Of a DNA stretch of 64,000 bases, positions 1 to 64,000 are shown piece by piece; position 1 is the stretch's first letter; each line of letters opens with the position of its first letter. The stretch spans positions 620,001 through 684,000 of the forward strand of contig NW_008805066.1 in the NCBI RefSeq assembly GCF_000004825.1, given 5' to 3'. The notes beneath the pieces are model-generated. The model saw only the letters and a list, made by a program, of their open reading frames with translations, was not told where the DNA came from and searched no databases. Made by a program: the position numbers and the translations under genes. The stretch is from Heterostelium album PN500. Lineage: Eukaryota; Evosea; Eumycetozoa; Acytosteliales; Acytosteliaceae.

Positions 1-214
1 GTTTTTATATTATTTGGTTATTAAAGAATAAAAGAGTAAACAAAATAATTAATTTAAATTAAAAAGATCTATATAATTTTAAAATGGAAATATACTCTCC
101 AATTATTATTATCAATAGATTTATTAATACAATCACAGAAAGAAATTTTTTTATTCCTCCCAATGAAATGAATGAGAGAATAATTGTTGTTGTTTGAATC
201 AGCATTTTTTTATT

Positions 215-1341
215 TTATTTTGTTGCAATGTTTGAACAATTTAAAACTTGAAGTTGATTGAGTGGAATTTGAGTGATGCTAATGAGGTCATTTGCCCAAT
301 AAGACAACCATGGCGAATTAGAAGATGTAGATCCCGGTGTTCTCTCCAAAAATAGTCCAAAGTCTGGTGAATTATCAACTATGTAGCCACCGTAGGTTTT
401 GAGAGCCTGGGCAACCAACTTTGCTTTCGGACCGAAATTGGAAATGTCATAGTTTGGATTCAATCGGATACGTTGGCCCTCGAGCAAACCATCATCAGCA
501 ATGAGTGCACCGTCGTTTCTAGCGGCAACCGGTGAACATGCTTCGTAGGTATAGGGCTTGTTGGTTTTCTTTTGACGGTTGGTCGGTCCGGCAATAGCCA
601 GAGCATGATTCAACTCACCTCTTGTGATCAATTCATCATATCTAATGAGACCGGCAATAAAAGGTGCACCTGAACCACGAACACCTTTCATCCACCATGG
701 ATATCCACCTTTAATATTGAATAATATTAATATAATAATTAATATTTATACTTGTTGTTTATTAATAATAAATATTGTAATATTTACTTACCTGAATTAA
801 ATGGTAAAGAAGTTCCTAGAGCATTCCATAGGAAATTGTCGTGTCTGGTTGCAGAAGCAAATGTAGAGTTTATCCATTTGAATCTTGAGAATTCGAGGAA
901 TCTAGTTTGTGATTTGTCGTAGACAATCATGTGACCGTCTAGACCTGGATCTGGAAGACATGTTGTTGGAATTGGGAGATTTGTAATTCTTCCGGTTGCC
1001 AATGGGTCAACAGTTGGGTGATAGACTTCACCATCAGGGTTGAAAACGGTGATTCTATTGATGGTGACTACCGACGAATCTACGATATAGATCGGTGCAG
1101 TGTATTGGAAGTAATGAAAGGCAAATGCTTGTGCGTAGTTGGCCTGTGTTAATCCTTGACCTAGCTTAGTGATCATAGCACTCGACTGACTATCCAAAGG
1201 ATATCCAGCTGGGATCGGAGTGTTCCACAGACTGTCATTCGACAATACCTTTATTGGAAATCCATTCGGTAAGAATTGAGCATTTGAGTAAAATACAACA
1301 TTATAAATAATAAATAAAATAAATAAATAATTTAAATACAT
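215..1341 (-). CDS. Secreted protein of an uncharacterised bacterial-like family
   Basis: Two exons on the minus strand, 1341-792 and 708-215, joined in phase through a GTAAGT donor and a TTAAAG acceptor; 347 residues. Residues 1-21 form a hydrophobic signal peptide ending near NAQF, so the product is probably secreted. The body has the pattern DGHMIVYD..FLEFSRFKW, then GSGAPFIAGLIRYDEL, then GELNHALAI, then YGGYIVDNS. I recognise this order from uncharacterised secreted proteins of actinobacteria and other bacteria, but no activity is known to me. The single intron is of normal amoebal type, so if the gene came from bacteria it has been adapted. No catalytic residues can be assigned. The gene structure is firm; the function is unknown. 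Confidence 0.8.
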
Positions 1342-1688
1342 ATTTGTTTTTAAAATATTAAGATTAACAAATCATAATAATAATAATAAATTTTAAACAA
1401 TTTCTTTACATTAAGAATTATTTAACATCATGTTTATAAATTGTAAAGAAACAATAATAATATCTTATGACATTCTGATATTTTTTTAGATATTATAATT
1501 TGGTGCCCATCAATCAAAATTTTCAATGAATAAAAAAATAACGATATATCACGAGCTCGAAATAATCTGATCAATTCACCAACTGGGATGATTACATCAT
1601 ATAATTTGGTTTGTAGGTATTTTCAAAAATAATATTTTATATTATATAGATAATATGGGTAGAGAAGAAGTTAAGTTACATTATATTG
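1342..1688. other. Intergenic, AT-rich
   Basis: 347 bases between the start of the secreted-protein gene and the stop of DENND6, both on the minus strand. It must hold the promoter of the secreted-protein gene. I see only A/T runs and no open frame, RNA gene or repeat. Confidence 0.6.
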
Positions 1689-3886
1689 TTATGAAATATT
1701 ATTAAAATATAGATTAATTAAATCTAGATGTGCTCTTAGTTTTTGTTTGATGTCATCGGGTGCTTGGAATAGATTCTCTTCTAAAATCTAATAAATTAAA
1801 AATTAATAATAATAATAAGTAAAATATTTTCTTTGTTTTTTCTTTCTTTCAGTATTTAAACTATTTCTTACCAATTGATCTTTAACTCTTTTGTGTAGAT
1901 CTAGTGCAGTTGAAGGAGTTTTGTTTTTAAGCAGTGCGTGAACGTCGGCATCCAAGATTGCTTTTCTATAGAGTGTATTGAGATGTCTAATTGCTTCCTT
2001 TCTCTTCTCCTCCAACCAATTCTTAAAGTTGACTGATTCTAAAAATTCTTTGTACAACTCGATCTCTTTGCTCTTGCTGTCAAGAATATAGGTTTCGTCA
2101 GTCTCTGCCAACTTGTCAAGAAACTCTTGATTATCGAAATTCTTTAATCTTGGTGGTCGTTGAAATACTGATATAGTTCTATTTATTAATAATAATAATA
2201 ATTGGTTAGAGTTATTGTTAAATAAAAAATTAATATTGATGCCAAAAAAAATGTTTATAATATTTACTTTGCTAAAGGTAATAAAGAAGAAAAGTATCGC
2301 TCTAGTGGTATCAAAAAGCTTAATGTCAATTGTAAAAAGTATTTTCTAAGCGTTTCGTTATGTGATGGCAATTCGCCACTATCTGTAATCTTTTTAACTA
2401 AATTCTTGTCTGGTGAAGTATATGGTTTGTATTCTGTTGTTATTTTCTCTTTGTCTGTCATCTGTTTGCTACCTGAATCTCTTGACATTAGTGATAAAGT
2501 TTTCTTTTTTTGTTGTTGTTGTTGATGATTCATACCCAATCTAAAGATTTATAATTAAACAATTAGTAAGATGTCATTAACAAAAATAATAGTTATGTTG
2601 ATTGATTAATTAATTACCTATGTACTGTACCAATATTAATGATTGTTGGCCAATGACTTAATGCCTTCAAGAAGAATGGATTGGTAACACCGATTATCGA
2701 TGCCGGAATGTTGTTGGTGTCATCGCTTGAATTTGGCTGTGCGGTGGTTGCTGTGTATTTCTGAAAGTCGGGATCGTGGATGGTGAAGTACGGACGGAAG
2801 TCACCGCAGTAGTTGAGGGGCGAAATCAAGCTGACCAACGCCAGCACCGCATCGGACGAGATTGGCGGTGTCGGCGACATTACAATGATTGGATGTCCGA
2901 GTAGCACCATCTCCCAGAGCATCCAGAGCTTGGCAGAGAAACTTTTGAAGCAGGTGTAGAGATCGATCGATTGCAAGTTGCTCACTGACACCTGGCTCTT
3001 GTCGAGCGACTTGGTGGCCGCCAGATTCTGCTTGAGAATCGGGTCGATGATGTGCGGTGCACTCGTAGTGTACGGCACGTGGAACGTGAAGATCGAGCCG
3101 AGAATCGGCAGCTCGTAGGTCTGACCGAGTTTCAACTCGGGCCAAGCAGCCATGTTTTGATGGGCAACCTCGAGCAGTGTGTTTCCATACTGAAAGTAGA
3201 GCGGACCGACCACTTCTATTACTTTTTTAAACAATCCTACGAATGGTTCGTCACTCAGTAACACCACTGATTTCTGCAGATATCCACGTGGAATGCTTGG
3301 ATCTTTCTCCTGTCTAAAGAACACATAGCCATATTGAAAATGATAAGTTGAATCCTCTTTGTTCAAATACTTCAGTTTGAATGAATATATAATGTCGCCT
3401 TGAAGATGTGAATTCGAATCTGGAAATGACAAGAAACATAAATTTGTAATCTCTTCATCTCTTAACATTACTTTTGGATAACTATAATCTAATGCTATAA
3501 TATACGAATTGTAATGATGTTTAGATTAGAATGATGATGATGATGATGATGATGATGAAATGATATTGATATTGTGATATTATGATATTACTTTGACCTA
3601 TTTCAAGATCGAAATTAACGACACAAAATGAATTTACCCATTTCTTCTTTGAGATTGTGTTACGATCTTTGATTTCGATTTCTTTGATGTTTGAATTGAT
3701 GTCGATTGTAGGATCATGCAAGTGTATTCTTGTGATTGATTCCAAACGACTCTCTTCCTCTTCGAAATGATTTCTAATCTTGGTTTTAGATGTTTTTGCT
3801 GCTGCTACCTCTGCTGCCTCTCTTGCTTTCTGTGCTTGAAGTATCTTTGCTTCTTCTTCTGCTGCAAGCATAGACAATGGATCCAT
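1689..3886 (-). CDS. dennd6: DENND6 (FAM116) DENN-domain protein
   Basis: Five exons on the minus strand: 3886-3592, 3494-2618, 2540-2268, 2178-1872 and 1787-1689. All joins keep phase and give 616 residues, close to the roughly 600 of animal DENND6A. DENND6 proteins are DENN-type guanine exchange factors for Rab GTPases such as Rab14 in endosomal recycling (family knowledge). Matching segments in order are: WVNSFCVVNFDLEIGQ at the start of the uDENN part, NLCFLSFPDSN, RGYLQKSVVLLS, LWMLWEMVLLGHPIIVMSP in the core DENN part, DFRPYFTIHDPDF, IIGVTNPFF, LTLSFLIPLERY, and a helical C-terminus. The N-terminal 75 residues are an Ala/Glu-rich lineage-specific extension. I chose the ATG at 3886 because the one upstream, at 3916, would add a run encoded by an AT repeat. 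The short fourth and fifth exons are supported by homology to the end of the human protein. Confidence 0.93.
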
Positions 3887-4975
3887 CTTTACAATATATA
3901 TATATAATGTTAACAATACAACTCTATTCTATTCTATTCAATTATTACTACTTCTACTATTACTAATACTACTATTATTATTCACTTCAACTTTTAATAT
4001 TTAAATCAATAAATAATAACTTTTTGTTTATTTTTTGAAAATATATATAATAACTGATAATCAAGGAAATAAGAATTATAAACTTTTTCGAAAAAGTTAT
4101 AATAATAATAATAATAAAAATATTATGTTACAGTTTTATATATAAATATATAATATGATTATTTGATTTGTATGATTACTATTACTCTATCTATCTATTT
4201 ATTTATCTGTGTTTATCGTTAAATTTCAAAATTGATTATTATGATGGTGATTGAAAAAATATGATTATTCTCACTATTCCCTCTTTAATTTAAAATCAAA
4301 TGATATTTATTATTATTATTATTGTTTTGATTATTATTATTATTATTATTTTGAGATTGTGTGGTTAAAAAGTTTTGATAATGTTAAGGAGAGAGAAGTG
4401 TGTAATAACTAACTCACTTTACAATAATAATATATTTTTGTACAAAATAAAACGAATGATTTTATATATTTATTAAACAAAAAAAAATAAAAAAATAGAA
4501 AACTATAATAGTTTGTATTGTTATATTATTATTAATGTTACAATATTTTTAAATAAATACGAAAAAACAAACAATTGTTTGTTCAAGTTAATTTAGATCT
4601 TTTTTATTTTTTGTTTTTATATACACTTTTGTACTAAGTTTATTATAAATAAATAAATAAAATATATGAATAGTAATAAAGGAGATGGAATAAAAAAAAA
4701 CAGATTAAAACTGTTTCGTGTTTAAAAATGCAACTAAAAATAAATGGTTTTTGTTTTTTTTCAATAAAAATCAACTAGTTGGGGGGTTTGATTTGTTTTT
4801 GTTTTTAAAAATACAAGAATTTGTGATACCCTTAATCCATTTATAAATTTTATCGGAATCAATCAACCTGGTGACAAAAGCAAACTTCACCAACAATACA
4901 TTATTGAACAGTTAGTTATCTTTTCTTTCTTTTGTTTTGTTATATTTTTTTATTTTTATTATTATTTCTTTTTTA
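3887..4975. other. Upstream region of DENND6, no clear gene
   Basis: About 1.1 kb between the DENND6 start and the FTSJ1 stop. It contains several ATT/ATA trinucleotide runs (4306-4350) and homopolymers. A minus-strand frame around 4775-4920 stays open for about 45 codons but has no visible splice links, so I do not call it a gene. Confidence 0.5.
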
Positions 4976-5067
4976 TCATGATAAATCATATTCATTCGAA
5001 AGTAAATCCAAATCACCACAAGCTACAAATCTTAAAATTGATTGATTTAAATTATTTGATTTTGAAA

Positions 5068-5098
<31 letters not shown>

Positions 5099-5964
5099 TT
5101 GATTGTTATTATTGTTATTATTTTCTAGATATTGATTGAAGTGGAATTAATTAAAGAATTTGATCAAAAAAAAAAAAAAACAAAACAACTTACGGAATAA
5201 ATTATCTTTCATTGGGTCAATCATCGTGGGTGTAAAGTCGGTGGGTGGTTGATAGTTTTGACAGAGTATAAAATTTTCAAGTGAAGAATCACGACTGCTC
5301 TTTGGTTTTACAAATGAAACCTTCTCAAAGAACAACTTCATCTGATTGTACATCAATGTCATATCGTTACCCTTGAACATTTTTGCAACAAAAGTACCAC
5401 CTCTACATAATACATGTGTTGTAATATTGAATGCCGACAATATAAGTTGTGCTTGACCATAGAAATCTATATCATGTAATCCAGTAACTATAATGAGGTT
5501 GTTGTTTTATTTGTAACAAAGTTAATTAGATGTTTGTAAACATTATTATTAGCCATATATATATAATATCGAATTAATTAACAAACAAACTTACCATCTG
5601 GTGCACCATCGGATACAACTAGATCAGCGAGAGAACCGTCGAAATGTGAAATGATTTGGTTGACGGTGGTGAGCTTGGTGATGTCACCCTTGATTTGGAG
5701 GACACCTTTGAGTGGTGCCATCTCTTGGATGTCGACGGCAACGATCTTAACATCTGGATCACTGCCATCGCCATAGATTCTTCTGCTAAGTACTTGACTC
5801 CAACTGCCTGGTGCTGCACACAAATCTACCACTCGCTTCACACCACCAAATATATTATGATCGTCGTCGATTTGTAACAACTTGAATGCAGATCTAGCTC
5901 TCCATCCTTCTTCCTTTGCTTTTCTATAATAAATATCTCTTTTATCTTTTGATGATTTACCCAT
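4976..5964 (-). CDS. ftsj1: tRNA 2'-O-ribose methyltransferase FTSJ1/TRM7
   Basis: Three exons on the minus strand, 5964-5595, 5487-5194 and 5124-4976; 270 residues. The enzyme transfers methyl from SAM to the 2'-OH of tRNA anticodon-loop positions 32 and 34 (family knowledge). The protein opens with [20 protein letters not shown], followed by [10 protein letters not shown] with the K of the FtsJ K-D-K-E set. Then come the SAM loop [35 protein letters not shown] joined across intron 1 to VTGLHDID, and TFVAKMF with the second catalytic Lys. The last exon encodes an Asn/Gln run followed by RFVACGDLD, the conserved tail also found in human FTSJ1 as FIACGDL, which confirms the third exon. The Asn run comes from an AAT repeat and is a dictyostelid habit. 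Confidence 0.94.
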
Positions 5965-6224
5965 TACTCTGTTTGTTTATTTCTTTATATTATAACTACA
6001 ACCTATCTATCTATTTATTCAAATCTTAAAAAAAAAAAAATTAAATTAAAATTTATTTTTAAAAAAAAAAAAACGAACAAAACTAGTTGTAAAGGATGTT
6101 GGTCATTTTTTTTAAGTGGGAGTTTTCATATGATTATTGATTGGTTGATCAATCAGATATCTATAAATAAATAAACGTATATATCTTAAATATGGTAATA
6201 CTTGGTAATATTTAAGAAGTATAT

Positions 6225-6680
6225 AACCCACATCCTTATGGTATTTGTCCAAAGGGAAATTATTTTTTTGAATCAACTAAATCTGATTTTGTAGGTATAT
6301 TATATTTAAGTTAATATTTAATAGAAATAAAATAAATAAAAAATGATTGATTGATTGTTATGTTAATAAATAATTGTTTGTGGTTTTTTTGTAATAAAAT
6401 AGAAATAAAAATAAATAAAATAATCATCAGGTGGAGACGAGAATAAATTGATTGGGTATTGAAACATTATGAAAAACTTGACTAACTTAAATTACAAAAA
6501 CAACAACCACAACCAAACCCAACAGCCATGAAAAAGAAGAAATCATCAGCATGGGATTCTCTAATTAAACCATCATCATCATCATCGATTTCAGAACCAG
6601 ATTCCAATTCCAATTTGAATTCAACAACAACCTTTGGTTTTTCATTTAATTTCCAACAACCAAATAGTGAAATGGAATAA
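6225..6680 (+). other. Possible small unannotated gene, structure unresolved
   Basis: Two coding-looking pieces lie between the start of FTSJ1 and the end of NOL12, on the plus strand. Piece one (about 6225-6294) reads NPHPYGICPKGNYFFESTK and ends at a GTATAT donor. It joins in phase to an exon at 6431 after CATCAG, reading GGDENKLIGY before a TGA at 6460-6462. Piece two is an ATG frame, 6528-6680, of 50 residues starting MKKKKSSAWDSLIKP, with Ser- and Asn-rich sequence and ending FQQPNSEME. I could not find a convincing first exon or one consistent frame through all parts. I do not recognise the protein. Confidence 0.3.
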
Positions 6681-6760
6681 AGAAATAATAAATAATAATA
6701 ATAAAAGAAACTATTTAATAATATTATAATAATAATAATAATTGATAATTTATAAATTAT

Positions 6761-7725
6761 TTATTTTTTATCTTTCCTTGTTCTCTTTCTTGATTTTCTT
6801 GCTTCTGTTAATGACCATGACTTCTTTGGCTTCTCTCTAAGTTGACGTGGTAATTCCCAACCCTTTTCCATTCTCTCTTGGGCAGCCTCTGTCAATACAA
6901 CGGGAATAAGTTTACCTTTCTCTTTCTTCATCATAACCTTACGACCTTTATCATCCAAAAATATTTTCTTTGCAGCATCGAGCACAGTCAGCTTATCAGA
7001 GGTGATCTGATCCTTCTTTTTCTTATCTTTAAATTTATTCTCTTTCTTTTTTACTTTGAATTTATCTTTATTTCCAGTTGCTGTTGATTTATCTTCCTCA
7101 TCTTCATCTTCATCCTCATCATCATCTTCCTCTGCACCTTCATCATCTTCACCATCTTCATTATCAAACGAAATAGGTTCAATTGTTGCAGTAATTATAT
7201 TTGTATCGTTCTTAAATTGTTGTGTCGATGATTCTACATTTGAAGATGTTTTATATTTTAGTGATGATTTAGATTTGGTGGTGGTGGCGGCGGTGGTGGT
7301 AGTCGATTCTTCTTCGTCATCTTCATCATCCTCTGCTTCCTCTTCCAACTGTTGTGCTAGCGAGGTCTTTCCTTCACCCAACATCTTTGCATTGATAATC
7401 GATTCACGATATGATTCTCTCTGTAGTTTTGCAAGTTTCTTTTGTTCACGAATCTCCTCCTTTTCCTTCTCTGCAATTCTCTTCTCTGCAAACTCTCTTC
7501 TTGCAACTTTTCTTCTATGAAAACCTGTTAAATAATCACTATTTAATAATAATATAAATATTAGTATTATAAATATATATATGTTTTGATATTATCAACA
7601 ACAAAAACAACATACCTTCTATCATGATCATTAAAAGTGATTTCTTTCTTTCTATCTTTCTCATCACCAGTTAACCTAAAGATAACTTTTGATTTCTTTT
7701 TCTTAAAAGAAGTTCTATCTGACAT
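6761..7725 (-). CDS. nol12: NOL12/Nop25/Rrp17-family nucleolar protein
   Basis: Two exons on the minus strand, 7725-7616 and 7538-6761; 295 residues. The acceptor was placed at 7538 because it yields DYLTGFHRRKVARRE, matching the family's EYLTGFHKRK signature; the nearer AACAG acceptor breaks the frame. NOL12/Rrp17 proteins are nucleolar exonuclease-like factors for 5'-end processing of 5.8S/25S pre-rRNA (family knowledge). The N-terminus SKVIFRLTGDEKDRKKEI and the basic coiled region to about residue 85 fit the Nop25 domain. The middle has two acidic Asp/Glu blocks separated by Thr/Ala repeats, then a long Lys-rich segment and a conserved-looking tail ending RKSRKRTRKDKK, probably a nucleolar localisation signal. 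It is transcribed divergently from WDR46. Confidence 0.85.
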
Positions 7726-7993
7726 ATTTTTTATATTCTTTTAATAGCAATAATAATATAACAAACAATGATAATTATGTTATTGATTGATTGTCTGATT
7801 GAAAATAAATAAATAAAATATAAAAAAATAAAAAAAATAGAAAAATTAATTTTTTTATTTTGGACCAAATTTGAAAAACGAACGATTGATTAAAAATATA
7901 ATATTTATTTATTTTTATTTTTTTCATTTTATTTTTTTATTTTTTCATTTTATTTATTTAAAAGTTAATAGATATAGATAGTTATCTAAAAAA
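7726..7993. promoter_or_regulatory. Shared divergent promoter of NOL12 and WDR46
   Basis: The 268 bases between the two ATGs are almost pure A/T, with T runs on one strand and A runs on the other. This suits divergent initiation in dictyostelids. Both products work in nucleolar rRNA maturation, so joint regulation is likely; no specific factor site is recognised. Confidence 0.6.
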
Positions 7994-10232
7994 ATGGGAC
8001 CTACTTTAAATAAAAAAAATAATAATAATGCTAAAACAAATAATAAAAAATCAAATAATAGCAGTAGTATAGAAGAGAAGAATAGGAAAAAGTTAATTGA
8101 AGATTTAGCAAAACAAAGAAAACAAGAAGAGGAGGAAGAGGAGGAAGATGATGATCAATCATATGACAGTGAAGATGATGATGGTCAAGAAGAAGCAGCA
8201 GATGATAATGTAAATGATAAACACTGGAAGAATACAAATCAATATAGTAATCAAGATGATAATGCTGATAAAGATGGTGGTGATCAAGAAGATGAAGACG
8301 AAGATGAAGATGATGATAACGATATCGTTAAATATTTAAACAACAAGAGAAAGAATTCAGAGTTTGATTTAGAACAACAACAAACATCAAAAAACATTAA
8401 ACAAGAAGATGATGACAGTGAAAATGAATCAGATCAAGAAGAATCAAATAACAACAACAATAATAGTAATAATAATGGTAATGATATCAAGTCAAAACAA
8501 AATAGAATACCAACTGGTGCAAGAAAATATATGAAGGGTGAAGTCGTTGCTGCTACAGTAAGTTTAATCAACAACTTTTAACATCTATCTATCTATATAC
8601 TTGCATGCATTACTTACTTTTTATCAATAAAATTAATATAATAGGGTATTAAAAATCCAGTATTACGTAATAGAGTTGAAAGACAATCTAAATATAAAAA
8701 AGAAGCAGCGATCTCTGCAATGAAAGCTGAAATTTTAATACAATCTGAATCTGGGTAAATATATATATATATATATAAGATGATTAATGATTTATAAGTA
8801 TAAATATCGATACTAACTTTATTTTTTTCAAAACAATATAGATTTATTGAAGCTGATGAAAATGAAAATACATATGATTTAAAACAGAGTGACATTGTTA
8901 AGGCAGTCGATATGCAATCAAAAGTAAAGGTGTTTGATTTGACAATGGAGCACGGTCCCTACTCCATTGATTTCACAAGAGAAGGTCGTTATCTTTTGAA
9001 TGCCGGTGAGAAAGGTCATGTCGCTGTCATCGATTGGCAATCCGGTAAAAAGTTAATGGAAACTCATTTATCACAACCTGCAAGAGATGCTTGGTATGTA
9101 ATAACTACAGTTTAATATTTAGCAATAATAATAATAATAACAATAGCAACAATCAACAATAACAATATATACTAATTTATAATTTATAATTAGTTTCTTA
9201 CATAATGAATCAATGTTTGCTGTTGCACAAAAGAAATATACATATATTTATAATTCACAAGGAGTACAGTTGCATCAGTTAAATAGTCATCCCGATCCAA
9301 AGTATCTGACATTCCTACCGTATCACTTCTTGTTGGTGAGTGCAGGCAATCGTGGTAGTCTGGTGTACGAGGACATATCGATTGGTTCGGTGGTTGCCAG
9401 ACACTCTTTCAAGTACCCATTGTCTGCGATGTGTCAGAACCGTCAGAATGCCGTTATCAATCTCGGTTACACCAATGGTAACGTCGATCTCTGGATTCCA
9501 AAGTCAAAGGAACCGGTGGTAAAGATTCTCGCGCACAAGACATCGATCACCGCCATGACCACCAGTCTCTCTGGTAACTACATGATCACCGCCGGTCTCG
9601 ATAGAATCGTCAAGATCTTTGACCTGCGTAAGACCTACGAGGAGTTGCACTCGTTCAAAGTCAAGAATATCCCCACCTCGATGTCGCTGTCCGACACCAA
9701 CGTCCTGGCGATTGCCAACGGCCAGGAAGTGGTGCTCTGGAAGAACCCATTCGATCTCTCCATCAAAGAACCGTATCTCACTCCGCGCCTACAATCGCCA
9801 GCGAAAACTCTCAAGTTCTGTCCGTTCGAAGACGTCCTGGGAATCGGCCACGAGCGCGGTTACAGCTCGATTTTGGTGCCAGGTGCCGGTCAGGCGCAGT
9901 ACGACTCGATGGAGGCCGATCCATTCGCCAACAAGCGAATGAAGAGAGAGGCAGAGGTACACCAGCTGCTCGAGAAGATCCCATCCGATATGATCTCACT
10001 GAACCCAGACCTCGTCGGTACGATCCACTCGAACGCCAGCACCGAGGAGAACAAGTTCCGTCGTGAGTTCAAGAAGCAGGTCGACAAGAATCGTGTACAA
10101 ATCGATCCATCGAAACTCAAGAAATGGGACGAAGCCAAGAAGTATCGTAAAGAAAAGAGAGAAACTGAAATCCTTGCACCATCAAAGACAAGAGATGCTC
10201 TATCACGTTTTTCAAAAAATAAATTTAAATAA
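7994..10232 (+). CDS. wdr46: WDR46/Utp7, small-subunit processome beta-propeller protein
   Basis: Four exons on the plus strand: 7994-8557, 8645-8754, 8842-9093 and 9194-10232. All phases agree; 654 residues. Utp7/WDR46 is a nucleolar scaffold of the 90S pre-ribosome needed for 18S rRNA maturation (family knowledge). The first 185 residues are a low-complexity Asn/Asp/Glu-rich extension. Conserved parts follow: IPTGARKYMKGE, LRNRVERQSKYKKEA, GPYSIDFTREGRYLL, GHVAVIDWQ, LHNESMFAVAQKKYTYIY, PKYLTFLPYHFLLVSAG, GYTNGNVDLW, GNYMITAGLDRIVKIFDLR, and the C-terminal BING4-type region FCPFEDVLGIGHERGYSSILVPGAG followed by DPFANKRMKREAEV. The tail is Lys/Arg-rich. Codon use is markedly more G+C-rich in the conserved last exon than around it. 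Confidence 0.95.
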
Positions 10233-13200
10233 ACAATCAAACAAACTATTATTATTATTATTATTATTACTATAATTATTATAAATTATTATAAATTATT
10301 AAATGATGATGATCAAATCTTAAGTTATTAATTACTTTTTTATAAAAATAACATCACAACCAACTTAAGTAATTAACACACACACAGCTAAAACACTTTC
10401 AACTCAAACACACCACACACTTTATACATCATATATCCACATTTTACTCTTTATTTTTTTAAAACAAACAACAAAGTAACCACAAATGATCGATTAAAAC
10501 TATTAATTTGAACACACAAAAAAAAAGTAACAACAGAAAGAAACAACAATCATAATCAATAAGATCAAGATTGTTTCAAATTTGAATAATCACACACAAC
10601 TTTCTTTTGAAAATGAATCATACACCTAAGATTATTTCCTTAAAAGTTATAGTTGCTTTGCTACTCCAAAAATACATTTCATGTGTTGATAAGTTAAAAT
10701 GCTACTCTCTACACTACTATATGATAATACTTTTACCATTATCCATCATGATGAGAAACATTCAGAATAGCAAACACTACACTACTATCACATTTGTATT
10801 TCAGTGTTTGTTGTGATCTTGAAAACAACAATAACATCAACAACAGAACAGAACAGTATAACATCCACCTCTATTAACAGTGGTTTTACCTAGGTAAAAA
10901 TAAATATTAACAACAAAAAATAATAATAAATAAAACAATAGCAACTACATAATAATAGTATTTCGAATCCACATTTTACTCTCTTTATATATAAATCTTA
11001 ATTTAGTATATTTTTTTAATTAATTTTAATTTCAACTCTATAATTGAGTTCTACAAATCAAACAGTCATTCTAGAGTCTTTTTAAAACTCAACATTGTCA
11101 TTTTAATATATATAAAACTCTTTTATTAAAAACCTTATCTCCCCGCTACACAAAAAAAAAACTTAAAAACCAAACGATAACAATACACCTATAGAACCCA
11201 TATATTCACTCAAAAATATATAAATAAACTATATTGTAAGTATTTAATAAGCTTCTTTCAAATCATACCATTAAATATTTATTTATCATTGTAAAATGAT
11301 TATTGGCGATTGAAAAAAAAAAAAAAACAAATTATAACTTTAATTTCATTGGATGTGAAAAAAATAACTTCAATAAAAAAAAACAATTTTAGTAAATTGA
11401 CCAATAAAATAGTTATTTTTAATTTATATGTATTGGTTGGAAAGTTAACTTTTTAATTTATATTCCATTAATGTTAATATTGATTGTAATTTTTTGATTT
11501 GAAGATTTAAGTTTAAATCTCTAGTTTGTTGACAAACCAACAATCAACTATCAATTAATTTTAAAAAGAAAATCATATGATTGAATATTAAATCAAATAT
11601 TCAATTAATCTGTCATCAGAACCAATTGTAAATAAAAATACCACAATCTTACCCACCAACCACATACCAATCAAATAGATTTTCAGATGACAAGTCCCAT
11701 GTGTATTTTAGTTTTTATAAAATTAAATAAAAAAAAAAATTATTTAATTAATTAAAAATGATCAAGTTTGCCTTGTCATATATAAGATTAACCAACCGTG
11801 TCATTCTAAACAGTCAAAAACAACACCCTAAAATCATTTGTTTATTTCTTACACGTTACCTCTTTTAAACATTTTCATTCCGATTTCTCTGGAAATCAAC
11901 CAACACTATCCATTTCTTAAAAGAAAGAAAGATTAAAGTTATAATTTTTAAAAGTTTAGTTGTACGTACGTATTTATTTATCAATCGACTGGTTTCACTT
12001 TTCAACAATGAACATTTCACATCACATCCTTTGGTTATTATTGGAACAAACTATATGATAAAAAATTAAAAAATTAAAAAATTTATTTTAATCTCTTACC
12101 ACTCTTCACCAACCAATCACCAATTTAACTCTGAATTCCCAAAATTCCACCAAATCAAGTTAAAACCGAATAAAAAATATCTATTTGATATTAGATGAAA
12201 AAAGAATATTTTCGACTTACTCCATTGTTTTATTTGAAATTTAACTATAGTTTTCACACAAGTATTCAATAAAGAAGAGTTTGTTCTTTTTGTCACAGAA
12301 AATTCAACTGAAATCACTGGTGACCGATCGTCAAAAAGGTTAGTAGATATTTCGTAAGCTTTTTTTTCAATTCGTTTTCTTTTTCATTTGCACTTTGTTT
12401 TTTGTTTATTTTTTTCACAAAAATCTCATTGCACTCAGTGTATTTTTAAATTTACATCTTGGGAATGCCCATTATTGGTACATAATCCCAATCAACACAT
12501 CTTTCTACATCTTGTAAAATTATATTTTTTATCCCAAAAGATATTTAATTTTATTGTGTTTTAATCTAAGTTTTAAAATTTTATTGTTCCGCTAAATATC
12601 TTCATTCTGACATTTGGTTAATTTGCAGACTAAGACTACAAAAAGTAGTTTAATTGTTGTAAAACCGAATGACGACAACCTCTGAGGATGCATTTTTCAG
12701 TGTAATCGGCAATTGCATTAAATATATTTGCTTACACAGTACGAAATTACACATGAGCTTCAACCTCATTTTAAAACTAAAAGACCAGTCAAACTCCATC
12801 ATTACTTATAAAATTTTATACAATTTTTTAAATTTTATTCTAAACAACAAAACTCAAAATATCTAATTTAAACTTGTGAAAAAAACAAAAATCTTTTAAT
12901 TTAAAAGTATCTTGGTTCCTAAGTTCTAAAAATCATAAAAAAATCATAGAAACTTGAGGTCTGCACCACCCCACTTGTCTCTCATTTATTCGATTTGGTA
13001 AATTTGTCTTAACACCACATCAATAGTCTTATTAAACATGCGATTCAAATTTTCGAATGGTTGATGTTTTTCATTGTCAAGGTTGCAAAAACTTTTTTTT
13101 TTTTGTTCAATTTGATTTTTTGGTGGTGAATCGCAGGCGGAGGCCCCTTTGTTTTTTCTGTTTTTGCAACTGACCAAAAATAATATGACTTATTTTTGTC

Positions 13201-16200
13201 TCTTCGTTTTTCAAAAAGGAAAAAAAACATTTAAGCACAAAAAACCTAACTCTTTTTTAACGATAAGTTAATGTGGGTGTGTTGTGAGGCAGCCACTCAA
13301 TTTCTAAACACATATCACTGGATTAAGAAATTCCCCACATCATTTCATTCATTCCAAACCACACACCACTTTTCAACACCAAAAGATCATCTATTCATAC
13401 ATCTTTCATTAATTCTCAGTGCGCATTGTTCTCATATACAAATTGTTATTCTTGGATTCGCAACAGACCTGTTGTTAATACACATCACATATCTCCACTT
13501 TTATTTGGCATTCCAAGCTGCACCAAATTAAAAACAAAAAAAAAAACAACATTTTTCATTTGGTGTTCCAAAAATACAGAGTCTCTCAAAACATTAATAT
13601 AAAGTAAAAATCACAACCTAAAGAAAACAGGATAAATCTACCAAGAGACACATAACAGAAAATATATTTATATTTTAATTTAAATAGTAATAAACATCAC
13701 TCCATCGACAACAATCACAACATCAAACCTATTAACCAACCAACAAACCAACTGAAATTATACCGAGAAATATCAATATCATTGACTTGTGGTTCGACTC
13801 TTGTTTGACATTTTTGATGGATCTTCCATCTTGTCGATTGTTTCTTATCTTTTTAAAATTATAAATTTATAAAATTTTAATTTAAATTTGAATCTTCCTC
13901 AAGGGCAACACTTGTTCCTCAAAAGACCATTTTCCATCTAGATTTTAATTGAGAAAGTTATAATAATCTTTCAGTCGAATTTTAAATAACCTATTCAAAT
14001 TTAAAATATATATACAATACGTTACTTTTTATATATATATTAATCCTTAATTATTTTTTTTCTTTCCTTTATCTTTTAGAATTCAAAGTAAAATTTAACA
14101 GGTAGTGTATAATTAATTTTTTGTAGTCTAAAATACCACTCAGATCAAATAGTAAATAACATATCATCATTGACATCATCATTATCATCGTTCTACATCA
14201 TCATTTTCATATGTATCGAAATCTTATTACCTTATTCAACAATTGTATTCTTGTAATTTACAATAATATCTTTTTTTGTTTTTGTTTTTGTTTTTTTTTT
14301 TATCTCTATATGGAGTCATTTTGTGGAAAGTCAGATGACTTCAACATTAAAATCTCATTGTGTGTTTTGTGGGTGGCTTTCACTCACCAAACAATGTAGA
14401 TGGAGTACTGCAGCCTACACAATATTCAAAAGTCATTTTCTTTCCACTTTAAAAAAATCATAATTCCACACCAGATGCTTTTTTTTTTTTTTGATAGCCA
14501 AAACCAAAATCAGATTGAAAAACAAAAAAATTCACAATTTCGGGACCAAACACATATCATAGCCATGACTCTTGTTTTACTATTGAAATTTATTTAAATC
14601 TGGGCGAACCACAAAATATTTTTTTTGCAAAATCACACCAAACCAAAATTGAACAATAATAATTCATTATCAATATAGTACCAAGTTTTTTTGATTTTGT
14701 TATTTTTTTTTTGTTTTTATTTTTCTAAAAGTTTAAAAAAAAATATTTAATATTAATTATTTGGGTGTGCTCCCTTAAAAACCAAAAGGTTTATCTTTAT
14801 TTTCAAAATCACAAAGAAAACCGTCTTTAATCATTATTTCATTCCTATTATTATTTCAAGAACAACCTCGTCATTGCAGGCACTCTGTTTCCACTTGTTT
14901 TCACAACCACCTTATCGCACCCGTCCTCATCTACCATCAGATCTGTACATTTTTAAATTATATAATTTAAAAGTGTATTTCATCTCTTTAGTAGACCGAC
15001 ACCAATCTATTAAACCAGTTCCCAAAACAATAACCATTACAACAATTCACCACCACCACAATAAAAATTGAGAAGCCTTGCCTTCACTACATTTTTTTAA
15101 TAATACGATTGAATATGATTAAATCTCTTCAACGAAATAATAGAAAGAAACCACCACCAATACCACCTCCATAACAATCTTTAATTAATTATATTTACTA
15201 AATAACCACTCCGCAATAGCAAATTTATCTCTGTGTATATTGTCGTATACGGTTGTATTTGGTTCAATCAGGAATTTCATTGACCACTCACTACATCGCG
15301 TGCTTGCAAACAATATTCAGATCTTCAATAGTAAATCATTTACAATTATAATCAGCGAATTACTTTAATTTTCTTAAATTAATTGGCTGACCAAAGCAAC
15401 AAATCAATCGCAACAACTAAAAAGAGTAATCAAATTCAATTTGAACTAATTCATTGGTATGCTATATTTTTACTAATTCATATACCCATCCATTCACCTT
15501 TTCTGTACATCGATGTAATTACAATTTTAAATCGTCGCTCTCTTCACACAGATACATGTATTTCTTAATTATCATATTAGTAACTATAAATAATAAAAGT
15601 GATTGGCTTTGTAATATCGATAATAAAAATCGAAAAAACAAAGTGATGAGACTTTACAATATTATACCAATAGAAATAGTAAACATCTTATTATTTATTA
15701 TTATTTACGAGAGGATACAACAATAACCAATGAAATCGTATCCATATAAAAATGTATTTCCGTATAATAATAACAAATCACATAGTAAATTAATTTAATA
15801 TGCTATGGATCAAATTAATTATTGGCTTGTAACTCTCCATTTACAATACAATACCTTACAATACTAAAATAATCACTTTGTGAGTGAATTAATATGATTG
15901 GAAATTTGGAAAGAGTTACTCTCTTACTACACAATAACTCAACCATTCAACACCGATATGCCAAGAAAAACCATAAAATGTTTGACTGGTTATTTTAAAA
16001 TATCCATCCATTCGTTGACTGTTTGGCTTGCTTTATTACTTGTTGAATCAAATTCGACAATTCCATTCCACATTCTATACAATATAAGCATTATTCTATC
16101 ATATCATCATATAAGAGTTATATCTTTTTTAATGATTTTACTCTTTCATTATCATAATGAAAAGAACCGTAACAACACCACCACCAACATCAATTCATTT

Positions 16201-19200
16201 ACCCACCACCCAGCATCACCTCATCTAGCTCGTTACCACTCTAATTAATTAGGTGTTGGGTTATTGATGATGTGTACAGCTTGTGATTGGCTAGAAATAA
16301 TATACCCGATTCGGCACAAGCAATAATTGTGATTTAGTTGTTATAATAAGTGGAGAAAAGATTTTTGACAAATCAATATACACCTAAAAGTGAACGTTTA
16401 TCTAACCAACAGATTATATTTTTGTCACTCAAGAGAACCAACAGATTTATTTACATACAGACACAACACCACTATATTTACAACATCCGCACAAACAGTC
16501 AAAAGGTTTGATCTATCCGGATACAAAAAGATACAAATCCCATCAAACACCAACCAACAACAACAAAAACAACAATAATTAATTATAATTATAGTAGTAG
16601 TAGTAGCAGTAGTAATAACAATAATAACAATAATAACAATAATAACAATTCACAGTAGCATAAATATATATATACCCCCCTTCCCACTTCATTCCGGTCT
16701 TTTAAATAGAATAGAATAGAGAAATATCCGTTTACAACTACAACAGCCAATATTGTCAAACCCTCTGTACCTTGAAACAGTAAACACACAACCACTAGTG
16801 AAAAAAAGAAAAGGTAATTCCACTCACTTCATCACTGGTCAGTACGACCTCTCACCCACTACGATGATATGGTTTCCGCTCATTAATTACCATCTGTGAT
16901 TTTTAGAAATTCTTTTAAAACAAAACAAACAACAGCCAAACAAAAACACATACATTGTGTTATGATTTACAACAAATAATTACAAACAGTCAACACAACC
17001 ATCAAATAACAAACATACATAATAATAATCATACCATACCACTTTTGTTGTTGTTATTGTTGTTTTTGTTTTTTTTGTTTTATTTATTAATACTTTTAAG
17101 AATTTAAGCTTGTAGTGTGATGACATGTCACAAATACCCTCCCCCCTCTTTATTCATTTCATACAAGATTATCTCCAACGTAAATGTAGATGATCATAAT
17201 AATAATATAAAACATATAATACAGAATATAGTCACCCATGCATACCATATGTATGTATAAGATTTATTCAAAAGAAAGAGGAGTAGTGAGTCGTACAAAA
17301 AAAAACAACAACAAACAAACAAACAATGCAACAATTTAATTTTTTTTTTTTTTTTTTTTTTTGATAGTAATAAGAATAATGACAATAACAATACAGATAC
17401 TCTATATAACCATGTGCTTTGCTTCACATGCTCTACACTATAAATATAAATCTAATGATTCATCCCCCCTTTTAATTAAAATTTACCACCCTCTATCTAA
17501 AGTTTATTTAAATTGAAAACATATAACTTTGCTGCAACACACTCATCATCATGCCATAAAATCATAAGCAATACTATAATATATAGGGGCAGTTTATTTT
17601 ATTTACCACCCTGATTATTCTTTTCAGCAAACTTAATAATAGAATATATAAATTAGTTTGATGTTTGTTTATATTGTATGTTGTGTGTGTGTTTGATTTT
17701 TGAATAGGTTATTTCAATATCAATATGTATTTTCTTGTTTGTGGTGTTAGGGTATCATTGAAAATTAGAAATATTTAAACACACATTAAACACACACACC
17801 ACCCACCCACACACACATACCACTCGACTATTATAAACATATAAATTTATTTTATCACCTCCTATTCTGTTACCGCTAACACAAATCACACAAGCACACA
17901 GTAATATTTGTTCAGTTTTAGCCGACATAAATGTAAAAGGTTTTTTTTTTCTTTTTCTTCTTCTGTGTGTGTGTTGTGTGATTGTGTCTATATCTATTTC
18001 AGCACGTATCCAATTATTACACCAGCAACAATAGTAGCAATCTTGTAGCCACTGGTTAGTATTTGCTTGTTTTATTTTGCATTGCAACTCTTTCTTGTAG
18101 GAGTAGTTGTTGTTGTTTTTGTTTATGTGATGTCCCCAAAAACAAGTAAAGTCATTCATTTTAATATTTGTTTGTTGTTGTTATTTTATTAATTTATAAT
18201 ATATATTTATCCTTACCAAAAGGTTTTAGTTATTTCATATTTTAGTAAGTATTGTGACTCAACAAACAACAATCATCAATAAAAAAGATAATAATAATAA
18301 TTTTTTCAAAAATTATTCAAAAAGTAGAGTAGTACTAGTCTTTAGTTTTGTTGTTTGTTGTTGTTGTTGCATACCCATTCATTCTAGACTCTTCATCATC
18401 GCCACACACCCACACACCACAATCAATCACATTTCCAATTTCCAAATAGAATTATTATTTTTTTATTTTATTTTATTTTCTACTCCAGACCATCCATCAT
18501 ATGCTTCTCACTCACTCTCAACACTTGATCACTTGGTGTCGGGTAGACACTGCTCTCAAACAACATCCATGCACATTGTGTTGAATGGGTTTCGTTCTGA
18601 TTTTGTAGTGCCTTACGCACTCTACCCTCTCACTTGCCAACATGCACTAGATTTAAATCAAAATCACAGTCGATTCCAGATTTGTATTATCAATCATATA
18701 TTTGTGATTGTATCATATCACACGGTCAATTTTTAATTATCATATTGTATTGTATGATGTGTCTGTATTTCCACTCTTGTACTAATAGATATATAGAATT
18801 AATATTATATTATACCTCTATATATGTGTGTGTAATTAATTGATTGATTGATTGATAATGTGTTGTCTGTTGTTTCCAGAGTTAATTCTGGTTTGCTGTT
18901 GGTTATAAGATATGTGGTCAATCAATCAAACAAACAACAATCACTTTGTAAAAGTAACATTTATATTATTAATGTGATTATATTAAAACTGGTAGAGATG
19001 GAGATATAAAATCAAGGTGTATGTGTTGTGTGTTGTGTAATAATTTTTATATTCTAATGAAAAAGTGGTTTTGTTTTATATAATATAATATAATACATTT
19101 GTATTTAATGAATTATTCATTTATTTTATTTGATTCAAACAATCAACTAAATAAACAACAATCAGTCTCTTACAAAATCAAACAAATTTTATAATTTGCA

Positions 19201-20630
19201 AAAACCAAACATCAATTCGTCATCAGTTTATTCAAAAAACATTCTAAGTTGTTTGTGTTGTTTATAATAGTTGTTACCGAGAATCGGAATTACGGGTTGA
19301 CAGCCAACCGACACTTTGATTACCATTTATCCATTATCAAACAAAAAGTAAAATATCATTTCATTTATATAATTTAGTTTCCCTCTACTTGTCAATTGTC
19401 AAACTATTCTATTTCCTAACAAAACAACAACAACAATATAATTCCTAATACCACAATTCCAGCTACACATTAACTCTTGGTTTGTTGACTGTCCAGCTAT
19501 AAAATATCTTTAATATTTTTAAAATTAAAATATTTATATTCTATTTTAATTTATATTCTATTTTTAATATTTTTTTTTAATTAATTTTGTTGTTTGTTTC
19601 CATCAAAAGGTATTGTCCAATCCAAAAGCAAATCATTTCCTTCTTTGGTATCTATTCTATTTTTATCAACAAATCAACAACTTTCGTCTGTCCTAGACAA
19701 TTATTGTAGTTGTTGACCGTCAGAATCATTAGAATATAGTTGTTTCTTTTCTAAAAGTATCTAATCTCTTAACTATTATTTATATAGTTTATTATAAATA
19801 ATATACAAACAATATATAAATAATATTAATTACCCACCCACTACTCACTAGTAATAATATTACTTTAATAATAATATTTCCAAAAAAGGTATATACCTTA
19901 TCCTTAATATAAAAAAAAAAAAACAAAACAATACCTATTAGAAATTTAGATAGATAGATAATAATAATATTAATATTATTAATTAATTAATCATACCATA
20001 TCAACAACAACATATAATACTTAAACAACAATAATAATAATTAATTAAATTGTTTTTTAATTTTTTAAAATCGATATTTCGATTTAATACCCCACCATCA
20101 TCAGTAATAATTCACGAGTCCATTCCAAATTTAATAAATTCGATACCGATTTTTATTAAATTTTTAATTTTTTATTAAAATATTTTCACACACAGTTCCT
20201 AACCACACACAACTTTCTAAAATTTTACCTGTCCAACATTTGGATGAATACTAACTATATCTAAAAAATTTTCTTTTTTAAAAAAAATAGGAATTATATA
20301 TCCCTTTTGACTAATCAGTAGCTAAGTTAACTATTACTACCTGTACTACTATTATTAATTCCTGCATTAATAATATTAATATTACCACCTACCTAATATT
20401 ACTATTATACCATCAACACTGAATTGCCTTTGTATCTAAACTGTCCAATTATTATTATTTTGTTTTTCAAAGTACATACATACCCTATCCATCCTTAATT
20501 ATTAAATTTAAAGTAAGTCACTTCATAACTACAACAATACAGCTCTTCCTAGGATTACTAACAAGTATTTTTTTACCAAATCTAGAAATTCAATTATTTT
20601 TTTTTCATACACATTAAACTATAATTTAAA
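10233..20630. other. 10.4-kb gene-free region upstream of the RWP-RK gene
   Basis: No frame here shows a recognisable domain, plausible exon chain or conserved motif. Open frames are under about 160 codons and compositionally random. The plus strand is strongly depleted in G relative to C from about 10.3 to 17.0 kb, with many CCA, ACAAC and CACAC tracts. After that it switches between C-rich and G-rich blocks. Simple repeats are present, including GTA and AATAAC runs near 16590-16650 and a T run at 17340-17362. I saw no tRNA; one B-box-like GGTTCGACTC near 13790 has no tRNA body. The region may hold long regulatory DNA or noncoding transcripts. Confidence 0.6.
16590..16650. repeat. GTA and AATAAC microsatellites
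   Basis: A short GTA/AGT triplet run is followed by repeated AATAACA units. Simple-sequence repeats of this kind are common in dictyostelid noncoding DNA. Confidence 0.7.
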
Positions 20631-21854
20631 ATGCCTCAAACATCTAATATCGGGTTTGAACAACTCTCAAAATATTTTCACTTACCAATCAATGATGTGG
20701 CCAAAGAGCTTGGAATATGCGCCACAATGCTAAAGAAGATCTGTAGAAGAAATGGTATCCCAAGATGGCCACACAGAAAGATCAAGAGCTTGAACAAGAT
20801 GATTGAGAACTTGGAAGCAACCCTACAGAACAACACATCTGAAGCCGAGGAGTGCGTCAAACAAGAAATCACTATTTTAAAGAGCAAGAAGACATTGATC
20901 ATGAAGAATCCAAGTATCTTGGCCAACGGTTCACAAAAGAGAAACACAACCGTCCTTAGTAGTTCCGACGATAGTTCGAAACAAGTAAAGAAAATCAAGT
21001 TGGACGAATCACCCAATTCAACTGAGCACATCAGCCAACCACACCAACAATCACAACCGGCCTCACAGACACAACCACCACAACAATCACAACAATCTCC
21101 ACCACAACCACAACAACAAATTACACATCAACCACAAAGTTTACAACAACAACAACAACAACAGCAACAACAACAACAACATCAGCAAAAGATGATGCAA
21201 TACTCTCCACACTCTCCACACTCACAACACTCGCAACACTCTCAACATTCTCAACATTCTCAACACTCTTCACACTCACAACAACACTCTTCGCCACAAC
21301 AACAAACCACAAATTTCTCAATCAACCAACTTCTCACACCAGCTAGTTTCTCTGCTCCATTGACCTCATATTTATTCGGTGGACACGACGACGAAGATCT
21401 TGGTCACCCACAACATGAAACATCGCCAGGTGCATACATGCATCAACCAACACTTTCATATCAAACCTCACACCAAACACACATGCCAAGCAATGGCGCA
21501 CGTGAAATCTCAGTGGAACCAACCAATTCGTGGTACACCAACTCTCAGATGGGACCAACTTCAATGGGATACATGCCATCGGGACCAATGTTTTCGACGA
21601 TGCATCAAGACTTTTTCACACTTCCAAAATTGAATATCCCAGAGTCTTTGGGTCAACAGTTGGCAATGCAAAATCAATCGTATCTCTCGCAGCCACCTCA
21701 ATACCAACAGCAGCCACCAAAGAACATGATGTACATGAAGCACCCACCACAATATATGTCGCCACAAAACTCAAATTCAATGATGGGCGGTCCAAACACA
21801 AATGCAAATCCATTGCGATGGGTAATGGAACACGATAAACACAGAAAGGTTTGA
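20631..21854 (+). CDS. RWP-RK domain transcription factor
   Basis: Intronless, 407 residues. The RWP-RK domain is at the very N-terminus: FEQLSKYFHLPINDVAKELG begins at residue 9, ICATMLKKICRRNGI follows, and the diagnostic RWPHRK is at residues 45-50. A short helix with leucine spacing comes next (residues 53-65). RWP-RK proteins are DNA-binding regulators of nitrogen responses and gamete differentiation in plants, and of development in amoebae (family knowledge). After about residue 130 the protein is a low-complexity region with a Pro/Gln block, a Gln run of about 13, and a striking run of repeated HSQ/HSP units. The C-terminus is Met/Gln/Pro-rich, typical of an activation domain. The first ATG is used; it is preceded by an AT-rich leader. 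The gene is isolated, with 10.4 kb upstream and 2 kb downstream free of recognisable genes. Confidence 0.9.
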   Translation: MPQTSNIGFEQLSKYFHLPINDVAKELGICATMLKKICRRNGIPRWPHRKIKSLNKMIENLEATLQNNTSEAEECVKQEITILKSKKTLIMKNPSILANGSQKRNTTVLSSSDDSSKQVKKIKLDESPNSTEHISQPHQQSQPASQTQPPQQSQQSPPQPQQQITHQPQSLQQQQQQQQQQQQHQQKMMQYSPHSPHSQHSQHSQHSQHSQHSSHSQQHSSPQQQTTNFSINQLLTPASFSAPLTSYLFGGHDDEDLGHPQHETSPGAYMHQPTLSYQTSHQTHMPSNGAREISVEPTNSWYTNSQMGPTSMGYMPSGPMFSTMHQDFFTLPKLNIPESLGQQLAMQNQSYLSQPPQYQQQPPKNMMYMKHPPQYMSPQNSNSMMGGPNTNANPLRWVMEHDKHRKV

Positions 21855-23917
21855 ACAACAAATAGTCTCACGCTACCTATTATATTCAATAATCTCTAAA
21901 TATATCTTGTTCCAATCAATCAAAACCTCTAGAAAGAAAACAACTGATTGATTGTTTTTTTTTTTCATCTTTACTTTTTAATTTTATATAACTGTTATCA
22001 TTATTATTTTTTATATACTTATAAAAAAAAAAACATTGTTCATTCAAAACACAAACAAACTACAAAATTCACTTAACATTTCACTTGACATCTTTTAATC
22101 TTTCGTATCTCTAAATACTATATATATCAACCACCCATTTAGAGATAGAGAATTTATTTGTTAATCTAATAATAAAAAAAAAAATATTAAAAAAAAATTA
22201 TAAAACTTTTAAAAAACAATAAAAAAAAACTATAAAACTAAAAAAACAACAAAAATTTCACACCATAAATAATTATATATATCACAAACTCAATATTTTT
22301 TGTAAATATAGTATATTCATCATAAACACACACACATTAAAAACAAATACGCCAAACCATCATCATGCAACTCCAATGGCATTGATTCCTGGTCTTCAAC
22401 AACCAATCTAATTGGCTGCCGCTTCTTCTCAAGGAATTCATATTTCGATTTGCATTCAGATCAGCAGATTCTCTCAGTACTAATAGTAGTAGTAGACATT
22501 CAGGTGATCCGCTATTCAATTGAATACAGTATTATTGGAAATCGCGCCGCAGTAACAACAGAGGTGGAGCGTTGGTGGTCTCTCTCATCTTATAATATAT
22601 AATTAATTAATAATAACTCCCTCCTTCCCTCACACTCCTCCTCAACAACAACAACAATAAAAGACAACAGAAATGCAAAAAGACAACCAGCAACCCAAAT
22701 TTCCAAAAAAGCAATATATGATTTATATAAAATACATTCATATATTTTCTTTTTTTTTTTTTCTAATTTGAATCTAAAAAAAAAAAAATCAAATAAATTG
22801 TTTAATATTATTTCCCCAATCGGCCCAAGACCACCTCCTTTTTTTTTTTTTTTCTTTATTCTTTGAAATAAAATTAAATAATTATTAAAGAAGTTAAAAA
22901 AAAAAATATCTTTAATAATGAATTTAAAAATTAATATGATAAAACAAATATATAAAATAAATCAAATATAAATATTTAAAAAAAATGGTTAAAAACAGTA
23001 ATACTTCAGGACTCAAGATTGTTAAAGTCTTAGATTTAATATAAATTAATTTGTTTTTACCATTTTTAATAAAAATTTCTCAGTTTCTCAAATTTTTTGC
23101 AAAAAATTATTTTTCAGTTTTTATTTTTTTTCAGTTTTGCCAACATATCAAAATACCTATTATCAAAAAAACATCACATTAGTCTCATCAGAAATCAACT
23201 TGGTATAAAACAATTTATTTATTTAATTATCTGAAGTTAGTATCTATTATTTTTGAAGTATTACATAAAATACTTAATCTTAAGTGTATTTTATTAAATC
23301 TATACACTATTCACCACTCAAACACCAAACGCAACATAAACACTTCTACACAGTACTACAATATCGTAATATTTAAATTAAACATCATCATTATCATTAT
23401 CAAATCATTATAATATTATTAAACAACCACCCAGGGCACCACATTTTTCCCTAAAATTAAAAATAAACAAAACAAAACAAAACAAAAAAACAACACATTA
23501 TATCTAACCTAAAATGACAATAACATTAACAATATTGGCGCTACAAAAATTACAAAAATACAACAATAACAACAAACTTTAGCAAATTTTAATTTATTTA
23601 TAGTGCAACATCAGCAAAGCAGCAACTTAGTTATAAAGGAAGAAAAAGAAAGATTAAAAACATAAATTTAATCTTTCAATTTCAATTTCAAATTTATTAA
23701 TACATTCATTATCACATTTCATTATTCATTTCATACACTTATCTTTACAATATTTAATTTATTACCTGTAAATATTTTATAAAATATTAACATTTTTTCT
23801 TAGCTTTCACAACTTTTCCTTTACTTTTCTCTTTTTTTATTTATTTATTTTAAAAACCAAACCAAACCAACAACCATTACTTCACTAGTTACTTTATCAT
23901 CAACAAACAATCAAAAT
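21855..23917. other. 2-kb gap with a G+C-richer patch
   Basis: 3' flank of the RWP-RK gene and promoter side of the R3H gene. Most is A/T runs. A patch at about 22345-22590 is clearly richer in G and C. It reads partly like coding sequence in short open pieces, such as HHATPMALIPGLQQPI, but with stops. It could be a noncoding RNA, a distal 3'-UTR element or a decayed exon. Confidence 0.45.
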
Positions 23918-25043
23918 ATGGCTGAAAAGAAGATCTCTGAAATCCTTTGGGAAAGACTCATCATCACTGAACAAAACATTGCATCGAACAACGGTGCACC
24001 TACCTCTGGTGTCAAATCAAAGTATCCAAAGAAAAAGAAATTCAGAAGCAATCGTGATTCTCTTGCTTTTAGAGAGGTAACTAATTTACTTTATTATAAA
24101 CAAACAAGCAAACAAATATTTGTTTATTAACATTTTTTTACTTGTCTTTTTTTTATTTTTTTTATTTACTTTATTCATTCAGTCTCCTGGTAAACCTGGA
24201 ACAAAGAGATACAATAGATATATGAACACCAAGTTCCTAAAGGATGGAGGTATTCTTAAAGATAGATTCGAAGCCGAAATGGATCACAATATATACGAGC
24301 GTAACGAGAAGCTCATCTACCAAGATCGTGAAATGAAATATGAGTGGGAGCCATACAGAGACATCTCCTACGATGTTCAAGTAGAAATGTTAAAGGATTG
24401 TTTGCCTTCTGAAAGTAAGATATCTATTATTAATAATATCATTGTTATCAAACAAACATTTATCTAAACTTTGTATTTTTCTCTGATTATTATTAACAAC
24501 AGAGGATAGAAAAGGTAAAAGATTCAGAGAGAATCCAAAGACATTACCAATCAATCAATCTTTCACTATGCTTCAAAAGAATATTCGTGATGCTTTCAAG
24601 AAGCCATTCATCCAACATAGTTCATTCATTGCCACTGCAGAGGACCAGATGATTCAGTTTATCTCGAATCCATACATTCAAACCACCGAGGTTGAACTGG
24701 AATCCTCACATCATCGTTTACTTTTACATGGAATTGGTTCATACTATTCTGTCTTGACAAAGAGTAAGTCTGATCACCTACACTTTTGATTTCATCAGTT
24801 GAAACAAACAAACAAACTTATTAACACTACTTTTTATTACCTTGACAACTAAAAGGTTACACTAATTCAAGTGGAAAGAGAATCACAATGATTCGTAAAC
24901 CAAAGCTGATGCCACCTATGCCAGCACAGACCATCAGTGACTACATCAGTGAAGAACACCACAAAAACAAAACACAGAGAATCAAAGTTTCCGCGCCACG
25001 ATCACGCTCAAATAGCTTCCAAGGTGTCAGAATTAGATGTTAG
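23918..25043 (+). CDS. R3H-domain protein with R3H-associated N-terminal region
   Basis: Four exons on the plus strand: 23918-24076, 24183-24414, 24503-24763 and 24856-25043; 279 residues. The second exon carries GTKRYNRYMNTKFL and a Glu/Tyr-rich stretch resembling the R3H-associated region of the R3HDM4 family. The R3H domain is in the third and fourth exons: EDQMIQFISNPYI, then ESSHHRLLLHGIGSYYSVL with the RxxxH core RLLLH. This is followed by ITMIRKPKLMPPMPAQTISDYI, the usual closing strand and proline segment. R3H domains bind single-stranded nucleic acids (family knowledge); the cellular role of this subfamily is not established to my knowledge. A short basic Ser/Arg tail ends NSFQGVRIRC. 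All splice phases agree. Confidence 0.85.
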
Positions 25044-26198
25044 CTTTCGGGGTGCACTTGCCTTGAACACTCTCATCATTCACTCACTCTCACCACCTTG
25101 TAACCATAATCTATTGGAAACAGGATCGTATCATACTTTTCCTCTTTCGCATAATGTATATTTTACAAATATAATAATTATATTTTTGCTTTTGTTTTGT
25201 TTCGATTGTAGTTAATGATGATTCAAAAATCAAATAACAACAAACACAACCAAACAAAAGTAATTATGTAATATTATTATAATACAACATTATTAAAAAC
25301 AACATAAACAATACAATGTTTAGCCTACATTGCTATTTGTGTTATATTGTTTTTTTAATTTTTTTTTTTTTTAATTTTTTTTTTTCTACCATTTTGTTTG
25401 GTTGGTGAATAGAATATCGAATGATATTTATTTGTCCATACCAATCATGGTATACTCTCATAAAGATTACCTTTAAATATAAAAGATTTCATAGTTTGGG
25501 CAATAACATATGTGTTGTTCAAATTATATAAATCAAAAAAGGTTTGAAATTTTTGAGATGAAATATTAATTACATCTTTAATAATAAAAAAGAAAGATAT
25601 ATTGTACAGAAAAAAAAAAAAAAAAAACTCTCAACAATCAATGTGTAGTGCTATTTGTTTGTTTGATGATGAACTACTTGTTTGTTTTATTTTTGCTGCT
25701 GCTACTAGGAGCAATTAATTAATATCAAAGCAATATTTTTTTATTGGGTTGGAACCAATGATAAAATGAGTTAAGGAATAGGTAGGTGGTGATGTTCATA
25801 ACAATTTTGGTATGTATAAAAAGAAAAATGTTCTTAATCATATAATTGTCATCATTTTTAGTTCAAAAAAATGTAGAAATCTTTTTTGCAAAGGGGTTAC
25901 TGTAAGAAAATGTTCGATACTAATATTTTATGTTGAAATTGTTATACGTATGTACACCCCACACAGTGTACTTGTCCATCAAAGTTAAAAAAAAAATTAA
26001 AAATAAAATAGAATGTGTATTTCCATCATTGTAAACAACCTATTTGATCAGACAGTTGATCATTTATAAATGAATATCAATTATATTAAACAATGAATGA
26101 TTAAATTAAAAATTTTGTTTGTGTTGATATTTAATAAATTAAATTACATATGATTAATCATAAAGCATTATCATAAAATTATTCTAAAAAAAAAAAAA
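25044..26198. other. Intergenic, AT-rich
   Basis: 1.15 kb between the R3H gene and the small secreted-protein gene. It holds T and A homopolymers and long AT stretches. The part just after the R3H stop (to about 25150) is less AT-rich and looks like a 3'-UTR. No gene or RNA is recognised. Confidence 0.5.
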
Positions 26199-26801
26199 AT
26201 GAATACCAAATTAGTTTCTATTTTTTTATTAGTTTTGTTAGTTTGTGAGATAAAGGTATTTAGTAAATTAAAAAATTATTTGCAATTTTTAAAAATCTAA
26301 TATTTCAAATATAAACATATTTGTAGGGTGAACTGTTGGAGATTCCTAAACTTCAAAGACTTTCACGTTCTTTAAAAGCTCTTAGAGCAGATTCGGAAGA
26401 CAAAAACGATCTGCTTTACAATGTTCTTAAAATAGACCGTAATACCGGACTTACTGTTTCAACGACTCAATTGACAATCAATATTTTTAATAAACTAGGA
26501 ACTTGGTTAGGAGGTGTATCTAATAGTCCATTGGGTAAGAAGAAGCTAAATCTTTTCAAAATTAATATACCATCTAACCATTTTCTTTTTAGTTCAAGAT
26601 TTTGTTAGTAATTTGGGTGATAGTTTGGGTGCATTGTTCACTCAATGGCTCCAAAAAGCAGTTGGAAACTCAAGATATCTACACATTACAAAGATCGCTC
26701 AGACTGAATTAATGATTGAGGATTTAACTCAAATAATGAATCATGAATTCGATAGATATATTAATTATCTTGATGCATATATTTATGAACAAACACATTA
26801 A
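26199..26801 (+). CDS. Small secreted protein, unknown
   Basis: Three exons on the plus strand, 26199-26255, 26327-26534 and 26593-26801, all in phase; 157 residues. Exon 1 encodes exactly a signal peptide, MNTKLVSIFLLVLLVCEIK, a frequent dictyostelid arrangement in which the secretory leader sits on its own exon. The mature part is largely helical with many Leu and Ile residues, has no cysteine framework, and includes GTWLGGVSNSPLG and LGDSLGALFTQWL. I do not recognise a family. The start is preceded by a long A run, normal for translation starts here. Confidence 0.75.
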
Positions 26802-27143
26802 ATTATCATTTATTGGAAAAAAAACAATATTAACAAAAAAAAACAAAACCAATTCCATCAAGAAATTAAATAAAATTTTTATTATTACAAAAACCATTGG
26901 ATTGGAATATAATTTGATAATAAAAATGATCTACTATCTAATAACCAAGTACTTTCTTCTAAACTTTTACCTATTTTGAAAAATAATATTATTTACTTTA
27001 TCTTATTACTTTATAGATTCATTCAGAGAAAAAATATAATGATGGTGATCAGAAACATATAAATATTGGAATTTTCTATACTTTTAATATTAACTTTCCA
27101 AGAGTTATAAAATAATAATAAGTTATAAATAATTAATTATAGA
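26802..27143. other. Intergenic, AT-rich
   Basis: 342 bases of A/T-rich sequence holding the 3' end of the small secreted gene and the promoter of the methyltransferase gene. Nothing else is visible. Confidence 0.5.
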
Positions 27144-28217
27144 ATGATTGAAACTCAAAGTAGAGGTAAAGAAACTCAAGGAGGACAAGTTGGTTCTGGA
27201 AAGGTTGATAGTGGTCCAGTTATGTTCTTAAGCCAGATTTGCGATGGATTGGAGAAATCACGTGCCATCTATACCGTCTGTGAATTGGATGTTGCCAACC
27301 AACTAGAAAACAAACCAGAGCCAGTTGACAAGTTAGCCAAAGAAATTGGCTGTTGTCCTGACTCTTTGTATCGTTTGATGCGTGCTCTCACTACCCTGGA
27401 GATCTTTAAAGAGACAGATGACCGTGTTTTCCAACATACCGAACTCTCTGAGAAGCTTCGTGATCAGCGATATCGTGACTTGGTTTTGTTGCATGGTGGC
27501 CCACTCTCTTTCAACAGTTGGAGAGACCTGACTTCGACCATTCGCAATGGAAAATCGGACTCCAACAAACTCTTTGGAAAGCCATCGGTATGGGAGTACT
27601 TCAAGGAGCATCGCGATGAAGAGAAAATCTACAACACCGCAATGACCACCTATACCAACTGCTTGGCATCCAATATCGTTGGAATTGGTGACTTTTCCAA
27701 GTGTGAGACCATCTGTGATATCGGAGGAGGACAAGGCGCATTCTTGACTCATATTCTCAAGTCCAACAAGAATATCAAGAATGCAATCAATTTCGAGCAG
27801 CACTGCACTGTCGAGTGCAATAAGCAAGGAGGTTGTCCAGAGCGTGACCAAAGAATCAAAGACCATCCAGGTGACTTCTTTACCGACAAGATTCCAGAGG
27901 CTGACATCTACATTATGAAATCGATTCTTCACAATTGGACTGACGATCAAGCTGTTAAGGTCCTCAAGAATGTCGCTAACTCAATGAAGCAAGGATCGAA
28001 GCTCTATGTGTATGACATTGTACTTGGCAACGAGAAAAATGAGCAACAAGGTGTCGGCGTATGGCTTGACATCAAGATGTTCCAATTGATGAATGGCAGA
28101 GAGAGAAGCCTCAAAGAGTTTGAAAAGATTGCAAGAGAAGCCGGTGTCAAGATTGGTAACGTTCAAAAGACTCCACAATCATTCAGCCCATCACTCATTG
28201 AGTTCCAAAAGGCTTAG
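27144..28217 (+). CDS. SAM-dependent O-methyltransferase (COMT-type, omt family)
   Basis: Intronless, 357 residues, the usual size for class II plant-type O-methyltransferases. Residues 30-100 form the winged-helix dimerisation part (VCELDVANQL, CCPDSLYRLMRAL). The SAM-binding loop DIGGGQG is at 192-198. The catalytic-base segment ILHNWTDDQ is at 261-269, with His263 the likely general base. The C-terminal RSLKEFEKIAREAG segment is also typical. Dictyostelids hold many such omt genes; one methylates the polyketide precursor of the DIF-1 signal (family knowledge). Which substrate this copy uses cannot be told from sequence. It has more G and C than the flanking DNA, as expected for a well-expressed conserved gene. 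Confidence 0.9.
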   Translation: MIETQSRGKETQGGQVGSGKVDSGPVMFLSQICDGLEKSRAIYTVCELDVANQLENKPEPVDKLAKEIGCCPDSLYRLMRALTTLEIFKETDDRVFQHTELSEKLRDQRYRDLVLLHGGPLSFNSWRDLTSTIRNGKSDSNKLFGKPSVWEYFKEHRDEEKIYNTAMTTYTNCLASNIVGIGDFSKCETICDIGGGQGAFLTHILKSNKNIKNAINFEQHCTVECNKQGGCPERDQRIKDHPGDFFTDKIPEADIYIMKSILHNWTDDQAVKVLKNVANSMKQGSKLYVYDIVLGNEKNEQQGVGVWLDIKMFQLMNGRERSLKEFEKIAREAGVKIGNVQKTPQSFSPSLIEFQKA

Positions 28218-28379
28218 TTCTAATCAAAAAGTCACTCTTAAAATATTTACAACTTTCATAATAATAAATAAACTATAGTTATTATTATCTTATTTCAATA
28301 ATAAATTATTATTCGAAAGAAATCTTGATCTTATTTTTACAAAATTTAAAACATTTTTTTTTTAAGAATTTTACGAGTA

Positions 28380-28930
28380 GTAGAACACTCAATGAAATAA
28401 TGACAATATGACCAAATGATTACCAAATACAGAAGTGCTCGACCCCCTACACTGTCCTCCAACTTAAGGAACTCATCTTGAATTCAATCAACTCCTAGAT
28501 GGTTGATTGGGAGAACATATTCATAGAATTTAAGATGACCAAGAGCAAGTGTAAGGCAAAATTGTAAGTCATTCAGAATGATGCAGTTGGAGGTACAGAG
28601 TAGAAGGCAGATCATTGATAACGGTCAAGTAAATATGAAACTGTTGCATGGTATTGGTTTTCATGATTAGCTCCAGCACATTCATTCATCAAGCACTCTG
28701 GATGAAGGGAGCTCTGCCCAAACAGTTATCTGGTGACACGCTACATCTTGTCGAATCATATCTACACTTAATTACAGCTCAAGTCAATGTACACACATTC
28801 GACTAACACAATATAAGCTCATTTACTACCTCCAGTTGCAACTCCACAATCAATGCAGCTTTTGGTGACCATACCAACAACACCACTACCAAATAAGTAA
28901 TAGGGTCCAATCTTAAAACATTGTCTGAGG
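28380..28930. pseudogene. Degraded coding remnant, family unknown
   Basis: The base composition is clearly less AT-rich than its surroundings, and open pieces resemble protein, for example IHQALWMKGALPKQLSGDT and HLITAQVNVHTF. No uninterrupted frame or recognisable domain remains. It may be an old host gene or mobile-element piece. Confidence 0.4.
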
Positions 28931-29009
28931 TATTCCTTTTGATTGAGTCATATTATGATCTTTTAATTTTGTTGTCAGTGGTAACAGAGTAAATGGCAAG
29001 TGTCCAATG

Positions 29010-29610
29010 TTGGCGGTAGAATATTGGAAATAAAATATATTTCACTTTGGTGAAATCATTTGGATAGTTGATTCTGGAATAAGTGCTATACTCTTTATTT
29101 CCATAAAATGATCGCTGAAAGTTTGTATATTTTTAATCAATAAAGAGTCTAAAAGCATAATTTCTTCACTTTGCCAACTAGATATTATGTAGTTAATGGC
29201 AACATCATCTAGCCAAAAAGATTCACCATATAACGATGCCGAAGCTTGTAGAATTCTTCTTAATGAATCATGTAAACTAGTAGCACCTCCAGTTTGCTGA
29301 TTGAGTTGCTGATTCTGTTGTTGGTTTAGTTGTTGATACTTTTGGTAATTGCTGCATTAATATCTCTTTTTGTCGGTTTGATATTTGAGTTCTAACCATA
29401 TCTGGATCTAAACTTGATTTAACTAAGGAACTGATTGCCTTTTTGTTGGATTTGGTATTACTTGTGTCTCTAGTTGTTTGTTTACCTTTTCCTTTAGTTT
29501 AACATGATCTTACAAAACCATTTGAGTTACTTTAGGCGATTTTCATTGCTTTCATCTGAGTTCTATATATTCATCTTCTTCTGCATCATCCAACTTTCTT
29601 TTATAAATGG
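29010..29610 (-). pseudogene. Degraded coding remnant on the minus strand, possibly mobile-element derived
   Basis: On the minus strand, pieces such as KKAISSLVKSSLDPDMVRT, a Gln/Asn-rich stretch, and SLHDSLRRILQASASLYGES with SFWLDDVAINYIISSWQS follow one another in the same orientation. This indicates one former protein of over 170 residues, now broken. I do not recognise the family with confidence; a retroelement ORF is possible. Confidence 0.4.
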
Positions 29611-30592
29611 TAGATAGGACAATAAATAAAGAAAACATTACTATGAGGATTATTAAATATAATAAATCAAAGCTCTTGACTTCTTTATCAGTCAAGTGAG
29701 ATTATAGTGATTTATTACTATTTGTACCTCTATATATAGTTTACAATCAAGACTGAAGTTAAAATAATGCGGCTGTTATAGTATGTAACAAATAGTAATT
29801 AATGTGTGTAGCATTACTCAATAAAATTAAAGTATAATTAATAAAACTAGTAATATTGTTATTAAAATTACTATTACTAATGTTATTTATCATTTTATCT
29901 GTTCAAATTATTTGTAATGTGAACAAAGTAACGTTCAAAATGAAATGAAAGGTGCGACGTTGCACCTTTTATCAGTTTCGAAAATTTTTTTTTTTTCAAA
30001 TTCTTCACCCATAGTGAGATGGGTCATATATAAATATAAATAAATATAATATTTAAATAATAAAAAAATATTCAAACAGAGAATTTAAAAAAAAATAAAC
30101 AAAATTTTGGCGGGTTGACTAAGGTTTATTTGCATCACTCAAACTTTGAAAATTTAAATTATGTTGCTTTTTTAAAGTATCATTAGAATAGCCTGGGCAA
30201 ATATCTGATTTTTTTTTATTATTATTTTGATCAAGCTGTTAAATAATTAATGGGGTGGGGTTTATTTCTTCGAAAATAAAACAAAGAAAAAATAGTGGAT
30301 GAGAGATCCGAAAACTCTCGGAGCTCTCACAGTCCTAAATAATAACACACATTAGTTAATTCAAAAAAAAAGGTCTGATTATAATTTTTTATTTAAAAAC
30401 CCCAAAATAGTTGGCATGATTTGGGTGTTCTGAGGGATTAATCACCAAAGATTAATTAACAGTTCACTTTACAAATTTAACAATTAATCCTTCTTATTAA
30501 AGAACCAAAAGATTTATTTTTTTATTATATATTACAAAACTCTATCTAGCAATTATTTTTTTTTTATCAAACAATTTTGTATTATTTTTATA

Positions 30593-31339
30593 ATGTCACA
30601 GGAAAGTAATTTTTTTTATTCTTTGGCAGTCATTAATATAGTATTGGTATTCACATTAATTGGTACTTTATCATGTGATTGGTATTATTATATCGCAAAT
30701 GGAACTTATGGAAATGATGAATATTTTTTTGATTTATACAGGGAAAAGGTATACATTCTTTGTTTTTATTTTTAGATCTTGTACTGATCTTTTTCAATTT
30801 TTACTTAGTATTTTAATGAAAATTACAGTAGAAAAGTTTATTATATAAATCTAAAAAAAGATACCGATAAATTCTTTGTTGGTATTGGAGTTGGTCAATA
30901 TGTTGGTCTTATATGTTATGTTATCAGTGTAGTATCCTTTGTTTTATCTTATAACAAGTACAATAAGAAGGCATTGAAAGTTAATAGAATATTCTCACTT
31001 CTGATGGCATTATTTGAAATATTCACTGTCTTTTTAGTTATATTTATTAATAGTATCACTAATTATAGTATTTGCAACTCCTGTAGAAAATTCATTGGAA
31101 AGGTAGGAAATGGTTATAGTGCATCTTGGGGACCAGGTGCAGGCTGGTTCTTTGGTCTTGCAACTATCTTACTATGCATTGCCAACAATGTTCTCGTCTA
31201 CCTTAGATTCAAAGAAATCCACAAAAACGAGCAATGTAACATCAATAGTGATGAAATTTCACTTATCAAAAACAACAAAGGAGCACAATTCCAACAACCA
31301 TATCAACCACAAAACCCCCAATCATACCAATTTCAATAG
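30593..31339 (+). CDS. Four-pass membrane protein, unknown family
   Basis: Two exons, 30593-30748 and 30809-31339, in phase; 228 residues. Hydrophobic segments lie near residues 8-27, 83-102, 119-139 and 167-187, with short loops. The first extracellular loop after TM1 holds CDWYYYI and a glycosylation-type NGTY. This layout (short N-terminus, large first loop, four TMs, cytosolic tail) resembles claudin/PMP22-like dictyostelid proteins, but no signature proves it. A Cys pair in the last loop (CNSCRK) may form a disulfide. The cytosolic tail is Gln/Pro/Tyr-rich with repeated QPYQPQNPQ-like units. Confidence 0.75.
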
Positions 31340-31836
31340 AAATCTCAATATGTTCTAATAAATAGGGTTACATCTAATCAATATTGAAACCAACCAAATC
31401 AAACTATTGGATAACAATAAACTCCAATTATATTGTGACAGCATTATGATTTATCCTCAATCGAAAGATGGTATAGTGTGTTAAGGGTGGATAACTAAAT
31501 TTTTTTTAAAACTTTTACTGCTGAGAAAATTTGATTTTAAAATAGCTAATTTTTAACCACTTCAATAAAATAAATTAAATGAAATAGTTCTTTAAGAAAT
31601 TTATTAATAAAGTCTATATTCTTGGTAACCAACTTGTTATTATAAAATATATAGAGTGTAGTAAATATTAAATTTAAATTAGGTTAAAAAAAATTAGCTT
31701 CAAAAACAATTAATAAGTGTATTTAAATCAATAAAATGAAAAATATAAATTTGAATAATAAACCAAAAAAATCAAAAACAATCAGATATAATTTAATCTA
31801 TTTTTTTTTTGATACCATATAATAAAAAGTTTAATC
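31340..31836. other. Intergenic, AT-rich
   Basis: 497 bases; 3' end of the four-pass protein and promoter of the tgr-like gene. Nothing beyond A/T runs is recognised. Confidence 0.5.
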
Positions 31837-33839
31837 ATGACTAAATACATTAGAATACAAGAGTTTTTAATATTATTTGTAATTTTATTTAATATTGGAA
31901 AAATTAAAGGTAAATAAAAATCAATCGATTTTTATAAATAATTTTGAAATATTAAAATTATTAATAATAAAATAATATATTTTAGGTCTCCATTTAAAAC
32001 CACTTGAATATGGACCAAATGGAGTGACTTTTAATTTGGGAAGTGGAGCATATAGGAATGGGAATTACTTTATGTTGGTCAGCAGTGCTGTAAAAAAAAA
32101 TTTGACAATACTCAACCCGACTACATCTTTTTTGAACTACACACCCGATATTATTAACAAAGTAGATACTTTTAAAGTATGTGAGACTGCAGATTGTAGA
32201 AATTTCAATGCATTAGCTTGGAATCCCGTATATATAGATAATATTTCTTCGACTCCAACTCAAGGAGGCATTACAGTAAAAGGTTTATCACTTGTTTCAT
32301 CTCCACCCGGAAGCTCACAGATTTGTTTTAATAAATACTGTGTTGATGAAAGTGATACTAATACTGCAGGAACAGAAATACATTTCAATATTGGTCAGAA
32401 CATTACCTCTTTAATCTCTGGTCAAAATATTCCAGTTTTTTTTTATGTAAGAGGAATTTCAACTGAATCTTTGTACCCCGCTATTTTTATTCAAAAAAAT
32501 TTTTCATTCCAAGGTAAGTGTTTTTAGTTTAGTATTTTAAGAAGAAAACAATCTAATTTAACAATAATTTCATATAGCACCAACAATCTCATCAGTTGTA
32601 TTTAATAGAGATGCTAATCAAATCACAATGACTGGAACCAATTTCGGTGTAAATGGAATTTCTTTGGCTATGATTTCTAATGGTGTTAATTTACAACCAA
32701 CCGATTTAGTTGATAATACTGTTATTATATCAAATGTGAATCCTCAAAACTATTCATTCTCTGGTGATTTCCAATATAATTTGAATGTTGGTTCTCCAAA
32801 TCCAAATTCAGCAACCTATACTCAACAACTATGTATGTATTCATTAAAAACATATCTTATATTATAATGATTTCTATTGAATAACTATTAATCATTCATA
32901 TTATTTTTGTTTAGATCCAGTTGTAACATCAGTAACCTCTACTTCATCAACTGGTGGAACAATCTCAATTTATGGATATAGATTGAATCTTTTCAAACCA
33001 AGTGTAACTATTTCACAGGTTTCCATCCTTGTTGGAGGTTATACATGTACAGTATTGACACTGAATGACCAAACAAATTCATTTATTGAATGTTCATTGC
33101 CAGCAATTCCAAGTGGTTCACAGAAATATAATTTATCAGTGGTTGTTAACATTAATGGAAAGCATTCCAATAGTGATATATTATTCTCTGTCGATCTTTC
33201 AAATATCCAAGAAGTATCACAAGATAACGGAAATACAATTATTATCGGTTCATCATTTGGTAATGATACAACATCAATAATATTACATTTCAATGGTAGT
33301 ACTCCAATGTCACCGATCTCAATTTCCGACTCGATGATAACATTTAAATTTCCAACAAACACACCATCTGGTATATACAATGGAAACACACTGACCAAAT
33401 TCAACACATCACCAACCTTTCCATTTAAGATAACAATACAACCATACATCACATCAATAACGTCACCACCAACACAAGGTGGAATTGTAACAATCAGTGG
33501 TCAATATATGACTTCCAACATCCAAGGAAATGAGAATATCACTGTGAATGTGTATGATCCAAAATCTAATCTTATCACTCAATGTTCAAATGCAACGAGA
33601 TTGAACAGTACCAGTGTGACCTGTATTGCACCAGAAGTGGAACATCTGCTTATTTGCAACTTCAATTGAATGGTATCAGTTCAACTGTAATGAGTGGATT
33701 GAGTATAGTCTACCAATCACCTATAATACTATCGACCACTTCAGAATCACCATACAATAGTGGAATGATAAGCATCTATCAAACTATTTGCAAAACTTAT
33801 TTATTTTTCTTAATTTTATTGTTATTATTATTTATTTGA
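31837..33839 (+). CDS. tgr-like cell-surface protein with IPT/TIG repeats, 3' end probably damaged
   Basis: Four exons, 31837-31909, 31986-32513, 32578-32832 and 32915 onward. Exon 1 encodes a signal peptide. The ectodomain has repeated IPT/TIG (E-set) motifs: TPTQGGITVKGLSL, ITMTGTNFGVNG, SSTGGTISIYGYRL, NTIIIGSSFGNDT and PPTQGGIVTISGQYM, with many N-glycosylation sites. This resembles the dictyostelid tgr family (transmembrane, IPT, E-set repeat), which includes the allorecognition receptors TgrB1/TgrC1. The frame of exon 4 stops at 33669 after CIAPE. The other frame continues with GTSAYLQLQLNGISS and ends at 33839 in a hydrophobic stretch FFLILLLLLFI, the expected membrane or GPI-anchor signal. 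The partial copy at 60.4-61.1 kb carries four more bases at this point and keeps the frame, so this copy has a short deletion or a base-call error near 33632-33640. Confidence 0.75.
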
Positions 33840-34222
33840 AATGTATTTAGAAATAATTTCTCTAGAATCAATTACAATTTTGAATAATTATAAAATGAAA
33901 TTAAATAAATCTTTTTTGAATAACTAAACTAAGTATCTCTTTTTTTCAAAGCTTTTTAATCACCGAATGAACCACCCCCAAAACTTAACCCAAAAGACAT
34001 GATCATTTTTTTGCTCATTGACGACAAAAAAAAAAAAACTTTAAAAAAAATTAAAAAAAAAAAAAATCTTTTACCTTTTTAAAAAAATTTAATCAATCAT
34101 CAAGAACTATCATATTTTGATATATATATATTTAATGTTTATTGTATAGGTTTGGTGTGATTATATAAATATATATATATATTAGTGATTGATAATAATA
34201 ATAATAATAAGATAGAAAAGAT
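33840..34222. other. Intergenic, AT-rich
   Basis: 383 bases of A and T runs between the tgr-like gene and MIOS. It should hold the MIOS promoter; an ATA run lies just before the ATG. Nothing else is seen. Confidence 0.5.
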
Positions 34223-37200
34223 ATGAATTCACAATCATCTGGTGGAAACAGAAAGAGATATATATCATGGAATCCACATATTACAAATACATTCATTGTT
34301 GGATCGAGTGATATCAGATTATATGAATTAAGACAAAAAGTAATAAAAAATAAGAATAAGATTTAACTTTGTAATGAAACAACGTAATATTTACTACTTT
34401 TTTCTAATAATAATATTAGCAAACAGGCAGTGGTGGTAATGCATTAAGTAAATCGAATCTACCATTGTCATTCGATATAGATTATCCTCCAGATGGTAGG
34501 TTATTAAACAACTAACAATGCGCAAACACTATGATAGTTGTTTAATCTTTTTTATTAATCATCATCATCATCATTCCATTTCATGCAAAATCTAGATTGG
34601 ATACCACAAGATAAAAAGTCAATAGATTTAATTAGTGTAAATACAGATGTTCAATATTTAAAGGTAAAACAATCCGCTACTTTCTATCTATCTATCATTA
34701 AAACAATAGATTGTAATTGACTAAAAAGTGTATCGAAAAATTAGTGTATGGCATGGAGTCCAGATCCATCGGATCCAAATCTTTTAGCATGTGGACTTGT
34801 CACAGGTAAGACCCTGTTAACTAGTTTCTCAAGTGTCAATAGAAAACTAAAAGAATTCGTACCGAAACATACAAGGTAACTATCAATGATTCAATCATTT
34901 AATAGCAGAGTTGATTGATTAATATCTAATAATTATTCATCTATATATCTATATATATATCAATGATTCATCTCAGACCTTGTAATTCAATTGCATGGAA
35001 TCCAATTAATAGAACACATATAGCGGTTGGTTTAGATAAGATCAGAGGTGATGCATCCACTCTTGTTTGGGATATCAACTATCTGAATAGATCGAATACA
35101 CACACTGCATCTGGAAGTATTGTAGTGGATGCTCCACATGAATTGTAATGTATCAAATCAATCAAATCAAATCACAATCAAGATGATCATCTTTACATTG
35201 GTTATTAATACTTACAAAAAACAAAACAAACAGAGCACAGGTATCAGAGAATAGTTTCAATACACAACCTTCTGAACCGACGGAGGCAATCTATCAACCA
35301 ATCTCAGAGTTTACAATATCGGAAGCAACATTTTCACTCGCTTGGATTCCAAACAATCCGTTCTGTCTCATCATTGGTACTGGTTCGAAATGGTTGAGAA
35401 TCTATGATACACGTGACTCTAATATATCGCAGTCGGTCACCGCTCACCAAAAGTCGGTGAACGGCATCAGCGTTGACCCGTTCGACAACAACCGACTGGC
35501 GACAATGTCAGAGGATTCCGTCGTCAAGATTTGGGATATGAGAAAATTCGATGAAGCTATCATCTCGATCAACACCAACTACAAAGCGGTTCAACAGATT
35601 GAGTGGTGTCCAACGAGATCTGGTATCCTCGCCACAAGCGGACGTGAAAAGTCAACCGTCAAACTCTACGACATCAAAGCACCCATCGAGCAAACGAAAT
35701 CACCTCGACCCGATCGTAAATCAACCACCTCTTCATCATCATCAGAACAAACTATTCATTATAATTCTAAACCAACCAAGAGTAAGTTATTATTATTACA
35801 AACAAACATATAAATATATCATATATAAAGTTTAGATAACTAATTTAATTGATTGTTTATAAATTATAAAGCACATCATTCATCAGATATAGTTTCATCA
35901 TTCTCATGGCATCCAAGAAATGAATGTAGAATGCTCACTGTTTCATATCAAGGTGTGGTCGATGTCGTTAGTTTGAATGAGAACATACCGATTACATGGT
36001 CACCACACGGTGATCTATGTTTTTCATTTGGAATGCATCTCATTGAAGGTCCATCAAAAAACACCACAATAGAACCAAATTTATCAAATGAAAAATATTC
36101 ACAGTATGTATAGTTTTATTATTATTATTGTTATTATAACTAACTAATTAACTTGTTGATTAATTATTATTATTATTATTATTATTATTTTAGTTTAAGA
36201 AATGATGGTAGATATAATAGAGATATTTCATTATTGATGAAAGAGAGAGCTATCGCAGGTTACTCTGCGTTGGTAGACGATAACGTAAATATATCAAACA
36301 AATTCAACGATAGAGATATCAATTCTCTTTGGTTGTGGGCACAGAAAATACCACAATTACTACAAACCATTCAAAAGAAATCACATATAATCAAACCACC
36401 AGCAGGTGTAACCACCACCGATCAATCAGAACCACCAAAAGAGAATGAATATATTGGTATTTTTAATATTTTACATGATCAAAAGTGTAAGTAACCGCAT
36501 CCAACCATCACAATATAAATATTCTTTATAATTATATTAATAAGTTTAAAATCTAATTTTAATCTAGATTTCGTTGCACCATCAATTGAAGCTGTACAAA
36601 ATGGATTTATTATATTCAAGTCATCACAGAGAAATGTATGTTCTTTAATTTGTGGTTGGGGATTCTCACCTTCACATCCACTGGAGAATACTCTTTTGCA
36701 GTTGGAGCGTTTGGGTGAGTTTGAACGAGCTGCCGCTCTTGCAGTTTTCCATTTAGAGATCAAGCGTGCAATGCAGATTTTGAATAATGGATGTTCGGCA
36801 CTCGCCATCCAAGGCACTCCTGTCGCCAAAGAACGTGAGATTGCACTACGTTTGTTCACTGTGGCACTCGCCGGTTTCGGAGACGGCACCAATTCCAACG
36901 CCATCTGGAAAGACGCTTGCAAATACACTGCCAAGAGTTTTAGCAATCCCTATCTCAAGTTGTGTTTGGACTTCCTGAGTGTTAGCGAGTCACGTGAGTT
37001 GGTTCCGATCCTCGAGGAATCGGTGGTGCCACTGCCATCAAAGATTGCTTTTGCCTGTCGCTATCTGGATCCGCAAGACTTGCTGTTGTTCACCGAGCGT
37101 TGCACTCAACAAATGGTGGAGCAGGGTAATCTCCAGGGTATTGTCTTGACCGGTCTCACAGTGAAAGGCGTGGACTTGTTGCAGCACTACATTGACCGTA

Positions 37201-37748
37201 CCAGCGATATTCAAACCGCTTGTTTGGCCGCCAGTCTTGTCGTGCCGAAATACTTTAGAGACAAGCGTGTCGCCAAGTGGGTTTCGATCTACAGTGAATT
37301 GCTAGACAATTGGGAGTGCTGGCATGAGCGTGCCATGCTTGATATCCAGAGAATATCGTGGTCGGAGCAGCCAGCCACACAGATCTACGCCAAGTGCGGT
37401 TACTGCCAGCAGTCTTTCTCGTTTGAGTCGGTCAGCAGCGGTTCGATGGCAGGTCGCAATCCAAAGGTAAACGCCAGAGCCAAAGTTCCATGTTGTCCAC
37501 ACTGCAAGCAAGCGCTACCAAGATGCAGTCTGTGTATGTTGCCACTTAGCTGCATGGTTCCCGGTATCGACTTTAAGAAGCCGACCAACCGTGAGTTTTG
37601 GACAGCTGGTGCCGAGTCGTTCGATGACTGGTTCACATGGTGTCAGTCATGTCGTCACGGTGGTCACGCACAACATATTTCCGATTGGTTCAAAGATCAT
37701 AATGAATGTCCTGTAACTGACTGTAATTGTACTTGTTCCACTCTCTAA
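34223..37748 (+). CDS. mios: MIOS (Mio), GATOR2 complex subunit
   Basis: Nine exons: 34223-34339, 34420-34495, 34596-34663, 34745-34875, 34977-35144, 35234-35781, 35872-36103, 36194-36486 and 36568-37748. All phases agree; 937 residues. MIOS is a WD40/RING-type scaffold of GATOR2, which relieves GATOR1 inhibition of TORC1 at the lysosome when amino acids are present (family knowledge). N-terminal propeller matches include RKRYISWNPH, CMAWSPDPSDPNLLACGLVT, FVPKHTRPCNSIAWNP, FSLAWIPNNPFCLIIGTGSK, VNGISVDPFDNNRLAT and VVKIWDMRKF. An alpha-solenoid (ERAAALAVFHLEI) follows. The C-terminal zinc-binding region has paired cysteines in CGYCQQSF, CCPHCKQALPRCSLC, WCQSCRHGGHAQH and HNECPVTDCNC, the canonical MIOS ending. 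A Ser-rich insert after DIKAPIEQT interrupts the propeller. Codon use in exon 9 is G+C-rich. Confidence 0.95.
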
Positions 37749-37911
37749 AATATAATTAATAATATAATAATAATAATAGAAGATTTAGCATCACCCGAAT
37801 ATTACAACTCTTAACAGTGCACCTGTTTATTTATTCAAATAAAATCATATTTTTTTAGTACAAATCGTTTATATATAAACAATTATTTTTTTTAAATATA
37901 TATCGATTTAT

Positions 37912-38448
37912 TTATTGACGTGGTACTAAGAAATCTGAAACAATGGGTGGTGAAGTACGAACTTCATTGAGAAGATTCTTGAATTCAGCATGGAGGGGAT
38001 GTGGGTCATATACTTGGAGATCAGCTGGATCACGTAATAATACTCTGTAACCATAGTTGTATCCTTTTTTTTAAAAAAGAGATATTAATTAAAAGTTAAT
38101 ACTCATAGAGAAAAGAGTAGATGCTGATATTGAAAAGAACAAAAGTTAAACAAACATACCACCGCTTCTGTCTTTACATAAATTCTTTCCAAAGTTAATA
38201 GTGATAACACCTGGGATATTCTCTTGCATCTTAGCGATATGGTTGACAAGACCGTTGTATTGTTGTTCGGTCATGTCTTCTTTGAGTTGCATAAATAAGA
38301 TATGTTCGAGTGAATTTGACATTTTGTTACTATTCTTATTAGCTGTACTAAATAATCTGATATTACTACCTAACACTGTTATATTTCTATTGCAATTTAA
38401 AAGAGATTTATATAAATTAATACTGTTACAGGTTACTTTGAACATCAT
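37912..38448 (-). CDS. Dabb (stress-responsive alpha/beta barrel) protein with possible mitochondrial leader
   Basis: Two exons on the minus strand, 38448-38160 and 38063-37912; 146 residues from the ATG at 38448. The C-terminal 100 residues match the Dabb fold: LEHILFMQLKEDMTEQQ at the start, IPGVITINFGKN in the middle, and after the intron YGYRVLLRDPADLQVYDPHP followed by HAEFKNLL. Dabb proteins form dimeric alpha/beta barrels, in plants linked to stress and in polyketide pathways to cyclisation (family knowledge). The 42 residues before the internal Met (38322) are rich in Asn, Arg and Ser with RLFS. They could be a mitochondrial presequence; starting at 38322 would instead give a bare cytosolic barrel of 104 residues. 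It lies just left of the variable region. Confidence 0.82.
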
Positions 38449-38815
38449 TAAATCTCTAACCAAAAAAAACTTTTCATTTTTCATTTTTTTTTTTCCCAAT
38501 GCACACAAAAATCAGATATTAAAAATTTATTTAAAACAATCAATATTTGTGTGTGTAGCAAGAAATACAAAGATAAAAGAGAATGATTGGCTGAGATAGG
38601 TGAAAACTTTGTACAAGTATCCAAAACAAGTAAGCTCTTATGTTCATCTTCAATACTCAAACTACATCATTATCACTTTCTATCACAACATATACTATCT
38701 TTTCATCTTTCATTGTTACTCATACACTTTCATCCTTATCAGTAGCTATTTTATTTCTTTCGATTCATTCTCCTTTACTTTATCCATCTATATATTATTC
38801 TTTGCTGCTTTCATA

Positions 38816-40121
38816 ATGTCGCAACAACAACACCCACCGTTCACTTGTTGGGTAGAGTTTAGTAACAAGAAAGACGAACTCACCTTCGAGAACACCGCCA
38901 ACTATAATCGTCTCATCCCTGTCATCAGAGGTTCCAAACAACTCGCTGTAGGTGACGGTTCTATCGATTTGTTCTCTGATGCAGCCAAGACCATTCAACT
39001 TGATGTTGAGACTCCAGTCGATAGGAATCTTCAGCGAATCTATGTCGCCACCACTCAACCACTGCAAGGTAAGTACATCTACCTTCAAGTCTACAAACCA
39101 ACCACCTATGATACTAACCAGCCCACTCCTCATATTCTCCTTCTCCCTTTTGTTATCTTGTCTTGTACTATATTTACACTATCTTCTTCTCCTTCTCTTT
39201 CTTCTCGCCTCTCACACCGCTCATTACCCTACCAATCATATTACTTCAATCGTTTCCTACACTCGTTTCCTACACACGTTTCCTACATACACACACATAC
39301 ATACATACATACATACATACATCTACAAAACACTATTACCCATCAAACCTAAATATCCTTCCGAACTCTCTAACTAACATATTACCTTCTATCACTTCTT
39401 TTTCTACCCTTTTCATTCTCTTTTTTTTCTTTTTATCTTTCACTCTCTTCTTATCTTGTCTTGTATTATATTTACACTTTCTTCTTCTCCTTCTCTTTCT
39501 TCTCGCCTCTCACTCCCCTCATTACTATACTGCATTACCTATTTCTCATGTTCTTGTCTTTACACCTCTCTCTTTTCTTCTCCCTCTCCTTGTTCACAAC
39601 TCTCACACCTCTCATTACTCTCTACCAATCATATTACTTCAATCGTTTCTTACAACCTATTCATACACACCCTCTCACGCTTATCCACTACATATTCTTA
39701 CAAATATTACTTTCTTCTTCTACTTATCTTTCTTCATACACTTCTCCTCTTCTGCCTTCTCACATTCTCTCTCTCGCTCATCCCTTCTTTCATTACTCTA
39801 CCAAACATATTATTACTTCACGATTACCTACCCATTCATACACATTCCTTCTGTCTCTTCTTCTTATCTTTCTTCAAATACAGCAGCACCTCAGCAACAA
39901 GGTATGTACACATCTACAAATCGCATTAACACAATCAAACTATCTCTTAAGAACTGCTTACTAACCTATTCCACCTTGTAGAGGCAAAGATTGATCGAGC
40001 GTTATTTCTTTTGGAAAAGATGTCAAAATCATCAAAGGCTTCCTACTCCATTGAAATGATACATACTGTGTTGAAATATGAAATAATTCTATTGATGAAT
40101 GGATCTAAAAATTGTTTTTAA
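38816..40121 (+). CDS. Chimeric truncated Crinkler-type gene: header plus linker only
   Basis: Exon 1 (38816-39068, 84 residues) encodes the same header as the gene at 53.95 kb: FTCWVEFSNKKDELTFENT, then a ubiquitin-like stretch ending TPVDRNLQRIYVAT. A long pyrimidine-rich intron follows, then an 18-base exon (39884-39901, APQQQ) and an exon at 39982. That exon is nearly identical to the start of the last exon of the gene at 61.5 kb (AKIDRALFLLEKMSKSSKAS) but switches to unrelated sequence near 40045 and closes at 40121. The predicted 136-residue product has a header and no effector domain. The left half of the intron matches the 54-kb copy and the right half the 61.5-kb copy, so the locus is a mosaic. 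Assignment to CR/Crinkler proteins rests on the header and on the architecture of its relatives. Confidence 0.6.
39285..39322. repeat. ACAT tetranucleotide repeat in intron
   Basis: A run of CATA units inside the first intron of the chimeric gene. The paralogous intron at 54417-54448 has the same repeat with fewer units, so it has changed length since duplication. Confidence 0.8.
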
Positions 40122-40185
40122 TAAATAATATTAAACTATAGAATATATTAATAATTACCGTTACTCTTAAATTCTAATTCTCCAA

Positions 40186-41003
40186 CAAAACCAGCTATAT
40201 GTCGTTCAGAAAATAAGAGCATCGTCAATGTTATCAAATGAAATACCAAAGATTCATAGAAACATTTCATATCTATTTGGTTGGAATCGAGATGTCTGTT
40301 GGACATTTTACAATTGAAGGTAAAATATACAGTAGAACAGAAGAACAATCTCTTCTTGCAAAACAAGAGATACAACAACAAGTGAAAGTGGCCATCAATG
40401 AATTCAGTCATATCAATCATTTGGTGATTTGTGATTCAATGCAAGAGGGTAGAGACGACTTCAATCAGATCAATGCAGACAGCAATCATACAAAATCTAA
40501 AAACTATATCTTTGCACTTGACTATTTGGAGTTTGTCGAGCAACTTAGAGTTACTAGAGAATCAGCAAATCAGAAGTTTGATATCCATCTCAGTAATGAA
40601 ATGCAAAAGTATTGGATCGTTTTGGGTTGTCCAAACACTGAATATAAGTACCTATATTCAGAAGATTAAGAGGAAGAAGATAATGAAAAATCAGAGAATG
40701 TCAAAGTAGAAGAAAAAGAAGAAAACACGAAAATTGGAGATAATAAAGAAACAATTAATGACAATATAATTTCTAATAAGAGGTGGATCAAGATCAATCA
40801 AAAGACATTGCTGAAAAAGACAATATCTGCGACAGTGATGACAATGATTCTGATAATGATGAAAATGATTCAGATTACTCGAGAAATGATGATGAAGATT
40901 ATGAAGACTATTTTGATGACTCTGCATTCGAAGACTCTGAATATGAAAAAGATGATGAAGAATCTTTTATTTCAGTTAAGATAGAATCAAATATAAATAA
41001 TTA
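40186..41003 (+). pseudogene. Truncated copy of the neighbouring F-box-like gene
   Basis: Sequence from about 40186 to 41003 matches the 3' third of the gene at 41385-43271, including VGIEMSVGHFTIE, RTEEQSLLAKQEI, DDFNQINADSNHTKSKNY and the acidic tail EDYFDDSAFEDSEYE. The N-terminal F-box and LRR-like parts are missing. The frame 40238-40669 is open (143 residues) and ends before the acidic tail, which is present further on in another open piece (40783-41004). It looks like a decayed tandem duplicate. Confidence 0.75.
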
Positions 41004-41384
41004 AAATAATTTTTTTTTAAAAAAAATATAAATAGATAAAAAATTAAAAATTTGAAATGTTTTGGTAATTTTAGTTGGTAATTACAAAATATTTTTATTT
41101 ATTTAATTAAACATGTTTAATGATAAATTAAATACTTAAAGTTATTTATTTATATTTTTTTAATTAAATCATTTACTTCAATTTTTTTTTTTTCACTCCT
41201 GAAAAGGATAAATATATTATTTCTTAATTGAATTGCATTAAAACAATTTTTTAGTTACCAGTAACGTTTTTTTCGCTATGTCGGTTTTTTTGCACTTAAA
41301 TTCTGGTTTATTTGACTTTTAACATTTCTACAAATACATTAGTGCAAATAAAAGCATTAATATTTATTTTTTTATTTATTAGAA
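41004..41384. other. Intergenic, AT-rich
   Basis: 381 bases of A/T-rich DNA, presumably the promoter of the F-box-like gene. No other structure is seen. Confidence 0.5.
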
Positions 41385-43271
41385 ATGTCTATACCTCCTT
41401 TAATGCAAAGTAAAATAATTAAATATCTATGTGAAAAAGGTGATGTGTGGATAGTGGAAGTATCTTTGGTTAGCAAACATTTCTTTAAAATCGTAAAAGA
41501 AATAATAGGTTCAAGCATTAGATTCGATTTTGGTATATCATCAAATAATATGCTTTCAAGTGGAAGTCATGAAGATGAAATTATTTTCAATAATTTTTGC
41601 AATGCTATCATTGATCTTATCATATCCATGTCTTTGTCTGATAGTGTTGGTGGTGCAGATGGTTCTACGTTGAGAGAACGGAAGATGTCATCTATGTAGC
41701 CATATCTTGAATTCAGGGGTTTCTTCTACTATGGGTGGAAGTTCTATTTAATTAAACAATTAGTGTTTGGATTTTGTTTATTTATTTTTTATTTTATTTA
41801 TTTTTCCCACCCAATTTTTAAAATTTAATTCCAAAAAAACTTTATAAACCTCACACAAAATTCATTTATTTGTTTCCCTTCCCATTATTCATACAAATAC
41901 ACAATTTATAGATACAAGAGTCAATTTTTTCTCTATTCTAAACTTAGAGAATTGACTGTGTATCATGGAGCTGACTACGGTGGAGAGAAATTTATCATCG
42001 ACAGCTTGGCCAAACTTCTCAAGAGTGCTCAATGGACAGAATGGAACAAAACCAAAGAACTTCAACATCTACCACGGATTAAAGTTAGGATGCTTCATTG
42101 TGATGGATATTCAAGTGAAATCAAATGGGTTTTGAAGAAAAATAGAGTTGCAAAATACATCAGTGAATTCAGTTTGTATGCCGATTTTGAGTGTGAAGAT
42201 TTAGGTCGCTTTAAACTACCACGAAGTTTGAAGAGATTAACCATCTTAGCTTCTGATGATATGGATAGTCTACCTTCAGATTCAATGCAAATCGAATATT
42301 TTCTTCAAGGATTAAGAAAGTGTAAACAATTGCAACATCTAAGCTTTCAATCAGGAATATTCGAACGATTACTCAGCAAGGAAAGTGGATTATTTTTTTG
42401 GTACATCATATCTCTAAAGAAACTAAAGAGTTTGGAGATTATCGGAATAGCCGAATCAATACGGGGGGTTGGATTTGGAGATGGTGAACCTGAATGGAAT
42501 GATCAGATCATCAATCATTTGAAAGCTCACAAACAGATCACAGAGTTTTCGTTTGGTTTGGCTTACAACATTGAAGTTTTACATCTTCAACAATACCAGC
42601 TATTGGAATATCTATTCAGTCAAGACTGTGTCGTTCAGAGAATAAAAGCATTGTCGATGTTGTCAAATGAGATACCAAAGATTCAAAGGAACATTCAATA
42701 TCTATTTGTTGGTATAGAGATGTCTGTTGGGCATTTTACAATTGAAAGTTTAGAAGGACGTTGTCGATACCCTTTAATGGAAATTAAAAGATACAGTAGA
42801 ACAGAAGAACAATCTCTTCTTGCAAAACAAGAGATAGAACATCAAGTTCAAGTAGCTATCAATGAATTCAATTATATCGATCATTTGGTGATTTGTGATT
42901 CAATGGAAGAGAGGAGAGACGACTTCAATCAGATCAATGCAGACAGCAATCACACAAAATCTAAAAACTATTTCTTTGCACTTGACTATTTGGAGTTTGT
43001 CGAGCAACTTAGAGTTGGAAGAGAATCAGCAAATCAGAAGATTGAAATACGTCTCAGTAATGAAATGCAAAAGTATTGGATCATTTTGGGTTGTCCAAAC
43101 AGCGAATATAGCTATCTAGATTCGGATGATGACAATGATTCAGATTACTCAAGAAATAATGATGAAGATTATGAAGAATATTTTGATGACTCTGCATTCG
43201 AAGACTCTGAATATGAAAATGATGAAGAAACTGCTATCTCTATAGAAATAGAATCAAATATTAATAATTAA
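41385..43271 (+). CDS. F-box-like, leucine-rich-repeat family protein with acidic tail
   Basis: Two exons, 41385-41695 and 41912-43271, joined in phase; 556 residues. The N-terminus IPPLMQSKIIKYLCEKGDVW, continuing VEVSLVSKHFFKIVKE, has the spacing of an F-box (leading Pro/Leu, then a VSLVSKHFFK helix). The middle has irregular leucine-rich segments (LPRSLKRLTILASDDM, LRKCKQLQHLSFQSG, LKKLKSLEIIGIAES), as in dictyostelid F-box/LRR families. The last 60 residues are highly acidic Asp/Glu/Ser. F-box proteins supply substrate specificity to SCF ubiquitin ligases (family knowledge); no substrate can be inferred. These families are expanded and species-specific, matching the truncated copy just upstream. 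Confidence 0.7.
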
Positions 43272-44078
43272 ATAAATATATTATTTTTAAACAAATAAAT
43301 TAAAAAATATAATTTAAAAATTTGATCAAAAAAAAAAAAAAAAAAAAAAAGAAATAGGAATTCTGATCATCTGACCTTGTACATTAAATGTGGAATAAAG
43401 TAATAAACTCTGATAATCAAGTACAATTATTTCATCTTTAGAGAAAAGTAAAAAGACATCCCCCAACAACATAGTATTAATGATATAATAATACAATACT
43501 GAGGTATGAATATATAGAGTTTGTTTTTTTTGTTAAAAGTCATTAATAGAACATATATTTAACAACCACCTATAACTTTTTCAAACACTGGTTCTAATCA
43601 CAATTAAAAAAATTATATTAAACACACACTCACAATGAAATTGTTGTTGAATATGATCTCACCCACCGTCTGATCTTAAAAAAATATTGTTATGTGTGAA
43701 ATTATATAATTTTGATCAACTTTTAAACAAACCACGCTCATACACATATATAAAAAAAGTTAAAAACAATGATTACAACAACTTAAACAAACTATCTAAT
43801 CAACCAATTATTAAAATGGTGGGTTTAGTTCAACCCTTAACTGTTTAAATCAATCTGTGAAAAGAGAGAGAAGTTTTTTATTATTATATAATTTAAAATA
43901 CAGAATAAAATCCTAAATTAAAAAAAAAAACATAAAAAGAAGAAACACACCAATAAACAAACTATTTTAAATAAATCCTTATTTATCTATCTATAAATTA
44001 TTTATATCTTTGTAATTATTATAATTGTTTCTCTATTTCTATTTTTATTTTTCACACAAAAAAAAACAAACACATAAA
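43272..44078. other. Intergenic with a 23-base A run
   Basis: 807 bases between the F-box-like gene and a tgr-like gene. An A23 run lies at 43328-43350, just after the gene, followed by A/T-rich DNA with CA-rich patches near 43560-43800. No gene or RNA is recognised. Confidence 0.5.
43328..43350. repeat. Poly-A tract
   Basis: Twenty-three consecutive A on the plus strand, 57 bases after the F-box-like stop codon. Confidence 0.9.
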
Positions 44079-45328
44079 ATGATTAAAAATATTTTATTAT
44101 TTTTAATTTTATATAATATTTATATATCGTGTAAGATTTACAAAAAAAATTAAATAAAATAAAGTGATTAAATAATTAATAATTTAAATCTTTTTTTTTT
44201 GATTTTATAGATGCGGCAAATATTACAAGTATAACATTTAATGGGAATGTTACTACCATTAGTGGAACAGACATTGGTAGCACAACGAAAATAAATGTTT
44301 TAGTTAGTATCGAGGGGTAGTCCTGCAACCATTCAAATATCTGACTTCACAGCCAATGGTGGTGCATTGCAATTTACGATTCCATCTGCTGTCGGTGTAA
44401 GAGGTACCATTCAGTTGGAACCGAGTGGAGTCCAAGCCGATTGGAATCCATTGCCTGTTGTCAGCTCTGTCAGTACCGCTCCGATCTCTGGTGGTACAAT
44501 CACAGTGAGTGGTAGCTATCTATCGTCTGGCAATGAAGCAGATGCAAACAAATCGACAATAACATTCCCACATGGCAAAGTAATCCAAGAGTACCAGAGT
44601 TCATCGCTTTCAAAGGTTGCCTATTTCACACTGACACCGAGTGTTGCCATTCTTTACTCTGGTGTTAATATCCCACTTACTCTGACTGTAAGAGGATTGA
44701 ATCAGACCGTTTTGTTCTCCTTTGATAAACCAAACATCACCGGTGAATCATATATTAACACTGGAATAGTATTGAACGGTGTTAACTTTGGTACCAATGC
44801 TTCATTAGTTCAATTGTATACAGACCAGACAAAAATAACCATTTCTAGTATAACCAACACTGCCATTACAATTCTCTACAGTGATAATCCAATTCTTTCT
44901 TCATCTGGAACTCGTTATCTTAATTTAACAGTAAATGGAAATGTTATCGATAAAATCTATACTTTAACAATACGTATGTATAGTTAGTTTATATCAAATA
45001 AGTAATAGTATTTATTAATATATTTATTTTTAAAATAGAAATACAAGTTCTAGGATATTATCAAATTCATGATAAAGGATACCTTTTAACCAATGTTCCC
45101 TTGACAAAAGCTGGAAAAGTATTGATTCAAAGCGAGGAAAGTGATTTCAATCCATATACCTCTCCATCAGAACAGGGTGTATCCTTCTCGTTACCATGGG
45201 ATGCTACTATCGGTAATACCACTATGACATTAAACATTGGTGCTGGTGCAACTATTATTCAGAACATTACCAATAATAAAAAATTAACTATATTTATATC
45301 TTCTAAACAAATATTACGAAAATTATAG
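44079..45328 (+). pseudogene. tgr-like IPT/TIG gene, disrupted
   Basis: Exons 44079-44130 (signal peptide), 44211-44973 and 45039-45328. Splice junctions look functional. The ectodomain shows IPT/TIG motifs: ITFNGNVTTISGTDIG, APISGGTITVSGSYL, and ESYINTGIVLNGVNFGTN, plus glycosylation sites. Near 44318 a run of four G shifts the frame by one base between KINVLVSIEG and SPATIQISDF, so the gene is a pseudogene or the base count is wrong there. The 3' end stops at 45328 without a membrane anchor, only 12 bases from the stop of a tgr-like gene on the other strand. This suggests a rearrangement cut off its normal end. Confidence 0.7.
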
Positions 45329-45340
45329 TCAAAATTTTAT

Positions 45341-46720
45341 TTAAATAAAAAGTAATATTATTATAATGGCAAAAGAAATTGAGAAATTAATATTTAATTT
45401 AATACCATATGATGCTCCCACTAAATAAAAACAATAAGAAGAGTTAGTTAATGAAAAAACTACTATTTAAGTGTGAGTGTTATACTTACAAATATAATCA
45501 TCAGTAATATATTGATTTCCAACAGTAATGTTCAAGTAAATTTTATCAGGTGTTCCAATCGATCTGTCGAACGTACAATAAATCTGAGAGAATGAATCTA
45601 CAAAGGGATTGGTACAAGTGATCATAGTGGAGTTGATAGTTGCCACTACTGAAAGAGGGTAGTTAAAGTTGGTACCATTGATAGTCAAGTTGTTCTCGTT
45701 GATTCCAACATCTTTGACAGTGGGTGCTTGATAGCTAAAGAACAATTTATCGGAAGCTGGATTTGTCACACCATTAATATAGACCAGAAGAACTGGCAGA
45801 TTGGAACCAGTTCCATTTCCAACGGTACAAACCAATTTGGTTGTATCCTTTGGTGTATAGGTATTCGAATGTCAAGTTTTTAATACTGGTCTTGCTTTGT
45901 TGTAGGAAGAAACCGTGGAATACCCAAATCACATCCACTCACTGGACAGGGTACATTACCACTTGTAATGTTATCGAGTGATGGTTGGATGGAGATTGGA
46001 ATGGTAATTGATGTAGATGCACACCACTCTCTATTTTTTTTTAATAATATCTCTAAAGAATGGTTCACATTGATTGGATTCGATTGAATATTTGAAATTA
46101 CATTCATTAGATTTACCAAATGAATAGATATAACTTGATGTTGGAGATTCTCGATGATACATCAAATTAGAAAACTGTAAATTTGTTAAAGGAATTGCAT
46201 TGAGATTGATTATTTGTTTGGTTTCAACATTGTATTTGATGAATCGTTTGTTTGTTGAATCTAATATGAAGAAGTTTCCATTGTTATCATGACATGCTGA
46301 CCATGGTGAAATATCAATTTGGTGATCTGTTATCGTTCTATTTGTTAAATCGAATTGAAATAGCTTATTTTGATCGTATGATACTGAATATAATGAACCT
46401 TTAAAGATATCCAATTGCTAATTGATAGTATGATTCAAATTTCATTGTCTTGATGTTGAATCGATCAATTCTATTCTTTACATTATAATTGATTTCGATT
46501 TCATTGATATTTTAATCCATTTGTATTTTTATATCATAAAGCTACTCAATGGTTTTTTGTTCGATCAAAAGAATATTAATAACAAGTGTCTAGAGTTAAA
46601 GGATATTTTCTTGATTTTACTATATTTTTTATCATTACTATTATATTGATATTCATTGTTTAAAGAATCTTGTGGGTCGACTGTTTTAGGCAACCAGTTG
46701 ATATCAATTCGGCCTTTTAT
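45341..46720 (-). pseudogene. tgr-like IPT gene with propeller-like N-terminal part, disrupted
   Basis: On the minus strand, in order: decayed N-terminal sequence (46720-46415); an open piece 46414-46031 reading IFKGSLYSVSYDQNKLFQFD and GNFFILDSTNKRFIKY, which looks like beta-propeller (NHL-like) repeats; a Cys-bearing piece NVPCPVSGCDLG; and an IPT region (45835-45490) with NNLTINGTNFNYPL and NPFVDSFSQIYCTFDRS. After a good intron, a last exon (45420-45341) ends in a hydrophobic anchor FSISFAIIIILLFI. The 3' part is well preserved. The 5' two thirds have several interruptions of the frame. Dictyostelid cell-surface proteins with this layout are probably adhesion or recognition molecules. Confidence 0.6.
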
Positions 46721-46732
46721 TCTATGTATAGA

Positions 46733-47224
46733 TGTATCTCTTCTCTAGTCTCTACTTCTGTGTGCTTTCATTGTTAGCTCTTGTCGCTAGATCTCTTTCT
46801 TTTTCTGTGATCGGTATGAATGAATCTATAGCACCACACCATGATTTAAATCCTGACTCGAATCAATTAAATCTTCTAACTCACTACTTTATTAAATATT
46901 CTTTATTAATTAGTCGATCAATATTAACCAAACTTTTGAAACAGTCAAAATAAAATTTAATATTTTTCAAACTATCATCTTAGAAATGAAAATAGCAATT
47001 GAAATTATAATTTCAGAGTTGTATATTGATATAATTATTTCTGGAAAACTTTATAAATAAAAAAGAAATTATCTTTAGATTTTGAAATAGGATTTATTTA
47101 TTGTAATAATAAAAATAAATAAATAAATTAATGAATATTAAATAAATATATATTTTTTGTTTATGTATTTTTTCGTTTTGTTTTTCAATAAATATTAGAA
47201 ATACATTCTGATTAATGAATATCA
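46733..47224. other. Intergenic, no gene seen
   Basis: About 490 bases; a short frame at 46732-46953 has no supporting motif. The rest is AT-rich and lies 3' of the I29 gene. Confidence 0.5.
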
Positions 47225-47941
47225 TTATTGTTTATCAATTGGAACTGAACGAGCAGTAATTGATTGATGCTTTGATCTTCTCCACTTGAAGATATCGATA
47301 CCTCTTGATTGATGTTTCATTTGAACTTCTTCCTTTGGTGATGTTTCAATCTCGGCTGATGCAGATCTACGTGATCTGACAACGGCAACGGTTGCTCCAG
47401 CAAAAACTGCAAAGGCAGCAGCACTACCAACGGCAATGCCAACAATCGCTCCAGTTGAAAGTCCAGCAGCGGCGGCAGCTTCAGGTGCCAATGATGCATC
47501 AACACCAGTGTAAACTGCTGAGAATTGTTCAAATGATAAATCACTGAATTGATTTAACTCCACTACAAATAGAGAGAAAATTAATTTATTTATTCTTGTT
47601 TTTAAAAAAAATATATATATTAATTATATTTACTTACTCATTGGGTAACTTTCAGATGGGAATGAAATGATTGGGTCTACAGCAGAAAGAACTCTCATGT
47701 TGGAACTATCTGGAACTTCGATATGGACATTTGATCCTGACCAGTTGTCGTTTGCCTTTTGGATCTTTACAAGATTCTCCTTGAATGCATCGAATGCCGC
47801 TTGATAATCTGAACTTAAATATTGTTTTCCATAGGCTTCCACATAGTTTTTGAAAGCAGTTTCAAAGTCATACTCAGTACCTTGTGAGTTTGCAATTGCC
47901 AATAAAGTTGTTAAGCAACAAATAAAAAATAAGACTTTCAT
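47225..47941 (-). CDS. Membrane-anchored cathepsin propeptide (I29)-like protein without a protease domain
   Basis: Two exons on the minus strand, 47941-47638 and 47562-47225, in phase; 213 residues. A signal peptide (about 1-19) is followed by an I29 inhibitor-type propeptide. FETAFKNYVEAYGKQYLSSD and AAFDAFKENLVKIQKAN form the ERFNIN-like helices, and after the intron come ELNQFSDLSFEQFSAVY, the conserved propeptide end. In normal papain zymogens the peptidase would start next. Here instead there is an Ala-rich segment, a transmembrane helix (GAIVGIAVGSAAAFAVFAG), a basic stop-transfer RSRR and a basic cytosolic tail. I29 propeptides keep cathepsins inactive and help them fold (family knowledge). 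It could inhibit or chaperone a protease in trans, perhaps the one encoded head-to-head at 48996. Confidence 0.82.
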
Positions 47942-48995
47942 TCTTTAAGTATATAGTAAATAAAATTATGAATAAATAAAAATAAATTGAATTGATTGGA
48001 AAAGTATATCTGTATATATATATATGTTGTTTTAGAAAATAAACCCAATAGTTATCTATTATTAGAGTTTTTGTTTAATATAATTAAATGCCTGGTTAAA
48101 AGTAGCCAAAAAATATGGAACCATCTGGAATGGATTTAATCTTTTGTTTTGGTCCTATCACTATTTACTATTTGGTTTTTTTGTTCACGATTTTCATAGA
48201 TTATTATTTGTAATGGCTCAACGGAGGGTTTAAGTTTTTTTTGTTTAATTGTGACCGTTTTAATTCGATTGACGATATCAAAGCATATCGGAATGGCAGC
48301 CAATTTAAAGAACCAAACTTACAATGATGGCTTGGTAAAAATGAAACTATCCCCATTACACACAAAAAGTTTAACCGGATATATTATTTATTGTAGTCAC
48401 AGTAGCCCAATAAACTATAAAAAAAGTCAAAAAGTTGTTTTTGCTAGCACTTCTATCTTAAAGATATTTTTGCACCCCATTTCCATTTTTATTTTTGCCA
48501 TTTTTTTTTTTCCACACACCCCCTTCTTTAACAATTATGGTTTAATTTAATGATGCACTTTTATATGATCAACTCCCAAAAAAAAATATCGAAAGTGCAC
48601 TTTAATTAAAATGATCTAATTTATATTTCGATATTTTTCTTTTCAAAGATGAAGAGAAAAAATTTAATATCCCCGTTTTTTTATTCAAAATGCCATAACA
48701 AATGGCTTGCTTGGCTTTTGAAAAACACACTGACTAATAGTAGGAAAGTCAATTCACCGATTTTGAGAGTACTAAGAAAGTTGGACCAATGAATTTAAAC
48801 TGTTATAAAAAATCCATACCCAATTACTATAAAATCTATTTTTAAAACTTAAACAAATTAGTTAAATTAATTTTTTCAATAGTATTTAAACAAATTGTTT
48901 ACGTTTTCAATTTTATATTTATTCAGTATTTAGAAAATAAGTAAATTTGTTGTAATATTATTTATTTATTTATTTTATTTTATTTTTGTAAAAAA
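47942..48995. promoter_or_regulatory. Divergent intergenic region between the I29 protein and the CAP-papain protease
   Basis: 1,054 bases separate the two start codons, so both promoters lie here. It contains AT runs, a less AT-rich middle part (48240-48480) without a convincing gene, and a T-rich stretch before the protease ATG. The 100-codon frame at 48251 has no known motif. Confidence 0.5.
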
Positions 48996-50234
48996 ATGAA
49001 ATTCCTTATTTTATTAGTTGTTTTGTTAACAATAACAGGCAGAACCCAAGCTGCTCTAACAGCTGCAGAGAAAACCTTAATTCTCAATACTTTTAACGGA
49101 TGGAGAGATAATGCTTTACCAATTCCAACCACTCATCTTTCTACATTGACTTGGAATACCGCTTATGAAACCAATTTGCAGAAATATGTGAACACTTGTG
49201 CCACCAGTTTTTCACCATTCTCAAAGACAGCCAAAGTAGCTGAATTCGTTATAACTTTCTCTGGAACTTGGAACCTCAAAGTAATCTTGGACTACATTGG
49301 AGGTACTGCCGCCAATTATAATTTCCACACCAAATCATGTGCCTCTGGAAAATCTTGCTTACACGAATACACTGTCGTTGCCAAAGGAAAGACAGCTGCA
49401 TGTGCTGTCAACAGGTGTGGTTCAACCTATCGTTTCTACTGTGACTTTGATCCAGTCGGACCATACAGGGGAGTAAATCCATACCCAACTCCAACTCCAA
49501 ACCCAACTCCAACTCCAACTCAAACACAAACCATCAAACCAACTCCAACCCCAACCCAAACTCAAACAACCAAACCAACTCCAACTCCAACACAAACCCA
49601 AACCACATCTCCAAAATCAAAGACCATCAATTGGCAATCAAAATCAACTCCAGTCAGAGATCAAGGTCAATGTGGAAGTTGTTACATCTTTGCTGCCTTT
49701 GCCAACTCTGAAGCTAGATATGTTATCAAGACTGGTGCCAACCCTGAAACAGTCGATTTCTCTGAGCAAGAAGGTTTGAACTGTATCTCTGGTGGTTGTA
49801 ACGGTGGTTGGCCAACTACTGTGTACAATACCTTCAAGACCACCGGTTATGGACCAGAGTCTGCCAACAAATACACTGGTGTTCAAACTACTTGTACTCA
49901 GACAGCCACTCCACGTGTATCCTTTACTGGTTTCACTCAGACTGCCAAAAACAAAGATGCTTTAATCGCTGCCTTACAGACTGGACCAATTGCAATCTCA
50001 CTCCTAGCTGATGATGGTTTTCAAAGTTACAGCAGCGGTATCTATAATTGTCCAACTAAATATACCTCTGTCAACCATGCAGTAACATTAACCGGTTATG
50101 ATGAAGCAACTGATTCCTGGTTAATTAAGAACTCCTGGAATACTTGGTGGGGTATAGATGGCTATATAAAATTAACGGCAGCCAACGATAACTGTAACAT
50201 TTTAGGTTACGCATCTAGTTATATTAATTATTAA
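48996..50234 (+). CDS. CAP (SCP/PR-1) domain fused to a papain-family cysteine protease
   Basis: Intronless, 412 residues. A signal peptide (1-19) is followed by a CAP/SCP domain (about 22-163): LILNTFNGWRD, LSTLTWNTAYETNLQKYVNTC, a Cys-rich middle, and the closing motif YRFYCDFDPVGPYRGVNPY. Next comes a Thr/Pro/Gln linker of three near-identical PTPTPTQTQT units (164-205), then a C1A peptidase domain starting INWQSKSTPVRDQGQCGSC. Catalytic residues are in place: Gln223 (oxyanion hole), Cys229, His361 and Asn379 within KNSWNTWWG. Tyr replaces the usual Trp after Cys229. There is no I29 propeptide; the CAP domain occupies that position. The product should be a secreted or lysosomal protease. 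I know of no standard cathepsin with this architecture. Confidence 0.92.
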   Translation: MKFLILLVVLLTITGRTQAALTAAEKTLILNTFNGWRDNALPIPTTHLSTLTWNTAYETNLQKYVNTCATSFSPFSKTAKVAEFVITFSGTWNLKVILDYIGGTAANYNFHTKSCASGKSCLHEYTVVAKGKTAACAVNRCGSTYRFYCDFDPVGPYRGVNPYPTPTPNPTPTPTQTQTIKPTPTPTQTQTTKPTPTPTQTQTTSPKSKTINWQSKSTPVRDQGQCGSCYIFAAFANSEARYVIKTGANPETVDFSEQEGLNCISGGCNGGWPTTVYNTFKTTGYGPESANKYTGVQTTCTQTATPRVSFTGFTQTAKNKDALIAALQTGPIAISLLADDGFQSYSSGIYNCPTKYTSVNHAVTLTGYDEATDSWLIKNSWNTWWGIDGYIKLTAANDNCNILGYASSYINY

Positions 50235-50883
50235 ACACCAAAATTGTATAACTATATATTCAAATCTTTATTGTTATTATTTAATATAATACAATCACCA
50301 AAAATAAAATAAAATTATTATTTAATTATTAATCATTAGCGGCGATATAAATTTAAACCAGTCAACGATTATTGTAATATTTTGGGTTACGACTCTAGTC
50401 ATACAATTATCAAAAACACCAAAAATTTTATAATTTTTTATTTTTAATAATATTATTTATCTACATTCATATCCATAATTCATATTAATAATTGTTAATA
50501 TCTTTAGATTCATGTGGTACCGGTTGGGCTGAAAATGGGTATATTTATTTGAGAATTCAATGATAACTGTAGCTTGGTATGTAAAAATTTCAGTAAGAAA
50601 AAAAAACAAGAGTATTTCTGCCAACAAGTCGGTGGCGTGACGATATCAAACAAAATGAAATACTATTGTTTTTTTTATATAATTATTAGATACTTTTAAT
50701 TTTAATTTACACAGTTAATCGTTATCTTTATAAATTATTTGGAAGTTGTTTTTTGAAAGTTTCTAAAGTAAGTTAGGAAAAAATAAAAACATTTTAAAAG
50801 TAATAATTAATTTTTTTTATCTGTTAAATAGGAATGTACATATACTTACTTGAGAAAGAGATTTGTTTTAAGGGAAATCTCCA
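50235..50883. pseudogene. Decayed repeats of a papain-protease 3' end
   Basis: Two fragments downstream of the protease resemble its last codons. At about 50338-50410 sequence related to the coding end at 50155-50220 recurs in degraded form (matching AACCAGTCAACGATTATTGTAA-type spacing, then GGTTACGACTCTAG). At about 50508-50575 another piece reads SCGTGWAENGYIYLRI, the C-terminal papain motif from a different paralog. They look like the last traces of former tandem protease genes. Confidence 0.6.
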
Positions 50884-51530
50884 TTATTTCGAGAACAATG
50901 AAGATAAAATAGATTCCTCTATCTTTTGGAAAGGATTGAGTCTCATGTGATGGTGGTTTGCACCGGCCGATTCATTTCTTAAGTATAGATCTACTCCATA
51001 GTATAGATTGTGTGACTTGCATGTATAGTTCTTGTAGGTGTGTAGTTTTTGATTATAATTACCAAACTCTTCTTTAATCACCTCCATTCAAGGAATAATA
51101 CTTGGTAGATAGAAGTAGACCATTATCTATTTGTTTCTTTACTTCAAATATATAATTTGGATAGGTTCCTGAAGATTTTAGAAAATCTGAAAATGCTATT
51201 TCCTTTTCTATACGTATTTGTTTGTTTGGGGTTAGTTTATCAGGACAACAAAAAGGAAGGTTTTCTGGAGTGGAAACTACAGGAATATCTGAATATACTG
51301 GTCTTGGTAGATCGGATTTATAACAAATTAAAAGATCTCCAAATCTTTTTTCATTGTAATTTGTTAATATTTCCGCTGGATAATTTGGAAGCAATTCGTT
51401 GGAATTGAAATCTACAATTAATGAACTAAATGATGTAGTCCAGTTATGTTGTATTGTTAAAACAAGTAGAAATTCCTTTGGAGGAACAGAAATTTCTTAG
51501 GTTTTTAATGATTTCTGAGTTGTCCATTTT
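50884..51530 (-). pseudogene. Unknown degraded gene, minus strand
   Basis: Three consecutive minus-strand pieces look coding: MDNSEIIKNLRNF at the start (51525), a central frame with TIQHNWTTSFSSLIVDFNS, PNYPAEILTNYNEKRFGDLL and YPNYIFEVKKQIDNGL, and a last piece EVIKEEFGNYNQKLH with LYLRNESAGANHHH. Their frames do not match without shifts. No domain is recognised. Confidence 0.5.
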
Positions 51531-53040
51531 TCTTTAATTTTCTTTATTTGTTAATTTTTTTGCATTAATATTTTAGTATTAGTATTGTGCACAATAAAAT
51601 AAAAGAATTTGAGGATTTAATTTGAAATAACGCAATATATATACTTTTAAAACTTTAATATTTAAGTTTAAACATATACGAATTCACACTTATTAAATAT
51701 AACCACTTTTTATATTGTTTGTAAAATTAACACTTTTTTTTTGCCTGTATTTGATTTTATTTATTATTATGATAACAATCTGACATTGGTAGGAGATCTA
51801 ATTTAGATCCAAATTTCCTTTAAAAATAATAGCTTATTGATTATCCAATCCTGTTAATAACAATATTTTTATTTTAAGTGAAACGTGTGCACTCTTGAAA
51901 CAACAAATTCGTACCAGCTATATCCTACAATCCAAAAAAATTATCAGAGTGCTTTGAGTGTGATTGATGCAATAAGGAGTAACTTAAACCATTCTTATTA
52001 CATTCCTTAAAAAGAATAAATTAACTATGCTTATTTTATTGAAACATACATGTCGATCATTATATAAGTGAATATTCTATTATCTATACTTCAAATTATT
52101 CTTTCACTCTTATAAAATCTTTGTAATACTAATCATTTATAATAATTATCTGTCAATTTGTTCTATTTTTTCAATTGAAATATCTTATTTTGATTGTAAG
52201 ACATTGAATAAAGTGATCCTTTGAAGATCATTGATGATTGATTTAATTGATTGTATTTATGTAAAAAATAAAAAAAATAAAAAAAATAAAAAATAAAAAA
52301 ATAAAAAATAAAAAAAAAGTGTAACGTTTAACTTTGGTTTTGGGTAGGAGAATTAATTAAAAAAACATAAGCCAGTTAACTAACTCTTCAAGTTACATAC
52401 TCATTTTCTTCTTTATATACGATTGTAGTTTTATGCTTTCTCATTATGATTAGGAAAGAATGAATATACATCAAGATATCCTATTTAGAGTATACACTAC
52501 ACAATCAAGAGCTATAGCAATATACAACAAAGAGATTTTTAGTTGAAAGAAAATTGAAAGAACCATGTAGATGAACCACTTCCACCAATAGCCCTACATA
52601 AAGTTATTTGATCGATCATTAAGACCTTCATTAATCAATTGAAAGATAAAGAGATCGTAACGACAAGGATGACAATGAAAGTAGCTAAACTAAAGTAATA
52701 ATGAGATAGAGACAACAGAAGTTATGAGTAAGATAATAATTTATTGAATGTTAATACAATACAATCAGTTATTTATTAATCATTTTTATTAATTAAATGT
52801 ATCTAATATTAACAATAGTAATAATATTATTAACAGACAGTAACAATTCCTTCTTCGATACCTCTTCTGAATTCAATGATAATGCAACTGTTTATCACAC
52901 AGCTTTATCCATCTATAGTTCAAGGAGAGATTTCTTCTTTTGTCAGTTGTGATACCATTGAGAATCATATGTTACACTTAATCATTCAACAAGGAAGAAT
53001 GATCGATGTTGTACCCAAAATTCGATAGACCTGACAATAG
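51531..53040. other. Non-coding, with tiny remnants and an A-rich repeat
   Basis: 1.5 kb without an intact gene. It includes the TAAAAAA repeat at 52260-52318. A short minus-strand piece at 52165-52240, reading MIFKGSLYSMSYNQNK, nearly repeats the propeller start at 46414. The rest is AT-rich or scrambled. Confidence 0.5.
52260..52318. repeat. AAAAAAT-type minisatellite
   Basis: Runs of five to eight A separated by single T, about eight units. Confidence 0.8.
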
Positions 53041-53632
53041 TGTAATTCCAAGAGGTAAATGAAACAAGCTAACATCCAGCTATTACCATCCAATCCAGTG
53101 AACTATCCATTTCCAATCGTTATCATAGAGTTTGGTGTTCACTTCTCCGACTCAATCGACGAGCTGCCAACTATCTTGGAGAGACCACTGATATCCAATA
53201 TATGATATGTTTCTTCGCTATCCAAATCAGAACTTTGAAGGTGGACCGACAAGTACAACAACATTTTCTGCATTAGCTCTTTTAAAGCAGAGATGGACCA
53301 CCTGACATAATCCGACCATTTCAACACAAGTTGTTTCGTTTGATACGAGACCCTTCGACATTGGTCAAACAATGGAACAGATTCTTCAACTAGGTGTGAG
53401 TCAAGCATCAATACTTGGCAATAAACAACCGATTACAATCAATCCGTATGTACTCGCAGTTATTCCCTCCTGTTTTCAATATATACTCAAACTACATAGT
53501 GCGAATGTATTTAATAGAGTTCCTCCTCCTGTCGTTCCTCATGGTTTTCCTCCCTCTATAGATATAGATTTGATAACAATCAGAAATTTGATAGAGGAAA
53601 CACAGAAAATAGACAAGTTCTTATTAAAATGA
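53040..53632 (+). pseudogene. Remnant of a possible PD-(D/E)XK nuclease-like protein
   Basis: Plus-strand pieces follow one another: YPFPIVIIEFGVHFSDSIDE, LRYPNQNFEGGPTSTTTFSA, VVSFDTRPFDIGQ, then an open 86-codon frame (53372-53632) with NKQPITINPYVLAVIPS and PSIDIDLITIRNLI. The order recalls nuclease-like effector proteins of the PD-(D/E)XK superfamily found in fungi and amoebae, but the match is weak. The gene is broken. Confidence 0.4.
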
Positions 53633-53854
53633 ACTATTTAAAATAATAATAATCAAAATTTTCAACCAAAATCGTCTCAAAAGTTCTAAAAAATAAAATA
53701 ATATTTGTTAAATTAAAACAAAATAAAAGAGAAATAAAGATAATTTGTAATTTATATGTGGAGACTGTAATTAATAAGGATTTGAATTTTGATTTTTTTT
53801 TATAAAAATGTTTTGGTAGTGTCATTAAATGCTAAGTTTTTGTGATTATTATAA

Positions 53855-53892
53855 ATTTATACTGTAATTGATGTAGATGCACCACGTCTAAT
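53855..53892 (-). pseudogene. Short fragment of the tgr-like propeller/IPT gene
   Basis: GTAATTGATGTAGATGCACC recurs here almost as at 46001-46020 inside the minus-strand tgr-like pseudogene. It abuts the Crinkler-type gene whose shared sequence starts near 53928. Confidence 0.45.
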
Positions 53893-53950
53893 GTGATCTT
53901 TTTATTAAAATATAATTGATGTATTATTATTATTCTTTGCTGCTTTCATA

Positions 53951-56900
53951 ATGTCGCAACAACACCCACCGTTCACTTGTTGGGTAGAGTTTAGTAACAA
54001 GAAAGACGAACTCACCTTCGAGAACACCGCCAACTATAATCGTCTCATCCATGTCATCAGAGGTTCCAAACAACTCGCTGTAGGTGACGGTTCTATAGAT
54101 TTGTTCTCTGATGCAGCCAAGACCATTCAACTTGATGTTGAGACTCCAGTCGATAGGAATCTTCAGCGAATCTATGTCGCCACCACTCAACCACAGCAAG
54201 GCAAGTACATCTACCTTCAAGTCTACAAACCAACCACCTATGATACTAACCAGCCCACTCCTCATATTCTCCTTCTCCCTTTTGTTATCTTGTCTTGTAC
54301 TATATTTACACTATCTTCTTTTCCTTCTCTTTCTTCTCGCCTCTCACACCGCTCATTACCCTACCAATCATATTACTTCAATCGTTTCCTACACTCGTTT
54401 CCTACACACGTTTCCTACATACACACACATACATACATACATACATACAAAACACTATTACCCATCAAACCTAAATATCCTTCCGAACTCTCTAACTAAC
54501 ATATTACCTTCTATCACTTCTTTTTCTACCTTTTCATTCTCTTTTTTTTTCTTTTTATCTTTCACTCTCTCTCTCTCTTCATCTCTCTCTCTCTTTATCT
54601 CTTTCACTACTTAAATCCTTCTATTCAACTCTTTTACATACCACATATTTCCTCTAATTTGTATATAATTCCTCTTTTCATATATTGCGTGCCAATCAAT
54701 AACAACGTTTGTGACTAACAAACACTTGTGTCTTCTCTTTTCTTCTAATCTTTATTCACATACTTCCAACAACACATCTTCTTATACATATCACCTTCAT
54801 TCTTCCCTCATACCAATTCATACATATTCTCACTTTAAATTTAAATAGGCATACCACCAACATTGTCAAACATCAGTGAACATTTACAAAAGACATATGG
54901 GGATCCAAAGTCCACGGACAAGGTATGCTCTGACATCATCGTACGATGCGCACTATAACATCTAACTTACATTTCATTTAGTTCACCTATAACTTTACTC
55001 AATTTATAGGCCGACAAAATAATATTAATCAAATCGTATATGCAGTTTGTATGCGATTTAAGACCATGAAATCAAACATAAAGAGTGACCAAAGCATGGT
55101 GGTGATTGCTGGTCCCCCTGGAATTGGAAAGAGTCGTATCCTACAAGAAGTCCCTCGGCACTTGATATCAGCTGCTGAACTACCGAAACATCAGATCACG
55201 GTTGCTATCTCCTTCAGCAATGGTACACCTTTAGAGTCTACAGAGATGTCTGCTGGAGTCGCCATATCCACACGAATGCTGTACAGTTACTTTATTGGAG
55301 GACTCGGTGTCAGCTTCAAACACTTTATTAGCCAACTCGAAACCAAGTTCGTGTTGAGAGATCTCACTCCATCTTTGGCATTGTCTATCATTGTCGAGCA
55401 CTACAGATTAACAATCTCACCGGACATTGACATTGTCAATGACAAGGAACAATTGGCAAACTGGCAAAAACAACAACAGATAATGGTCTTGATAGCTTTG
55501 GACGAATTTCAGAAAGCACTCATTGAATCAGATGATCATCATATCAGGAGGTCATACCTCAAGAACGTTATACTGGAATTGTTGTCATTAAGCAAGCAAG
55601 ACACAACAACAACTGGGATCTCAACACCATCTGCTCTGTTGGAGAAAGGTACTTTTGTCTATATCATGACGGCTGGTACCATTCTTGAACCCATTGACCA
55701 TATCATCAGCAAGGATTTTGGATTACCATACACATTCATCTCGCTTCCTCTCTTGACAAGGGAGGAATCTCGTATCATTCTCTTTGACTTCCTCTCAAAG
55801 TCCTCTATGGGCAACACTAATTCTGGCAGAATTCCAATACCTCCATCATTCCTCACAACACTGGATACAACTGGGGGTTGGCCAAGACCCATTGAGCTGT
55901 TCTTGAGAACTCTTGTTACCAATCCTGCAGACATTGACAAGCCAAATACTCGACATGAGATCAATTGGACAACAATGGACGCCCCAGTTCGAAAGCTGTT
56001 CGAAGCTACTGTCACAGAGTTCGATCGCACATATCCAAAGCTAACCTATAAACCCTATTTCGATATTATATTGTCACATGCAATCACTGAACATCCAATA
56101 TTAGCTCAAAGTCCGCTTGATGATGCGCCTTCATACATGAACTTGCAAAGCGATGGACTCCTACTCCTCGAAGGCAACACAGTGCGGCTACCTTTCATCT
56201 TCATCCATGTCTACGCCATTCGCACCAACTTTAAAAGTCTCGTTCAGCTTACAAACTTCATCATTGATATGCGCCACGACGAGGAGTGGGAGACGTTTGT
56301 TGCCTTGTATGACTTCGTTAGAGGTGTTTGCTTTGGATATATTGGGGTAGTTCCAACCATCGATCAATACTACCCCAATGCCTACCTCTCCAACAGGACT
56401 TTAAAGGGATGTCGTATGAAATGCATCAATTGTAAGTACCCGCTGCAACTCAACAAGCTAACAATTCTAACCTAAATTCTTTACAGCTGGAGCACATATC
56501 TTTGCTCCTAAGAGGTATCCAGAGAGTTGCGAAGAGTGGGAAAAGAATATCATCAAGGATCAATTGGAAGAAGGATATTCTCTGTCTAATTCAAAAGGAG
56601 CCTTGGTTGACTTTGTTCTTCGCAGAAAGATCTGGATCAACAACAATTGGACTTGGATATGGATACTGGGAGACGCCAAGTTTACAAGTGACGACAAAAT
56701 CTTGGATTTCAATTCAGTGGTCAAGCCAGTCTTGAAGAAATGCGAAGAAGCCCATAAGAACTTGGTCCCTAAGAGTTCTGAGGGCCCCAATCAACCAAGT
56801 TCTGATGTGCCTTTTGGTTACATTGTCTTCATCCCAACAAACAAAAGACTAAGCGATAGTATCACTGCAATCAAGGATTATGACAATGTCATAATCGTGT

Positions 56901-56965
56901 CCAAGGAATACTTCAACTATTTCTCTAAACCATTCAGGTCTTTCCTTGAGCCTCTTGAAGAGTAA
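53951..56965 (+). CDS. Crinkler-type modular gene: header, P-loop NTPase, REase-like nuclease
   Basis: Exons: header 53951-54200, a small exon 54849-54922 (IPPTLSNISEHLQKTYGDPK), an NTPase exon ending 56431 and a last exon 56487-56965. The join between the small exon and the NTPase exon could not be placed with certainty. The header resembles the ubiquitin-like N-terminus of Crinkler (CR) proteins. The NTPase has Walker A GPPGIGKS near 55111 and Walker B LIALDEFQ near 55495, with an ASCE/AAA-like layout. The last exon has ALVDFVLRRK and WILGDAKF, the D and DxK spacing of a restriction-endonuclease fold. NTPase plus REase behind a Ubl header is the classic CR architecture (family knowledge from oomycete, fungal and amoebal CR proteins). 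The first intron starts with GC rather than GT and is pyrimidine-rich, shared with the 38.8-kb gene. Confidence 0.65.
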
Positions 56966-57955
56966 CAAAATTCACAATAGACCAACATTCCAACGTCAAA
57001 GTCATACAGCTATTTCACTAAATATGATAACCTTTCAATTTATGATGTACATAGACATCATAAAGACCAATTTGTAAATTAAACAATATAATTCATATTT
57101 TATTAATTTCTCGCAGCTCACTCTACACTAACCAATCCAACAACAATAAATATACTATTAAATCAATATTAATTATCACTCTATTTATCATCTTGAGCGA
57201 CTTCCAACCGTTTAGCACATATTCTTCTCGAATAAATTGGAGAAGAATATATTGATACAACCAATAAATTATCATTCCAAGATACCTACCTTGCCAATCT
57301 TTCATTTATTATATATAATCAGAATGGTCTGTAAGAGTGATGTTCTAGGAAAGCAGGTAACTTAGTGGTGAGAAGTTTGCAGTTGTTCCAGTGTTTGTTG
57401 AAGTTGTCGATTTGTTTGATATTCTGTTGGTATTTGAGTGCCAACTCTTAGTTGTTTGTGTTGGACCAGATGGTGGCCAAATTTTACTTTCTTTTTTTTA
57501 AACTTTATGTGTTTTCTTTTATCACAGTGTGATTTTCTTATTTATTTTGAATTAAGTGCTGAATGATCATTAGCAACAACAATAAAATTAATAAAAACTA
57601 ATAAAAAATTAAAGATAATGTAAATGATATAAATACACTTATAAAAGTGAAATGTTTATTTAATTATTATTCATTCTATTACCACTGACCAGTTTAGAAT
57701 TATTAGTTTATGTTTGTTAACTGCAGTCAATGAAGGGTTACTGGTTTGGTTCTCATCTGTTGATGAGGATGGTGTGTCGCAAGCGTTGGAAAATATAAAA
57801 AAAGATGGATTTAAAATCCACACTTTCAGGTGTAGGACTCTTATTAAATCTTCAGGTCATAAATTTTACAACACTTTATACCTACTTTCAAGAATCTATA
57901 AATATCATTTCAAAAAAATAACCATGACTTTATACCTACTTTCGAATGGAAACTG
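56966..57955. other. Gap with a dispersed repeat and degraded retroelement-like coding
   Basis: After the nuclease stop comes AT-rich DNA. A block at 57230-57345 recurs at 63403-63512. A minus-strand coding-like piece (57480-57345) reads LALKYQQNIKQIDNFNKHW. A plus frame at 57714-57956 of 80 codons is unrecognised. A 17-base direct repeat, actttatacctactttc, occurs at 57873 and 57927. Confidence 0.45.
57230..57345. repeat. Dispersed repeat, copy 1 (possible LTR fragment)
   Basis: About 110 bases starting AATTGGAGAAGAATATATTG and containing CAATCTTTCATTTATTATAT. They match 63403-63512 in the same orientation with scattered differences. Both copies lie downstream of a Crinkler-type gene, and the second precedes a gag-like frame. 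Confidence 0.65.
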
Positions 57956-58790
57956 ACAAAAGCAACAAGTTTGGTCGGATAGGTGACGGTAAGAGTAACT
58001 TGTGATCCTGGAATAGCAGTGAATTGAGTATTGGTAATACTGTGAGAATGGGCTGGAACCTGAACAGTTTGGGTGGTTATCTTGGTAGATTCGAGATTGG
58101 TAACTTGTTGAGTGAGTTTGTTGATTTGACCTTGCTACTCTTTGATTGCCCAATGTTTACTGTCTGATTGACCTGGAACGATGGTAGAAGAGATCGGTGT
58201 CTTGGATACGGCCAGGGTTGCTTGGAATATATCCGACGGGAGTGAGTCTGGGCGCGTGGTGGTAGGAAAGATGTCAGGAAACAAAGTGGAGGTTGATGGG
58301 ATTTGATCATTATTGTTATTGTTCTCGAGATCACTCATCGTGAGGTCGCTTGTATTAGTTGTTGTTGTTGTTGTTGATGTTGGATCTGAGGTGGTTGTGG
58401 TGGTGGGTGTTTCTATTAATTGTTCGTTTGGATCTGCCATCTCTCATGTGATTTGTAATTAATAATAATCAAGAGTTATTTCTAATAATCTAATTTTTAA
58501 CTTTATTTTTTAATACTTTTCTTATTTCAACATTCGCCGTCATGAATGTTGAATACTTTTTACTGTTGTTTTGAACTATTACTTATTTAGTTGATTTAAT
58601 TAATTTAATTAATTATAATTGACTGATACTATATGTTGGCTGGTGATTATTATTGATGTTGATTGATAGGTATTGATATTGTCTTGGTGGCTACCTTATT
58701 GTCCTTAGACGGACAACACCCAGGCACAATTTCAGGCACATCCTGAGTGTCCACAACCAGTATTTTGGCACTTCATTTTTGTATTTGTTT
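57345..58790 (-). mobile_element. Fossil retroelement-like remnant, minus strand
   Basis: A minus-strand frame starting at 58440 (MADPNEQLIETPTTTTT) encodes a Thr/Ser/Asn-rich leader followed by a coiled-coil-like segment (QINKLTQQVTNLES), in the style of a gag-type protein. Further coding-like sequence continues leftward. The region is broken, with several interruptions. LTR-type ancestry is inferred from composition and from the neighbouring dispersed repeat, not from a pol domain, which is absent. Confidence 0.35.
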
Positions 58791-58929
58791 TATTTGTTTA
58801 ATTTGATAATTAAAAACTAAGAATTTGATTTGTTTTTTTTGATTTGTTAAAAGTCAAATAAACCAACTAAAAACTTAAAATGTTAAAATTTAATTGATTT
58901 CTTAATTTTGAATCTTCTCAAAAAAATGG

Positions 58930-59230
58930 GATTGCTACACTATGCACATGTAGTACTTGTAAAGGAGAAAGTACACACTCTTCTTCTGAATCCAAAGAAG
59001 CAAAAACAACAACAACAACAACACCAACATCATCTTATTCCCCTATCAGTCTTCCAAACACTATAAAAGTTGATTATGTAGTGAATAAGCTTTTAGATTT
59101 CAAACAATGCAGAGGTACAAACTGTGTTGTTTGTAACCAAAAGATTACCAAATCTCCTTTTGGTAAGATTAGAATTGGTAACATGATAGTAATGCAGGAA
59201 ATCTCATGTAGTCGAAGTATGTATATATTG
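58930..59230 (+). pseudogene. Remnant with a zinc-finger-like cysteine motif
   Basis: A plus-strand open stretch reads LCTCSTCKGESTHSS, a Thr run, then VDYVVNKLLDFKQCRGTNC and CVVCNQKITKSPFGKIRIGN. The CxxC followed by KIRIG recalls PARP-type zinc fingers, but the histidine and flanks are not clear. No start codon or complete gene was found. Confidence 0.35.
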
Positions 59231-59391
59231 ATGACCGCCTTTGTTATGTTTTATTAACAATCCTATTAATTAAGGCAGGTGAGGCTACTCTTTTACTTTG
59301 CATTCTCAACAATTATGTAAATCTTGAGGAGCAAAATAAATGACAAGGTATTTAAATGAATGATTAATGTGTTGGTAAAAAATTCGATTAT

Positions 59392-59676
59392 TTAGTATTT
59401 TTTTCCTCCACGTCTTGATTTAGTTGTTGCTTTGGGTGCTGATTTTTTCTTTCCCTTATTATTATTATTTTCATCATCATCTTCACCATCACCATCATTC
59501 TCTCCATCATCATCATCATCTTCACCATCATCACCATCATCATCTTTGCTGACATTCTTTGTCTTTCTCTTCTTCTTTGGTGATGCAGAGTCATTTATAA
59601 ACTTACCTCTAGCAGAGAGAGCGACTAAGTATTTTATAAGATGATACATATTACAAAAGCTCTTTGTAACAACCAC
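59392..59676 (-). CDS. Short acidic/basic protein or gene fragment, unknown
   Basis: 94-codon minus-strand frame: VVTKSFCNMYHLIKYLVALS, ARGKFINDS, a Lys/Arg cluster PKKKRKTK (nuclear-localisation type), a long Asp/Glu/Asn run, and a basic tail. The open frame extends a little upstream (KYDEYIDGN), so it is probably the last exon or a fragment of a larger nuclear protein. Its neighbour at 58930-59230 could belong to the same former gene family. Confidence 0.4.
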   Translation of the reverse strand: MVVTKSFCNMYHLIKYLVALSARGKFINDSASPKKKRKTKNVSKDDDGDDGEDDDDDGENDGDGEDDDENNNNKGKKKSAPKATTKSRRGGKKY

Positions 59677-59679
59677 ATT

Positions 59680-60430
59680 ACCGTCAATGTACTCGTCATA
59701 CTTTTAATTCATATTAAAAGTGACTACTTTTTATCTGGTAAATTGTAGAGTTCTATAACTACCTTATTATTACTATAAACCTCTATTTTAAATGTTATTT
59801 AGATGTAATTTTGAATAAGGTGAAACGATTCTATCTAATTGATCATGTGCAACAGAATAATAAGGTTTAAACCTCTGGTACATATTTATCTATATTCAAT
59901 CCACTCATTATTCTCTATTCTCTAACATCAAGAATTCAATTACAGAAATAAAATAAAAATATAAACAACTAATTTACTTTTTATCATTATTAATAGTCAT
60001 GGCCACAATTTATAAGAGTTAGTCCAATTTTAGAATGGAATTATTCAGATATTTTGAAGTTTATTAGAACATTTAAAATATCTTTTTTGTGTTTTGTATG
60101 ATGAAGCATATACTTCGATAGGACATGTCAATGATACCATTCCAAACCCATCGTTATTAGATGTATCAACTGGTAAATATTTACCTGCATATCATTTGAA
60201 AGACGGTACTTTAGAGAGATCTGGTCGATTAAAAAAAGTACAATAATCAAACTATATAGTTAAATACTTTTACAAATATATTCACAAAATAAATCATGAT
60301 CTATGATGATTTTATATTTTAACAAATAAAAAATTAATAAAATAATGGATTCAGGTCTGAAAATCGAGTCCAAAGGAGTTTTTAGCAAGTGTAATCTTTC
60401 TATTTATATGAAAGATAATTAAACAAGCAA
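59680..60430. other. Gap with a small coding-like remnant
   Basis: AT-rich DNA. On the plus strand near 60096-60246 a piece reads EAYTSIGHVNDTIPNPSLLD and continues STGKYLPAYHLKDGTLERSG before a stop. It has no clear start and no recognised family; probably a decayed exon. Confidence 0.4.
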
Positions 60431-60437
60431 ATTATTT

Positions 60438-61070
60438 CTAAATACATTTCAAATAAATAATAATAACAATAAAAATCAAGAAAAATAAATTAGTTTTGCA
60501 ATTAGTTTGATAGATGCTTATCATTCCACTACTATATGGTGATTCTGAAGTAGTCGATATTATTTTAGGTGATTGGTAGACCATACTCAATCGCTCATTA
60601 CAGTTGAACTGATTCCGTTCAATTGAAGTTGCAAATAAGCGGATGTTCCACTTCCTTCTGGTGCAATACAGGTCACACTGGTACTGTTCAATCTCGTTGC
60701 ATTTGAACATGGAGTGTTAAGATTAGATTTGGTATCATAAATAATTACAGTGATATTCTCATTTCCTTGGATGTTGGAAGTCATATATTGACCACTGATT
60801 GTTACAACTCCACCTTGTGTTGGTGGTGATGTTATTGATGTGATGTATGGTTGAATTGTTATCTTAAATGGAACAGTTGGTGATGTGTTGAATTTGGTGT
60901 GTTTGTGGAAATTTAAATGTTAACATCGAGTCGGAAACGGAGATCGGTGACATTGGAGTACTACCATTGAAATGTAATATTATTGATGTTGTATCATTAC
61001 CAAATGATGAACCGATAATAATTGTATTTCCGTTATCTTGTGATACTTCTTGGACATTTGAAAGATCCTA
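60438..61070 (-). pseudogene. Inverted partial copy of the tgr-like gene at 31.8-33.8 kb
   Basis: The minus strand from about 61070 to 60438 matches the plus strand 33199-33839 nearly base for base, including PPTQGGVVTISGQYM-type sequence, CSNATRLNSTSVTCIAPEG, SGTSAYLQLQLNGISS and the hydrophobic C-terminus. Only the 3' third of the gene is present. At the IAPEGSGTS point this copy keeps the frame that the 33.6-kb copy has lost, but it is interrupted elsewhere. Confidence 0.8.
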
Positions 61071-61543
61071 TAAGTAATATGAATGTAATTGTGCATATAG
61101 GGAATAAATTCTAAGAGGTACAATTATCAGTGTTGAAATAGAATTTTGTCCTTTGGGCGTTGGTACAAGTAATAAAAAAAACATAGGATGTGTTTTTACT
61201 TCATTTTGCAAGCAATCTATATTCAAGTTCGTCACGATGTGGAAATGGAAAAACAAAAAAAAAAGATGTTGACCAAATAATCATAAACAAAACAACAATG
61301 ATTTATTTGTTATTTTTTTTGATTATGATTTTTATTTTTTGTTTATGATTTTTATTTATTTCAATTTTTTTAATTTTACCAAATTTAGAAATTTTCTTCA
61401 AAAATAGCTAAAAAAATGGTGGGTCAAATTTTACCAAGAAAAAAATATAAAGTGGGAGTAAACTCATACAAAATTCATTCATTTTTTTAATTCCTCTTTT
61501 CCAAACAAATAATAATTTATCTATACAGTTAGAGCTACAAACA
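61071..61543. other. Intergenic, AT-rich
   Basis: 473 bases between the tgr-like fragment and the third Crinkler-type gene, with T runs and repeated TTTATGATTTTTATTT-like units. It should hold the promoter of the gene at 61544. Confidence 0.5.
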
Positions 61544-63398
61544 ATGTCAGAGGAGCAAACAGAGCAGTCCCTTGCTTTGGTGCTCTCCAAGGCTGGTTGT
61601 ACGTCAATCACAGCAGCCTCATTACTTCTGAATGGCTACAAGACTCTTGATTCTCTCAAGGCTGCCGTCAACAATCCAATTGCATACCCAATGCTTCTTA
61701 TTCTTCAACCGATTCCATTCCTCCCTGCAGACATCACAAGTCTCATTGAATACTTCAAGAACACCTCGAACGAAACAGCACCAGGTATGTTATACATCTA
61801 CATCACAAAACACTATTACCCTTCAACCTAAATATCCTTCCGAAATCCAACTAACATATTACCTTCTATCACTTCTTTTTCTACCTTTTCATTCTCTTTT
61901 TTTTCTTTTTATCTTTCACTCTCTTCTTATCTTGTCTTGTATTATATTTACACTTTCTTCTTCTCCTTCTCTTTCTTCTCGCCTCTCACTCCCCTCATTA
62001 CTATACTGCATTACCTATTTCTCATGTTCTTGTCTTTACACCTCTCTCTTTTCTTCTCCCTCTCCTTGTTCACAACTCTCACACCTCTCATTACTCTCTA
62101 CCAATCATATTACTTCAATCATTTCTTACAACCTATTCATACACACCCTCTCACGCTTATCCACTACATATTCTTACAAATATTACTTTCTTCTTCTACT
62201 TATCTTTCTTCATACACTTCTCCTCTTCTGCCTTCTCACATTCTCTCTCTCGCTCATCCCTTCTTTCATTACTCTACCAAACATATTATTACTTCACGAT
62301 TACCTACTACCCATTCATACACATTCCTTCTGTCTCTTCTTCTTATCTTTCTTCAAATACAGCAGCACCTCAGCAACAAGGTATGTACACATCTACAAAT
62401 GGCATTAACACAATCAAACTATCTCTTAAGAACTGCTTACTAACCTATTCCACCTTGTAGAGGCAAAGATTGATCGAGCGTTATTTCTTTTGGAAAAGAT
62501 GTCAAAATCATCAAAGGCTTCCTACTCCATGTCCAAGATATCAGGAGTCAAGTGGACAGAGATTTCAGACTCTGCAAGGTTGAAGCTCAGAGATTCCAAG
62601 ATCACAGTGAAGGTGAAGAAAGGTGCAACCGCAGTCAACTATCAGTGGTTGAAAGGCGTTGGCGAAACACAACATATCGAGTTCGACGAAGAAGCTGCCG
62701 TGGATAATGACGAAGAGGAAGAGCAATTGAGCGTCATGGAATGGCTAGAAAGACACATTCCAATCGACCAAAAACACTTTGCCTATCACAATGTGAGCAA
62801 CGATGGATCTTTTTTGTTGGTTTCCAGCTATGCAGACTGCCTACCTTTCTCTCTCAAGGGAACAACAGCTATCATCATTGCGCCTCCACAACGCCATCGT
62901 GCTCTTCTCAAATCTCAGATATATGTGTGCATCGAACTCAAAAAGCCAGAGAACCTCGTGGACAACAGCTTCTATCAAGGATGGGCTCAACTCATTGCAG
63001 CATCAATTCACACTACGTCTCATCCCGTCATTCATTTGCTTACCGATCTCAACGAAGCATGGTACTTCTCATGGTGGAGTCACCCACTAGAATTGTCGCA
63101 TGCTTCTCTCAACAATGCTCAAGCCAGATCATTCATTCAAGAGTATCTTGGTGAATTCAAATCTGGATGGCTCGGTGGTGATTACAGCAACAATACTGGA
63201 TTCAAAGTTTGTGACGTCCAACCGAAACTCTTCACCTTTTCCTCAGTCAATCCTTCTCCAAAGGATGACATTGCTTCATTTGAAGACTTGGATGATGATG
63301 ACCGTCGTGAAGCTTTTGGCCTTCGAGCGCTCCAGCTTCTCCACACTCGATACAGAATGGACCACGAGGATACCCATTCACAGAGTTATTTCAGTTAG
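61544..63398 (+). CDS. Crinkler-type modular protein with PD-(D/E)XK nuclease-like C-terminus
   Basis: Three exons, 61544-61784, 62363-62380 (18 bases) and 62461-63398, all in phase; 398 residues. Exon 1 encodes an 80-residue helical domain (LALVLSKAGCTSITAASLLL), different from the header of the other two copies. The mini-exon adds Ala/Pro/Gln residues. Exon 3 begins AKIDRALFLLEKMSKSSKAS and ends with a nuclease-like region: YADCLPFSL (candidate D), IYVCIELKKPENL (ExK) and FYQGWAQLIAAS (Q-helix), the order of PD-(D/E)XK nucleases of the CR effector group. An acidic EEEEQ stretch lies between. The frame is intact. The 578-base first intron is pyrimidine-rich and nearly identical to the right part of the intron at 39.3-39.9 kb. 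Nuclease activity is inferred from motif spacing only. Confidence 0.75.
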
Positions 63399-63402
63399 AT
63401 CT

Positions 63403-63512
63403 ATAAATTGGAGAAGAATATATTGATACAACCAAAAATCATCATCACAAGATACCAGTCTTGTCAATCTTTCATTTATTATATATCTCATTAGCATGGT
63501 CTGCGTGAAAGA
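63403..63512. repeat. Dispersed repeat, copy 2 (possible LTR fragment)
   Basis: Matches 57230-57345 in the same orientation; lies immediately after the stop codon of the CR-type gene and before the gag-like frame. Confidence 0.65.
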
Positions 63513-63519
63513 GATATCA

Positions 63520-64000
63520 GGAGATGGATAATCAGTCTAGTAGTAGCACAGTACAACAACAGTAAGATACACCAATTGATCATAGTAGGGTCTACAAAGG
63601 GGAATCTCCGAAACATTATGGATACTGACAGGGTTCTAAAAGACCAACAACACATCGATAGGTTGGACGATCTACAAGCAGTTCATGGAGACTTTAGAAA
63701 GGAACATAGAAATCTAATCTTCGAAAAGGATTTTCTAAAGTTTGATCCAAAGATGCCTGATGTCGATGTCTTTATCACCAACATAAAGACATACATCCAG
63801 ACATCACAATACCCGACAAGTCCTTTTTATATATACCTGTTGGCACGTAGAATCTTCCCAGCTGAGTACCACAAAGGGCTAAATCTGAACAACCGTGAGG
63901 GAATGACCTTGAAGGAACTATGTACTGCCATCCGTCACAAGTGCACAAGCAAACCTCTCATTGAATACAAGAAAGACTTTGAGAATCTCGTTCAAGGAAA
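63520..64000 (+). mobile_element. Gag-like region of an LTR-type retroelement, runs off the window
   Basis: From about 63619 a plus-strand frame stays open to the window edge. It has a coiled-coil-like start (QQHIDRLDDLQAVHGDFRKE), then a gag-type helical region (DVDVFITNIKTYIQTSQYP, YLLARRIFPAEYHKGLN, LIEYKKDFENLVQG). The order recalls Ty3-type gag proteins such as the Skipper group of dictyostelids. Only the 5' part is visible, so wholeness and age cannot be judged. Confidence 0.5.

Follow-up and report, generated by a model that had tools for sequence, protein, structure and literature searches.

Evidence for recent exon shuffling across a shared first intron in a modular gene family of Heterostelium album

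Introduction

Intron exchange is a textbook route to new multidomain proteins, and is hard to detect in sequence because introns decay. The window analysed here, a stretch of 64,000 nucleotides from Heterostelium album PN500 (contig NW_008805066.1, positions 620,001 to 684,000), contains three forward-strand genes, A, B and C at 38.8, 54 and 61.5 kb, in which differing sets of coding modules adjoin related first introns. The question raised by this locus is how unlike exons came to be joined to one intron. The three genes very probably belong to a modular family that was recently reshuffled by ectopic recombination between non-allelic copies. The original prediction went further, and took them for Crinkler-type genes forming what looks like a cassette system; the observations give no sign of dedicated machinery over and above ordinary ectopic recombination and the survival of in-frame products.

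Intron homology and a module switch at three loci

Alignment by blastn pairs 38789-39451 of locus A with 53925-54574 of locus B (96.7% identity over 665 columns) and 39309-40051 of locus A with 61792-62530 of locus C (98.1% over 746 columns), while genes B and C match each other at 54433-54574 and 61792-61927 (93.0% over 143 columns). The predicted sharing of intron sequence by the three genes is thus borne out close to the expected positions, and the part common to all three, expected to be about 110 bases, amounts to about 142.

Exon ends of the three genes were assigned by eye on the sequence; the predicted introns are presumably spliced. Gene A begins with a header exon of type H1 (38816-39068; 253 nt, i.e. 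84 codons plus 1 nt), whose protein is 95-99% identical to those of seven H1 exons (gene B and six other loci) and 50% identical to an eighth. Its first intron (39069-39883; 815 nt, 74% pyrimidine) consists of a left part, alpha, a core, beta (39309-39451), that is common to A, B, C and further family loci, and a right arm, gamma; it is followed by a symmetric 18 nt mini-exon (39884-39901, phase 1-1) and a last exon (39982-40121) carrying module Nuc1. Gene B likewise has an H1 header (53951-54200; 250 nt), and its first intron (54201-54848), which opens with GC rather than GT, contains alpha, beta and a different right arm, delta; exon 2 (54849-54922), exon 3 (54982-56431) with the putative P-loop NTPase module NT1, and exon 4 (56487-56965) with a C-terminal module follow. 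Gene C joins a header of type H2 (61544-61784; 241 nt) to an intron made of beta and then gamma (61785-62362), an 18 nt mini-exon (62363-62380, phase 1-1) and a Nuc1 last exon (62461-63398) whose reading frame is open to the stop. All three first exons exit in phase 1, and the exons after the mini-exons resume in phase 1.

By diagnostic sites, gene A passes from sequence like the 54-kb gene to sequence like the 61.5-kb gene within its first intron, at 39372-39448; the last clean site shared with B is 39371 and the first clean site shared with C is 39449, and the core of gene A has private bases of its own. The proposed mosaic, with the front of the 54-kb gene and the back of the 61.5-kb gene, therefore stands, but as a truncated one, because homology of the last exon to gene C ends at 40051; the sequence beyond that point is different and reaches a stop at about 40121. 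The intron also contains a repeat of about 93 bases with one copy in alpha (39135-39227) and another, 89% identical, in gamma (39433-39525); at locus O on contig C7 the passage from alpha to gamma lies inside this repeat.

Header and arm combinations across the genome

The intron segment is not confined to the three loci. A genome search with a 131-base query found it at 15 places, and the whole intron as an 820-base query matched at least 21 places in the 32.9-Mb genome, where six types of header are found with about ten downstream modules in varied combinations. The core could be aligned at 14 loci, ten of which have a full right arm (P, I, D and U lack it). Among these, H1 is joined to gamma in A and to delta in B and Q, H2 to gamma in C and to delta in M, H3 to gamma in G, H and K and to delta in J, and H4 to delta in E. 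Since all six combinations of H1, H2 and H3 with gamma and delta occur across a core of about 95 bases flanked by two unlike right arms, exchange inside the intron is the best explanation. Core exchange does not account for an older joining of headers H2-H5 to the intron, whose homology on the header side starts within about the first 25 nt past the donor.

Compared among five header types, the core is 97.5-100% identical (80-93 aligned sites, 1-15 gap positions). Chance is excluded as the cause of this intron likeness, because the core is not low-complexity and because the introns of the ten header-type pairs score 169-688 as against 15-23 for the upstream exons, which are indistinguishable from shuffled sequence in eight pairs and score a little above it in two (7 of 200 shuffles score as high for H1-H2, and 5 of 200 for H4-H5). 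H4 and H5 may be distantly related.

Header exons end in phase 1 wherever they are readable, and the mini-exons, of 12, 18 and 24 nt, are symmetric; the exceptions are S, with a changed donor, and I1 and H, which are frameshifted. Four divergent homologues of the headers (W, V, X and AA) appear, as judged by eye, to have a phase-1 donor where the header ends, and are absent from the intron-segment and whole-intron matches, an indication that the phase-1 position predates the intron sequence now shared. In AA, the intron opens with CATA-rich sequence that looks similar to a portion of the shared intron, so that some of what is shared may have an earlier origin than supposed.

Breakpoints, broken copies and alternative explanations

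Breakpoints were predicted to lie within introns, and most of them do: 159 of 197 per-locus homology ends and 71 of 101 junction clusters are intronic, as against the 33-34% of annotated length that introns occupy, in counts that are not independent, use hand-set exon limits and give nominal p-values. The remaining 30 clusters are exonic, and include the junction of A at 40051, the truncations of K and M, an internal deletion in T, an H4/H3 fusion in H and a cut H4 exon in N. A further departure from the prediction is that 148 homology ends lie in flanks, and the left ends of the H1 copies fall at differing points of the 5' flank. Nor does exchange at phase 1 reliably yield in-frame mosaics; the phases are indeed read as 1, but besides the truncated gene A there are mosaics that contain frameshifts or stops or have lost their start, and many loci (A, D, I1, K, L, M, T and others) are fragmentary or broken.

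The abundance of fragments and the exonic and flank breakpoints are what would be expected if segments were simply duplicated and deleted at random breakpoints, the intronic bias arising as exonic breaks decay. This explanation is nonetheless improbable. Three headers that share both right arms across one homologous core are hard to produce by random joining, as is a switch such as that of gene A inside a shared stretch, and the broken loci D2, I1 and N also have intronic junctions.

It is less probable still that the intron was kept by selection, as a regulatory element, enhancer or non-coding RNA, while headers were swapped non-homologously at the splice donor. The start of H2-H5 intron sharing so near the donor fits this proposal, which is opposed by the switch between gamma and delta on the opposite side of the core, by the presence of the core in the broken loci I1 and D2, and by an Rfam search of 38500-64000 that gave no match. 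Moreover, the introns diverge about as fast as the adjoining exons, not more slowly: Nuc1 exons of C, F and H are 99.3-99.7% identical and the adjoining 400 intron bases 99.0-99.3%, H1 exons 97.2-99.6% and the first 90 intron bases 96.7-100%, and H3 exons 97.0-99.1% and the first 110 intron bases 94.6-99.1%.

A transposable element as carrier of the header and intron pieces appears equally unlikely. In its favour, the family is dispersed over contigs C4, C5, C7, C12, C24 and C36, and a flank block recurs at 13 places, of which nine are close to family loci; against it, a family exon adjoins the intron at all 21 places among the matches listed, and unsystematic inspection recognised no element. 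Finally, assembly chimaeras of near-identical repeats, conceivable given that copies frequently agree at 95-99% of positions over hundreds of bases, are the least credible source of the mosaics, as the same pairings are found at separate loci that have differences of their own (H1-delta in B and Q; H3-gamma in G, H and K), the loci lie on several contigs with unlike flanks, and the core of gene A has its own bases.

Protein modules

Pfam includes a Crinkler model, which matched none of 18 exon pieces, and nine H1 members gave no match to any Pfam family at E up to 10; the "Crinkler-type" label consequently rests on resemblance. The AlphaFold2 model of H1 (pLDDT 41.7) is too poor for structure comparison. 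That of Nuc1 is better (pLDDT 66.0, pTM 0.71), and its best Foldseek match in the PDB, at E 0.24, is not significant; a PDB sequence search with Nuc1 and H1 gave nothing at E up to 1. Readings of these modules as a nuclease and a Ubl header are for these reasons unproven. A PD..EIK-like motif is seen by eye in Nuc2, with its D replaced in Nuc1, and the nuclease-like motif of gene B exon 4, which has no Pfam match, was likewise seen by eye only; the nuclease module had no Pfam match at E up to 1, and a Pfam search over the alignment gave only weak, unrelated matches. NT1 of gene B exon 3 matches AAA_16 at E 1.2e-5, below the curated cut-off, a piece of the J module matches AAA at E 4.7e-5, above it, and header H3 matches the SAM_PNT profile (E 1.9e-6, 28.2 bits against a cut-off of 24), to which H6 exon 2 scores 20.4 bits, below the cut-off.

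A model of intronic exchange

The data bear out real and recent exon shuffling located in the intron, with ectopic recombination as its most likely cause. The family layout would be an N-terminal header exon, a phase-1 intron, an optional symmetric mini-exon and C-terminal NTPase or nuclease-like exons. Exchange by crossover, gene conversion or template switching would be resolved inside the long pyrimidine-rich first intron because it is the homology common to copies with unlike headers and downstream modules, and splice sites and frame would survive because the header introns are in phase 1 and the mini-exons are symmetric. Recombination thus probably made use of the intron homology, and selection may have removed many exonic products. 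Unlike exons are joined via a homologous intron, and the intron phases are compatible apart from S, I1 and H, as exon shuffling by intronic ectopic recombination demands. On the sequence evidence the family appears to be a clear case of exon shuffling, though one in which many products are broken copies.

That the intron is an evolved recombination platform is a doubtful extension of the model. It would then be a germline cassette system that keeps making new pairings of sensor-like headers and NTPase or nuclease-like effectors, used by a social amoeba in immunity or conflict, and broken copies would be a donor reservoir.

All pairings of three headers with two arms occur here on one core, and the shared stretches, mostly more than 93% identical, allow single switches to be placed within tens of bases. 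If valid across strains, the family would offer a system for measuring how often intron exchange yields working proteins, and a route by which header and effector repertoires diversify outside oomycetes and fungi.

Relationship to known systems

The phenomenon is known in kind and its setting is new; in the literature searched, including parts of PMC6131194 and PMC3434034, no description of intron exchange of this kind in a dictyostelid was found. Massive exon shuffling in the LRR genes of Tetrahymena has been attributed to ectopic recombination, and that young, lineage-specific family shares a strong intron-phase bias with the present one; however, a single repeat exon of exactly 90 bp in phase 2 multiplies there, whereas unrelated domains are swapped here across one long shared phase-1 intron (PMC6564038). 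The SmPoMuc mucins of Schistosoma are similar in their conserved exon-flanking introns, ectopic recombination and pseudogenes proposed as a reservoir, but their variation concerns repeat units and exon variants within a single gene family and does not bring together unrelated N- and C-terminal domains (PMC2576457). Phase-constrained exon shuffling is also seen in the brown-algal ROCO genes, candidate immune receptors in which 72-bp phase-2 LRR exons shuffle within an array; shared-intron exchange of unlike modules was not found in the portion of PMC11378527 drawn on. The oomycete CRN effectors are alike in that a header is joined to varied NTPase- or nuclease-type C-termini, and recombination has been placed at the border between them (PMC5289972, whose main text has no occurrence of "dictyostelium", "slime", "amoeb" or "intron"). 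In those effectors the border is a protein motif, HVLVXXP; in the Heterostelium family it is an intron.

The modular family and its header intron

The shared intron sequence of Heterostelium album PN500 joins a small number of N-terminal header exons (H1-H6) to a larger set of downstream modules across the genome. The search covered 32.93 Mb in 39 contigs, the window being C5:620001-684000. The genome-wide search proposed in the original prediction yields at least 15 places with a 131-base intron query and at least 21 with an 820-base query, both counts being lower bounds. Each of the 21 was read, and all adjoin exons belonging to a single modular family: in 20 a header exon lies 5' on the same strand, and at locus L (C5, 1021 kb) the only family sequence beside the intron is part of a downstream module. 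C5 holds fifteen of them, at 601-1021 kb, including the three in the window; the remaining six are on C7, C12, C24 and C36. At 173-815 nt the header introns with shared sequence are long, and their pyrimidine content is 69-77% (64-65% in E2 and I2); the 55-81-nt introns of the same genes have 51-58%.

Header H1 occurs at nine places (one at 50%), H2 at three close and two distant loci, H3 at four loci, H4 at three close and one distant, and H5 at two; exon 2 of H6 is found in three loci and its exon 1 alone in two more. The Pfam model SAM_PNT matches H3 above the cut-off and H6 exon 2 below it. The modules on the 3' side are designated NT1, Nuc1, Nuc2, O, J, NT2, R, E1, E2 and N-type, with exon structure resolved for all except R and N-type. 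No Crinkler or nuclease model matched the 18 exon pieces scanned (modules E2 and N-type lie outside this set) or the members of two alignments, and structure modelling gave no help toward either identity; the predicted Crinkler-type family is therefore called Crinkler-like in layout only.

Reading of the exons gives 16 distinct header/module pairs among genes with the shared intron family: H1 with Nuc1, NT1, O, J and NT2; H2 with Nuc1 and J; H3 with NT1, Nuc1 and J; H4 with E1; H5 with Nuc2; and H6 with Nuc1, O, E2 and N-type. Only seven of the 16 come from loci with every exon read as open (B, C, E1, F, G, P, U); the others lie in broken loci (e.g. A, H, M, E2) or in loci with unclear module structure (e.g. 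J, N, O). Three additional pairs are formed via other introns, in loci S and R and a C7 247-kb gene.

Some related sequences are of note. At C7:246800-247650 an H4 exon with a shortened end is followed by a long CAT run and then the module found behind H6 in locus N. On C2 (from 1708681; L084 1501-3045) an O-like NTPase gene carries a delta-arm piece with no header recognised upstream, and its C-terminus resembles the E1 module, which is joined to H4 on C5. A flank block at 57109-57374, also 63403-63503, has 13 genome places, the nine examined being near family loci and the other four being two on C14 (opposed), one on C15 and one on C9; it may represent an old repeat or, alternatively, a shared terminator region.

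Exchange within the intron

Window loci A, B and C (38.8, 54.0 and 61.5 kb), whose exon limits were read by eye, bear out the predicted homologies: A matches B from 38789 to 39451 (96.7% identity) and C from 39309 to 40051 (98.1%), ~142 bases are common to all three, and the header exons exit in phase 1. A and C share a symmetric 18-nt mini-exon. The first intron of B starts with GC (54201), as does that of locus D on C5; in the remaining H1 copies of the alignment that donor is GT. The last exon of A follows C only to 40051, and A is thus a truncated mosaic. Sequence 3' of A has a nearby duplicate within the window (40200-41055 and 42629-43325, 85-90% identity).

The shared intron consists of a left part (alpha), a core (beta) and a right arm, either gamma or delta. 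The core was aligned for 14 loci, ten with a full right arm: gamma in A, C, G, H and K, delta in B, E, J, M and Q. Both arms are thus found behind each of H1, H2 and H3, and on this alignment the full set of six combinations constitutes a four-gamete argument within ~95 bases of intron. A 12-base core deletion is common to the H3 loci G, H, J and K regardless of arm. Locus A is B-like up to the last clean site at 39371 and C-like from the first at 39449, a bound that omits the ambiguously aligned T-run at columns 39409-39420. In locus O the passage from left to right part falls in a 93-base repeat present in both. Further intronic joins lead from the H6 intron to gamma (loci F, N, D1) or alpha (locus E2), and from gamma to a delta-side piece (G, K).

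That breakpoints lie in introns is true of most but not all. Intragenic homology ends are intronic in 159 of 197 cases when clustered per locus and in 71 of 101 when clustered by surrounding sequence, 148 further ends in flanks having been dropped beforehand; introns make up 33-34% of annotated length, with exon boundaries set by hand and exon length approximate because the first stop was taken as the end of some modules. The nominal p-values (7.8e-41 and 2.5e-14) are not literal, as ends share descent and depend on blast scoring. Real exonic junctions occur, however, in A (40051), K (module truncated and joined to its own 3' flank), M, T (internal deletion), H (L020, C5:858 kb; H4 joined in frame to H3 without an intron, then a frameshift) and N (H4 exon cut). 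In addition, H2 of locus K has lost 1 nt, locus M lacks a start codon and locus S has an altered splice donor.

Origin of the shared sequence

Slowly evolving introns as sole cause of the sharing are rejected, since among copies carrying the same module introns have diverged to about the same degree as exons. Core identity across five header types is 97.5-100% (80-93 aligned sites, 1-15 gap positions). When the last 200 nt of exon and first 400 nt of intron were compared for ten header pairs with 200 shuffles each, exons scored 15-23 vs 169-688 for introns. Eight exon pairs were at the shuffled level; H1-H2 (7/200) and H4-H5 (5/200) were slightly above, so that H4 and H5 may be distantly related. 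The distant header homologues W, V, X and AA have, by eye, plausible phase-1 donors at the header end and are absent among the matches listed for both intron queries; hence the phase-1 position is probably old and the shared sequence spread later. Against later spread, the AA intron opens with a CATA-rich stretch apparently resembling one in the shared intron.

The family is best read as the outcome of ectopic recombination or gene conversion among young, dispersed copies, crossover and template switching being indistinguishable here. The long intron would supply the homology common to exchanging copies, and selection would favour products that keep the frame.

Such a process is already known in kind from Tetrahymena LRR genes (PMC6564038), schistosome mucins (PMC2576457) and brown-algal ROCO genes (PMC11378527). 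The present family is unusual in that unlike domains are exchanged through a single shared intron, with enough surviving copies to display all combinations; literature searches gave no description of such exchange for a dictyostelid. Modular recombination of header and effector is also known from oomycete CRNs, but there the exchange border is a protein motif (PMC5289972), whereas in the H. album family it is a shared intron.
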